Source: Ulota crispa
Lineage: Eukaryota > Streptophyta > Bryopsida > Orthotrichales > Orthotrichaceae
Assembly (NCBI GenBank): GCA_963920765.1
Contig: OY987244.1
Coordinates: 13,146,501-13,210,500 of the forward strand
Reading direction: 5' to 3'
DNA: 64,000 bases
A program made the translations under genes and the position numbers. Below are positions 1 through 64,000 of the stretch, piece after piece. The notes under the pieces are model-generated. The model worked only from the letters and a program-made list of their open reading frames with translations, was not told the origin of the DNA and made no database searches. Position 1 is the stretch's first letter. Each line of letters begins with the position of its first letter.

Positions 1-164
1 ATGCCCTAAAAAGCATCTGTCCGTGCCGTCTGTTTTGTGTGTCTCCGTCTGTGCTGTTCGAGAGCCAAATCTTACCCGCGCCAAATCTTACCCTAAGTAA
101 CACGAACCATGCCTCTAACTTTCCAATTAATTCAACAGAAGCAATGCAGCGCAGGGTCTGTTAC

Positions 165-543
165 CTGATAGGGTCTCTTCACTGAATGGTACCGGTTTTC
201 CCTTGGGTCGCTGATCTCGTTTGACTTTGTCGCAGCGCCAACAACAACAAGCAGCAATCACAAAGACTACCGCACCAAACACAGCAAGGACGATGTACAA
301 CCACAGGAGATTTCTAGTATCTGCCAGAACACATCATTCACCAGCGTGTGCTAATCAGAGAACTGAAAAGCTCAATGACATATTTCTCGCCTGATCAACA
401 ACATACTCAGACTTGCGCTTTTAGAATGATGAATGCATTGAAAAGTGTGCACCGAGCATTTACTTGAACTGGTGGCAGGTGGTGATGTTGCTTGCAACAG
501 AGCTCGACGCGGATGCAACGCAAACAATATACCGTCCATGTTT
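165..543 (-). CDS. Receptor-like kinase, partial: linker and transmembrane exons
   Basis: Two exons are read on the minus strand. Exon 543-464 follows a strong pyrimidine tract ending CTGCTGCTGCAG and ends TTCAA/GTAAAT. Exon 320-165 follows TTCTGGCAG and ends CTATCAG/GTAACA. Joined in frame (one base carried over, codon A+AT) they read ...RALLQATSPPATSSNTRN, a Ser/Pro/Thr-rich linker. A hydrophobic helix LAVFGAVVFVIAACCCW follows, then a basic stop-transfer stretch (RCDKVKRDQRPKGK) and PVPFSEETLS. This is the layout just outside and inside the plasma membrane in plant RLKs. The kinase exons would lie left of base 1, and the ectodomain exons upstream (above 543) were not recognised. The matching phases support both splice junctions. 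The RLK assignment is inference from the membrane and juxtamembrane layout; any single-pass type I membrane protein remains possible. Confidence 0.6.
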
Positions 544-2600
544 CTGCAGCAGCAGGAGGAATTCAGAATCAAAAGTTGGAGAAACAGAGAGTGATCATGT
601 TTTATTTAGAGCTGAGTATAACTCTGACGTGTTAACCGAGACATCAAGTTGTTCGCTGAGTAGGCCAATCATACAGAATACCTAATGTTGACATCATAAA
701 ATCAAACTTTGAAAGTAAGAGGCAGCTCACACTGTGTCCCACTCAAGTCTCACTGAATTCTTAAAATCTTGTTGGTTAAGAGCTAGAATAATGGAATTTA
801 TATCTTCACAATAGGCTCCAAGACCCGTCTATATAGTTTGGCACTCAGAAAGTGGGACTTTGCTTCAAGCGTTAGATTTAGCAAAATCGAAACCTAAATT
901 TTTAGGCATGTCTCAACAAAAAAATTACACAAACTGTTCAAGCGCTTCATTTATAGTTCTTTTTTTCTGTTAGCAATTCAGCCTCAAACTTTGTGTTTTG
1001 GTGTTCAGTTGGGGCTTGTAGAGCTGGGAGGTAGGACACAGTGTGAAACACGCCTAAACATGATCTAATCAGCAGGAATGCCGGATATGGCATCCTTACA
1101 GATAAGTGGGATGGCACTTCTCAAACTGCTTCAGAATTAACCTCAACTGGTTATTGCAATGCCGCCACCCACGTCAAGTTCCCTGCAAGTCCACCATATC
1201 ATAATCAGCGCATACTAGGTCAGATTCAAAGTGTAAAACAAATTAAATCTTTCCATGAAAAGATGAAAGCTTCAAAATTGCACTGACTAGAAAAGACTCA
1301 GAGCATGGCACTCTCTACACTCTCCAGAAATTCAGGTACTCAATAAAATCTCTCCTACAAGGAATTCTAAGAGAATCCAATTGCAATAGACATCAAAGCA
1401 CACAATTAAATGTTCCCATGGCTGCACATTCAACCTCCAAATTATAGGGTTCCACCCTAAGCGAAATCCTCCTAAAGATTGAGTCTCCAGTGTTGCACAA
1501 GACCGTAATTATTGTTTGGTAAATGTCCAAAGAAAACTCTAGAAAATATCAGGCATTACAACAACTCATTGTCACTGCTCATGGATCCGAACCTGGGTAA
1601 TCTCTTCATCCATGACCAGCAATCCATGACCAGGATGAAGCCTGGGTGAATCTAAGTGGAGCTTGACAAATTGGGACCAACTGTTGTTGAAAAACCAGCA
1701 CATGTGCCACCGTTAGGCATCCCTACGACCGAAGAATCCGGATGTGGTTGTTGGACTACCATGGCAAAGTTGAAGCTAGTACTGAAATTCAACACACAAT
1801 AAGAAAATGCTGGACATTGTAATACTATTCATGGCTGCCGACATTCGTTCCGGGTGCCGGGCAACATCGACTAGGAGGAGCTGGAGAAGCTCGATCCGCC
1901 GAGATTCTCCAGCTCTGAGGCCTGCAATGCTGTTACAATAGAGCACTCTCACTTCTGCAGGAGTTAGCGAAATCAGTATTTGGTGTGCAAGCAGATGAAC
2001 TTAACCTTAAAACTCACAATTTTTAGGAAAGAGTACTCAATTGACGCAAAACAGTTGAACCTGGACTCTCTTTTCTCTTTTCACATTACTCAGATGATAT
2101 ACCTCTACGATTAGGTTTCCAAAGAGACTTGACGACACAGTAGGGCTCCAAAGCTTCAAAATAACTAAATAAACACCTTATTTTCTATCCTTCAGACCAG
2201 TTCTTTACAATATTGATAAAACCTAAACTAATCGATGCTTAGTCACAGCAGTTCTTTGACATACCTTGTTCAGAAGGGCGACCCAAATGCACCCAAATAA
2301 AACCAATCACACAATCACAGTCAGCATGTACTTCCAAAATCCGCATTTGCCAAAATAGACGATGAATAGGACAATTACAAAACAAAAGCCATACCTTATA
2401 ACACAACAGCTAGCAAACCACCCAACAACAGCACATCGGAATGGTGGTTCATAGCACTGGAGAGCACAGATACATTGCAAAATACTGCTTCATAGCAATT
2501 TTGGAATTACAAAAGTGACACAAAAATAGAGGTCACGTAAACAAGGTACTAAAAGGTCTCTACTAGAACACAAACGAAAATCACAAAGAAGTGTGCAATC
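544..2600. other. Region upstream of the RLK exons, no gene assigned
   Basis: The base composition is less AT-rich than the repeat field further right, so this may be intron or ectodomain of the RLK at 165-543. I found no second exon that I can support. One weak candidate on the minus strand, 1781-1652, follows an acceptor-like TTTCAG and reads TSFNFAMVVQQPHPDSS... to a stop after 42 codons. A perfect 11-bp hairpin (GAGCTGGAGAA / TTCTCCAGCTC, 16-base loop) lies at 1878-1915. Confidence 0.3.
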
Positions 2601-3971
2601 TCACGGAATTGCTTCAAGGGTGTAGCCTGCCTCAATCAGGACATTCACACTTGGTGCATACGCAATGGCAGAAACTTGGTCATACCAACGGAAAAGTGCT
2701 ATTACTTTGTTTTCATCAGTCCACAAAGCACTTCCGCACGTTCCTGGCAAAACATCTGATGCTCCGTTACCAAAATATATCATATTAGTATGGAGAAAGG
2801 TGAATTCAGGATGATCAGGATCTACTGGGTCAACCACATTAACCCCGCGCCATCCCAAGACTCCTTCACATCGTCCATTGTAAGGAGAGTCCATGAATAT
2901 ACTGTCGCCAATTGCAGTATCCCCAGAGCTAACCAATCCCTCGAGCTTTGTGCCATCCACCTCATCCGCATCAAAAGACACATCGGAATACGTCATTCCA
3001 TCTTCCAACTGAGCTAATCCAATATCAGAACCAGGAAATTTATACTCCTTGTTGTCCGTCACAATGCCAATCAAACTGTCTCTTGCCACGTAACTTGGAT
3101 GGTGGACCTCCTGGTTGCCTTCCAGCTTGAAACCATGCTCCGCTACCGTAAACCGCCGGTTGCCGTCTGGCCCAAGCAATGGAATCCCAGAGGTGGTTCC
3201 AAATCCACGTTTGGATTCCAACAAAATCCCTGGCCTTAGTGTGGGTTTATAGGAAGTGTTATCAATTACTTGATGTTCATCTGAATACCACATCGGTGTG
3301 ATAGTTCTCCTTGCAGATTCTCCAAACTCCAAAGACACTTCCCACATGACTACCAAACCACAAATTGCCGAAGGAAGTTTCATACCATCTTCAGTTGAGA
3401 CTACTTCGGCATACCACCTCACCCCACACCATCCGAATAACTTCAATCCAATACCCTTTTCCACCAAAGATTTTGCAATTTCTTCAATGAGGGTATTAGA
3501 TGGATCCTCCCATGTTCGGAGCCGATGAGCAGCCCCTTTCATAAAGGGGCCACTTCTTCCTACCTTCGCATAAGTAGGCGGATGAGGCCGATCCGAAGTG
3601 GCATAGTAGAGAGGCATACCTCCCACTGTCAACGGCCAAGGTTTGATTTGTTGTGCCGGCCATGATACGACCAAGTAAGGTGGACAATAGGCCACACCAC
3701 AACATCCCGGAAAGTGCGACCCAATCTCCCTCATCTGTGCATCTGTGGGGTCTGAGTGTCCCTTCACCACTCGAAATGGAAAATTTGGCAAGTAGTGCTT
3801 TGGCAAATCTTTAGGGACGCTCGTATAAGATGCTTCTTCGAGGGCGTCGAGCAAGAAACGAGGAGGGCTCGTATAGAGATCGCAGAGCTGGTTCCTAGAC
3901 CGGGCTGGAGTTGCACGCAACGGTGACGGAGTCACGCACCTTTGCACCCTCGGAGAATCATACTCTGTCAT
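2601..3971 (-). CDS. Chymotrypsin-fold protease-like protein with His/Asp/Cys triad, intact
   Basis: A single open frame of 456 codons from the first ATG (3971) to TGA (2603-2601). It also stays open 15 bases further upstream without an ATG. The C-terminal half shows the order of a trypsin-like fold: His279 in FTVAEHGF, Asp316 in GSDIGLAQL and Cys412 in LPGTCGSALW, where trypsins have GDSGGP. This predicts a cysteine nucleophile. No signal peptide or membrane helix is visible. The N-terminal 200 residues (for example HFPGCCGVAYCPPYLVV and KPWPLTVGGMPLYY) are not a domain I can name. I recall similar FTVA.HGF...DI.L..L...G.CG proteins among fungal hypothetical proteins, but this was not searched. 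An AG (TTGTCAG) directly before ATG could be a splice acceptor for a 5' UTR intron. Substrate and role are unknown. Decayed copies lie at 41123-42510 and 43430-44600. Confidence 0.8.
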   Translation of the reverse strand: MTEYDSPRVQRCVTPSPLRATPARSRNQLCDLYTSPPRFLLDALEEASYTSVPKDLPKHYLPNFPFRVVKGHSDPTDAQMREIGSHFPGCCGVAYCPPYLVVSWPAQQIKPWPLTVGGMPLYYATSDRPHPPTYAKVGRSGPFMKGAAHRLRTWEDPSNTLIEEIAKSLVEKGIGLKLFGWCGVRWYAEVVSTEDGMKLPSAICGLVVMWEVSLEFGESARRTITPMWYSDEHQVIDNTSYKPTLRPGILLESKRGFGTTSGIPLLGPDGNRRFTVAEHGFKLEGNQEVHHPSYVARDSLIGIVTDNKEYKFPGSDIGLAQLEDGMTYSDVSFDADEVDGTKLEGLVSSGDTAIGDSIFMDSPYNGRCEGVLGWRGVNVVDPVDPDHPEFTFLHTNMIYFGNGASDVLPGTCGSALWTDENKVIALFRWYDQVSAIAYAPSVNVLIEAGYTLEAIP

Positions 3972-4900
3972 CCTGACAACCCCCAATACAAAATAACTTG
4001 ATCAGTTCCAATATTATACAATTGATTCAACATGTAATTGACATATATTTCTTACTTATATACAAATTATTTGTTATTGCTTTTACTTTGTGTACAAAAT
4101 TATGGTAATTGCTTTTACTTTGCATACAAAATTATGGTAATTGCTTTTACTTTGCATACAAAACTACGGATATTTTTCACAAAAAGACGATTTCAAATTG
4201 AGCCTCAGAATGATTTGAGTTTCTCTCATAGAGCCATTGCTATTTACTTGACTTCTGAGCTTAAACCTCTTCCAAACGAAGAGCTCGGTTCATCTTTTCC
4301 CCTTTTCCAATAATAAAAGAGCACCTACTGTATTGGATGTGAATTGACAAGACTTCAAAGGACACAAACGTGGCAAAGATGAGCTTTAACAAATTGTTTT
4401 CCTGTAATGTATACAACCCTTAAGCTCACGATATTATCAGTTCAGTGCAGGATGCATCAATGGATATTAGCGTTCCTTCTCTGTTGAACCTGTTTGCTCA
4501 ACACAACTGAAACTATTTCAGTTCATTCAAATACAACGTCACATGCTTTATAATTTAATAGCATACCTTGCGTCAAGTCAACCTCGGTGTTGTATCTCCG
4601 TAGATGAAACTGTCAACGTGGCCAAGAGTTCCCCACGAACTGCAACCAAGAGTTGAATAAAATTTGTCAGTTCGTGCAGTTTTGTCACAAAGTGAACAAG
4701 CACACAAAGAGAGTGATAAAAAAGATGAGCGACTAAAGCAACAAGGTGCAGTACAACTAGAAGGACCAAGCTTTGTAAATCAGAATCGCAAATATACATC
4801 CTATCAGCGGCACGCCTTGTGTTGCCCAAACAGCACAAAAAAGACTGAGTGTGTGGAATGCAAGAACGTGAATATCTGATACCGTGCATCCGCAACTTAT
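3972..4900 (-). other. Upstream region of the protease gene, shared with the 39.8-41.1 kb copy
   Basis: This stretch recurs in inverted orientation at about 39840-41122, so it travelled with the gene. It holds a direct repeat of a TTTGCATACAAAATTATGG type (about 4080-4160) and exon-like signals on the minus strand. One is an acceptor-like TTATTCAACTCTTGGTTGCAG at about 4640. It is followed by an open stretch reading GELLATLTVSSTEIQHRG to a stop, then a donor-like GCAAG/GTATGC near 4570. The same peptide is kept in the copy. It may be a 5' untranslated exon or part of an unrelated small gene; I cannot decide. The TTAA at 4261-4264 is the empty site of the insertion at 40338-40834. Confidence 0.55.
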
Positions 4901-7828
4901 TTTCCTATATGACTGCAGTGGCCACGCTCTACTATCACAATCCTTGCTTTGCAGGTACCTAATTCTCAGCGCTTCAGAAACTTATCATGTTCATGTCATC
5001 AATCTAAGTGCTAGTGAAATTTGAAGGCCATTCAGTAAAAGATGCCTCAAATAAAAAACACCACGCCTTCCAACCACGTGCTTGAAATCCAACAAAATGC
5101 CAAGCCTCCCCTGGCAAGAGAGTAGCACTGTGATGAAAGCGATTATTGACAATGCATCAAGATTGGGTTCTAAACCAATTTTGAGACATTTATTTTTTGT
5201 AAAGTACGTGAGGATTAGATTCTGAACGACTTCATTTGTGAGATATTGATTTTCGACAGAGTTGAATGTTGCATTACCCATACGTGTCCACCTCACGGAA
5301 ATCGTGTGCCCGTAAAGCAGTGTATTGTATGCAATTACATCACTTCTTGCTTTTGACTACGAAAGGGTGCAATAAAAAGCTATTAGGATATCTGGTAGAT
5401 TTTGCAATTGCAAGTGTAACAATGGGTAAATCTACCTGAAATCAAAAAGTGCACTGAAGATGATAATATGCGACGCTAATGTCTTAGATTAAGGTTCCGA
5501 TGTAAACTACTTATAGCAATTTCACCTCTTACAGACACTTAGAGTCAAATCTTTAGAGGCTCTAAGATGTTTTGCATTTAATATATCAGACTTTTGATTA
5601 GTGTCAGTCACTTTATTGTGTGCTGTGCCAATCAGGGTGAAAATTCAAATGCTTTTGCCGAGATTCAAAATGTCTCTAAATCCATGAGAAACTAAAGTCA
5701 ACAATCACGAACGTGTTGTACAATCTTTCCCAGGCTAATTTGTCACAGAATAATAAGGTCATCGAACTGCAACCTCTCATACACCGGACATGTCGAAGAA
5801 CCACAATAACCACTAAAATTGAGATCATTAGAATTTCAACAATTTCAACAGAAATGCTTGGACCTACAACTTTAAAACGGATACTGATTGGGGGTATGAT
5901 ACCTAACTAGCCATATCACGACAAGAAGAAACGCCTCAAGAGTTTAGAAAGAAACGAATCTCCGCAACGCAACTCCATGTACGTTAATCCTCTAGAAAAA
6001 TCTACTCTCAACTCCCAAAATCCCTAAAATTGCCTAAAATTGCCTAAAATTGCATAGAATTTGAATCCGGCCACGTTTGAGGCCGACAGAGCCCGAACGG
6101 AAGGGCAAGGAGCTCTCGTATCAAACACGGTTGAGCATCTGGCACTATTGGATGACAACGCAGCAACTTCTCAACTTAGTGTACGACATCATCATCCAAC
6201 AGAATTCTGAGAAACTTAAGAAGGATATTCAATCAGTTCTGTTTTGACCTTGCTCTTTCTGCCGTGAGTAATCCCGGCCCACTCTTCTCTAACCTCTTCC
6301 GCATCCACTGTGTGCTTATTCTGGCAAATAGTGGTGCGGATCGAACTTTGTAAGAACTGCCGAATCAGAAGACCTATCACATTCAATTGCGCACTTTCTA
6401 GCATCGCACATCTACAAAGGACTGACAAAATATACTACCACAACAGCCTTGCACATGCCCGCTACACTCCGCAGAAATAATCAATCCGGTTCTTCAAGTC
6501 ACGACTTTCAAACGCTAATCCTACATCACAGCCGGTATATTTCTCCACTCAGAAACAGCAAAAGAAACGATTGAAAAAAGAAAACTGCAAACGAATTATG
6601 AATTCCAGCACGAACTCATAATCCCAGAATGTTGCAAAAGTGGTGCCGCTGCCCGTGTAGGAGGCTCCCCTACCCGCAAAAAAAAATCACTGTGTACTCA
6701 CGGAATTGCAGCAATTCTCGTTGCCGCAGAACTTGTTTGCCATGGCGCATCACAATTGCGAGCTTATGGCAGAGTAAGTACCTGAGCAGTTTGGAGTTGC
6801 TGCAACGCTGTTGACGACCAGGCGTAACAACTCCAGATTTGCTAGTTTAGCACCCCTCTCCTCCCCAACCGGCCTTCAACAGCACCGGCTGATCTCTTCG
6901 AGATTGCGATGTCCACCGTCGCGGTTTAGGGTTCCCGAGCGTCTGCAACACGAATTGGATTGGATCACAATTATAGCACAAACTACAACCTCCCACAAGC
7001 AAAACTAGTAGCACAAACTACATTCAAACTCCGGTAAGCAAAAATACCAAGTCCCGCCACCCACACCTCGATGCAGCGCGTCGCTCCCAAAAACGATTGC
7101 GATCAAGCTCAGAATCGTTGCGGCAGCTAACTTACTGTGAAACTAAATCTCAGACAGGAACCAATACACAGCAGAATCTCTAAGATAACATAATCGATGT
7201 TTACTCAAGGCAGCAGGCCTGATACATAAGCTTACATAACTTACATATTGAACTAAAAAGATGATGTCTCCAACGAAAGATGAGCGCTGCTTAAGTACGT
7301 AAGTCTGACTACGGATGAACGTCTAACTAATGAATTACCAATGAGAAAACATTGACAGACGCCGTCGGTCTCAAAGTAAGACTTACAGTACTGTACAACG
7401 CGCCAAAGCTAAACTCCAATGCTGAATTCGATTGTAGGTATCGTTGAAGCGCCTCTCGACGACCAATTATTTCCCTTTCCCACCACCCCTGATCGCTTCC
7501 TCCTGGACCTGCAGTGTAGCGCCCGCGTGCTCTTGGCAGTCACGTCGCAAGGACTGAGAACATCGGCTACCGGACACGATTCACACGAACAGGGTAACTT
7601 ATCCAGGACAGCGCGATTCGAGGATACAAGTGTCAGCGGAATTAGGGGTTCGCAATCAAGAAGCAACCGCCAGGTCCAACGTGCAAGGGGGCGCAACAAG
7701 AATCCCCCCTAAGGTAGAAATACCATAATCGGTTAAAATAAGCCACTTTAGGCTGTAAGATATGGGGATTTCTTGAGAAATTATGCTCAATCTGTGGAGG
7801 AACAAGGATAAGGAAGAGTGCCAAATAA
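4901..7828. other. Mostly unassigned DNA, with moderately GC-rich patches at 6.6-7.7 kb
   Basis: No ORF here resembles a protein I know. The stretches 6630-7080 and 7410-7700 are richer in CG than the surroundings and could be promoter or 5' UTR sequence of a leftward gene, but no TATA or splice evidence is convincing. A short tandem of CCTAAAATTG sits at about 6023-6055. The open frames in 4991-5296 and 7409-7712 have no recognisable motif and I treat them as chance. Confidence 0.3.
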
Positions 7829-8046
7829 TCTATATCTATAAAAGAATCCAAAAATCTCATTTTGGATGAAAAGTAAAGAGTTTGAGTGCAACTATGAGTT
7901 GCATTACATGCATGTAAGTTGCACCTTTTACATTTTCTTTATTTAACAATTTGCATCTTTTACGTTTTCTATTGTTAAACCTTTTACATTTGCTATTATT
8001 GCAAGGATTTTTTTACCTCCGTTGGTACTACGGGTACGTAAACTAG
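7829..8046 (+). mobile_element. Non-autonomous Helitron, copy 1
   Basis: Begins TCTATATCTATAAAAGAATC after an A and ends with a short GC-containing hairpin (CCGTTGGTACTACGG), then GTACGTAAACTAG before a T. This is the Helitron signature: 5' TC, a 3' hairpin about ten bases before CTRR, insertion between A and T, no target duplication and no inverted repeats. It is about 218 bp and has no coding capacity. A near copy lies at 23790-23993. An AAT microsatellite follows at 8047-8063. Confidence 0.75.
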
Positions 8047-8905
8047 TAATAATAATAATAATACTCAAGAATGAATATTTTATGCAGTATAAATGTGGAT
8101 TTAGGGTTTGGACTAATTCTAATTTTATAGGTGCACCTTAAACGGCTACCTCTAGAACCTTGTTCCAAAATAAGTCTGAACCAATCAAATGCAAGGAAAT
8201 AGTATCTTCTTAGGATATTTCAAAATCTTTTTCAGATGCAGCTATTGTTGGATTCAGAACAGTCTACTTCTCCAAGCAGAGGTCAGTAACCGTTTATGGT
8301 ATTCCTACCTTACCCAGTACCGGGGTTTTTTGTTTTGGTTTTTGACCGGCAGCTTCTCAAGCCATGTGGTAAATTTTAGTGGTGCAGATGTGACCACAAG
8401 AAGAAAAAATTAAGTGCAAAATTAGGCTGCAAGTGTTTACACTTTGAGCTTGTTGATTGTGACCCATTTTTTCTAAAATAAAAAATTGGTGTTGCATGAA
8501 TGATTTTTTTGAAAACATGGGTTACAAAACTCAAAAATTTATAACAAAAGAGACATTATCTCAAAGAAACTTAAGGGCGGTTTGATTTTCAAGTAATACA
8601 ACTCCACACAGTGTGAAGATCACTTTGTTTTTTTGCCTAAGTTCCTAATTAAGTTAACTAGCTACAAACATGAACATGTTTTTTTTCTAATGTGTAGCAG
8701 GCATCTAGATTTGGAGCACTAAACAACATCTGCCACCAAGACGCTATTTTTTCTTCATTTTTTTGTATAAGCTTGAAACTTGAATTATTTTTTTGTAGCT
8801 TTCTGGCTTTTAAAAGCCTAAAAAAAACCCTACCCAGTACCTAATGTGAGCAATGGCTTTTCCCATTAGCGCAGTCATCCTCTTCCTTGACATAAGCACT
8901 AAATG
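8047..8905. other. AT-rich spacer, no gene seen
   Basis: An (AAT) microsatellite is followed by AT-rich sequence with T and A homopolymer runs. The phrase ACCCAGTACC occurs twice (about 8315 and 8833), suggesting remnants of another element. No coding signal was seen. Confidence 0.4.
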
Positions 8906-9545
8906 CTTGAGGCACCACATTTTGGTGTCTACAATTCTTTGAAGTTCAATAAAACCTAACTAAGTTGCTATTTTTAGTATTTAATATTTTAGAGTTATTA
9001 TTTTTGAAGGCTAGTTTTAACATCAAAAACTCGATTCTGAAAATTATTGATTTTGAATTTTCTATTCAAGATTTTGTGCAAGGGTGTTCAGTGCAATCTT
9101 GACTTTTTGTAGTGTTGAGAGCTCTTGGAAATGAGCCCCAAATACATTAGATCTTGGAGAAAAATCTAAACTAAAAATTCATTTTCAAAAAATGTAGAAG
9201 AGATTTTGAAATGCTGTAAATTGATTGGAGTTTTGTATGTTATGTCCCTTAACCTCATATTTTTTTGGTGACCAACTTTTTACGTTTGACATGTGAAAAG
9301 AGGGTGGAAAGACTTCAAGTCATTTTTGCAATTTTAACACCCTCATGATCAAACATAATAATCTTTTGATCCATTAGTGATATTGGTGTGTTTTCTTTTC
9401 CTATGTGAACTATGACATATCTAGTTTGACTTTGTACGGTTATAATTTGAAATAAATTAAATTGAATTATCAAAATATTGGATTTTTTTTGTTCAATTTT
9501 GAGCAAACTCCTAGAAGCTCAAAAACAACCTCAAGCATTCACGGG
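8906..9545 (+). mobile_element. TTAA element, family B, copy 1 (worn left end)
   Basis: Shares the whole interior with the other family B copies: GAGGCACCACATTTTGGTGT, GTTCAATAAAACCTAACTAA, GTGCAAGGGTG near the middle and CTAGAAGCTCAAAAAC near the right end. The right end is followed by intact TTAA (9546-9549); the left flank is decayed to ATAA. About 640 bp, no ORF. Confidence 0.7.
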
Positions 9546-9621
9546 TTAATTGTGGAAATTGCCATTTTATTTGTGAATCATCTTATTCACCAGGAACCTA
9601 CCACGTTGAAAGACAACAATA

Positions 9622-9808
9622 GGGGGTTTCAAATATCTCAAAAAAACAATGAACAAATGGTTGAGAATAAGTTTTTGTTCACCGATGAATATGTTGTCAT
9701 GACCTCAAGAGGTTGTCATGGCTCGTTCATGGAGTGACTTTGCTGGGTTATTCACTAATTTCATTCGCGTGAACAAAATTGGTGGTGAACGGCATATTTG
9801 AAACCCCC
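9622..9808. mobile_element. Small MITE with GGGGGTTTCAAATAT ends
   Basis: Inverted ends GGGGGTTTCAAATAT (left) and ATATTTGAAACCCCC (right) bound about 187 bp, each next to a TA dinucleotide. This fits a TA-duplicating (Tc1/mariner or Stowaway-like) MITE. It was seen once, so the boundaries rest on the inverted repeat only. Confidence 0.55.
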
Positions 9809-10135
9809 TAATACATGAAGACAATCGATACAAATTTTTGATGCTTGCATCAATTAGTAAAAAAATTGCCTACGGTTTACACAAATTTTCTCTAATTTGA
9901 AACGAGATGATGGTATTAATTTACTCGTTCTAACAAGTACCAAAGACTCCTAATCGCAATGCTATTAGGTACCTTGCTTATACTACGGGCAGTTATAAAC
10001 TTTATTTTGCTCATGGATGCAAGGTGAATAGAGGTGCTGATCCAACCATAGGATCTCGTACGAGAGTAGATTAAGGACATGTGGAAGATATTTCAAAAAC
10101 CTTGTGAACATGGATTGCAAGATACTTGTACTTAA

Positions 10136-11057
10136 CCCCCTAAAGGACCGAGCCATTTTTTCAGTGACAAAGACTGAAAACTGCCACTTTTGGAGGAATG
10201 AGAGGAACTGTATTCATTTTATTTTATTTTGAAATCCAACCATAGGATCTTGCTCTAGACAACATGAGGTATTTGGGAAAAAAAATTGAGCTTATTCCAA
10301 ATGACAAGGAGTGAGATTTTTACAAATGAAATGAAGGAATTTTTTTTTTTTCATACTGCCCAAAAATTTCAAAAGCCGTTGATCACTCCTATATCAAAAA
10401 AATTGCTCTATGCAAAGTTGAGGTTTTTTTCCCCATGTAGTAGACCAAGTTAGGAATGTGTGGGAGAATTTTCAAATCAATTGGAACTATACAACACATG
10501 GGAAACATTAGTAAGTAAAAAGAAGTCGAGAATGGGTCAAAACACTAAATTATTAAGAATTTAATTATTGAAATGAAAAATGAAAACCCCAACGGTTATA
10601 ATGTTGTAATAAACAATCCTTTGGTTTATTTATTTTTTCAAAATATTGAAAATTGAGTAAAATAAAGGACTTCAAAGTTTATTTTAGAGTAGAGAATCCA
10701 TAATTGCCCGCAAACAAAAACTCCTTATAACTTTCATGTCATTGATTGAAATTGAATGATTCAAAACTTCTCATGTATGAAAAAATCTAAAGAACCAATT
10801 TCAAAATTTTATTTTAAAAATATGTAAATTTTAAAGAAGTTTTTGGTCAGCCCAAAAGGACAACCCTCCCCAAAATTTCAGAAAACATGCATAACTTCTT
10901 CAATAAATGTCAGAATGAAGAAAAAATTTGATGCCCACCTAGATCTTTGAATTCCTTATCTCCCATAAAAGTTTCAGAGAATTACATCTAGTAGTCTACT
11001 CATAGGTACATGACCAAAACCCAAATGGTCCCCAAAGGGACAACGGTCCTTTAGGGG
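10136..11057 (+). mobile_element. TTAA element, family A, copy 1 (piggyBac-like MITE)
   Basis: Flanked by TTAA at 10132-10135 and 11058-11061. The ends are CCCCCTAAAGGACC and GGTCCTTTAGGGG (inverted). Family A interior markers are CATTTTTTCAGTGA, AAATCCAACCATAGGATCTT, GTGTGGGAGAATTTTCAAAT and CCCCAAAGGGACAACGGTCC. About 922 bp and no transposase, so a non-autonomous element. TTAA duplication plus CCC-starting ends is the piggyBac pattern. Confidence 0.85.
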
Positions 11058-11931
11058 TTAAATTGAAGAAAATAAAAAAATTGCACCTTCCTTGATTAGA
11101 CTTTATAACTTTGAGTCTTCCTAACTTAATTTTTTTGCATTAACAATTTTGTCTTCAGTTTAATTTTCTAAATTCAAAAATTGAATTGAGAATCTATGGG
11201 GAAAAACTTTAAGAAAAAAATCCATTTTCAACTGTTATAATTTGTTAAATAGAAATAGGTTTACAATTGATTACAATAAACTATTGTCAATAACTCTAAC
11301 ATGGAATTGAAACACACCAACCTCAATGGTGACTCTATTCTAGGAAGAAACTTAACCTTACAACACCCCTTCTTTCTTTTTGTGAAATTTGAGTTCAACA
11401 ATTAATCTAGCAAGTTTTCTTTTAAGAAGGTGATTTGATTGCCTAGAGAGCAAGATTGGCCATAACTCTTTCATAACAAATTCAAGCCGTGGAACAATCA
11501 AAGTTTTCTATGTACCGTGGCCTTGCAAATATTTTTGTGCACCTTGTTTCACCATTCAAAAACCTTCACGTTTTATAGACAAAAATTAGCATTTGAGTAT
11601 CTTATATTACCAATTTTTTATTCTTACCAAGCCCCAATCAAGCATATCAGATTTTGAGTTTCAAAAAACTAAAAACCTTTTTTTAGTGGATTATTTTCAA
11701 TAATATTCATGGTTTTACATGACAATTGATTTTTAAAAATTAGTGATGAATATTTGAGATTTGATTGCATGGACGTGTAGAAACATCTATACGCACAACT
11801 TTCCTTCTAGCAAGCTTCTCCAAAAAAAATTACAACTCTTTCTATGTAGTTTTTAATGTTGTAGTGATCATGATCAAATCTTGTAAAATATAAATTTTTT
11901 ATGGTAATCAGATATTTCTATTTGACTTATA

Positions 11932-12136
11932 CACTAGTAGAAACTTGTGTTTTTTTAAACGCATTTTTTTGGACGTCCACTTTTTTTTTGTTATAATTAA
12001 TGTTAAAGTTAACATCTTAACATTATTTTTGATGTCAAAACTAACATCTTTGTGTTATGTTTGATGTCATTATTAACACAAAAAAAATTGGACGTTCAAA
12101 AAAATGCGTTAAGAAAAACACGGGTTTCTACTAGTG
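11932..12136. mobile_element. CACTA-type MITE
   Basis: Begins CACTAGTAGAAAC and ends GTTTCTACTAGTG, flanked by a perfect 3-bp duplication ATA (11929-11931 and 12137-12139). The ends and duplication length are those of the CACTA (En/Spm) superfamily. 205 bp and non-coding; a second inner inverted repeat GGACGTCC / GGACGTTC sits inside. It interrupts DNA resembling the left end of a TTAA element (ACCAAGGAGCCCACTTTGGG follows at 12146). Confidence 0.8.
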
Positions 12137-12573
12137 ATACAAAGACCAAGGAGCCCACTTTGGGCTTGCATTTTTTGTGTAAATACTTGAGATAAGAGTA
12201 TGAAAACAAGGGTATATGTGCCCATTTTGAAAAGCTTGCATTCCTCCCCAAAAAAATAGGATTGAATAGTTTTTGAGTGAGATGTGGTATCATATGTGAT
12301 TTAGGTGTCAACATGGGCATCCCTAAGAAAAGCCAAAACAAAGAGATTAGGAAGGGGTTTGCCCACACAGTGTGCAAAACTACTTTACAATTGCTTAGTC
12401 AATGGGCAAAATTTCCAATCAACTCTCCTTAACTACGTAATAACTTGTTGAGTTGTTATGAGACACTTGGGATTGGGATAGTTAAGTGCCTTTATAGGAG
12501 CACATCCAAGCAATTTCAATGTTAGTCTAGAGTTGCTAATAAGGACTCTATGAGCTGCAACTTTGCCCTTTAA

Positions 12574-13299
12574 CCCCTAAATCCCTGAGTGTCCCTTTGG
12601 GGGACAAATGAGATTTTGGGCAGGTACCTATGACTAAACTACTTTGTGTGATTTTTTGAAACTTTTATGGAGGATGGGGAATTTGAAGATCCATGTACAC
12701 ATCTAATTTTTTTTCATTTTGACATTTTTTGAGGAAGTAAAAAATGAATTTCTGATTTTTTTTGGAGATGGGGCAGTCTGGGCAGCCCAAAAACTTTTTT
12801 AAAACTTACATTTTTTTGAAATAAAAATCCAAAATTGGTTTTTTGAGTTTATATATACATAGGAAGCTTTGAATCACTCGTTTCCAATAAATGAAATGAA
12901 AGTTATGAAGACTTTTAGTTAATTGGTAGATATGGCTCCATATCTACCAATTAACTAAAAGTCCTTGTAACTTTTATTTCATTTATTGGAAACGAGTGAT
13001 TCAAAGCTTCCTATGTATATATAAACTCAAAAAACCAATTTTGGATTTTTATTTCAAAAAAATGTAAGTTTTAAAAAAGTTTTTGGGCTGCCCGGACTGC
13101 CCCATCTCCAAAAAAATCAGAAATTCATTTTTTACTTCCTCAAAAAATGTCAAAATGAAAAAAAAATTAGATGTGTACATGGATCTTCAAATTCCCCATC
13201 CTCCATAAAAGTTTCAAAAAATCACACAAATTAGTTTAGTCATAGGTACCTGCCCAAAATCTCATTTGTCCCTCAAGGAGACACACAGGGATTTAGGGA
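12574..13299. mobile_element. Foldback TTAA element: full-length palindrome derived from family A
   Basis: Flanked by TTAA (12570-12573 and 13300-13303). The whole 726 bp is one near-perfect palindrome. Each arm of about 360 bp reads inward from CCCTAAATCCCTG through GACAAATGAGATTTTGGGCA and CATAGGAAGCTTTGAATCAC to a centre at about 12937 (GATATGGCTCCATATC), with almost no loop. Each arm matches the right-hand part of family A, so this element is two inverted right halves with the left half lost. Confidence 0.85.
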
Positions 13300-13687
13300 T
13301 TAATATAAAATAGTTTACAATATGTTTTCCCACAAAAATCACGTTCCATGATATCAGCTTGTTGAAAAGCTAGGTATCCTTGCAGATTTTTCCTAGAATT
13401 TTCCGAAACCCTGAGGTGCCCCAAACCCTTAAACGGTCGAGTATGGGTTTGTCTACCTTAGCATGGATTTCACTTGATGCAAGGGCTTTTGATAAGCATT
13501 GTAAAGACAGTTTTGACATGAATGGGTCTTTTTACAATATCCAAGAACGCAAAAATTCACACAAATTTACTTCAACTCAACTCTAGAACTATGGTAGGTA
13601 GCTCAAATTGCAACCCCTTTCATGTAAAGCACCTCATAGGTAGCTCAGAAATAGTTATGAGGTGGTCCTTGAATGGATCCTCTTTAA

Positions 13688-14328
13688 CCCTTAAATGCCC
13701 AAGCAACCAAAGTTGGGTCTTTACAAAACTTTGAAGATAAATAAAACTTTATCAAAACACTATTTCCAATACCTTTTTTTATATAAGTATATTTTGAAGT
13801 TTCTTTTCAACATCAAAAATATGATTTTGAAAATAAAAGTTGATGATTTTTCTACTCAAGCTTTTGTACAAGGATGTCCATTACAATCTTGAGTTTTCTA
13901 GTGTTGGAATATCTTGAAAATAAGCCTCAAATACACAACAACTTGGAGAAAAATCCACATTAGAAATCCTTTTAAAATATGTATAAGAGTAAATTTTTGA
14001 AAGTCATAAATTGATTATAGTTAAGTATGTAAAAACCTTAAACCTCATATTTTTTTGGTGACCAACTTTTTAGATTTGACATGTGAAATAAGGATTAGAA
14101 GATTGCAAGTCCCCTGTGCAGTTTTAATACCCTCATGTTCAAACATTATCTTTCAAACTATAAGTGACGTTGTTGTGTTTTCTTTTTCCATGTAATCTCT
14201 AACATGTTTAGTCTGAATTTGTACGGTTATAATTGAAATTTTTTTAATGAAATTTATGAAAAAGTTGGTTGATTGTTCAGTTTCATGGAAATTCCAAGAA
14301 GCTTAGAAAGGCCTTGGGCATTTAAGGG
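13688..14328 (+). mobile_element. TTAA element, family B, copy 2
   Basis: TTAA at 13684-13687 and 14329-14332. The ends are CCCTTAAATGCCCAAG and CTTGGGCATTTAAGGG. The interior is shared with the other B copies (TTTGTACAAGGATGTCCATT region, TTTTTTGGTGACCAACTTTT). 641 bp, non-coding. Confidence 0.85.
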
Positions 14329-14628
14329 TTAATCATAAAGAAAAAGGTGTATTTTGTTGCAAGAGTTAATCATATTCATTGATTTTGCCTCATCTCTTTA
14401 CAAGTTGAAGGGGAACGGTTTATTGGAAATCTAGAGTCACGAATAGGTGTCTACTACAAAAAACTTTGAAAATTCATTACTGACTCATTAATGCTTCAAA
14501 AAACGTGAAAAAATTTGTGTTTTATTTGGCACCTATTTTTGTTTGTCTAAAACTTAGACAAAAATCTTCTAGTCTCAAAATGCTCATGAGAAGGTAGATC
14601 AACCCTAAAGGTGTCTCTTTTTGAGTTA

Positions 14629-15398
14629 CCTCCTCTAAAGGACCAAAGAGCCCAATATGGCCAAATGGAGTGCTTGGAGGTGTGAAAGTATACAAAAGAG
14701 GTATTTTTAGCTCAAAATTTGGTCTGCCTTTCAAGTCCAAATGGAGTTGCTAGTTCAAGAAAAAATTCTGATCGGCTTGTTGTTCCTTGAAGCGCCTCCT
14801 TTGCTCTAAATTCTACATGGAATATGGAAAATATTCTATTTTCTCAACAATTAGGAGAAGAATGTCTTTGGGCACAAGAAGGGAGCGGCTTAGATAGCGG
14901 ATGGGATGGGTGCTCTCATGTGTTGTATTGTACAAGGGAGAAGTTTGGTGATGTGTCACTTTTTTTCTTCTTGATTTGTGCAAGGTTTTTATAGCTCTAA
15001 AGTAAGGAGCTAGTGGAATCTAGCTACTTTGAGTGACCATATCTTTTGGAGTTTTTTTCCATTTGTGGAGTTTTTTTTCCACCAAGTATAGCAAGACACA
15101 ATCTCATGGGATTGGCCAATAGGTAGATCTTTTTTTTTAGAAAATATTACACAAAAGTCCAAAATCCATATTTTGAACTGTTGCCCAAATTGGAAAACAT
15201 GAGATTCTCAACAGTGGGGATTTTGCAAATTTACTTGAATTTGAAATCAAATTGGTTTAAAACATTTGATTTATAGTTGGTATAGAATGACTGGTTTGGA
15301 TTATGTGATTACTTGTTCAACTTTCCAAAAACTCAAGGAATGTGTTGAAGGTTTCATGTTGGAGGTATGTTGAATTTTCTTACCAAGACGCTTAGGGG
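14629..15398. mobile_element. Probable TTAA element related to family E
   Basis: The right end CGCTTAGGGG meets TTAA (15399-15402). The left end CTCCTCTAAAGGACCAAAGA follows TTAC, a damaged TTAA. The left end resembles the one at 27652 (ACCAAGGAGCCC). About 770 bp with no ORF of note. Confidence 0.5.
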
Positions 15399-15879
15399 TT
15401 AAGATGTTTTGGAATAGCATTCATGTTGAAATTTCACTTTGATTGGTTTTTCTCTTGTGTAGGATGACAAACTTTTAAGATGAAATAATGGCACCATGTT
15501 GATAGATTTTCAAATACTACAATTATTCTACTATTGTATAGAGAAACAATACAAGTGTATTTCTTAAGCAATTTGAATTTTTTTGGGATTGCACAATTAA
15601 AATGTGCCATTCTTCTTGGATGTTTGATATATTTTGTTGTTGCTTTGATCCATCTTTGACCAAATATGGATACGTATTTTGAGGCCGTGTTGTATAAACA
15701 CCATTATTTCTGAATTCATAAACTTGATTCCATTGTTCTTTTTTAGGTTGGATGCAAAAAATTTGTGATCACAAGCGTTCTTCAAGACTGATTTCCAAAT
15801 TATTGAGTGATTTTACTATATACACTAGAAACCACTCTCTCGAACCAAAATATGGTTTGGTGGTCTCTAAAAGGTTAAA

Positions 15880-16845
15880 CATAATTGACAATTTGTGCCA
15901 TGTACCGCACTCACAAAAAATAGGGTCGGGTATGGGTGTATTGACCTCAAACATAATTGACAATCTGTGCCATGTAGTGCACTCACAAGAAAAGAGTCAA
16001 GTATGGGTGTACTGACCTTAACCCCTAAATGCCCAAGGCACCACATTTTGGTGCCAACAACAATTTGAAGTTCAATAAAAACCTAACTAAGTTGCTATTT
16101 TTAGTATTTTGTTTTATAGAGTTCTTCTTTTTGAAGTATAGTTTAAGCATCAAAAACCTGATTCTAAAAATTATTAATTTTGAAATTTCTATTCAAGATT
16201 TTGTGCAAGGGTATCCATTGCAATCTTGACTTTTTTAGTGTTGAGAGTTCATGAAAATGAGTTTCAAGTACACTAGATCTTGGAGAAAAATTCACACTAA
16301 AAATTTATTTTAAAAATTTGTAAAAGCGATTTTGAAAAGCCATAAATGGATTGGAGTTATGTATGTTATGTCCTTTAACCTTGTATTTTTTTGGTGACCA
16401 ACATTTTAGATTTGACATGTGAAAAGAGGATTGAAAGACTTGAAGTCATTTTTGCAATTTTAACACCCTCTTGATCAAACATCCTAATCTTTCAATCCAT
16501 AAGCATTATTGTTGTGTTTTATTTTTCTATGTGATGTCTGACATATCTAGTTTGAATTTGTACAATTAAAGTTTAAAAAAAATTGATACAATTTATCAAA
16601 ATATTGGCTTTTTGTTCAATTTAAAACAAATTCCTAGAAGCTCAAAAAAGACCTTGGGCATTTAGGGGTTAAACATAGTAGACAATCCGTGCCATGTACT
16701 GCACTCACAAGAAAAGGGCCTGGTGTGAGTGTATCGATCGACCTCAAACATAAGAGACAATCCGTGGCACTCACAAGAAAAGGGCCAGGTGTAAGTGTAT
16801 CGACCTCAAACACAAAAGACAATCCGTGGCCGTGCCATGTAAGGT
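15880..16845 (+). repeat. Tandem array (about 60-72 bp units) split by a TTAA element
   Basis: About five units with the core GACAATCYGTGCCATGTA, then CACTCACAAGAAAAG and GTGTAT-GACCTCAAACATA. Two units lie before and three after the family B element at 16022-16668. Units differ by substitutions and small deletions. No gene is seen. The array acts as an internal empty-site control for the insertion. Confidence 0.8.
16022..16668 (+). mobile_element. TTAA element, family B, copy 3, inside a tandem repeat
   Basis: TTAA at 16018-16021 and 16669-16672. The ends CCCCTAAATGCCCAAGG and CCTTGGGCATTTAGGGG are a perfect 17-bp inverted repeat. 647 bp. Removing it with one TTAA restores a tandem-repeat unit (GACC-TTAA-ACATA, where other units read GACC-TCAA-ACATA). 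Confidence 0.9.
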
Positions 16846-16967
16846 GGGGATGACGTCACGTCAGTCGGATGAGGATGGAAATTTCTCGGATAAAATTTGA
16901 TATCTCATTAATAAAATAGTTTCTGTGACTGATTGTATTTAGCAACTTCAGCTGATTGCGAATATCA

Positions 16968-17278
16968 CTACACTGAATATTGCGTTTAAGTTGCCCCACA
17001 CTAATTTCTTGACATTCCACATTATATAAATATTTATTATTGCTACAGTAATTTTCATCATAAAAAATTACTGCAATAAACAATTTTTAAAGGGCTTTTC
17101 AACAACAATGAAGTTACAAAAAGATAAACTAGCGACTTTCAAGTCATAGACCATGTGAAATCTAAGTACTTAGAGAGTTGCATGCGCCTCCAAGTGACCA
17201 AGTGATGAGTAGTGAGGTAACTTACCATGGTAAGGCAACCTAATTGTCAAGGCAACCTAAATGCAATATTCAATGTAG
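16968..17278 (+). mobile_element. MITE with CTACACTGAATATTGC ends, copy 1
   Basis: Inverted ends CTACACTGAATATTGCGTTT and GCAATATTCAATGTAG bound 311 bp. The interior (TATATAAATATTTATTATTG, TGCGCCTCCAAGTG, GTAAGGCAACCTAATTGT) recurs twice in the RLK intron at 62282-62568 (inverted) and 63196-63508. It is a mobile family with no coding capacity. The target duplication is unclear. Confidence 0.7.
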
Positions 17279-17388
17279 ATGGGGGATTAGTGGTTGCTCG
17301 GATTTAGAGCTAGGACATCTAATAATGAATACTGTAGGTTGATAGCAGATTCGGCATAAAATAATTCTCCAAAAATTTGCCTAATTTT

Positions 17389-18321
17389 CCCCTAAAGGAC
17401 TGAACCATTTTTTCAATGAAAACAACTCAAAACCGCCACTTTTGGGGGGGTTAGTAAGAAGGTAATTTTTTTAAATTTTTTTTTGGGAAATCCAACCATA
17501 AGATCTTGCCCTAGACTAGATTAGGTACTTGTGGAAAAAAAATCAGGTCATTCCAAATGGACATGAGTAAGATATTTACATCTAAAGTGAAAAGAAAAGA
17601 TTTTTTTCATGCTGTCCCAAAATTTCAGAAGCCTTTGACCACTCTTATAACAAAAAAGTTGCTCTACGCAACTTTGAACTTTATTTTTCCCATGTAGGAG
17701 ATCAAGTTAGGTATGTGTGGGAGAATTTTCAAATCAACTGGAACTATACAACACATGGAAAAAAATAGTAAGTAAAAAGAAGTAGAGAATGAGTCAAAAC
17801 ACTAAATTGTTAAGAATTTAATTATGGAAATGAAAAATGCTAATCCCAATGGTGATAATGTTGTGATAAACAATCTACTTCCTTAGGTTTAATTATTTTT
17901 CAAAAATAATGAAAATTGAGTAAAATAAAGGACTTCAAAGTTTATTTTAGAGTAGAGAATCCATAACTGCCCGCAAACAAAGACTCCTCATAACTTTCAT
18001 GTCATTGATTGAAATTGAATGATTCAAAGCTTCTCACCTAAGAAAAATTTTAAAGAACCAATTTCAAATTTTAATTTTTTTATAAAAAAAAATTAAAGAA
18101 GTTTTTGGGTTGCCCAAACGGGTAATCCTCCCCAAATTTTCAGAAATTATTGCGTAGCTTCTTCAATAATTGTCAGAATGAGGAGAAAATTAGATGCCCA
18201 CATAGATCTTTGAATTCCCCACCTTCAATAAAAGTTTCAAAAAATCATAGAAAGTAGCTTATCCAAAGGTACATGCCCAAACTCCCACTTGTCCCCCAAA
18301 GGGACAATAGTCCTTTAGGGG
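17389..18321 (+). mobile_element. TTAA element, family A, copy 2
   Basis: The ends are CCCCTAAAGGACTGA and AGTCCTTTAGGGG, with full family A interior. It is very close to copy 4 at 32624-33548: both read GATTCAAAGCTTCTCACCTA. The flanks are TTTT and TTAT instead of TTAA. Similar sequence (TTATTCTCCAAAAATG) occurs on both sides, so the boundaries may have been rearranged. Confidence 0.75.
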
Positions 18322-19090
18322 TTATTCAATAAATTATTCTCCAAAAATGCCCAATGTCAAACAAATCAAAAACTGAAATGCCAAATTTTATAAAAGTCAT
18401 TAAGCTTAACTAACAATGGAAGGTCAAGGTTGATTCCAAGAGGGCTCAATCTACTGCAAATTTCTTACCAACGATTAATTTTAGAAAGTGGAAGATGCTT
18501 AGAAAAAAGCTTAATTTTACTAATTTTTTTGATTGAATGCCAAATAATAACAAAAAGTGCCTAATCTTGTTTAATTGTAAAATCTGATGCCAAATTGATT
18601 TTGTTAATAATCAATTCGGCAAGGAGCAGCCGAATCTGCTCCCCACCTACAGTATCACTGTTCGGATCGGATCAGTGGTTACCGAGTTGGGAATGAAGAA
18701 AACCCTTAGTAAGGTTTCTAAAAGGTCTCCACTAAACCCACTGTAACTAAGTTATGTCTCTCCATTTGCTACTCGCTCATCGGCTAAGAGATGCTTTCAG
18801 GAAAGACCCAAGGAAGATTTAACAAATCCCACGTATTTCATAGATAGTAAACAAGGAACATTGCTGATACCTTGAAGCACATGAACCCAAGCAGAATACA
18901 AAGCTCTTCAGCCTTGGCAAACATTGCCTTGCCCACTTGATTTGTCGTTTGATCGTCAATGGTGTAGTACTGTATAGCATTGGATGCGTGCACTTTCCGC
19001 AAATTTTGAAATTCAAGGAAGGGGGATAGCAATGTGTGGAGTTTCATTTTCCAAAACTACGTTCATGCATGAGAATGTCTTCCGCACCAT
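18322..19090. other. Unassigned spacer
   Basis: AT-rich sequence containing several copies of a GCCAAAT word and, at 18700-19080, a slightly richer stretch. No coding or element boundary could be supported. Confidence 0.3.
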
Positions 19091-19098
19091 CTCGTTAG

Positions 19099-19223
19099 TA
19101 GCCCTTTTTTTTTTGGCACCAAAGTGCTAGTTGTCCCCTCCACAATCCACATTGGAGCAAAACGGGAGGAACAAAAGTCCAGTGGTGGAAACTAGCACTC
19201 TAGTGCCGGAAAAAAAAGGGCTG
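19099..19223. mobile_element. Tiny hAT-like MITE
   Basis: Inverted ends of about 37 bp (TAGCCCTTTTTTTT...GGCACYAAAGTGCTAGTT and its complement) bound 125 bp. The flanks are CTCGTTAG (19091-19098) and CTCATTAG (19224-19231), an 8-bp duplication with one mismatch. The 8-bp duplication and YAGCCC ends point to hAT. Confidence 0.7.
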
Positions 19224-19375
19224 CTCATTAGTACAACATATAAGGAAAATTTAAGTAAATATTAAAGTTTTTAACTTTCAAGTCAATCTCACGAAGAAAT
19301 ATATAGCTCTATTCTAGGAGTCATGAATGAATAAGAACTATATGGCTAGAACCCAAATTTATATAAGGTTCACTA

Positions 19376-20032
19376 CAGGTAGTTTACCTATTATCATTGG
19401 GCCTTACACAAAAAATCAATAAAAAAATAGGTATAGTATATCAAATGACATGGTTATGGTCTCATATGAAAGATAATCAAGTCAAGGTTTTGTATCAAGT
19501 TCCAAATTCCTAAATGAGTAAAGTATGAGTTAGTTATCAAGGTTCCAATGAGGTAAGGTCAAGGTTCAGCTCAAATTTGAAATTGCCCTATTATCACTTC
19601 CTTTTCACTTCCTTTTCACTTCCTTTTCACTTCCTTTTCACTTCCGTAGAGGTTTTCATTGTTGTACATGATAATATTTTGTCATTTTCATCTTTGAACT
19701 TCTTCTTCCTTTCCTTAACCTCTATGGTCATCCATAAGTGCTAACTTAGTTGACGATTTTCATTTATTTTTGGTATTTTGCAACTAACATTGCTATAGCT
19801 AAGGTGCGGGGGCAATAAATTGTATATCTAACTAAGGTCTTCATAGCTAATACGCTATATCTTTTGCAAATTTTGGTCAAATGGAACAAAAACTGCACAA
19901 TTAGTAAAGGACTCTAAGGCCTTTCTTGCAATACTTGTAAATTTGGATTTGAAACTAAATCCTAAAAGACATGAATTTTTGAAAATAAAAGAGTGATAAT
20001 AGGAGCAAAGTGATAATAGGGTAAACTACCTG
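19376..20032. mobile_element. TA-flanked MITE with CAGGTAGTTTACC ends and an 11-bp tandem
   Basis: The ends CAGGTAGTTTACCTATTATC and GATAATAGGGTAAACTACCTG are inverted, each next to TA. It spans about 657 bp. Inside, five units of CACTTCCTTTT run from 19595 to 19645. No ORF. This fits a Tc1/mariner-type non-autonomous element. Confidence 0.7.
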
Positions 20033-20479
20033 TAATGTATTTCAAAGTAAAAGAACTTAGCTAAAAGCAATTCAAGTCATCAAAGTGTACTAAGCTTCTT
20101 TTTTTAAGAATTAAAGTAAAGGTGAAAACAAAAGCTAGTGATTCTTTGTATTCACCACTATATTTTCATTTCTATTATGTTGCTTTTATTTTTATTACCG
20201 TATTCCTATTTTTTACTCTCTTCTTTTCATATGTTTTTGAAAATAGTAAATTTTTAATTTTTACTTTGTGTATCAAGCTAGTATAAAATAAAATTGACTC
20301 CTATGCAATTTTATGTTTAAGATTCATTTACAAGGCATTGTTTTCTTCAAATTTCTATTGAGCTTGTTATATATTATGTAGATGTTCATTCTTTTTTATT
20401 CCATCACTTTATGTGCAAGATATTTAAGTAAGATATGTAACTATTAATAATTATTCTATAGAATGATGTATTATCTTAA

Positions 20480-21434
20480 CCCCTAAACCAAAAATGTTTG
20501 TTCAACAATTGGTTGAAAGTTTGGGTAGGTTCATATGAAGTCGTTTTTTGGCGGACGTTTCTGAAATTGGAGACAAGGTGCATACAATGAACACCTTTGT
20601 GTGAAAAACAAAAAAAAAAAATAACCATTTATCAAATGTTGGACTAAAAAGTTATGGTGCCCAAAAGAATTTGGGCAATTTGGGCATCTTTGCAGAATCT
20701 TATGCTAAAACTCTCATCAACTTCTGAAACTTGGCGTGGATGTAACTAACAAAATATGGTGTACAATTGTCAAAAAAAATCAAAAAATAAAAAAACTTGC
20801 AAATCACATTCTAAGAGGAGTCAAACTTTGTTAACTATGTCTAGGCAATTTCAAGATAAAATAGTCGGTTCTTCTAACTTTAAGCCCTATTATCTTGCAA
20901 TCCATAAACTCAAAGTTCTTGAATTTATTTTTCATATTCTAAGTGTTTGTCTCTAACTTTTCCAAATTTAGATTTCAAATAAAAGACTTCCTCATTGCAC
21001 AAGTTATCATGAAAAAATGACTAGTGTATTGCCAATTCACTTAACCTCTTTGCATTGCAAGGTGATTTAGAATAAGCTAGATTCTATATTTGCTTTTGAA
21101 ATTCTTCATGAATAAACCTAACATCATACACTTGTGAGTGGTCAAAAACCTTGTTTTTGTGTAGAGCAAAAATTTTACTTTAGGAGGGCTTGAAGTTTGC
21201 TAACCTCGTTTTGCAAGAATGAAATAAGGTTGTTTTTCTCACTTCAAACATTATAACCTTACAAATTATAGTCTATGCGGTCGATTGGGCTGAGTTTTTT
21301 TCACACATTGCCTTACTTGTATATTACACTTTTGTATGGTTGAAACTTAAAAAATAAATAAAAATAAATAAATGATCCAATAATGGCAATTTTGGTCTTA
21401 TTTTCCTCTTGCAACACCCTTCGGGTTTTAGGGG
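20480..21434 (+). mobile_element. TTAA element, family C
   Basis: TTAA at 20476-20479 and 21435-21438. The ends are CCCCTAAACCAAAAATG and CGGGTTTTAGGGG. 955 bp. The interior is unlike families A and B but has the same outer eight bases, so it belongs to the same TTAA group. No transposase was seen. Confidence 0.8.
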
Positions 21435-21844
21435 TTAATACAAATATTCTTATAATGTTTGCAAAAAAGTTGATCTGTAAAAAACTAAATGAACATGTTG
21501 TAATGTAATCATGGCTTCTTAGTTCTGAAGAAAATGAAGGCTACTTCTTGGCTGAGTTGCTTCTCTTTCGATAAAATAGGTTGCTTCACTTAGCTTTATT
21601 TCAGTTCCTTCACGGTGATTAGTGAACAACCTCTAAGTTTTTCTAATGCATTTGAAAGTTGTATATTTTACAATAATTTACAATAATTTACAAATCATGT
21701 TTTTCACTGATGTGCTTTCTTTTCACTTTTGGTGAATTGTGTTATTTTATGGTGCTACTAATAGATTTTTTTTATTGTGCCAACCACTTACTATATATGA
21801 GTATGTTGACCATTTGGGGGAGGGGCTGGGAAACTAATAAGTAA

Positions 21845-22327
21845 GGGCATCATCAATGCAGCACAAGCACTTGGGCTGGGCCTGGGACGGCAAATGGACT
21901 GCTATTTTTTGACTAGTGTATAATTAGAAAATGAGATTACTATCATTGGAAGCGTTTACAAAAACTCGTCAAACAAATAAAATGACATATGGTATTGGAA
22001 ATTGGACAAACAAACTAATGCTGATTGAAAAAATACTTAAAGGACAAACAACACTTCTGAAAATTTGAAGTGCCACTATCTAATTAAGAATAATTAGACA
22101 TGGTTTGCCGTGTTGTTTGTCCTTTAGCTATTTTTTCAATTAGCATTAGTTTGTTTGTTCAATTTCCAATACCACATGTCATTTTATTTGTTTGACGAGT
22201 TTTTGTAAACGCTTCCAATGATAGTAATCTCATTTTCTCATTTTCTAATTATACACTAGTCAAAAAATAGCAGTGTGTTTGCCGTCCCAGGCCCAGCCCA
22301 AGTGCTTGTGCTGCATTGATGACGCCC
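21845..22327. mobile_element. Hairpin MITE with TAA duplication (PIF/Harbinger-like)
   Basis: Ends GGGCATCATCAATGCAGCAC and GTGCTGCATTGATGACGCCC. The inverted arms extend about 220 bp with few mismatches around a short centre near 22085. Flanked by TAA on both sides (21842-21844 and 22328-22330). 483 bp. The long arms could fold as one hairpin RNA. Confidence 0.8.
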
Positions 22328-22330
22328 TAA

Positions 22331-22902
22331 GCACCTAGGTTTGCCATTTAAGCTATGCATGGCATTTCAGTGTATATGATCCTCTCACCACATAAGGCTA
22401 CTACACAAGTTATTTTGATTAGTCTAAGTCAAGCTGATAATGAAAACTCTTACTAATTCTGGAAGTATAACCCCATTGAATCCAGCCAATAAGACTTAGT
22501 ATTGCATAATTTTGCTATCCGTATACACTCATCACACCCCCTGTCAATGGTGAGCAGAAATAGGTGAATAATTCTAGAAAGGACGAAATAAATGTAAACC
22601 CAGAGTCCTCTTCAGCACCTCTTGGCAACCCTCTCACGAGTCCACTTTTTCACTAATGTTCTTCAAACAATTGTGATTTTTTAAGCTACCAAATGTTTTG
22701 TGTTTAATAAAAGATCGCAAAGCATATTATAAATGTAGAAAGTTACCAATAAATTCATGAGTGATATATCATGTATGCAAAAAATATTTCATTCTTATAC
22801 AGTCATAAATTTTGGTATAAAAGAAAAAAACAAACACTACTATTTTCATAAAGTATCTTCAGGACTCCCATTGTATCTAAAAGCTCTATACCCTTTACTT
22901 AA
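22331..22902. other. Unassigned spacer
   Basis: AT-rich sequence with no element boundaries or coding signal. Confidence 0.35.
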
Positions 22903-23547
22903 CCCCTAAATGCCCAAGGCATCACATTTTGGTGCCGACAATACTTTGAAGTTCAATAAAACCTAACTAAGCTGTTATTTTTAGTATTTTGTAATTTAGA
23001 ATTATTTTTTGAAGTCTAGTTTTAGCATTAAAAACCCAAATTTGAAAATTATTGATTGTGAATTTTCTAGTTTAGATTTTGTGCAAGGGTGTCCACTGCA
23101 ATCTTGACTTTTCTAGTATTGAGAACTCATGAAAATGAGCCTCAAATACACTAGATCTTGGAGAAAAATTCACAAATAGAAATTTATTTTAAAAAAATGT
23201 AGAGGAGATTTTGAAAAGTAGTAAATTTATTAGAGTTATGGATGTTATATCCTTTGACCTCATATTTTTCATGTGACTGTTTTTTTAGATTTGACATGTG
23301 AAATGAGGATTGAAAGACCTGATGTTATTTTTGCAGTTTTAACACCCTCTTGATCAAACATTATAATCTTTCAATCCATAAGCAAAATTGTTGTGTTTTC
23401 TTTTCCTATGTGATATCTAACATATCTAATTTGAATTTGTACGGTTAAAATTTAAAAAAAATTGATACAACTTATCAAAATGTTGGATTTTTTTTCAGTT
23501 TAGAGCAAATTCCTAGAAGTTCAAAAAAAGCCTCGGGCATTTAGGGG
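22903..23547 (+). mobile_element. TTAA element, family B, copy 4
   Basis: TTAA at 22899-22902 and 23548-23551. The ends are CCCCTAAATGCCCAAGG and CCTCGGGCATTTAGGGG. 645 bp with the standard family B interior. Confidence 0.88.
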
Positions 23548-23789
23548 TTAATAAAGACTAAGCCTATAAAGATAGAGTTCCACTCAAATCTCTCACTATG
23601 TAAGTTTCATTTTGCTACTCTGTACAATAATCTTTATTTATGTTTTACTCACAAATTTTCATGTCTTTTACAAGTTGTAAACTACTTATGTTTTTTTGTG
23701 AATATTTGAAAGTAATTATGAACTATGAAAAAATTAGAAGAGAATTCATGTGAAATACCATTGTGCTTAAAAATTTAATTGTTTCACCA

Positions 23790-23993
23790 TCTATATCTAT
23801 AAAAGAATCCCATGGGTTGTTTTGGATGAAAAGCAAAGAGTTTGAGTGCAACTATGAGTTGCATTCCATGCATGTAAGTTATGCCTTTTACATTCTTTTT
23901 ATTTAACAAGTTGCACCTTTTACGTTTTCTATTGTTGCACCTTTTATATTTTCTATTTAATGCCTCCGTTGGTACAACGGGTACATAAACTAG
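23790..23993 (+). mobile_element. Non-autonomous Helitron, copy 2
   Basis: Starts TCTATATCTATAAAAGAATC after A and ends with the perfect hairpin CCGTTGGTACAACGG, then GTACATAAACTAG before T. 204 bp and closely related to 7829-8046 (both contain GAGTTTGAGTGCAACTATGA). Confidence 0.8.
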
Positions 23994-23994
23994 T

Positions 23995-25118
23995 AAAAAT
24001 ATACTACATCGTGAAAAACATTGGGGAGTAAAACCAAATTTTTGTATCATATTGTATTTAAAAACGTAGTTTTAGTCTTTCAACTTTATATAGCAATAAA
24101 AAACTTGGCTTTCAATTGTTTTCCAAAATTCTTAAGCAAAATAGAAACTAGACTTGGAAAGCTTCATTAAATTATTGTTTTAAAAGAATTCCAAAATCAA
24201 AAATTTGGAACATCAAAATTAGGTAACAAAATCAAATAGTCAAAAATTTCAAAAAACGCTAAACAATTGTATTGTTCTTTTGGTAAAATATTCCCTGTGC
24301 AATTACAAAGGTGGTTCTTTCTTTGTCCCATATCTCAATTCCCATTAAAACCTCATAATTTGATTGGTTGAAAGCTACTCCATCTGTGCCTCTAAAAAGC
24401 GTCCAAATCAAACACATTTCTTATACCACTCAAGAGCTCCCCTTTGCTAATTTCAAATGCTGATAAAGCATTTGCCATGTTCAATGACCTCATGGAGGAA
24501 AATTAAGTAATTAGGGAGCATTCCTCTACTAGCAAGCTTGGTATTGTTCATATGAGGTACCACTATTGCTACTAATCTTTAAATCATCAATAATAAGTTG
24601 GCAATGTGCACAAATATGGTACTTTTTGCATGGAATATGGTTGCCTAGACATCGGTATCAAAGTTGGAGATTTTGCATACATTTGGTAGATGGTACATTG
24701 ATACTAGAATACATGTGTCACTAGCACAAAAACTAAAAATAGAGTTAATCCTCCTTTTGGACGCTATTAGGAAAACTGAGGGAGCATTAAACATGGTGAA
24801 AATAGTATCTATTCTAAGAAATTCAAAAAATCTTGAACATACTTTGTACTTGATATGAATTTTCTTCATTTTTTCCTTAAGAACTCACAATGATTTTGAA
24901 AAAATTCCAAGAACTTACAAATTTTATGGCTCGTAGTAGACATATGATTGTCCTTTGAAATTACCTCCTAAGTGCTCAATCAACCATTTTCTGGTTGCTA
25001 CCCTTTTTGTAGGCTGCCCGAGATGAAAAAAGCTTTAAAAATAAATTAAATAAATACTTTTAAACATAAAAGCAAGTCTACTTTCCAACCCAACTTGAAT
25101 TATGTTAGTCAAAGTTAA
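23995..25118. other. Unassigned AT-rich spacer
   Basis: No gene. Overlapping open frames at 24645-24869 on both strands show no recognisable motif and are taken as chance. Confidence 0.35.
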
Positions 25119-26053
25119 CCCCTAAAGGTCCAGCTCTCCCCCAAGGGGACAGTTGAGACTTTGGGCATGTACCTATAGCTAATCTAGTTTTTGTAATTTT
25201 TTTAAACTTTTATTGAAGGTGGGGAATTCCAAGACCTACACGGGAATCTAATTTTTTTGTCATTTTGACATTTGACGAAGAAGATATGCAAGAATTTTTG
25301 CTGCTTGAGGGAGGGAGGGCAATCCGGGCAGCCCAAAAACTACTTAAAATTTTGTATTTTCTGAAAATAGAAATCTGAAATTTGTTCTTTAGATTTTTTT
25401 ATATGTGGGAAGCTTTGAATCATTCAACTTCATTCGATGAGATGAAAGTTATGAGATGTTTTAGTTTGTGGGCAGTTATGGATTCTCTACTCTAAAATAA
25501 ACTTTGAAGTCCTTTATTTTCCACAATTTTCATTATTTTGGAAAAAAAACTAAACCTAAGGAAGTAGATTGTTTATCACAACATTATAACCGTTGGGATT
25601 TTCATTTTTTCATTTTAATAATTAAATTCTTAACAATTTAGTGATTTGACTCATTCTCTACTTCTTTTTACTTACTACTTTTCCCCCATGTGTTGTATAG
25701 TTCCAATTGATTTGAAAATTCTCCCACACATACCTAAATTGGTCTTCTACATGGAAAAAATAAACCTCAACTTTGTGTAGAGCAATTTTTTTCATGTAAG
25801 AGTGGTCAAATGCTTCTGAATTTTTTGGAGAGCACTGAAAAAAAACTTTCATTTTCACTTCAGATGTAAATATCTCCCTCCTCTCCATCTAGAATGACTT
25901 GATTTTTTCGTACAAGTACCTCTTCTAGTCTAAGGCAAGATCCTATGGTTGGATTTGCAAAACAAACTTTATTTCCTACTTTTCTACTCATTCCCCCCAA
26001 AGTGGCAGTTAACAGTGACTTTCACTGGAGAAAAGTGCTTGGGCCTTTAGGGG
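25119..26053 (-). mobile_element. TTAA element, family A, copy 3 (inverted)
   Basis: TTAA at 25115-25118 and 26054-26057. The ends are CCCCTAAAGGTCCAG and GGGCCTTTAGGGG. The interior is the reverse complement of copies 1, 2, 4 and 5 (for example TATAGTTCCAATTGATTTGA). 935 bp, non-coding. Confidence 0.88.
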
Positions 26054-26748
26054 TTAAATTCCACAAAGGAGAATTTTTCAAAAACAATCACTTCAATATT
26101 TGTTAGTGTTATAACATTTATTATTTTGGGAAACTAATGATGTTCTCTCCTTTAAAAAGACTGCGTTTTTGAATTTTGGGATAGAATGTCTATTTTCAAC
26201 CAATCATACCCAATTTTAAATTTTATGAATAAAACTTGTAATTTTGGTGAATATTAAATGTTAAATGCTTCTAAGTTCATTAAATAAAAATTCAATTTTT
26301 TTTGAGTGTTTGACCCTATGGATAATTACTAAACATCATGATTCTTATTTTCTCTTCTAAAAAAACTTCATCAAAGTAACAAATGTATCATTTTATAGCA
26401 CATCTATATTTCACCTTTACCCCTTGGACCTTTAGGGGTTTAATATAGTTTTTTTCATTTTCTGTCCGTAGTTTGAAAATGGCATCAAGCAGAGTACTAG
26501 ATAGCAAAGCTTAAAACTAGTGGTCATAGGCCTGTCCTTTAACCTTATAATATTGCTGCAAACACGGTATGTTTCGTGTGGACTTGTGCAAGATGCATGA
26601 CTTTGCCCATTGATGCCCATCGATTTGTTGATTGCATCACACCATACATCATGTGTTCGTAGTAATAACGTACAAGCACATCCTTTGATTGCCAGACATT
26701 TGCAACCACTTGCTATGAATAATTTCTAAAATTACAGGAGGGCATCTC
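26054..26748. other. Spacer with one isolated TTAA-element end
   Basis: A single CCTTTAGGGG end followed by TTTAA occurs near 26428-26443, with no matching partner identified. The rest is AT-rich and has no coding signal. Confidence 0.35.
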
Positions 26749-27618
26749 AGCTACACTAATAATGGTATCTAGTGTTATGGTACTAATAGTGTTACGTGCA
26801 CTTTAACTTCACTCACTCTAAATCTCAACTAGTTTGCATTTAGAGTTGCCTTCTTTTTGTGCACACCACTCTTTGTTGCCTCCTCCAAACTATGTGAACT
26901 TTGGGAACGTCATGTGGTAACTTTGGGAACGTCACGTGGGAACTTTGGGAACGTCATATGGTAACTTTGGGAACGTCACGTGGGAATTTTGGGAATGTCA
27001 TATGGGAACTTTGGGAACTACATTGGGAACTTTTGGAACATCATGTGGGAACTTTGGGAACTTCATAGGGGAACTTTGGGAACGTCACATTGGAACTTTG
27101 GGAACTTCATTGGAAACTTTGGGAATGCCATATTATAACATTAATTAAAAAAGTTAATTTTTTTTGTTAAGAAAAATTTATGAACTTACTTAAGAAATTA
27201 TAACAATTTCTTTTATTTATTTATTTGTTTCAATTTTTTGGATTTTTGGGTTTTTTTGGATTTTTTGGATTTTTTTGGAATCTCAGGATTATTTTTGTCA
27301 TTTTTCATCAATGAACGGTGACAATGATTTTAATATAATGGACAAACTCAATTTGGCCCAAGTTTGTAGTTCGTGCCAAATAGTTGTCTAGATATTAACT
27401 CATGAATTTAATTTATATTTTTTTGTTGTAATAAAAATGAACCAATTTCTAACACAAAATGTAAACTTGTAAAAAAATTACTCCCAAAAATTACAGTAGT
27501 TGACAAATAGTGTATAGGTTGACCTTTAGTGTTTGGTAACATTAAGGGGATTGTTGACATTTAGTGTTGGGGTTCGTAATTAGTGTTACCAACACTAAAT
27601 ACCATTATTAGTGTAGCT
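26749..27618. mobile_element. Non-autonomous element with AGCTACACTAATAATGG ends carrying a minisatellite
   Basis: The inverted ends AGCTACACTAATAATGGTAT and ATACCATTATTAGTGTAGCT, followed inward by TAGTGTT repeats, bound about 870 bp. The superfamily is uncertain because no clear target duplication is seen. The interior holds the 22-bp minisatellite at 26897-27130. Confidence 0.65.
26897..27130 (+). repeat. 22-bp minisatellite AACTTTGGGAACGTCACGTGGG
   Basis: About eleven imperfect units of AACTTTGGGAACGTCAYRTGGG. At least two units keep a CACGTG palindrome. The reading frame through it (GTLGTSYGNFGN...) is only a product of the repeat. Confidence 0.85.
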
Positions 27619-27651
27619 CTTCAAGGTTCAAATTTTGTAAGTTCAACTTAA

Positions 27652-28563
27652 CCCCTAAAAGACCAAGGAGCCCACTTTGGGCTTTATGAGAACTTAGGCA
27701 GGCTCTATTGACTTCATAATTTGGAAAAATTTCATGAAATTTTTAGGATGGATGCTACTCATCATAATCTACATGTGAAGCTTTATTTCATGTCATTCTA
27801 AAGAGTAATGCAAAAGTTATAAGGTTTTCTTAATTTCAATGTCAAACCGGGCAGCAAAAAATATATTCTAAATATTTAATTCATTTATTTATAGAATTGT
27901 ATAGATTGATACCTACTCAAAAAAAATGGAATCTCTCAATTCCAAATAATGAGGTAAGAGTTAAAAGGAGTTTTATTTTGCGGGCAATGAAGGTAGGAAG
28001 ACAGTAGAAAAAGCATATAAAGTTATCTTTTACTCTCAATTTTGAAAATTTTCAAATGAAAATGAAAATGAAAGTTACTAATTGTCTATTAGAGCATTCT
28101 CACCATTAGGATTAACAATTTTCAATTTCTTCCAAAACTTATTAGCGTATTAGTTATATTTTTCATTCATCAATACCTTTCACTTTACAATTTTTGTAAA
28201 AATGAATCCAAATTTTTTTGGTTAATTTTTTATATATGCTTTCAACCCATTTTCCAACATATTGCCAAAATTGCACAAGAAATTCAATATACATGTTTTT
28301 CTCTAAAAAGTTTGAAAAACTATTTCACATTCTAGAAGGACTAGAAAAGCCTACATTAATTTTTTAAGTTTAGATACATTAATCTTGCAATTGATGGGGA
28401 TATTCATTCTCAAATTTTGGGACAATGTACACGTGCAAGTCAACCAAAAGATCCTATGGTTGGATTTGTTAAAAAGTAAGTTTCAATGAAGATTTTGACC
28501 TTACTTTGAGGACTAGTATTTTGAAGTAGTTTTGGGCCTCTAAACATGAAAAAAAATTAGGGG
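27652..28563 (-). mobile_element. TTAA element, family E (diverged relative of A)
   Basis: TTAA at 27648-27651 and 28564-28567. The left end is CCCCTAAAAGACCAAGGAGC and the right end AAAAAAAATTAGGGG. Near the right end AAAAGATCCTATGGTTGGAT is the inverse of the family A marker at its left end. So E is an inverted, diverged family A relative. 912 bp. Confidence 0.75.
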
Positions 28564-28886
28564 TTAATTGAATTAGGGACTGAATATACCACAATATCTG
28601 ACAACTTTCCAACATGCACCATAGAATACGGTAGTAAGTTTAGTTTTTTTCAGATAGAGTTTACAAAAAGAGAAAAAAACACCAATTCATCTTACTCGTT
28701 TCAAGAAAGCACCTAATTGAAGATAGCCAAAATGCTAGAATGCCAACCGGTTGTTCAACTCACCAAGTCTGTCCTCAGTCACAGTACATGAAGAAAGCCA
28801 TCAATTCTTGATTGATAAGGTATAGCTCTTTAGATCTTGCCATGTATTTTGTATCCTTGTATTATTTGCAATTCTCCCAAACAATT

Positions 28887-29360
28887 TCATTTAAACTAGC
28901 AAAGCACTCTTAAACTCCCGAATTATTTTAATTATCTAAGCTAGCAAAGCGCTATTATGTTCCAATTTTTTTTGTTGAAGCTAGCAAAGCAATCTCGTAT
29001 TCCCAAACAATTTTACTGAAGCTAGCGTGGCCCCCTTATACTTCCAATTTTTTAATTGAAGCTAGCAAAGCACTCCTGTACTACTGAACACTTTTATTTG
29101 GATTTTCAAAGCACTATTCTAATCTCAAACATATTAAATTCATTTAGCAAAGCACACTAACACTCATAAACAAAATTATTTAAGCTAGCAAAGCATTTGT
29201 GTACTTCCGGACATTATAATTTGGTTTAGCAAAGCACTCTTATACCCCAAACAATTTCTTTTGATTTAGGAAAGCTCTAACATTTTCACTTCAACTAGCA
29301 ACTCACTCTCATTTAATTCCAAACACTTCTACTTGGATAAGCAAAGTGCTTTTATATACA
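28887..29360 (+). repeat. 41-bp minisatellite with AGCTAGCAAAGCACTC core
   Basis: About a dozen degenerate units. CTAGC or TTAGC starts fall near 28896, 28941, 28981, 29022, 29062, 29103, 29144, 29185, 29226, 29266 and beyond, a spacing of 40-41 bp. Many units hold the palindrome GCTAGC. No coding. Confidence 0.8.
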
Positions 29361-31845
29361 CAAAACATTATTATTTTACCATACTAGTACAATTGAGGGA
29401 AATAGTGAAGATTCTAGTAAATTCTATTTTTACAAGTACAGAAAAATTAGCATTAACATTTTCATTAAACAATAAATTTGATGCTAATTTTGAAATAATG
29501 AATATTTTTAACACCTTCAATATGTCTATAAAACATATACCCTAAATGATTTTTTTTAAAACACCTACAATGTGGAAAAAATTTAAAGTTTAAGTAAGAG
29601 CTTGGTACTAAAACGTCCTTAAAGAGAACTGCTAAATATCTAAACACCGCTTGCAAGTAATTAGAACATGTTAAACTTCTTCATTTGTTTATCCCTAAGT
29701 TTTATTTGAATTTCCATAAGATTTTTATTATATGTGCAATTCTTTAAGGTAAAGAAAAATGAAAGCTTTAGTGTGTCAAAAGGTAAAATCATGCTTCAGT
29801 TCCATTGTTGGTATATTCTAATTTAAATTAGTATATAAATAAAAACAACAAATAAGTGTACACGGAAGTCGGGCAAGTAAAATATACTTATGTCTAAGAA
29901 GTAAATATTGTAAAAAAACAAACTGTAAAAATAAAAAATAAAAATAAGTGTACCCATGACAATATACAATTTGAGTGTAACGTTTTGCTGTAAGTTGTGA
30001 ATAATTATGAATTGAAGTATTCATCATTCATATGTTTCTTTCAACATTACTATGTAGTGAAGTTACATTATCAATTTAATTTAACTAATATTGAGCGGAC
30101 TCAGTTAAAAACATTTGAAAGATATTTTATCGAATATATGAATAAACCCTTTTATCAATCCACTTTCCTAATATACTATCAAAAGCAATGGTTGTATGTG
30201 ATAAATACACGATTTCTAATGTAGGTCGCAATATTTTATGGAGACAAGTATTTTATGCTTGAAAATTCAAAAGTCATAACTAACAATGTTTCTAACCATG
30301 AATTTTATTAAAAAGCTAAATTAAGATGATGAAAATGTATTCTAGTCTAGTAAAAATATGGAAACTTTTGTAGCGTTTTCATGTACTCAAATATAATTAC
30401 ATGAGAATCAGAACAAGTGATAAGAAGTACTAATGTAGTTTAATATTTTGAATTCATTTTCCTGGAGTTTCGTAAGTAAGGTACTTCTTGAGGTTAAATT
30501 ACTTTTGAAATATGAAATAGTATAGTTTACAAAGATTTTGACCACAATTTAGCAACATGAAATCTTATTTTAGAAGAGGTCCAACCTAGAGAACTGCACT
30601 CTATGAAAATATGAACTCCTACATCTTGCAAATGAAAAGTGTTTAGGAATAGACAAGGGGTTTCGTTAACCAAATGAGAATGTTTAGAAATAGAAAAGGG
30701 CTTCCACTGGTTTTTTATCATACATTTGTTATTATAAACAAAAGTCTGGAAAATATAATCTTCAACACAGGAACATGTTGGTGAATATTTCCACATCACT
30801 TTTGATACATTTATGAACTATAGAATAAATGTAAACATATAGATCTTAAAAACGCACTCCTAATTTCATAACATGGTAATCAATATTAGTTTGTTTAGCT
30901 TTTAACTTCCAATAATCTAGGGGTGACTCTCCAATTTTTAGTAAACTAAGTGAGATAAAAAAATAGGGTCAATTTTATCCATGGGAGATAAATTTTATAT
31001 CTTTTTTAGATTTACCATAGCATTGGAAAAATATGTCTTGCTTCATTATATGTAAAATAGGGTGGTGTATAATCCTCCATTTTAGAATACTATAGAAAAA
31101 AAAACTGGTGGAAATTATAGGATTATCCTCAAAGAATTTTGTAGGATGAGTGTAGGGTTTAGAGTTAATGAGCAATATGAACGAAAATTGGTTTTTTCTA
31201 TCTAGGTTTTGGGTTGTAATGGTTTAGGGTTTAGCAATATGATGTAGGGTAATTGAAGAAGGGCAAGGCGTGCTGGCAAAGGTTGGCATTGTTGTGGAAT
31301 CTTGAAAATAGGCTAGGATTTGTGCTGGCGAGCACATTGGATTCTTTACACACTGGCTTCTTTACACGCTGTTATGCTAAGCTTACCATGCTCGTGTTGG
31401 CACTTAGGATTCTTAGACTTGAGATTGCTTTCTTGCTGTTTGTGATATTTCTCTTTCCAAATTAGCTAAGCGCTCTGAAAGTGATGGCAAGGGTGCTGTG
31501 CAATTGAAGCTTCTCATCCTCCTTACAAAATTTTCCTCACAGCACTATACTTGCAAGCGCGAGAGTGTGAGCTTAGTGGAGTTTGCATTCAGGGTTGGAT
31601 TTGTATTCTTCGTTGGCACGTTTAGGGTTGGATTTCTTAATTTGCTAAAACTTTTGTGTGGTAGGCAATTGTAATTGGTTGTCTGCATAAGATTGTGTGT
31701 GGTGTGGGACTGATTGGTTGTTTGTTGTAGCTTCATGTTCATTGTTGCGTTTTCCCTTTCAAAGGTGTTTTTTTGTAATTCAAATGCTTGTTAGGTCCAA
31801 AGTCTTCTGTAAACCCATTGTATACACATAATTTTTTCTTATGAT
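29361..31845. other. Long AT-rich spacer, no gene recognised
   Basis: Very AT-rich to about 31200. From 31250 to 31760 it is less AT-rich, with open frames on both strands (31253-31465 and 31545-31742) that I do not recognise and that lack splice support. A decayed gene is possible but not shown. Confidence 0.3.
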
Positions 31846-32102
31846 AACACCATATTCCTTAAATTGGGAATTTTCGGACAATTTGGGACTTTTGAAGGTT
31901 TTAGTTGATCCCCTAAAACCGTGTTTGCAGCATTTTTTTGGGTACATGTGCCCTCACCTGAGAGGAGGAATTTGCAAGGGAAAATATCTTAGTGGGTCAA
32001 ACTGAATCTGATAGCTTCAAATTTGGTTTAAGTTAACCTTTTGGATTTAAGGCAAAAACTAGTTTGGGAATTGCAAATTCCCAATTTAATGAATATGGTG
32101 TT
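31846..32102. mobile_element. MITE with AACACCATATTCCTTAAATT ends
   Basis: The inverted ends AACACCATATTCCTTAAATT and AATTTAATGAATATGGTGTT bound 257 bp. Related ends occur at 61642-61896 in the RLK intron, at the palindrome 53131-53216 and near 40662. So this is a dispersed family sharing an AAATTGGGAA core. Confidence 0.65.
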
Positions 32103-32623
32103 CAATACTTTTGTGTTTGTAAAGAAAATAGGGTTTGAAAAATCAAGTCATGTAACCATTTAGAAATAAGCAAAGGGCGCCCTAAAATACATTAAAGTAA
32201 CTTTTTATCTAAAGAAAGGGAGAAAATAATTACCTTAATGAATTTAAATACCCCCATTTAATTACCCCATTATTACAAGTGGTATCCAGTTGTAAAGAGG
32301 TGTGATCCCTAGCCAATAATACATTTATATAATATGATTTTCATGTTATGATTACATCATATCTTTTTATTATGTTTTTTAATTAAACTACTTGTAATTG
32401 AAAAAATGTACTCTTCTAACTCTAAACAATTTGTCACAAGATTCTAGTATCTTGTCCAAGAAGTAGAAAATCGATTAGAGAATAAAGTTATGTGTTTTAT
32501 GTTCTAGGAATTTTGTCAAACGTAGATAGCAAGTTTGGTGGAAAATCCTCTTTCAATTATAGGAGAAAAAGTGATATGTATCACCATTTGATAAATGATT
32601 TGAAAATTTTGTCTTGGCATTAA

Positions 32624-33548
32624 CCCTTAAAGGACCAATCCATTTTTTCAGTGAAAGTCACTCAAAACTGCCACTTTTGGGTAGTAAGAAGGTAATATTT
32701 TTAAATTTTTTTTTGGGAAATCCAACCATAAGATCTTGCCCTAGACTAGATTAGGTACTTGTGGTAAAAAAATCAGGTCATTCCAAATGGACATGAGTGA
32801 GATATTTACATCTAAAGTGAAAAGAAAAGATTTTTTTCATGCTGTCCCAAAATTTCAGAAGTCTTTGACCACTCTTATAACAAAAAAGTTGCTCTATGCA
32901 ACTTTGAACTTTATTTTTCCCATGTAGGAGATCAAGTTAGGTATGTGTGGGAGAATTTTCAAATCAACTGGAACTATACAACACATGGAAAAAAATAGTA
33001 AGTAAAAAGAAGTAGAGAATGAGTCAAAACACTAAATTGTTAAGAATTTAATTATGGAAATGAAAAATGCTAATCCCAATGGTGATAATGTTGTGATAAA
33101 CAATCTACTTCCTTAGGTTTAATTATTTTTCAAAAATAATGAAAATTGAGTAAAATAAAGGACTTCAAAGTTTATTTTAGAGTAGAGAATCCATAACTGC
33201 CCGCAAACAAAGACTCCTCATAACTTTCATGTCATTGATTGAAATTGAATGATTCAAAGCTTCTCACCTAAGAAAAATTTTAAAGAACCAATTTCAAATT
33301 TTAATTTAAAAAAATTAATTTTTAAAGAATTTTTTGGGCTGCCCGGGCAGACAATCCTCCCCAAATTTTCAGAAATTATTGCGTAGCTTCTTCAATAATT
33401 GTCGGAATGAGGAAAAATTAGATGCCCACTTAGATTTTTGAATTCCCCACCTTCAATAAAAGTTTCAGAAAATCACACAAAGTAACTTATCCAAAGGTAC
33501 ATGCCCGAACTCCCACCTGTCCCCCAAGGGACAACGGTCCTTTAGGGG
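32624..33548 (+). mobile_element. TTAA element, family A, copy 4
   Basis: TTAA at 32620-32623 and 33549-33552. The ends are CCCTTAAAGGACCAATCC and CGGTCCTTTAGGGG. The interior is nearly identical to copy 2 at 17389-18321. 925 bp. Confidence 0.9.
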
Positions 33549-35356
33549 TTAAGGTGTTCAATCCTACATGAACAAGAGCCCAAAAATTGCTTTTTTAGCT
33601 TTGCAACTTAGAACTTAAACTTTGCAAATCGAAGTGGTGGATTTCTACAAAAAATTTAACGCTCCTACACTTGGTAATGGTTGTATCTTTGTAGTTCTTT
33701 TTTTTGGATCATGCTTTTTACTTAATCACTAGATTAGGTCCTATTTTGCCCTCCAAATGGTTTATCTATGTAGGATTAATTCCTAAATGCCCAAACGGGT
33801 AGGTCAAAAGTTAGATGTGTTGTAATGTGTGATCTTTACATCCTTAATGAAGTGTGGTCCAAAACAAAAAAATTAGAGGCACATCTAATACTTTTTTAAT
33901 TTTCAAAAATGGTTCATATCTTCACACTATAGTACAAGATAATCATGGTTGAATCTACAAAAAGTTGACAAAGATTGTGACCTAACCAACAATATGCTCT
34001 AGGTTAGGTTACAATCTTTGTCAATTTTCTGTAGATTTGACCATGGTTTCTTTGGAGTGTCATTTACTAAATTTCAAAGCATTTAACATGGAATATTCAA
34101 CAAAATTGTGTTTTCTGTTTTGAGCATTAACAATATGGTTTGATTTGTTAAAATTAAATGTAATTTTTTCAAAAATATAAGATTTAAGAATTGATAAAAA
34201 AATATCATTGCTATCATCAGAAAATAAATTTCATTAGACATCGTTGAGGTATTTCATTTACTTCTTGTCCATAGAGTTTTAGTTGAATTGGCATGATTAA
34301 AAAATGGGTTGAAAAGTAGAGTTTAACTCATATTGTAATGTATTTTTAATTTGAAACTAGCAATTGGCGCTTGCTGCGCTATACATTCACCATTAAAATT
34401 TAATTAGGATTTTCATATGTTAGATAAAATGTTAGCTAAAAAATTCAGTAAATCTTCAAATTGTATGTATGTGATAATGTCACAAAGATTGGATGTGTGA
34501 TATTACAAGGGGGCATATGTGATATTACAAAGGATTATGTGATTTTATAATAGCATGATATAATATCACAAAGATTAAATATGCAATATTACAAATGTGT
34601 AGATGTGATACTGTAGAGGTCATTGTGATTTTAGTAGTATGATGAATGATGATACCACAGTGATTGGATATGTGATATTGCATAGGTGCAAATGTGATAA
34701 TATAGAGGTCATTGTGATTTTAGTAGTATGACTAGTGATTGGCGCTAGCTACGCTATGCATTCACCATCAAAATGTTATTAGGACTTTTAATGTCAAATA
34801 GACTTGCAAATAGAATGCAAAGTAATTTTTTTTGTAAGTTTCAAATTTAACCAATGGGATAGTATCAAAAAGCTTGGAGATGTGATATTACAAAAATCTT
34901 TGTGATTATAGTAGTATGATATCACAAAGACTATATATGTGATATTATAGGGGTGTAAATGTGATATTTTTAAGGTTCTTGTGATTTTGGTAGTATGATA
35001 AAGTCATTAAGTTAAGGTAGGAGGCTTGTAAACCGACCATCTAAGTGAAAGATGACATCTGTACAAAAATAAGCTAGTTTAGCAACTTGGAAATATTTTT
35101 GGTCTGAAGTCAAAGAAGAAACAGTTCTATGGTCATTTAAGTTGAATTTTTTTGAGTTGGTACGGATTAACTACAATTTATAAAAGCAAACAATACATAG
35201 GTAGCTTTTCTTGATCATAGGTTGTAGCATTCATGATTCAAAAGCTACTTGTAAATGGAGCACATGAGTCCAAAAAGCAACCACTTCAAAACAAAAACCG
35301 CTCATCTAAAGGCCCATTCGCACCGAGGGTTAAGCCTGGTTTTATAACAATGTTAA
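33549..35356. other. Spacer with a foldback and two Helitron-like 3' ends
   Basis: A family B-like left end (TTAA then TTCCTAAATGCCCAAAC, 33776) has no right partner. A foldback at about 33954-34036 pairs GTTGACAAAGATTGTGACCT with AGGTTACAATCTTTGTCAA. At 34357 and 34729 the inverted words ACTAGCAATTGGCGCTTGCT and ACTAGTGATTGGCGCTAGCT resemble a Helitron 3' end read on the minus strand (hairpin then CTAGT). Each is followed by TGTGATATTACAAAG-type repeats. No gene is seen. Confidence 0.45.
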
Positions 35357-36289
35357 CTCCTAAAGGCCCAAGCACTTTTCTCCAGTGAAAGTCATTGTTA
35401 ACTGCCACTTTGGGGGGAATGAGTAGAAAAGTAGGAAATAAAGTTTGTTTTGCAAATCCAACCATAGGATCTTGCCTTAGCCTAGAAGAGGTACTTGTGG
35501 GAAAAAATCAAGTCATTCTAGATGGAGAGGAGGGAGATATTTACATCTATTGTAAAAAAAAAAGGTTTCTTTTTGTGCTATCCAAAAAATTTTAGAAGCC
35601 TTTGTCCACACTTACATGAAAAAATTACTTTACACAAAGTTGAGGTTTATTTTTTACATGTAGCACACTAAGTTAGGTATGTGTGGGAGAATTTTCAAAT
35701 CAATTGGAACTATACAACACATGGGGGAAAAGTAGTAAGTAAAAAGAAGTAGAGAATGAGTCAAATCACTAAATTGTTAAGAATTTAATTATTAAAATGA
35801 AAAAATGAAAATCCCAACGGTTATAATGTTTGATAAACAATCTACTTCCTTAGGTTTAGTTTTTTTTCCAAAATAATGAAAATTGTGGAAAATAAAGGAC
35901 TTCAAAGTTTATTTTAGAGTAGAGAATCCATAACTGCCCACAAACTAAAACATCTCATAACTTTCATCTCATCGAATGAAGTTGAATGATTCAAAGCTTC
36001 CCACATATAAAAAAATCTAAAGAACAAATTTCAGATTTCTATTTTCAGAAAATACAAAATTTTAAGTAGTTTTTGGGTTGCCCGGATTGCCCTCCCTCCC
36101 TCAAGCAGCAAAAATTCTTGCATATCTTCTTTGTCAGATGTCAAAATGACAAAAAAATTAGATTCCCGTGTAGGTCTTGGAATTCCCCACCTTCAATAAA
36201 AGTTAAAAAAAATCACAAAAACTAGATTAGCTATAGGTACATGCCCAAAATCTCAACTGTCCCCCGGGGGACGACTGGGCCTTTAAGGG
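35357..36289 (+). mobile_element. TTAA element, family A, copy 5
   Basis: TTAA at 35353-35356 and 36290-36293. The ends are CTCCTAAAGGCCCAAGC and GGGCCTTTAAGGG. 933 bp. The interior matches copy 3 in reverse, including GATTCCCGTGTAGGTCTTGG. Confidence 0.88.
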
Positions 36290-37103
36290 TTAAGTACAAA
36301 TTTTCTCTCAGGTGATCATGTTAGTCACCGAACCTACGTGGAAGCCAATGTGGCAAAGTGATAATAGCGGTGTTAGCTACACTTTTTGGCCATGACTTCC
36401 TATAAAATTGCCCACCACCTCCAGCTTTTACGTAAACACTGGATTCATGAAATATGAAGATTTTAGAGGTCCCTCCCCGATGTTTGCTATTTGAGCTCGT
36501 GAGCGTACACTACACTACAGAAGAGCGGAGCAGCAGTTGAGCTTCATTACCGCCTGACTCTGCAGGAATGTCAAAACTTGAAGGAAGCTTGCACAGTAGA
36601 CACCTCTATCCTCAAATTCCGAAAGTGACAAATAGATCGATCGGCCATATCTTCACAATTTGGATTCGTACTGTAAGTCAAAATCAAATGAGCTTTTATC
36701 CTCCTGTTCCACACGAGATTTCTGTTCTCGTTGAGCTCATCATGTCTGGACACCTGCGTTATCTTGAACAAATGTGCCGCCCCAGCCAAATTCCCCACCC
36801 GACAATGTCTTCCACCTGGAACAGCTCTCTCGAAAGACCACAAGCAGGGACAGAGTCCCGCTTCCACCTCATGGAGTAATTAAAATACCATTAACAATAG
36901 TGGTGTTCCACCTGCGCTTTGATGGCTCTCACTTATCCTACAACTTTGAAGTCATTTCATAAAGTTTGAACTAGAATCAAGCTCAGCAGGGTCTTCGATC
37001 TTTCCCCGTCAATTCTTCCAAGCCCGTTCCCTTGTGTGTGATTTTGCTATATACTAGATAGGGACAGTAGGAATCTCGTTAGCACTTAAGTCCTCATTTC
37101 CAG
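36290..37103. other. Moderately GC-richer region left of the GAPDH fossil, no gene assigned
   Basis: The region 36300-37100 is less AT-rich than the repeat field and has overlapping frames on both strands (36568-36879). None resembles the upstream part of GAPDH or another protein I know. The sequence just before 37104 ends TCCTCATTTCCAG, a good splice acceptor. Confidence 0.3.
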
Positions 37104-37360
37104 CTCCACCAGCGCGTCGACGGCAATCGGGCAATTGATCTCCTTCTTGGATGGGAAGATCCGGAGCTTGGCGTTCCGCGGAGAGGTTGAACAGCAGAGT
37201 CAGGTACAAAAATGTTTGTGAAGTCGTGAGTAAGGAGGTTGAGGGCAAGATGAAAGGTGTTTTGGGTTACAACGACGAGGATCTTGTGTCCGGCACCTTC
37301 ATGCATCCTTAATGCCACGGCAAGCTTTGCCTTGGCCAACAACTCGTCAAGCTTGTGTAA
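37104..37360 (+). pseudogene. Glyceraldehyde-3-phosphate dehydrogenase C-terminal fossil
   Basis: Three collinear fragments match the end of GAPDH. First comes TSASTAIGQLISFLDGKIRS LAFR, matching the family's TGAAKAVGKVLP..NGKL.GMAFR. Next, in another frame, is EVVSKEVEGKMKGVLGYNDE DLVS (family: ...EG.LKGILGY..EDLVS). Last is LGQQLVKLV and a stop (family: L...FVKLVSWYDNEW). The segment between AFR and EVV is largely missing, and the frame shifts near 37205-37222. A typical splice acceptor precedes the first fragment. This is a relic, not a working enzyme. The family match is from memory of conserved GAPDH motifs. An open frame of 168 codons on the opposite strand is its antisense shadow. Confidence 0.65.
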
Positions 37361-39346
37361 GCTTATTGACTTAGTGGGTGTGCATATGTAAACAGCTTTG
37401 TAATAAGTAGCATTTGGGTATACTACAACTTGGGTTTGTGAAGCCCGCTCTTGCAGCATAGGAATTTTTCGGTCCAAAGAACTTTCCAGTTCAAGTTCTG
37501 TTCTTACGTATTCTTCTGGGGTATTAGATATAACCCAGTGTGAATGGACCTTAAGTCCATTAAAGGTGTGCAAGCACCCATTCCATATTTTAATACTCAA
37601 ATTCTGATTGAAAACAAGTTTTTGTTTATTTTAGTATGACATATATCTATATTTTATTGAAAGACAAAACTCAACACAATTATGACCAATAAGCACACTT
37701 AGTGATAGCTCATGTCACCCTCTTAAGGTTCTAAAACTGTGCATGCACAAGTACAATTTCTGAACATAAAAAAAATTAATCCATTTAAGAAGCTTTGTGC
37801 ACCATTTTAGTCACCTCTACCTAGATAGTTCAAAATGCTTGAACGGTTTAAGAGCCTCCTACCGTTAGGGTTTTTTTTTGGTCTTCTAACCAATGCTTGT
37901 GTAGTATTATTTGGAAATGGTTTGTAGCTTGCGGGCTCCATCCCCATTTTTGGTTGGAGTTGAAGGTGGCCCCCAATGCATGGATTTTTGCAGCATCATG
38001 GAATTTTTTTTGTAAGCAAAAAATATTCATTGACCATTTTTGAAAATATCCAAATAACCATTGCCATTACTTAATTATTGCATTGAATTGGATTAAGCAA
38101 CATCTCAAATAATCTTAAAATGCTCAAATTATTTTAAAATGATGGTATCAATTTTCAATTTGATAAGAATTTTATGAAAGCCTAGGCTACAGTGCAATTT
38201 TCTTTAATGCAATCTGGCATTTTTTGAAAATTTTCCCTTCTATTTTCTATAGGCTTGAAGCTCACCTTTTTTTTTCCCTTCCGAGGCAAATAGGCATTGC
38301 CCAAAAAAAAAACTCTACTCCTACCTTAGTTTATATCAAACAACTCGTAGAAGTCTGATGAGATCATTATCCACCTCACATCCATCCATACACAGTCATC
38401 GATTTCACCTTCATCCATGGAGCAAGAATGCTTACGGCCAGAAGCAAAAGCCATAGAACCGCAAACGTACTACCTTCTCCTTGTCTTTCTTCTCAACTCG
38501 CTTCACACTTGCATTTTCAGACTTTGTTCTTGCCAATGTTTCAATTGCAAAGTGAAGTCCTTTCAATAGGGTTTCAATTGCATTTGATATATTGGGTACA
38601 TGGCTCTCGGTTGATCGTAGAAGGGAGTTTTCCTGTTTTTTTTATTTGAAGGTTCTTGATTGGTTTTGTTTTGGCAATTTCATGATTTCACTTTTCACTA
38701 AAGATTTCTAGAGGTAATATTGTCTCGCTAGGAGAACTCAAGGACATGTGAGACATGAAACTTATGATACTTTTGAAAGTGGGTGCAGAGGTTGTAGGAG
38801 TGAGCAGTGACACCCTTGAATTCAAAGAAGCACACTTCATTCCTCTCAATATTATTCTTGTTCATAACAAGGATGTAGGCTGATGGCCATCTGAGTGACC
38901 TTGTATGCTGATGATTCTTTGAACCTTACATATACACACGAAAAAGTTATGCTCAAGGGACTCAGTCCTGCTGCAAATAGAACCATACCTCCTCTCAAGT
39001 GAGTCTCCATGTTTAAAGCTATATCCAGTTTCTTCATTTATTATTTTTTCTTATTTCCTTTCTTCTTGGCCTCAACTAGAACTAACATTTGTGTGACGTA
39101 TTACTAAAATCTTGATGTTTTTAATGACGCAACATATATGAATTTGTCTATGCTTTGATTTGTGACTTTCCAAATCTTAAATTTACATTGAATGGCAGGG
39201 TTGTCAGCACTCATCAGGTTAGAGTTTTAGCTTCTATTGATGCCACAATGCATAGGGATATATGGCGGTGAAATTGTATCTTTTGAACATGTCGTGTATG
39301 GAATCGTTTCTATGTTTCATTGAAGAATCTATGAGCATAGTATCTA
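37361..39346. other. Spacer with weak exon-like remnants
   Basis: An ATG at 38419 opens MEQECLRPEAKAIEPQTYYL and continues to a stop near 38573. At about 38899-38999 a frame reads YADDSLNLTYTHEKVMLKGL and ends at a donor-like CAA/GTGAGT. A short stretch after GAATGGCAG (39199) reads VVSTHQ before GTTAGA. These could be decayed exons of one plus-strand gene. I do not recognise the protein, and an in-frame stop precedes the second piece. Confidence 0.25.
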
Positions 39347-39670
39347 GGGAAAATTTTATGGATACCGCTGAAGTTTGCTATATTTTCATAGATACCCCTG
39401 CTTTTTCAGAAATTTCACAAATATCCTTGAAACAGGTGTTTGTTTTGTTGTGCATGTCACTTCCTTCTCCCTTTGTGCACACACTACTTCTTTTTTATTA
39501 TACTGCTTCTTTTTTGTTATGTGTGCATACAAAGGAAGAAGGGAAGTGACATGCACAACAAGTCAAACACCTGATAATTTTGGTCCAAGGGTATTTGTGA
39601 AATTTCTGAAAAAGCAAGGGAGTATCATTGAAAATATGGCAAACTTCAAAGGTATCCATGAAATTTTCCC
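39347..39670. mobile_element. TA-flanked hairpin MITE
   Basis: Ends GGGAAAATTTTATGGATACC and GGTATCCATGAAATTTTCCC, each flanked by TA. The arms are about 130-150 bp and include CATGTCACTTCCTTCT with its inverse AAGAAGGGAAGTGACATG. 324 bp, Tc1/mariner or Stowaway-like. It folds as one long hairpin. Confidence 0.75.
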
Positions 39671-39839
39671 TAATATCTATGACCTGATTGTTCAAGTCAG
39701 ATAATGTTAAGTGCAGACGAGGTCTTATATGTGTGTGTATATGGATTCAAATACATATACTGTAGTAATAGTGCTAGTTTTGACTGACCGTGATGTATGT
39801 GGCAGGTGAACGGAGCCTTGCATAGAGGAGTCTTTGGAG

Positions 39840-41122
39840 TTATGCTGGGACATGCAGCTAATAGCATGTATGTTTGCAATTCTGGTTTACAAAGCTTGGT
39901 CCTTCTAGTTGTACTGCACCTTGTTGCTCTAGTCACTCATCTTTTTTATCACTCTCTTTGTATGCTTGTTCCTTTTGTGACGAAAATGCACGAATTGACA
40001 AATTTTATTCAACTCTTGGTTGCAGTCCGTGAGGAACTCTTGGCCACGTTGACAGTTTCATCTACGGAGATACAACACCGAGGTTGACTTGACGTGAGGT
40101 ATGCTATTGAATTATAGAGCATGTGACGTTGTATTTGAATGAACTGAAATAGTTTCAGTTGTGTTGAGCAAACAGGTCCAACAGAGAAGGAATGCTGATA
40201 TTCTATGATGCATCCTGCTCTCAACCACGTTCGTATCCTTTGAAGTCTTGTCAATTCACATCCAATATAGTAGGTGCTCTTTTGTTATTGGAAAAGGGGA
40301 AAAGATGAACTGAGCTCTTCGTTTGGAAGAGGTTTAACCCTTAAAGGACCCATCCAGCTACTATGATATACTATGTACGATGTTGTAGAACTAGCATTTG
40401 CTATCAACAAATTTTTTTAAATTAGAACTTATTCATTAAAATGAGAGATTGGGGACCTCTCAAAATAATTATGTTGTTCTTGATTTAAATCAACAATTTT
40501 CATTAAAATGAGAGTTTCGAGCTGAATTGACATAAAACCTTTCAATTTTAGGTAAAAAATGAACGGTTTTATCTCAATTTAACTCAATCGAATTAAATTA
40601 ACATAAAACCTTTCGTTGAGTTTTCTTTAAATTACCTTTCATTTCAATGGAAAACTCTCATATTAATGAATATGGTGTTTAATTTAGGATCTGGACTATC
40701 TCACTAGAACAACATTGATTTATATTCTAACTTCATTGTTGATCTCAAATGTAATAAAGGTATGGATGCACTCCTAACACAAGAAAAATATCTTGTATAG
40801 TGTTGGTTGCAAAGGGTTGCTCGGTTGTTAGAGGTTAAGCTCAGAAGTTAAGTAAATAGAAATAGCTCTTTGAGATAAGTTGGAATCATTTTGAGGCTCA
40901 ATTTGAAATTGTGTTTTTGTGAAAAATATTTGCACTAGTTTTGTATGCAAAATAAAAGCAACTACCATAACTTTTATACAAAGTAAAAGTGAACACAAAG
41001 TAAAAGCGATAACAAATAATTTGTATATAAGTAAGAAACATATGTCAATTACATGTTGAATCAATTGTATAGTATTGGAACTGATAAATTTCAAAAATCT
41101 TTGTAGATTGGTGGTTGTCAAG
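39840..41122 (+). repeat. Inverted duplicate of the protease-gene upstream region
   Basis: Matches 3972-4890 in reverse complement. Examples are the GGTTGCAG / GAACTCTTGGCCACGTTGAC junction, GGAAAAGGGGAAAAGATGAA, and the A-rich stretch with TTTGTATGCAAAATAAAAG. The copy is longer by the 497-bp insertion at 40338-40834. The open frame (39797-40087) keeps the same peptide (STEIQHRG to stop) as the other locus. Confidence 0.8.
40338..40834 (+). mobile_element. TTAA insertion in the duplicated upstream region
   Basis: TTAA at 40334-40337 and 40835-40838. The left end CCCTTAAAGGACCCATCC is family A-like; the right end GTTGTTAGAGG is worn. The paralogous locus has the uninterrupted site (AGCTTAAACCTCTTCC, TTAA at 4261-4264), which proves insertion of 497 bp with TTAA duplication after the locus was copied. 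Inside, near 40662, is CATATTAATGAATATGGTGT, akin to the MITE ends at 31846. Confidence 0.85.
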
Positions 41123-42510
41123 ATGATGATAGAGTATGATTTTTTGAGGGTGAAAAGATGCGTGACTCTGTCACCACTGCGTGCAACTCCTGCCTAATCT
41201 AAGAACCAGCTCTGCAATCTCTATACAAGCCCTCCTCAATTCCTCCTCGATGTCCTTGAAGAAGCATCTTCATCAAGCATCCCTACTGATTTGCCAAAGC
41301 ACTACTTGCCAAATTTTCCATTTCAAGTGGTTAAGGGACACTCAAACCCCACATACACATAGATGAGAGAGATTGGATGACACTTTCTGGGATGATGTGG
41401 TGTGGCCTATTGTCCACCTTACTTGGTGGTATTATGGCCATCAAAACAAATCTAACCTTGGCCGTTGACAGTGGGAGGTATGCCTCTATACTATGCCACT
41501 CCGGACCAACTTCATCCGCCTACTTATGCAAAGGTAGGAAGAAGTGGCCCCTTTATGAAAGGGGCTGCTCATCGGTTGCAAATATGGGAAGATCCATCTA
41601 ATAGTACCCTCATTGAAGAAATTGCAAAATTTTTGGTGGAGAAGGATATTGGTTTGAAGTTATTTGGATGGTGCGAGGTGAGGTGGTACGCCAAAGTAGT
41701 CTCAACTGAAGATGGCATGAAGCTTCTTGCCCCAATTTGTGGTTTGATAGTCATGTGGGAACTGGGAAGTGTCTTTGCAATTTGGAGAATTTGCATGGAG
41801 AAATATTACACCTATGTGGTATTTAGATGAACATCAAGTAACTGACAATACTTCCTATAAACCCACACTAAGGCCAGGGCTAGGATTCTATTGGAATCCA
41901 AACCTAGATTTGGAACCACCTCTAGGATTCCATTGCTTGGGCATGACAAGAAGCAATGGTTTATAGTAGCAGAGCATGGTTTCAAGCTGGGAGGCAATCA
42001 AGAGGTCCACCATCTAAGTTCCGTGGCAAGAGACAATTTGATTGGCATTGTGACGGACAACAAAGAGTACAAATTTCTTGGTTCTAATATTGGATTAGCT
42101 CAATTGGAAGATGGAATGACGTATTCCAATGTGTCTTTTGATGCAAATGAGGTGGATGGCACAAAGCTCAAGGGATGGTTAGCTCTGTGGATATTGCCAT
42201 TGGAGACAGTATATTCATGGACTCTCCTTACAATGGACAATGTGAAGGACTCTTGGGATGGCAGAGGGTTAATGTGGTTGACCCAATAAATCATGATTGT
42301 CTTGAATTCACTTTTTTGCATACTAGTATGATATATTTTGGTACTGGAGCATTGGATGTTTTGCCAAGAACTTGAGGAAGTGCTTTGGAGGTGGATAAAA
42401 ACAAAGTAGCAGTACTATTCCGATGGTATGATCAAGTTCCTGCCATTGCATATGCACCAAGTGTAAATGTCATGATTGAGGCTGGCCACACCCTTGAAAC
42501 AATTTTCATT
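41123..42510 (+). pseudogene. Decayed copy of the protease-like gene, left palindrome arm
   Basis: Collinear with 3971-2601 at high identity, starting at an ATG that follows TTGTCAAG. It is broken by an in-frame stop after HSNPTYT (about 41360), by frameshifts that spread the frame over 41465-41830, 41891-42289 and 42175-42375, and by TGA at 42373-42375. That TGA replaces the TGC of the predicted catalytic Cys (PRT-stop-GSA against PGTCGSA). It cannot make the full protein. From about 41341 onward it is mirrored by the minus-strand arm at 43396-44598. Confidence 0.88.
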
Positions 42511-42592
42511 CTACTCTTCTTTGTAATGTTTTTCTAGTTACAGCAGTTTTTAGTTATAAATGTAACTAGGAAAACATCACAAAGAAGAGTAG
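42511..42592. repeat. Palindrome centre, first appearance
   Basis: CTAGTTACA (42534-42542) and TGTAACTAG (42561-42569) flank an 18-base loop. Outward, CATTCTACTCTTCTTTGT mirrors ACAAAGAAGAGTAGAATG with a few mismatches close to the centre. The same centre recurs at 43369-43404. Confidence 0.85.
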
Positions 42593-42929
42593 AATGAAAT
42601 TGTTTCAAGGGTGTGGCCAGCCTCAATCATGACATTTACACTTGGTGCATATGCAATGGCAAGAACTTGATCATACCATCAGAATAGTACTGCTACTTTG
42701 TTTTTTATCCACCTCCAAAGCACTTCCTCAAGTTCTTGGCAAAACATCCAATGCTCCAGTACCAAAATATATCATACTAGTATGCAAAAAAGTGAATTCA
42801 AGACAATCATGATTTATTGGGTCAACCACATTAACCCTCTGCCATCCCAAGAGTCCTTCACATTGTCCATTGTAAGGAGAGTCCATGAATATACTGTCTC
42901 CAATGGCAATATCCACAGAGCTAACCATC

Positions 42930-43129
42930 NNNNNNNNNNNNNNNNNNNNNNNNNNNNNNNNNNNNNNNNNNNNNNNNNNNNNNNNNNNNNNNNNNNNNNN
43001 NNNNNNNNNNNNNNNNNNNNNNNNNNNNNNNNNNNNNNNNNNNNNNNNNNNNNNNNNNNNNNNNNNNNNNNNNNNNNNNNNNNNNNNNNNNNNNNNNNNN
43101 NNNNNNNNNNNNNNNNNNNNNNNNNNNNN
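42930..43129. other. 200-N scaffold gap between overlapping contigs
   Basis: Exactly 200 unknown bases. The 636 bases before it (42294-42929) equal the 634 bases that begin after it (43130-43763) apart from two one-base homopolymer differences. The gap is therefore a scaffolding join of overlapping contigs, not missing sequence. Confidence 0.9.
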
Positions 43130-43763
43130 TGATTGTCTTGAATTCACTTTTTTGCATACTAGTATGATATATTTTGGTACTGGAGCATTGGATGTTTTGC
43201 CAAGAACTTGAGGAAGTGCTTTGGAGGTGGATAAAAACAAAGTAGCAGTACTATTCCGATGGTATGATCAAGTTCCTGCCATTGCATATGCACCAAGTGT
43301 AAATGTCATGATTGAGGCTGGCCACACCCTTGAAACAATTTCATTCTACTCTTCTTTGTAATGTTTTTCTAGTTACAGCAGTTTTTAGTTATAAATGTAA
43401 CTAGGAAAACATCACAAAGAAGAGTAGAATGAAATTGTTTCAAGGGTGTGGCCAGCCTCAATCATGACATTTACACTTGGTGCATATGCAATGGCAAGAA
43501 CTTGATCATACCATCAGAATAGTACTGCTACTTTGTTTTTATCCACCTCCAAAGCACTTCCTCAAGTTCTTGGCAAAACATCCAATGCTCCAGTACCAAA
43601 ATATATCATACTAGTATGCAAAAAAGTGAATTCAAGACAATCATGATTTATTGGGTCAACCACATTAACCCTCTGCCATCCCAAGAGTCCTTCACATTGT
43701 CCATTGTAAGGAGAGTCCATGAATATACTGTCTCCAATGGCAATATCCACAGAGCTAACCATC
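43130..43763. repeat. Redundant second copy of the contig overlap
   Basis: Repeats 42294-42929: end of the plus-strand pseudogene arm, palindrome centre (43369-43404) and beginning of the minus-strand arm. One instance is very probably artefactual. Confidence 0.85.
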
Positions 43764-44600
43764 CCTTGAGCTTTGTGCCATCCACCTCATTTGCATCAAA
43801 AGACACATTGGAATACGTCATTCCATCTTCCAATTGAGCTAATCCAATATTAGAACCAAGAAATTTGTACTCTTTGTTGTCCGTCACAATGCCAATCAAA
43901 TTGTCTCTTGCCACGGAACTTAGATGGTGGACCTCTTGATTGCCTCCCAGCTTGAAACCATGCTCTGCTACTATAAACCATTGCTTCTTGTCATGCCCAA
44001 GCAATGGAATCCTAGAGGTGGTTCCAAATCTAGGTTTGGATTCCAATAGAATCCTAGCCCTGGCCTTAGTGTGGGTTTATAGGAAGTATTGTCAGTTACT
44101 TGATGTTCATCTAAATACCACATAGGTGTAATATTTCTCCATGCAAATTCTCCAAATTGCAAAGACACTTCCCAGTTCCCACATGACTATCAAACCACAA
44201 ATTGGGGCAAGAAGCTTCATGCCATCTTCAGTTGAGACTACTTTGGCGTACCACCTCACCTCGCACCATCCAAATAACTTCAAACCAATATCCTTCTCCA
44301 CCAAAAATTTTGCAATTTCTTCAATGAGGGTACTATTAGATGGATCTTCCCATATTTGCAACCGATGAGCAGCCCCTTTCATAAAGGGGCCACTTCTTCC
44401 TACCTTTGCATAAGTAGGCGGATGAAGTTGGTCCGGAGTGGCATAGTATAGAGGCATACCTCCCACTGTCAACGGCCAAGGTTAGATTTGTTTTGATGGC
44501 CATAATACCACCAAGTAAGGTGGACAATAGGCCACACCACATCATCCCAGAAAGTGTCATCCAATCTCTCTCATCTGTGCGTGTGTGGGGTCTGAGCATT
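43430..44600 (-). pseudogene. Decayed protease copy, right palindrome arm, 5'-truncated
   Basis: Reverse complement of the left arm with no difference seen in the stretches I compared, including the same frameshifts and the same TGA at the catalytic Cys codon (43564-43562). Homology stops near 44598 in CTCAGACCCCACACACGCAC, so the first 75 or so codons are missing. The outer 25 bp differ from the left arm at several sites, unlike the interior. Confidence 0.88.
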
Positions 44601-46038
44601 CCTCATTAGGAGGAGAATGAGGGTACGGGAAGACTGCTTGTTCTCATTGGAAGTTCCCATGGATTGCATGCAAGGTCGTACAACATGGCTAGAATCAAGA
44701 AGGGTTGTGCCAACAGTTCTCCCGCGCACTCTAGCATTGTTCTTGAGCGCACTTTACCTTTGTTCTCGCGTGCATTGTGGGTCTTGCGCACCCTATCTCT
44801 CACAAATATTTGATTTTAAGTCTGGCTATGCAAATTAGGGTTTGAAAGATTTGGTTGAGATTATTGATTTTACTCTACAAGTTAGAGCAAACATCATAAT
44901 TTAGCTCTTTTGTGTGTTTTCAGTCTAGTTATGGGACACTTTTAATCCAAGGAGGCGCTCGAGTTTGACATTAAAGCTGTCATTGTTGACAAAAGGTGAT
45001 TCTTTTTTGGACACTCTCAATTCACCACATCTCCATTAGAAGAGCTTGCCAGAGAGCTTCCAATCACTGAATTTGGTTTGCCAGGGGTCCGATTTGGGCA
45101 TTTGCTTGGGCTTGGCATTTTTGTGCTTAAATATTGTGTTTGCAATTTGCAGGTCTTTACGGTTGGTGTGCAATGATTTGGAATTGCTACATTATTAGGG
45201 AAGAAAGAAATAAAGAATGAGTATGCTGTGTTGAGTTTTGCGAGGTTTTTTAAGGTTTGGAGTGGAGAGTGAGGTGGTATGGTTTTTGTTTGTGGTGGAG
45301 TAGGTGGGAGGCAAAGATCCGAAGGCAAGGCTTGAGAAGATAAAGAAGCAAGATCAAAGGGCATCTGGTTGATACCCTCTCCAAGTATGTGTGGCTCCAG
45401 CCATGAATTTCAAATGTTTGAGCGGCTATTTACTATCATCAAAAAGTCTTAGTTTGGGATCTCAACTTCTTTGTTAATCCCAAATGTAGTAAAAGTGTGG
45501 GCCCATTCCAAATCTAAACATTTTGGGGGTTAAGATATTTGGCCAATAGGGTTTAGAGCTTTTGTAGACGTTATTTGAATTAATCATTTATATCAGTAAC
45601 AACATTCTTGTTATTTGCATTAGGATCGTATGGGTTACTTTATATGCCAGAGTACTAGTTGCTTTGTGGACCTTACCATGTCAATATTTGCAATTTGGAT
45701 TTTTGCTTTGGTTAATGTTAACATACTTTGCAAGAAATCTTATGACTATATTTATTCTTCTTGTATTTAGGTCCTTTGTAGACAAGTATCAATTGAAGAG
45801 GGTGACGCTAAAGCAAAGGAATTTGGAGTTACGTTTATTGAGACAAGTTAAAAAGCAAGTTTCAACATCTTGATATGGGTGTTGATTTGTCTACCTGTGC
45901 TGAATAATTTGAATTAGTCTTTCATTGTCTATGCATCCGGAGGAAACGTCAACAGCTGTTGATTTACTAGAATTGCGTATTTTGGTGGAACTGAAGTGTG
46001 CTTTAAGTTGGTTTTTCTAGTTGTCACTAAGAGGTTAA
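44601..46038. other. Unassigned DNA beyond the palindrome
   Basis: Moderate base composition to about 45400, with long frames on the minus strand (45017-45364) that show no known motif. A lone TTAA-element-like right end (TTTTGGGGGTTAAG) occurs at 45527-45540 without a partner. No gene is supported. Confidence 0.3.
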
Positions 46039-46681
46039 CTCCTCAATGCCCAAGGGGCGTTTATTTCACCCCTGTAGATTTCATTTGGGGATGCCCAAAG
46101 TTTCTTTGATATTTTTTTAGTGGTTATTGTTATATTTAAATTCTCATTGAAGTTTAGTTTTAGCATCAAGAGTCTAATCTTGAAAATGAATTAACATGAT
46201 TTGTCTATTCCAAGTTTTGTGCAAGGGTGTCCATTGCAAATCTTCACTTTCTAGTATTAAAGGCTCTTGGAAATGAGCCTCAAGTACACTAGAACTTGGA
46301 GAAAAAATCACCTTAAAAATTCATTTAAAAAAATTGTAGAAAGATTTTGAGAAGCCGTAAATTGATTGGGGTTATGCGTGTTATACTTTACGTACTCATA
46401 TTTTTTTGGTACCCTTAGTTTTAGGTTTGAGATGCAAAAAGAGGATTGAAAGATTTCAAATCACTTTCACTGTTTTAACACCCTCATGATCAAACTTTAT
46501 AATCTTTCAATCCATAAGTGATATAGTTGTGATTTCTTTTCCTATGTGATCTATAACATGTCTACCTTGAATTTTTATGGTTACGTTTCAAAAAAGATTG
46601 ATAAGATTGATCAAAATGCTGGCATTTGTTCACTTTCAAGAAAATTCTAAGATACTCCAAAATTCCAGGGGCGTTGAGGGG
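46039..46681 (+). mobile_element. TTAA element, family B, copy 5
   Basis: TTAA at 46035-46038 and 46682-46685. The ends are CTCCTCAATGCCCAAGG and GGGGCGTTGAGGGG. The interior matches family B (GTGCAAGGGTGTCCATTGCA). 643 bp. Confidence 0.85.
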
Positions 46682-46685
46682 TTAA

Positions 46686-47642
46686 TGCTACCAGATTTCT
46701 CACATCATACAATTCCGTGCAGGCATTGTTTTGAAAAATTGCTGCAACAATACCTGAAATGGAAGCTTTGTCTTCTCATAAAGATGATCTTGTGGATGTT
46801 AACTTGAAGCCCACGTCAAATTCACAGGCAAAGGGAAAAGCAAGAGGTTGTGCATGTTGAAGGACCTGACCAGTCGACATCCTCTGACAAGTTGCATAGA
46901 GGCTTGGATATTCACGTTTCAAGAGGTAATCCTTTTTATTTGGTAAGTCACAAATTGTGAAAAGTCTTGCTCTGGAGACATATAGTGCATGACACTTATA
47001 ACCAACAACTATTGGCCAAACAAGAAATACTAAGGCACAATATATATACTCATTAGCTCAAAAGTAATTCCACTACCAAGTGGGACAAATCCTAAGCTTC
47101 ATCTTGGTGAACTTGAACTTTTGATAACTTTTTTTTTGACAAAGTCTTAGGCTAACCGCTTGAATTGGGAGTTGCTGGATATAAGTGTCATGCACTATAT
47201 GATTAGTATCAAATTTGGTTACGATTGGATGACAGTAGCGGTGCATAGAACGAGTTTTTAGACTGGGTTGTAGCTATTATGAGAGAGGATACATAACTAC
47301 TCTATTGCTAGGGTAAGCTCACGTGTTGAATTAGTTTGACATATCCCGTAGGGGATAAGTTAGGGTTAGTGCCATTACTTTGAGAGAGTGGTCTGTTGAA
47401 TGCTATGAGCCTTTGAGCTCACCGAGCATTGTGCCTGGAAAAGGTGGATATGTGATGTTTTTTCCTGCTCTTTTGGAACTAGGATTTTGAAAGGCAGCGT
47501 ACTCCAACATGGATTGCTGCATGCAATGAATTAGATTTAAGTGAAGTGACGCTGCCAATGAGGATTTTTTGTTCTTCTACCGTAAGACCAGCATAGCTCT
47601 ATATAGTAATGTGAGTATCGGATCAAATATACTTGAAATTAG
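46686..47642. other. Unassigned spacer
   Basis: An inverted pair, TATAGTGCATGACACTTATA (about 46980) and TATAAGTGTCATGCACTATA (about 47180), suggests a further MITE of about 220 bp (46979-47201). No gene is recognised. Confidence 0.4.
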
Positions 47643-47993
47643 GGTTGTTTTCCCCGACACGGCGACAACTTGACAAACTCAATGTCATAGATGGACATGA
47701 GCCTTCCGTCCATCTAATAGAGTCAACTTTAATGTTGACTTTTGAATAAAACACTTTCTATTTATGATCTTGACATATTAATGTTTCATTTTATTGAAAT
47801 ATCTCAATTCAATATACACTTATTAGATTCAGCATTTTGGGTCATATTTAAAGTAGATTTTCAAATATCTCAGTTGTTAAATAAGACATTATTAGACAAG
47901 AATGTCACTCATACTTGATATTTGTCATGCGCAACATCAGACGTCAGACAAACAATACGACGACCAAACTCCAAAATCTATTTGACAAGACAA
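47643..47993 (+). mobile_element. Dispersed element F, copy 1
   Basis: Starts GTTGTTTTCCCCGACACGGC and ends CAAGACAAC. It shares its whole length with 49970-50322. GTTGTCTT / AAGACAAC gives an 8-bp inverted end. No clear target duplication, no ORF. Class unknown. Confidence 0.65.
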
Positions 47994-49747
47994 CGCTGCT
48001 TGATATCAATTTTCATTGCCAAATTCATAATTAGAGAATCAAATGCTACGTCTGCCCTTGCAATTGAGTAACACTTCTGTGTGGACAGTTTTTTCTACTT
48101 ATTTGCTACTTTTTGATCTTCCAATATAAGAATGTATGCAGATGATGCTTTAATCCTCAAGTGCACATGAAGCCACAAAGTGGCAGATGCAAAATTGTGA
48201 GGGAGGCAACGGACTTATAGTGCGTTTGACTTCAAGGCATGCAGAAACTTTCTGTCTCAGTTGGCGTCCATGATGACAGAGAGACAAGCTGGGGTGTATT
48301 TGTGTGAAGGGCAAGGAACCTGTGTGTTTGTATGAAGGGCTTGGAACTTGTGCCACTTTTGTATTGCCATTTTTTTTTGAGAATGGGTCCTCCGTGCTCA
48401 ATCAATGCCATTCTTACATTCAATTCCAAGAATGTAGATGGTCAGTGGATCCCACCAAGAGTTGGTGTAGGTTCATGGATTATGTTGCAACCTGGCAAAC
48501 ATGGAGGTCACGCAAAGGACGCAAAAAAGCAAAAAGACAAAGGATGATATGAAGTACGCATTGTGAAGTTCAAAGTGAAAAAATATCATTTGTGGTAGGA
48601 GAAGTACAAATGCAACATGCTTACATGCAAAGACAACTTGATTTGGAACCTTTGGTGAAGAATGGTGGATCAAACTGTAAGTTTTTCTCTTGTAGTGGTC
48701 GCTGCTAGGGTTTCACTAACTTGCACGCTTAGGACGTTTTGAAGTTTATACATCTATTTTTTTTAACAGCTTTGCCATTAGGCACTAGAAGAAAAATGTG
48801 TCCTAAACAACTAGTTCACAATGACTCTAAATGTCCTAAACAACTGTAATTGAGTCATTGTATAGTAGTTTATGACATTTGCAATCATTGTGAAGTAGTT
48901 GTGTAGGATACAATTTTCTTCTAGAAAATGCATATCAATAATTATGAGTCACTTGTTATATACTTCTGATTCATCTATTATATATTTCTTATATGTTTCT
49001 GATTCATCTGTTAATTCTAGACTTATACTTGTCCCAAGTGCTACTACAATTGGATTGATCCAAGGACAATCATGGATGTGTTGTACTTGTACGTGCAACA
49101 TGTTGATGTTGGTGAACCTCAGCAGGGTCATTGTACACACAAACAACTACTGAAAATGGGTGTGTATTTCTACAACTCTTTCTATATTCCTTGAAGGCCA
49201 CCAAGTTTGTTTGGTTGATTTGAAATGATTCCTCTCCCTACTTTAGAAGACCCATGAATGGCCAATTCTAGACATGGTCACTATCAAGTCTTTTAGGAGT
49301 TGATTGCACTATGGTTCCCTTAGCTCCATGAGACTTGGTATTGCATCAAGGTCAACCCACATTAAGTGGTTCATGCCACCAGACGTCATGGTGGATCTTT
49401 TTTCTGTTGCTATAGTTCACCGAACACCTTTGCTATTTGTTTTCAAAAAATTGACTCAAGAAAGCTTTAACTCGGTTTTGGATGAGGGGTGAGATTCCAA
49501 AACATGTGTGGGTCAAGATGTCATAAGATGTGTAGTGGATCAGAGTTCTGTAACTTTTCAATACCACAGGGGCAAGTCTACGTTATACGCAAACTTTGTA
49601 TACAATCGTCATCAACTGGTGGGTTCAACATGGGAGGCATTAGAACAAGCATAGACAAATACCATGGTCAAAATTCTATGCCAGATTCCTAACCGAGAGG
49701 AGTTGCTAGAATTAGAAGTGGGCTCATGATGGACTCTAGCCAACATT
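47994..49747. other. Unassigned DNA
   Basis: Between 48150 and 48700 base composition is less AT-rich and several frames overlap (48150-48552), but no motif, splice pattern or known protein is recognised. A repeated word, CTAAACAACTAGTTCAC / CTAAACAACTGTAATTG, lies near 48805-48850. Confidence 0.3.
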
Positions 49748-49969
49748 CACTAGTAGAAAATTTTGTCCAAAACATCATAAAATCAACAATTTATTGTTTT
49801 GGGCACTTGCCCACTCTAATTGACTAATTTAACAAAATTTTGTAAAAAAACTACTTACGTTCTATTGTTTTGGACACCATCAACTAAATCAACAGAAATT
49901 CCAAAATCTTCTAAAATCTTTTTTGAATTTTTTTTTTGGAATCTTTGAAAATCAATGAGAATCATGGTT

Positions 49970-50322
49970 GTCTTCCCCGACATGGCGACAACTCGACAAA
50001 CTTGACGTCACAAATGGACAAGAGACCCTCCATCCGTCTGATAAAGTCAATTATAAGGTTGACTTTTAAATAAAGCACTTTCTATTTCCAACCTTGACAT
50101 ATTAACATTTCATTGTATTGAATTATCTCAATTCAATATACACTTATTAGATTTTGCATTTTGGATCATATTTTTAAAGTAGATTTTCAAATTATCTTAG
50201 CTATTAAATAGGGCCTTATTAGACAAGATTGTCACTCATACTCAACACTTGTCATGCGCGACATCAAATGTCAGACAAACAACACGATGACTAGACCCCA
50301 AAATCTGTCTGACAAGACAACT
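49970..50322 (+). mobile_element. Dispersed element F, copy 2
   Basis: GTTGTCTTCCCCGACATGGC to GACAAGACAAC. It aligns end to end with 47643-47993, including GTTGACTTTT, ATCTCAATTCAATATACACT and GACATCAAATGTCAGACAAA. It sits inside the CACTA cluster. Confidence 0.65.
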
Positions 50323-50325
50323 TTG

Positions 50326-50770
50326 AGGAGAATTTATGAGAATCTTTTAGAATCTCTAAAAATATTCTTGGAATCTTTGGGAATCCTTGGAAATCTTTGA
50401 GAATCTTTGAGAATCTTCTTGGATTCTTTGAAAATCTTTGAATATATTCTTGGGTTCTTTGAAAATCTTTGGAAATCCTTTTGGATTCTTTGAGAATCTT
50501 CTTTGATTCTTTTAGAATCTTTTAGAATCTCCTCAGATTTTGTGAGGATCTTTGATAATCTTTTAGGAATCTTTGAAAATCTTTTGAGAATCTTTTTGAA
50601 CTCTTTTTGGAATTCATTAAAATACTTCAAAATCTTTCTAAAAATAGAATCTTGTAGAATCTTTTTAGAATCTTTTAAAATTCATCAAAATACTTCAAAA
50701 TCTTATATAAACCCTTACAATCTTTATGGGTTGTTTTTGGAATCTTTTTAGAATCTTTTTGAACTTCATT
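50326..50770 (+). repeat. GAATCTTTGAAAATC minisatellite
   Basis: Dozens of imperfect repeats of a GAATCTTTKRGAATCTTT type with variable spacing. The open frames through it on both strands (50334-50751) consist of the repeat and are not taken as genes. Confidence 0.75.
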
Positions 50771-52557
50771 CACGTATATTGAAAATTTAAAAAATAATAG
50801 AATGTTTCAAATTCTTTTAGAATCTTCTAGAGTTCTCATTGTATATTGAATGTTTTATTTCTTCACTTTTCACAATTTGATATGATTCAAATTTAGTAGA
50901 TTTTAAAGTCTACTAAAAACATGCATGTTTTTGAAAACTTAATTGTTTTTGTTGTTTTAGTCACGTTAATTGAGTTCACTTTTTAGTTGAAATCAACAAA
51001 TTTTTGTTACATGAACAAATAATTATCCAAGTCAACAAATAAGTGAACTCAATCAACATGACCAAAACAACATAAAAACCCAAGTTTCTACTAGTGATGA
51101 CCAAAACAACAAAAAATCAACAGTTTCTTGCTGATTTTAAACACTTTTTGACAAAACTTGACTAATTCAACAAAATTTCATAAAAAGCATACAACATTTT
51201 ATTGCATTAGATACCACAATTTCTTTATGAAAAATATAGCACATGCCCCTCAATTCTTTGAAAAAATCAAATACATCCTTTAAAGATTTAAATTATCAAA
51301 CATAGCCTTGGCATTTTGAAAAAAGATAAGTTATACACCTCATATTCTGGAAAATATTAAAATTTCTCATCAACTATTTTGAATTCTCAAACATATCCTT
51401 GTATTTTTTGAAAATTATTTTTTACCCTTGGTTTTGTGTAAAAATGCCAGTTAATCTTTATTCTTAGATTTTGAAAATATTGTAAATACCTCTATTTTTT
51501 TGTGCCTTTGTAGTGCACTTCTATTTCAAATATTATATCAAAAATAAAAATCACTATGCAGATGACGCAATAGTTTGTCAATGATAAATCTATATGCAAA
51601 AATCCTACAAAGAGTTTGAACAACTTGATTATAAGATTGAGTTTGCATTTATTAACTTGTTTCTATTTTTAGTTAATTTCATTGTCATTCTAGTAATTAC
51701 AAACAAATCTAATAAAAAAAAGCAAATTATGGGAACTTCCAATATCCTTAAAAACAACCAAGGGTATTGATTAATTAATATTCTAACATAAAACCAAAGG
51801 TGGTTTTCATATTTCAAATAACACAAGAGTATATTTGCTATTTGAAAATAAAAGAGCATTTTTTACGTTATCTCAAAATACTAGGGTAGAGTTTATACTC
51901 TGAAAAGAAAGAAAAATATGATATTCTAAATCATTAAGGGGTAAATTTATTATTTTGAAAGAATTGAAGAGCATTTTTTAATTTTATCCCTTCTTTTATT
52001 AACCAAATCAACAAAAATTTAAAATCTTATGAATTATTTTTGAATCTTTGAAAAGGATATGAAAATCTTCAAAACATTATAGAATCTTGTTTAGTCTTTT
52101 GGATCCTTTGAAATTTTGATTGTGTAATTGCAACTTTTTAATTCCATAAGGAGGCTTTTTTAACCTAATAAGAGTTTTGTTTAAAAAAAAATTAAAACTA
52201 AAAAATATTAAGAAATGAAGCTAGCCCTCACTTGCAACAATTAGTATGAGATTTATGTACTTCTATTAAAAGTTATAAACAAAAATTAAAGGGATGGAAA
52301 TAATAATTAAAAAAATAATTATGAACGCCTTCTCTGACTTTTGCTCATAACTTTTGATTTAAGATTTGAAATCTGAAAAAAAACTGTTGGAGGTGAAAGT
52401 AGACTACATTAACCAACTTTGTTTAGTTCTAAGTTTTTTAGAAAAAGGTCTTTTACAAGACCAAAATAGCCTCCAAAGTCTACTGGCTTAGCAAAGTAAC
52501 TAAAATTATTTACATGTAGTGTACAAATAAAGCTTTTGTACTACCGCTTGCAAAAGT

Positions 52558-52720
52558 GTGTGAGTGGTCTAGTGGTCATGAGAAGTGCATGTAAGGGCTT
52601 GAGGCTCTAAGAGGTTTTGGGTTCAAACCCCATTCTCGTTGGCTCTAGAAATTGTTGCACCGGCATCTGTAGCTGTCCTGCCTAGCTAGGCCCAAAGTTT
52701 TTTTATCTTTTCCCATTTTT
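52558..52720 (+). mobile_element. tRNA-derived SINE
   Basis: An A-box-like TGGTCTAGTGG (52565-52575) is followed about 45 bases later by a B-box-like GGGTTCAAACCCC (52619-52631), the internal RNA polymerase III promoter layout of tRNAs and plant SINEs. The sequence between does not form a tRNA cloverleaf that I can draw. A unique body runs to a T-rich tail near 52697-52720. Confidence 0.65.
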
Positions 52721-53130
52721 TTTTGCATTTGGATTTAAGAAGAAAAAAAATTATTGAAAAAAAACAACACATAAATTTTAATTGGACAACATAAAACAAG
52801 AAATGAATAACAAAAAAACAACAAAAATCAACTAAAAAACAACAAACTCTTGTCAAAAAGTATCCCAATAAACTTGACCAAATCAATAGATGAAATCAAT
52901 AGATTTGAGTAGAAATTTGTTGGTTTTTTAGCAAGTTTTCTACTAGTGCTATTTCACTATAGATTGACTCAAAAGATAACAAAGTTTATTAGACACTTTG
53001 TTTAGGTAATTTTTTTTCTTACAAAAAGGTGAAAGAAGCCACATATAGATAATAATAAACAAGCCCTATGACACTAGCACTTTTTTCCTTATATTTTTAT
53101 AATATCAACAATTGTAAATTCATTGAACGC

Positions 53131-53216
53131 ATTATTCATTAAACTAGGAAAAAGTGACATTTTGAGACTTTTGGCCAAAAGTCCCAAAATGTCACTTTTT
53201 CCCAATTTAATGAATA
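53131..53216. repeat. Loopless 43-bp-arm palindrome
   Basis: ATTATTCATTAAACTAGGAA at the left mirrors TTCCCAATTTAATGAATAA at the right. The inner arms GTGACATTTTGAGACTTTTG and CAAAAGTCCCAAAATGTCAC meet at GGCC. It is related to the AAATTGGGAA-core MITE ends at 31846 and 61642. Probably a deleted MITE reduced to its two ends. Confidence 0.75.
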
Positions 53217-53707
53217 ACACATTATAATCGGCTTTTATTAGGTTTGAGTAATATTAGCTAATTATTTTGTAGTTTGTGACATCCAATTTTGTTCCAACCC
53301 TAATCAAAGTCAACATACATTGGTTTACAATATTTTGTTTTTAAAAAGAAATTACATATACTATAAATTGACCTACAAAGGAGGAACCATTGGGTAAACA
53401 ATATTAATACTTTGATGTGGTCAAAGCACTTTTATATTTGGCTACATCATTCAATCATGCAAGAATTATTGCTTTATACAAAGCATCTCAAAAATGCATT
53501 TGATTAAGATCAATTGATAAAGTTATTTGAACAAATTGTGGATTACCACTTGATAGTTTTTTGACTATTTTATATGAAGATAATAGTGCTTGTGTTGCAC
53601 AAATGAAATGAAAGTGTGTTTACTACAAGTGATGAAATTAAATATAATGATCTAAAATATTTCAGTTCTATCCATGACTTGATTATAGAGCAAGCACTTG
53701 AAGTTAA

Positions 53708-53949
53708 CCCCTGAGCGCTCCACAGCCCCAAATATCGCCTCTCACAATTGCAAAAGTTCCATGTTTGACTGTTATAATCTTTTCATCAAGAAAGACAATT
53801 CATGTGTCCTTTTTTCCTGTACTTCTGGGCCTATGTCCCCTTCCAATCAATATGACTAGATTTCATGGATCTCATTTGTCATGATAGATTAGTTGGATTG
53901 AGTATGACTAGATCTGCATTTTGGTGAATATGGCATGAGCGCTCAGGGG
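53708..53949. mobile_element. TTAA element, family D (short)
   Basis: TTAA at 53704-53707 and 53950-53953. The ends CCCCTGAGCGCTC and GAGCGCTCAGGGG are a perfect 13-bp inverted repeat. 242 bp. The interior is unlike families A-C. Confidence 0.85.
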
Positions 53950-54753
53950 TTAAGAGAGTTATACCAGCACATAATCTTGCAAAAATTTTCATCAAGGCTC
54001 TTCCATCATGTACTCATCATCAACTTATTCATGGCATTTGAATGCTGCAATTCAATACTTTGAAACAAGAGATTCAATAGATTTTTATTATAAAATTGTA
54101 GGAACCTTTGCTATCATTCCATGGATTTTTTTTCATTAAGTTTTACCGTGTCAATGGATTGTCAAAGGTGTTGTACTTTTTTAATTTCCTTCATTTGTGG
54201 TTTCTTCCTCAACCATAATCAAGGTTTTCATGGATAAGGTTTTAGTGAGGCAATAATTGTATATCTTACAACATTACAAAAATGATCATTATTTAGACTC
54301 TCATACAAATATTGTATTGAGCGCGGAGTATTGAGATAAGTATTATATTAACCCCTGAAGGCCGAAGCCCTTTTTTTTGTGAAAGTCACTGAAAACTACC
54401 ACTTTGGGGGGAATGAGTAGAAAAGTAGGAAATAAAGTTTGTTTTGCAAATCCAATTGTAGAATCTTGCCTTAGACTAGAAGAGGTACTTGTGGGAAAAG
54501 AATCAGGTCATTCTAGATGGAGAGGAGGGAGATATTTACATCTGAAGTGAATAAAAAGGTTTTTTCCTGTGCTATCCAATAAACTCAAAGCCTTTGACCA
54601 CTCTTACATGAAAAAAAATTGCTCTACACAAAGTTGAGGTTTATTTTTTCCATGTAGAAGACCAAGTTAGGTATGTGTGGGAGAATTTTCAAATCAATTG
54701 GAACTATACAACTCATGGGAAAGAAATAGTAAGAAAAAAGAAGTAGAGAATGA

Positions 54754-55373
54754 CTCTCGGGGAGGTCACTCCATGTATATTTTGAGTACCCCGTGCAGCA
54801 AGGGTTTTTTTTTTGAGGGGGGGGCTATTTATCTCGTAGGCAAGAATTAAAGGATCCCTATAACTACTTATAATTGACAAAATGGCTTATTTAATGGAAC
54901 TCTATCATCACTTATACTTTCTAGTTTGATGCAATTTATTCTAGGCTATATTCTTTATAAAGAAAAACCTAGAATTGAAAAACAAGTAGAAAGGAGAAAA
55001 ATTAGACAAAGAAGTACACAACCCTTTTTTTCTTCCTAAAGCCTTGAAGCTACCCATTTTAATATGAAGAAATTGGGCATTTAATTGCCAAAAAAATAAA
55101 ACATTTCATCCAAGTGTGCATCCAACGGTACACACATGCTAAATTAAATTTAGTCTAGAGGATCCAATACATGAAAGACTAAATTATATGTGCAAAATAC
55201 TAATGACCCACATTTGAAGGCTACTTAAATTACTTATAAATGATTTTTGGCTATTAATGGACTGTCTCTATCTTATTTTTAAGCTTTTTATGAATTTTAT
55301 CCAAAAAGAATAAAAGGCTATCTATATTCTTTTGCACACTGTTTCTAAAATGCTGTAAGTTACCTCCCTGAGG
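54754..55373. mobile_element. 620-bp MITE with 5-bp duplication AATGA
   Basis: Ends CTCTCGGGGAGGTCACT and, inverted, CCTCAGGGAGGTAACT. Flanked by AATGA at 54749-54753 and 55374-55378. The other family A copies read GAGAATGAGTCAAA without interruption, so boundaries and the 5-bp duplication are certain. The superfamily is not obvious. Confidence 0.8.
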
Positions 55374-55684
55374 AATGAGTCAAATCACTAAATTGTTAAG
55401 AATTTAATTATTGAAATGAAAAATGCAAATCCCAACGGTTATAATGTTGTAATAAACCATCTACTTCTTGAGGTTTAATTTTTTTCCAAAATATTGAAAA
55501 TTGTGGAAAATAAAGGGCTTCAAAGCTTATTTTAGAGTAGACGATCTGTAAGTGCCTGCAAACTAATACATCTCATAACTTTCATCTCGTTGACTGAAAT
55601 TGAATGATTCAAAGCTTCACATGTATATGAAAAAATCTAAAGAACCAATTTTTTTTTTTAATTTTAAAAAAATACAATTTTTAA

Positions 55685-56615
55685 CTTGTAAAGGCCCAAC
55701 TGTCCCCTTGGGAGAAAAGTGGATTTTGGGCATGTACCTATAGCAAAACTATTTTGTGTGATTTCTTGAAACTTTTATTGAAGGTAGGGAAGTCCAAGTC
55801 CTTTGCGGGTATCTAATTTTTTCTTCATTTTGACATTTGACAAAGAAGTTATGCAAGAATTTCTACAACCCAAGGGAGGGAGGGCAATCTGGGCAGCCCA
55901 AAAACTTCTTTAAAAGTTATATTTTTTAAAATAAAAATCTGAAATTGGTTCTTTAGATTTTTTTACATGTGGGAAGCTTTGAATCATTCCATTTCAATCA
56001 ATGAGATGAAAGTTATGAGATATTTTAGTTTGTGGGCAGTTATGGATCCTCTACTCTGAAATAAACTTTGAAGTCCTTTATTTTCCACTATTATCAATAT
56101 TTTGGAAAAAAAACTAAACCTAAGGAAGTAGATTGTTTATTATAACATTATAACCATTGGGATTTGCATTTTTCATTTTGATAATTAAATTCTTAACAAT
56201 TTAGTGATTTGACTCATTCTCTACTTCTCTTTACTTACTATTTCTTTCCCATGAGTTTTTTAGTTCCAATTGATTTGAAAATTCTCCCACACATACCTAA
56301 CTTGGTCTTCTACATGGAAAAAATAAACCTCAACTTTGTGTAGAGCAATTTTTTTTCATGTAAGAGTGGTCAAAGGCTTTGAGTTTATTGGATAGCACAG
56401 GAAAAAACCTTTTTATTCACTTCAGATGTAAATATCTCCCTCCTCTCCATCTAGAATGACCTGATTCTTTTCCCACAAGTACCTCTTCTAATCTAAGGCA
56501 AGATTCTACGGTTGGATTTGCAAAACAAACTTTATTTCCTACTTTTCTACTCATTCCCCCTAAAGTGGTAGTTTTTAGTGACTTCTACATAAAAAAGGGC
56601 TTGGGCCTTTAGAAG
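55685..56615 (-). mobile_element. TTAA element, family A, copy 7, nested in copy 6
   Basis: TTAA at 55681-55684 and 56616-56619. The ends are CTTGTAAAGGCCCAACTG and TTGGGCCTTTAGAAG. 931 bp in inverted orientation, inserted at the internal TTAA that is intact in copy 5 (AAATTTTAAGTAG, near 36060). Confidence 0.85.
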
Positions 56616-56845
56616 TTAAAGATGGGCCCCAATTGCCCTCCCTCCCTTGAGTTGCAGAAATTCTTGCATAACTTCTTTGTCAAATGTCAAAATGAAGAAA
56701 AAATTAGATGCCCGCAGGCGCATAGGTTTTGGATTTCCCCACCTTCTATAAAAGTTTCAAAAAATCACACATAATAGTTTAGCTATAGGTACATGCCCGA
56801 AATCCATTTGTCCCCCCGAGGGACAGTTGGGCCTTTAAGGGTTAA

Positions 56846-57138
56846 TATGCTCTCCACTGTAGTTAACTATAGTTCACTAGAATTTATTTTAGTAAACAAA
56901 TCCCATGGGTTAATAGTAGAGAAGAACCTTTACTTTATATTTATTTCAATAAACAAATCCCATGGACCAATAGTAGAGAAGGACTTTTACTTTATATCCT
57001 CTCTTCTTAATATATAGTTGAAAACCCACGTAGAATAAGATGACTTCTAACTTATCCCTCTTTTATTTCTTTCTTCTTGCATACTATAGTTATATATCTT
57101 TTGTAGGTTTGTTGTGTTTTCTATTCCCAACAGAGTAG
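56846..57138 (+). promoter_or_regulatory. SF1 5' region with probable 5' UTR splice acceptor
   Basis: Directly before the SF1 ATG, a T-rich tract leads to TATTCCCAACAG (acceptor AG at 57132-57133), leaving AGTAG before ATG. This suggests a 5' UTR intron, whose upstream exon would lie among or before the TTAA elements. Two near-identical phrases, AACAAATCCCATGG (about 56896 and 56953), form a local direct repeat of about 57 bp. Confidence 0.55.
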
Positions 57139-58647
57139 ATGGCGGTTCTCACTGGTCACTATTTGCAGTTAACTAAGACCAAGGAAACACATCTCCCCAT
57201 GTACGTTCCCCAAAACGCTCACGACGTCCCCAGCACGCAGGTTGTAGGAATAGATGGCAGTTCTGGAAAGAAGCGGAGGAGCCTTTGGGGACCTCAAGAG
57301 CCTGGGGATGGGGAAGCCTGGAACGATATAATTGAAGGATCATCAGGGGGCAAGAAACGGAAGTCTAGATGGGCTGCTGCAGAAGAACCCAAAGTTCCAT
57401 TGCAGCTTGGTCAAATTCAACTACCTGACTTTGTTAAGGAGCTGACGGGTGGAGTTGACACGGATCCAGAGCTGCAAGCATTAAATATCAAGCTGCTTGA
57501 CATCAACCGGAAGCTACAAACTGGTATCATGGTGCTTGATGATCCTGTTGTTGTTGGTGATGGTATTATTAACCGTTCGCCTTCTCCGGAGCCAATTTAT
57601 GATAACATGGGTATAAAAATTAACACTCGAGAGTATAGAGCCAGGGAGAAGCTCACACGTGAGAGACAGCAAGTCATAGCGATGCTGATTAAGAAGAACC
57701 CGGCTAAGTTCAAGCCTCCTGCTGATTACAAGCCATTGAAGCATTACAAAAAGCTCTACATACCAGTGAAAGAGTATCCGGGGTACAGCTTTATGGGCTT
57801 GGTCATTGGACCTCGTGGCAATACTCAGAAGCGAATGGAAAAGGAGACAGGAGCGAAGATTGTCATACGGGGGATAGGCTCTGTTAAAGAGGGACGTTCT
57901 GCTCTGAAGAGGGACTTTCAGAAGCCTGACCCTTCAGAGAACGAGGATCTGCATGTTTTGGTTGAGGCAGATACAGAGGAAGCCATGGAGAAAGCTGCTG
58001 ACATGGTTGAGAAGTTGTTGGTACCGGTTGAAGAAGCACGTAACGAACATAAGAAAGCTCAGCTGCGGGAGCTTGCAGGCTTGAATGGAACTATACGAGA
58101 TGACAATTACTGCCATCTTTGTGGTAAACCCGGGCACAGGCGGTATGCTTGCCCTGCTAGGCATTCCACATTCAAAAGCCACGTTTCTTGTCGCATTTGT
58201 GGAGATGGTGGTCATCCAACAGTCGATTGTCCTTTAAAAGGATCTGATTCCGCACAGGGCAATACAATGGACGATGAATACAAAAACTTTCTTGCTGAAC
58301 TTGGTGGCGGTGCTCCTCCTCGAGGCCCTCCAGGTGGTGGTACTAGCCACGTGGCTCCTCCTCCATGGATAGCATCTCCAGGTCCTATGCAGCAACATTA
58401 TTCTTATGGTTATCCTCCACGTGGTCCCAATTCATACTGCCCTTCGCCCAATTCGAATGATTATGGTTACATGTCTCAATACCACGGTTACTATGCTCCT
58501 CCTCCACCGAAGAATGCTCCACCTGCTCCTCCACCTTGCTGGGGTGGGAATAATTATGTGGGTGCTCCAGCGCCAATTGCAGGCGGACAGAGCAATTATG
58601 CAATTGAAGCAGAATACGAAAGATTTATGTCGGAGATGGGGCACTGA
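57139..58647 (+). CDS. SF1: Splicing factor 1 / branchpoint-binding protein
   Basis: 502 residues in one exon. SF1 binds the intron branchpoint adenosine in the nucleus and pairs with U2AF65 during early spliceosome assembly. Domain order: two basic-Trp motifs KKRRSLW (44-50) and KKRKSRW (72-78) like the U2AF ligand motif; a helix-hairpin region to about 190 with the conserved [13 protein letters not shown] (147-158, the SPSP phosphorylation site in animals) and FKPPADYKP; a KH domain from about 204 to 300 with the [11 protein letters not shown] loop; a QUA2 stretch [11 protein letters not shown] (308-318); two CCHC zinc knuckles (C325-C328-H333-C338 and C351-C354-H359-C364); then [14 protein letters not shown] and a Pro/Gly/Tyr-rich tail ending [11 protein letters not shown]. 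Flowering-plant SF1, as I recall it, is about 800 residues with an RRM after the knuckles; that RRM is absent here. The intronless coding region also fits a retrocopy, but the frame is intact. Confidence 0.95.
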
Positions 58648-60909
58648 TCATATTATCATCCATGCATGCTAACGTCTTGGTAGGATACCTTGGTTGTCTT
58701 GAAGACTATTAATACCGTGAGATTCTTGTTGGATGTAGGTTTCTTTCTTCAAACGGACACAATGAAAAATCTTTTGACTGCAGGGAGATAAAGAAGACGT
58801 CGGTGCTGCAGTGAAGCTCTGACTTTCTGGGTGAATTTGCGTGGATTCTAACATGGTGGTCCTGTGCAATACTGATACTGATAATTGTGGGCAGATCTTT
58901 TTTTTAGAGTGCGAGTTTCTTGTCAATTTTATGTAACACTTGCCTTGGGTGTTTCAAGCGCATATTGCTGTAGGTTCCTGTGGTTTGTGACATGTAGTGG
59001 TAAGAATGCTGCTGGCAGCTGTGCTGACGGAATTTTCTATTGCAGGGCTGACTTGTAAGATGTGTGGGTGTGTGGTTGACAATAAGTTGAAACCGACGTT
59101 ATTTCAGAACTTAGATTTGTTTTCTTATGTTTCTTTGTGATTCTAACATTGATGATTAATGTGGCACTGGCTTGTTAGTGGGCTTGTAAACACCAAGCAG
59201 GTATAACTTAAGCTTATTACTCACCTCTGCCAGAGAAATGCTATCTGGGATCCTAACCGGCCTGTATTATCAACGAGCCATGTTTAATTTTGTTTAACCT
59301 TGATTACTTTTTGACATGACCAAGTGGTTTCTTTTTCTCTGGGATGGGATGCCGCAACATTGTTCCTGATTTTTAGTTTTGCTGACATCAATCTGAACGG
59401 ATCTGTAACCTGTGCCATACTGTTTCATCTGAGTTTGTTTCATGGTGCATTGAATATGATGCTACAGAGTTGCAAATGAACTTGGTGCGGACTTACCTTG
59501 CGGAGTTAATCAGTTGGAAAACGATTATTGTCTGACATCTTGTAAATGAAGTAATCATGGCGTTGGATTTTGTCACCTCTAAAATTTGTTAAGTAACTTA
59601 TGTGTCAAACCTTGGAATTATCAAACATTATTGTGCTTTGATTTAAACTCCTAAGTATCTGTATATGCTCTTTGTCCAACAGAATGGGGGCACATTAAAT
59701 TTTTACTTTTACCCTTTTTTGTAAAAACAAAGATGAGCTTTTCCACCTTGTCCCCACAAACTCACAAACTGTAATACACCATAAAGCAACAAAGGTTTAA
59801 CAACCATATGAGATATTCACAGCAAGTGAACCCTCCATAAGTTGAAACTCTACATAACTATGCAAGAAAGTCTTAAGATAAAAGTCACAAAATTATATTG
59901 GAGTTACCGTTTGCCAAAAAAAGTTACCCATGTTTAAGATTAATAACTATTTAACTTTTGTGGTCAAAAATTTGTTGGTTTATAGTGCCTTAATCTATCT
60001 GTGCAGTAAACCAAGCCCTCGGAAGCTGGTTCAACAGAAGAAGAGCATATTCCCACTTCCAGAAAAATTTGGTAAAGGTACTGATCGTTTGCCGGCGTTG
60101 GCACCGTAGATTTTATTGGAGTTGGCAAAGGCAGCTGGAGGGGAGGTTTTTTGCGGAATGCAAAGGAGACTTAACAACACCCAGTGCATGCCCTTGAAAA
60201 ACTGGTTGAAAACAAACAAAAAAATACTACCTTTTAGCACATGAAGCTCAAATTTCCCCCTAAATGTTACCTCAAACATTGTTGAGAACCAACGTGTATC
60301 GCTAAGACAAAGAATCTAGTGTTAAGAATCACTCCAAGTAAATCCTCCCACTAAAAGAGTGAATCGAGGATTCATCACACCTACCAAGCTCCATAACAAA
60401 ACAGAAAAAAATACCTGAGCATATATGACACAATCTAGATGTAGATGTTTTGATTTCAAATGTTGGATTCATTGAACCCAAGTTTTCTCAAAATCATATG
60501 ATTGGCAACCAACCACGCACTCTAAATAAGGGTGGTAAATGTGCCCATGGACTATTGGGAAGATGTGATGCAACTCCAAACCAGGAGTGCCAGCCACATT
60601 TCTGCAAACTAGTCCATCAACTCATTCATACTGCAAGTGCGAAGTTGTAAGAATTTTGAACAAAGAATGACTTGTTCAAACTATCTGAATTCCTACATGC
60701 TTAATTAAATGAAAATCCTCACATTCACAGTGATGTAACTTTGGCAATGGAAGACCTGCTGCTGCTGCTCCGCTTCGGTGCGCAGAGCTCATAAGGAAGA
60801 GTGCGCTTACATTGGTAAGGTACACGGAGGCAGGCTTGGTCAATTATGTGCATGTGAAAGGCTCCTAACGTCTCATTGGCCGGTGGGAGAGTTTTGTCTA
60901 GTGGAGCTT
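58648..60909. other. SF1 3' region and unassigned spacer
   Basis: About 58650-59200 is likely SF1 3' UTR (T-rich, no other gene). From 59200 to 60900 I see no gene. A minus-strand frame at 60031-60279 ends SNKIYGANAGKRSVPLPNF... but has no recognised family or splice support. Confidence 0.4.
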
Positions 60910-60924
60910 GCACAATGAAGCAGA

Positions 60925-61225
60925 TGGCCAGTAGGCATTAATGTCATGTCATCACCCACTCTTCCCAAATAGACAACTAGTAGGCATTAATGCCATGTCA
61001 TCACCCACTCTTGTCAAAATAGAAGAGGAGAGCTTTCATAGTGAAACGGACGACCAGTAGGTGTTAATGCCATGCCATCCATCACCCACTCCTCCCAAAT
61101 TAACGGCCAATAGGTGTTAATGCCATGTCATCACCCACTTTTACCAAAATAGAAGAGGAGAGCTTCCATAATGAAACGGACGGCCAGTAGGTGTTAATAC
61201 CATGTCATCCATCACCCACTCAATC
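60925..61225 (+). repeat. Tandem array with TAATGCCATGTCATCACCC core, 3' of the RLK
   Basis: Five units of GGCCAGTAGGTGTTAATGCC plus ATGTCATCACCCACTC (starts near 60928, 60969, 61052, 61103 and 61182). Two longer units also contain AATAGAAGAGGAGAGCTT, giving a higher-order period of about 130 bp. It lies just downstream of the RLK stop codon and may be within its 3' UTR. Confidence 0.75.
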
Positions 61226-61275
61226 AGCCAAAATAAAAGAGAAGTTCACTTGTAGTGAGTGGACAAAATTTAGGG

Positions 61276-63681
61276 TCACCATATGATGAGACCAGTCCTT
61301 CGAGAGACGTAGCTGGGGTTGGTCATGCCGAGTCCTAGAAACGCCGGGCGTGGCGGCATGGCGGGGACACGGGCGTCGCCCGAGAGCAAGGACACCACGC
61401 GTGCCATGCCCGGTCGCGAGGACGCGTCGCCTTGCGAGCAGAGCAGCGCCACTTTAATCAGTACCAGGGCTTGGGCTTCGTTGCTGGCGTCTCTCACTCT
61501 GGGGTCAATGAGATCCAGCACCCGTCTCTCTTCGTACAGATTCCATGCCTGCCATTACACCACCCTATACTCGTAAATTTGATTCTCGGAACACATGTCA
61601 GGCTTTTAATTAAATGTGTTGTAAACTAGATTAGCATGACTAACATCATATTAGATAAATTGGGAAAAACGGTACACTTTGGGACTTTCCCTATTTTTAT
61701 CATTATGTAAACTTTAGCATATTACAAAAGAACAAGCGCGTATTTTTCTTGTACAATAGTGAAGTCTTAGTGATTGTCTCCAAGAATTTCAAATAATTAC
61801 AATTTTGAGCTATAGCTATGCTTACATTTACTATGTAAGATTATGGGGGAGTACAAAGTGGTCCCTGTGTTTTTCCCAATTTACCTAATATGGTGTATAT
61901 ACTACTAGGTGTACTTAAAAAGTGCATTCAAGTTGTAGGTTGCCTAAGAGCATCTCCTGCAACCTTGCAATAATTATCAAAGATCCCCTTCAATTCCTCT
62001 ATATCCATTTGAGGGGATGGCCACTTGTATCCCCAACATTGCAACCAACTAAGTATAGTGCCAATCAATCACAAGTCAAGGAACTTCCAAAAAGCAATAA
62101 AGTAACTTATGACAACAAGAAAATATAGCTTGTAGAAGGTTTAGAGACCCTTCAAATATGGCTTATTTGAAGGGGGAAGGTAAGTGTAAAGGCTAACACA
62201 CGCTAAAATTAATTTGCTTTTCATCCAAATGTCTAAGGGGCCTAGACATTTGGAGGGTTGCACGAGATGCTCTTATCCTAAAAAGCTACCTCATGACTCA
62301 TCACTTGGCCACTTGGAGGCGCATGCAACTCTCTAAAGATTAGGATTTCACATGATTTATGACTTGGATGCCGCTGGTTTGTTTTTTTGCAATTTTGTTG
62401 TTGATGATAAGCCCTTTAAAAATTGTGTTAAAAAATTGTGTTAAAAAATTGTGTTATTGCAGTAATTATTGGTGAATACTATTGTATGTAATATTAGTAA
62501 GTGTTTATACAGTGTAAAATGTTGAGAAACTAGTGTGGAGCAACCTAAATGCACTATTTAGTGTGCAGTTATCTTAAAGGACATCGAAATTGCCAGGGAC
62601 TTGATCAAGTCAACTTTGATTGACCCTTAAAGTCAACGGCAACTCATAATTTAATAAATCTAAATGATCTTCAATTAGCAAATGGTCTAAGCATGACATG
62701 ACTAGGTTTACAACCGTCCACTTTGAATGACTGCAAAAGATATCGTTTAATACAACTAGTGAGAAACGTTTAATCTTCTTAGAGTTTGGCTCTTGTAGTA
62801 TCCAAAGTGACCGCTATGCTAAGTGAGTGAGTGCTATTGCGTTATCTCTTAGTGCTTACATATTGATGTTGAAATGTTCAAAAAAACGCAAAATGGCATC
62901 TTTTTATTGGGAGAATTTTACCACTTTAGTCAAACCAAAACTTCACTTAATGTATTCGATAATTGGTCAAAGTCATGTAGCGGCAAGTTGATTATTGGAC
63001 AAAACCACGTGCATCCATTTTCATCCTCAATCAATCATGGGTACGTCAAAAATGATGTAGTTCAAGAATAAAAGTGGTAACACTCATCAACAGTTGTAAG
63101 AACATAACCTTCAAACTCGTGTCCAACCACATAATGTAACATTCTAGGCAGTAGTAGCAGGCTCTGATTTTATTTTATGATGGTTTCTGTAAATTCAGTA
63201 CACCAAATAGTGCATTTAGGTTGACCCATCCTCGTTTCTTGACATTCTACACTATATAAATATATTTACTGCTGCTACAGTAATTTTCATCAGTAATTAC
63301 TGCAATAAACAATTTTTATAAGTCTTGGCAACAACAATGATGTTATGTAAGAATAAATTGGCAACATTCACGTTGTAAACCATATGAAATTTTAGAATTT
63401 AGAGAGTTGCCGTGCACCTCCAAGTAGCTAAACAATGAGTCATGAGGTAACTTTCTAGGGTAAGGCAACCTAATTGTTAAGGCAACCTAAACGCAATATT
63501 CAATGTAAGTGGAAATAAGATTAGGCTTACCCAAGAGAGAAGGTACTGTTCCTCCGCCGGCAGCTTGTCGTTCATACTTTTCCGACCAGACACAAGCTCC
63601 AGAGCAATGATCCCAAAGCTGAAGACGTCGGTCGTTGGTGTGAGCTGTCCATAGCGGGCGTATTCTGGTGCCACGTAGCCC
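61276..63681 (-). CDS. Receptor-like kinase, last two kinase exons (partial)
   Basis: Exon 63681-63531 (after TGCATGCAG, donor TTGG/GTAAGC) encodes the activation-segment end and subdomain IX: GYVAPEYARYGQLTPTTDVF, SFGIIALELVSGRKS, then YLLSW. Exon 61548-61276 (after TAATGGCAG) continues in phase with AWNLYEERRVLDLIDPRV, then ALLCSQGDASSRPGMARVV (subdomain XI Arg) and a short tail ending GLIIW and TGA. The APE motif, DVFSFG and RPGM are typical of plant RLK/Pelle serine/threonine kinases at the plasma membrane. The YLLSWAW and ALLC spacing resembles LRR-VIII or cysteine-rich RLK subfamilies. Upstream exons (catalytic loop, glycine loop, ectodomain) lie beyond the right edge. The 1982-bp intron holds four MITEs. 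The exons are much more GC-rich than their surroundings. Confidence 0.9.
61642..61896. mobile_element. MITE in RLK intron, AAATTGGGAAAAAC ends
   Basis: ACATCATATTAGATAAATTG at the left and CAATTTACCTAATATGGTG at the right are inverted, and the inner arms share GGGAAAAAC and TTTGGGAC / GTCCC. About 255 bp. Related to 31846-32102 and 53131-53216. Confidence 0.65.
61945..62275. mobile_element. MITE in RLK intron, TAAGAGCATCTC ends
   Basis: TAAGAGCATCTCCTGCAACC and GGTTGCACGAGATGCTCTTA are inverted ends of a 331-bp element. GAGCATCTCC-type ends with a 3-bp TWA flank recall the Tourist (PIF/Harbinger) MITEs common in plants. Confidence 0.7.
62282..62568 (-). mobile_element. MITE in RLK intron, CTACACTGAATATTGC family, copy 2 (inverted, worn)
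   Basis: The reverse complement matches 16968-17278 (CTTGGAGGCGCATGCAACTC, GCAGTAATTATTGG). The outer left end is missing. With copy 3 it forms a large inverted repeat in the intron. Confidence 0.6.
63196..63508 (+). mobile_element. MITE in RLK intron, CTACACTGAATATTGC family, copy 3
   Basis: From CAGTACACCAAATAGTGCAT to GCAATATTCAATGTAAG. The interior matches 16968-17278, including TATATAAATATATTTACTGC and TAAGGCAACCTAATTGTTAA. It ends only about 20 bp from the 5' splice site of the intron (63530). Confidence 0.7.
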
Positions 63682-64000
63682 CTGCATGCAGCAAAAACCA
63701 AGGCAACATCTCAGAAAAAATTTCATGTGGAGAAAATGCCAATATTTTGCTAAAACTAGACTACTCTAGATTATGTAAGGCAATTCTAGGATATGAAAGT
63801 AAAATTTGGACAACATAGGGTCCTGAGAATTAGGAGATATTACAGGAGATATTACAATGTCGTGCACATCTCCTAAAACCAAACTCTCAAAGCATGAACT
63901 AGCCCCTATTGAAAAATCTCCCCAAGCAGTCCAGAGGAGCCATGAATTGGTTAGAATTTCTAGTTTCTTTTTGCCCCCATAGCAAAAAATTTAATTGTAG
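63682..64000 (-). other. Upstream intron of the RLK (partial)
   Basis: Sequence above the acceptor TGCATGCAG is AT-rich with no exon-like frame, so it is taken as intron running off the window. GGAGATATTACA is repeated at about 63834-63855. Confidence 0.5.

Follow-up and report, generated by a model that had tools for sequence, protein, structure and literature searches.

Short TTAA-flanked elements in the genome of Ulota crispa are very probably non-autonomous piggyBac transposons

In the piggyBac cycle the transposase binds to short terminal repeats, excises the element at its CCC ends and inserts it at a TTAA target, which is duplicated. Among described systems, the piggyBac-type CMITEs of corals resemble the elements reported here in being short, flanked by TTAA, equipped with CCC-type ends and related to piggyBac elements of the same genome; in the available part of the coral study they are about 100 bp long, the largest family is estimated at 737 copies in one species, and the ends of family III, CCCCTCAGTGTCCG, are similar to those found here (PMC2872659). 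Compared with the CMITEs, the elements described below are mostly longer (250-960 bp), and families A and B each have thousands of exact ends. The part of a beetle study cited here gives 2,074-3,465 bp for intact piggyBac elements (PMC12732532). For plants, a 2008 grapevine study, in the section available, has only five cut-and-paste superfamilies described, piggyBac being absent (PMC2528002); six are counted in a review of transposons in land plants from 2022, whose accessible text never uses the word piggyBac (PMC9033089); and the excerpt of a switchgrass BAC-end survey states that no piggyBac was found (PMC3325252). Repeat tables do carry the name, with 1,230 PiggyBac fragments in the fern Ceratopteris, 0.00% of its assembly (PMC6890710), and PiggyBac among the angiosperm MITE superfamilies of a 2023 review (PMC10004981). 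These entries have the superfamily name in common with our elements, and in the portions cited they give no transposase or defined ends. The first-pass annotation of the present DNA had called the superfamily rarely reported from land plants: it is indeed hardly reported, although the angiosperm listing shows that it has been claimed before (PMC10004981, in the part cited). What is new here is the host lineage, the scale and the long transposase elements; the superfamily itself is known.

The window, meaning the whole stretch of DNA that was analysed, comprises 64,000 nt of Ulota crispa (GCA_963920765.1, contig OY987244.1, 13,146,501-13,210,500, forward strand). One light-harvesting protein of the genome has its closest matches among moss chains, which supports a land-plant host, likely a moss. 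We mapped 17 elements in the window, which occupy 13,824 bp or 21.6% of its length, in agreement with the first-pass estimate of about a fifth. The earlier family counts (seven copies of A plus a foldback, five of B, one each of C, D and E) were borne out, and a 250-bp element, F1, was added to them; the first element, B1, begins at 8892 and not at 8906 as originally placed. Extrapolation from this one window would put the genome share of such elements at about 13%, or about an eighth. The mapped features are as follows, in window coordinates.

8892..9549, B1, 658 bp, flanked by ATAA on the left and TTAA on the right
10132..11061, A1, 930 bp, TTAA on both sides, left end with one additional C
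12570..13303, foldback element, 734 bp, TTAA on both sides
13684..14332, B2, 649 bp, TTAA on both sides, terminal inversion 16/16 bases
15877..16011, plus strand, B3 empty site within the tandem repeat, one 4-bp target (TCAA)
16018..16672, B3, 655 bp, TTAA on both sides, terminal inversion 16/16 bases
17385..18325, A2, 941 bp, flanked by TTTT and TTAT
20476..21438, C1, 963 bp, TTAA on both sides
22899..23551, B4, 653 bp, TTAA on both sides
25115..26057, A3, 943 bp, reverse orientation, TTAA on both sides
27648..28567, D1, 920 bp, TTAA on both sides, terminal repeats matching poorly (7/16)
32620..33552, A4, 933 bp, TTAA on both sides
35353..36293, A5, 941 bp, TTAA on both sides
40334..40838, E1, 505 bp, TTAA on both sides, terminal repeats matching poorly (6/16)
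46035..46685, B5, 651 bp, TTAA on both sides
53704..53953, F1, 250 bp, ends CCCCTGAGCGCTC, TTAA on both sides
54348..56845, A6, composite of 2498 bp containing A7, TTAA on both sides
55681..56619, A7, 939 bp, nested in A6, reverse orientation, TTAA on both sides

The window elements have short terminal inverted repeats that start with CC[C/T]T, a motif taken from the available parts of PMC2872659 and PMC12732532. The inversion is complete in B2 and B3; D1 and E1 depart from the inverted-repeat ends originally described and are the least certain end pairs in the window, while A7 starts with CTT at both ends. The foldback element consists of two inverted arms of 366 nt, 2 nt apart and 90% complementary, and A6 holds, besides A7, some 0.6 kb that do not match A. 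TTAA, at first reported on both sides throughout, is present at 31 of the 34 element ends, a fraction biased upward because the motif used to pick ends in the window itself includes TTAA. The exceptions are the left side of B1 and both sides of A2; A2, which is 95% like A4, is the sole mapped element lacking TTAA on either side and counts against a piggyBac origin.

Genome-wide, the end sequence TTAACCCCTAAA occurs 30,972 times (15,477 + 15,495), against 77 (41 + 36) for the reversed control, and the looser TTAACCCYTVA occurs 60,285 times against 2,580. The genome thus holds tens of thousands of piggyBac ends. When ends were counted irrespective of flank, 84% adjoined an exact TTAA both in family B (2,118 of 2,520) and in family A (4,626 of 5,511), and in a sample of 30 B ends, likewise retrieved without reference to the flank, the adjoining bases were TTAA in 26, TAAA in two, and GTAA and TTGA in one each. 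An empty site complements these counts. B3 sits inside a 72-bp tandem repeat, an adjacent unit of which is an unoccupied counterpart with one 4-bp target (TCAA); the joined flanks of B3 align with it at 85% over 135 bp with no gap at the junction. Among 30 junction queries there were three matches across the joint. Two concerned B3, both reading TCAA, the first without a gap at the joint and the second gapped; the third match, in L070, was set aside since it falls at element ends inside that one locus. The nested A7 has an empty site compatible with one TTAA, but that alignment is gapped near the junction, so that the empty-site argument rests on B3. The 84% of A and B ends with an exact TTAA, together with the single-target empty site, point to duplication of a TTAA target.

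Matches to the piggyBac transposase domain (Pfam DDE_Tnp_1_7, PF13843) number at least 120 in the genome, with a best E value of 1.3e-73, and there were none in 14 control genomes, a weak control set that includes a cyanobacterium. As noted at the outset, no transposase lies in the window: none of the matches listed falls there, and the closest among them ends about 12.6 kb upstream. Structural database matches of the transposase copies were to piggyBat and to the piggyBac of T. ni. Stops are present in 110 of the 120 listed matches, a number that also counts against mobilisation by these genes, and the other 10 are stop-free. Judged by these matches, the genome carries over a hundred predicted piggyBac transposase gene copies, most of them apparently damaged. 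In a motif scan of 23 loci, made without reading-frame comparison, all three catalytic aspartate motifs were found in L011, L012, L019 and L025; in L013 the three motifs are present, the first being followed by K, L031 has an open frame of 476 aa with N at the third aspartate, and the remaining loci scanned lack at least one motif. L019, which is the same copy as L030, is the only three-aspartate copy whose match contains no stop, and it lacks paired TTAA-CC ends.

Five transposase elements have paired ends and measure 5,027 to 7,495 bp. Two of these provide what the first-pass annotation had proposed looking for in the genome, a DDE_Tnp_1_7 transposase between the same ends as the short copies. 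They form one subfamily: where L033 (5746 bp, contig C5) aligns with L034 (5456 bp, contig C4), the matching blocks take in the two outer ends as well as the transposase, and the CCCCTAAATGCCYAAG-type tips of the two elements are family B ends at both boundaries; beyond the terminal repeat, family B has little in common with them (73% over 70 bp, E 1.9e-5). For family A the correspondence was found at one end. In L036, sequence lying 3' of the transposase is homologous to the left part of each of the seven A elements mapped (E 5e-20 to 2.5e-12). A stretch resembling A-left is present in L025 and L026 too, similarly placed and oriented, and these three loci make up a second transposase subfamily. 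The 3' regions of L025 and L026 align, as do those of L036 and L025; L036 and L026 gave no 3' match, and the 5' end of an A-type transposase element was not found. In 144 subterminal comparisons, with z values of 3 to 4 disregarded, the match between A4-left and L036-right (z 7.8) stands out, besides a family C match withdrawn below.

These observations suggest that the window elements are non-autonomous, MITE-like piggyBac transposons, likely mobilised by piggyBac transposases encoded elsewhere in the genome, a reading to which we give a probability of roughly 0.93. The likely agents would be transposases in the CCC-ended elements, some 5 to 7.5 kb long, of the same genome, which would bind the short terminal repeats, cut the elements out at their CCC ends and insert them at TTAA with duplication of that target; the short copies would have been moved by these enzymes and may have been amplified in several bursts. 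The superfamilies Kolobok and Sola3 also use TTAA, and TTAA by itself does not separate superfamilies. Families C to F are tied to no transposase element of their own, which counts against our reading and would suit an origin in one of these other superfamilies, with the presence of piggyBac a coincidence. For the elements as a whole that origin is nevertheless very improbable, given that two piggyBac elements with both boundaries in common bear family B ends and that three piggyBac loci (L036, L025 and L026) have the A-left end on their 3' side. More improbable still is a Tc1/mariner-like element that duplicates TA within a preferred TTAA and whose end would be ACCCC rather than CCCC. Both this and piggyBac are compatible with an empty site that has one TTAA-like target, and therefore the flanks alone do not discriminate; the transposase enclosed by the ends, however, is that of piggyBac, and the whole TTAA is kept at 84% of ends although a TA user needs neither the outer T nor the outer A.

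A harder question is whether the elements, granted a piggyBac origin, are old dead repeats that ceased to move long ago and whose transposase genes are all pseudogenes, and here we consider the chances evenly balanced. The preponderance of listed matches with stops, the N at the third aspartate of the open frame in L031, and the 77-92% identity of nearest neighbours among B elements agree with extinction. On the other side stand the 10 stop-free matches and L019, open across its match with three aspartates; moreover, young B pairs would be missed because only 22 B elements were compared.

In their DDE_Tnp_1_7 domain, three aspartates, CCC ends and duplicated TTAA target, the Ulota piggyBac elements are like T. 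ni piggyBac and piggyBat (PDB 6x67, 9c0f). The frame of L036 may have the C-terminal cysteine-rich domain of the superfamily: it ends in a stretch that by eye is rich in cysteine and histidine and that matched no Pfam model. The Ulota elements differ in having a land-plant host, in exceeding the length range of the beetle elements (PMC12732532, in the part cited) and in the long open frames that precede the transposase domain in L031, L033 and L037; a Pfam search of those in L033 and L037 gave no match. It is conceivable, if rather unlikely, that they form a plant-resident piggyBac branch whose transposase elements are unusually long and have a long additional coding region at the N-terminus, and which became a leading DNA transposon in several bursts and has copies that are still mobile. 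If so, Ulota would offer a piggyBac transposase native to a plant, for which the literature searched shows no precedent, and a working copy could serve as a plant genetic tool because piggyBac excision is usually precise (PMC2872659, in the part available). A plant genome with at least 120 piggyBac transposase matches alters the picture of plant cut-and-paste superfamilies, and the route of piggyBac into land plants and the reason for its success there can now be tested.

The plant telomere unit, CCCTAAA, is contained in the element ends. A telomere or telobox link was dropped: the additional C interrupts the unit, and piggyBac elements usually have CCCT tips (PMC12732532, in the portion cited). 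Also withdrawn were L036 as a 6,021-bp element between two CCCCTAAA ends and the tie of family C to L036 by a subterminal match (z 18), the matching segment (L036:417-1342) being a second complete copy of C, 78% identical to C1, that adjoins the transposase. The right part of C resembles the A-left region (58-62%).

The TTAA-flanked elements of the window belong to a population that extends throughout the genome of Ulota crispa (274.8 Mb, 157 contigs; the window is C3:13146501-13210500). We mapped 17 elements in the window (seven of family A, five of family B, one foldback, and one each of C, D, E and F) covering 13,824 bp or 21.6% of it, in line with the first-pass annotation, which had put them at fifteen or more and about a fifth of the sequence. 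The TTAA flanks that it described were present at 31 of the 34 mapped ends, a fraction that is biased upward because the candidates were chosen by a 12-base motif that itself contains TTAA (up to two mismatches allowed). It had also proposed a genome-wide search for such ends, and this gave counts far above those of the controls: TTAACCCCTAAA occurs 15,477 + 15,495 times, against 41 + 36 for the reversed pattern, and the looser TTAACCCYTVA occurs 60,285 times (control 2,580). The window, with 24 occurrences of the looser pattern, is about 1.7 times denser in it than the genome as a whole. With this factor the element content of the window translates into roughly 35 Mb, or 13% of the genome, a figure extrapolated from a single window rather than measured.

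Counted regardless of flank, the family B inner end (CCCCTAAATGCCCAAGG; 2,520 in the genome, control 0) is directly preceded by TTAA in 2,118 cases (84.0%), and that of family A (CCCCTAAAGGMCCRAG; 5,511, control 0) in 4,626 (83.9%). The use of exact inner ends favours young copies. Assuming uniform decay over the sites, an intact fraction of 84% for the 4-mers corresponds to about 4% change per base. Among 30 B ends fetched irrespective of flank, some of them two ends of one element, 26 have TTAA and four a one-base variant; the partner end lies on TTAA for three of these four and was looked for but not found for the fourth.

A profile search with the Pfam model of the piggyBac transposase (DDE_Tnp_1_7, PF13843) returned at least 120 match rows (best E 1.3e-73), a lower bound in that 116 of 528 candidates were scored. 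A few copies are split over two rows, and 10 of the 120 listed are stop-free. The model had no match in 14 control genomes, a weak control. None of the matches listed falls in the window, as the earlier reading had it, and the closest of them stops some 12.6 kb upstream of it. The regions studied, about 4 kb each for 20 copies and longer ones for 12, represent 22 distinct copies. When 23 loci, representing 22 distinct copies, were scanned for the aspartate motifs irrespective of reading frame, all three turned up in L011, L012, L019 (the same copy as L030) and L025; L013 has the three with K after the first, and L031 has N at the third position. Stops interrupt the match in L011, L012, L013 and L025 and are absent from L019/L030 and L031. 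L033 and L031 can be aligned by phmmer with piggyBat and piggyBac proteins of known structure. Transposase activity is possible.

The transposase domain was found between ends of the kind seen in the window, as the first-pass annotation had suggested looking for, in loci L033 (contig C5) and L034 (C4). These align in a transposase block (78% over 1,811 bp), in two outer-end blocks (77% over 670 bp and 68% over 303 bp) and in one further internal block, where matches run both ways. The outer blocks of L033 end at CCCCTAAATGCCTAAG and CCCCTAAATGCCTAAA, inverted at 15 of 16 bases, with TTAA on both sides (5,746 bp); those of L034 end at CCCCTAAATGCCCAAG at both ends, with flanks TTAA and TTGA (5,456 bp). 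Family B in the window has these same ends. Past the 16-bp repeat, B is weakly similar to L033 and L034 (for B3 and L034, 73% over 70 bp, E 1.9e-5). In a comparison of 22 B elements, five from the window and 17 distinct ones fetched from elsewhere, 21 have a nearest neighbour at 77-92% identity; the other has no partner above 80% of the shorter length.

B3 (16018-16672) sits within a 72-bp tandem repeat (15877-16018) that offers an empty site for comparison. Its joined flanks plus one TTAA align with the adjacent 15877-16011 at 85% over 135 bp, gapless at the joint, where the target is TCAA, once; the stretch past B3 (16671-16824) likewise has TCAA, in a gapped alignment. The inserted unit was thus the element plus one 4-bp copy. 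Taken alone, this site would fit a TA duplication within TTAA as well, and the choice of piggyBac is settled by the transposase.

Family A is linked by its left end to another group of transposases. Each of the seven A elements mapped in the window has a left part, of up to about 470 bp, that is homologous to L036:5962-6437 (E 5e-20 to 2.5e-12, 58-62% identity), a region that lies 3' of a piggyBac transposase and terminates in TTAACCCCTAAAGGCCCAAG. An A-left-like stretch follows the transposase match on its 3' side, at 1.15 to 1.25 kb in L036 and, in the same orientation, at 0.95 to 1.05 kb in L025 and L026. Like the transposases, the 3' regions can be aligned between L025 and L026 (70% over 374 bp) and between L036 and L025 (59% over 424 bp); comparison of those of L036 and L026 gave no match. 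Counting against the link, A-like matches also occur at other positions or orientations in L034, L035, L037 and L040 (31 loci, 22 distinct copies), where they look like independent insertions. No 5' end was found for this subfamily in the loci examined. Within the window, A2 (17385-18325), which lacks TTAA on both sides, and A4 (32620-33552) lie 15.2 kb from each other and have an overall identity of 95%; some 500 central bases are nearly identical and both ends more divergent, a pattern that suggests gene conversion between neighbouring copies.

A pair of ends was identified in five of the 12 wide loci, namely L033, L034 and the following:

L009+L029: 5,027 bp, ends CCCCTCATCGCC and CCCTTCATTGCC, 12/16 inverted
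L037: 5,586 bp, CCCTTTA ends, 11/16 inverted
L032: 7,495 bp between CCCTTGCA ends, 12/16 inverted, single copy examined

L018 is a second copy of the L009+L029 element (90% over 4 kb) with the same right boundary, and L031 aligns with L037 from near the latter's left boundary and has a similar right-end motif. No convincing pair was seen in the other seven (L030, L031, L035, L036, L038, L039, L040). Several piggyBac subfamilies thus coexist in the genome. Long open frames lie upstream of the transposase domain in three loci and may be N-terminal extensions of the transposase:

L033:5302-6591, minus strand
L037:1994-3610, plus strand
L031:1929-2990, plus strand

Those of L033 and L037 had no match in a Pfam search, and those of L031 and L037 are alike by eye. 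The L036 frame ends in a Cys/His-rich tail, seen by eye, that matched no Pfam model. At L030:4314-5480 (minus strand) a piggyBac frame stays open for 389 aa and has the three aspartate motifs; a search of the 9.9 kb fetched around it yielded no paired TTAA-CC ends, and the frame is a candidate domesticated gene.

Chlorophyll a/b-binding genes give 56 match rows in the genome. For one of them, L071, the best single-domain matches are land-plant LHCII chains, 8htu and 7xqp (429 bits) and then 1rwt (411), which we take to be from the moss Physcomitrium patens and from spinach, respectively; presumed green algal entries score 381 bits or less. The multi-domain chains 9vfj_2 and 9vfj_11 have a higher summed score, with single domains at 286 bits or less. 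These scores support a land plant as the host and make a moss likely.

Small imperfect palindromes (e.g. GTCCCTTTGGGGAC or GGCACCACATTTTGGTGCC) lie just internal to the terminal repeat in the A, B, D and foldback elements, placed roughly like the internal repeats of T. ni piggyBac.

In the open-licence literature consulted, no land plant is described as having a family of piggyBac transposases. Against novelty, piggyBac is said to have been identified in plants (PMC10140906) and to be occasional in them, e.g. in red algae (PMC12732532); PiggyBac MITEs are listed for angiosperms (PMC10004981) and 1,230 PiggyBac fragments for a fern (PMC6890710).

Other features of the window are:

2601-4001, minus strand, open frame of 466 aa
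26871-27132, short-period tandem array, about 22 nt
50312-50599, short-period tandem array, about 10/21 nt
57139-58647, plus strand, splicing factor 1/branchpoint-binding protein, uninterrupted 502-aa frame with SF1-HH and KH domains (Pfam)

The 466-aa frame had no match in a Pfam search; its relatives at 41456-44481 are shorter and broken-looking. Pieces of its protein family are contained in two 1,172-nt arms, 99% complementary, at 41334-44603, which oppose one another across a gap of 200 N (42930-43129) and represent a true palindrome or else a fold introduced by the assembly. About 0.6 kb (54757-55372) within the composite element A6 (54348-56845) has no match to family A.
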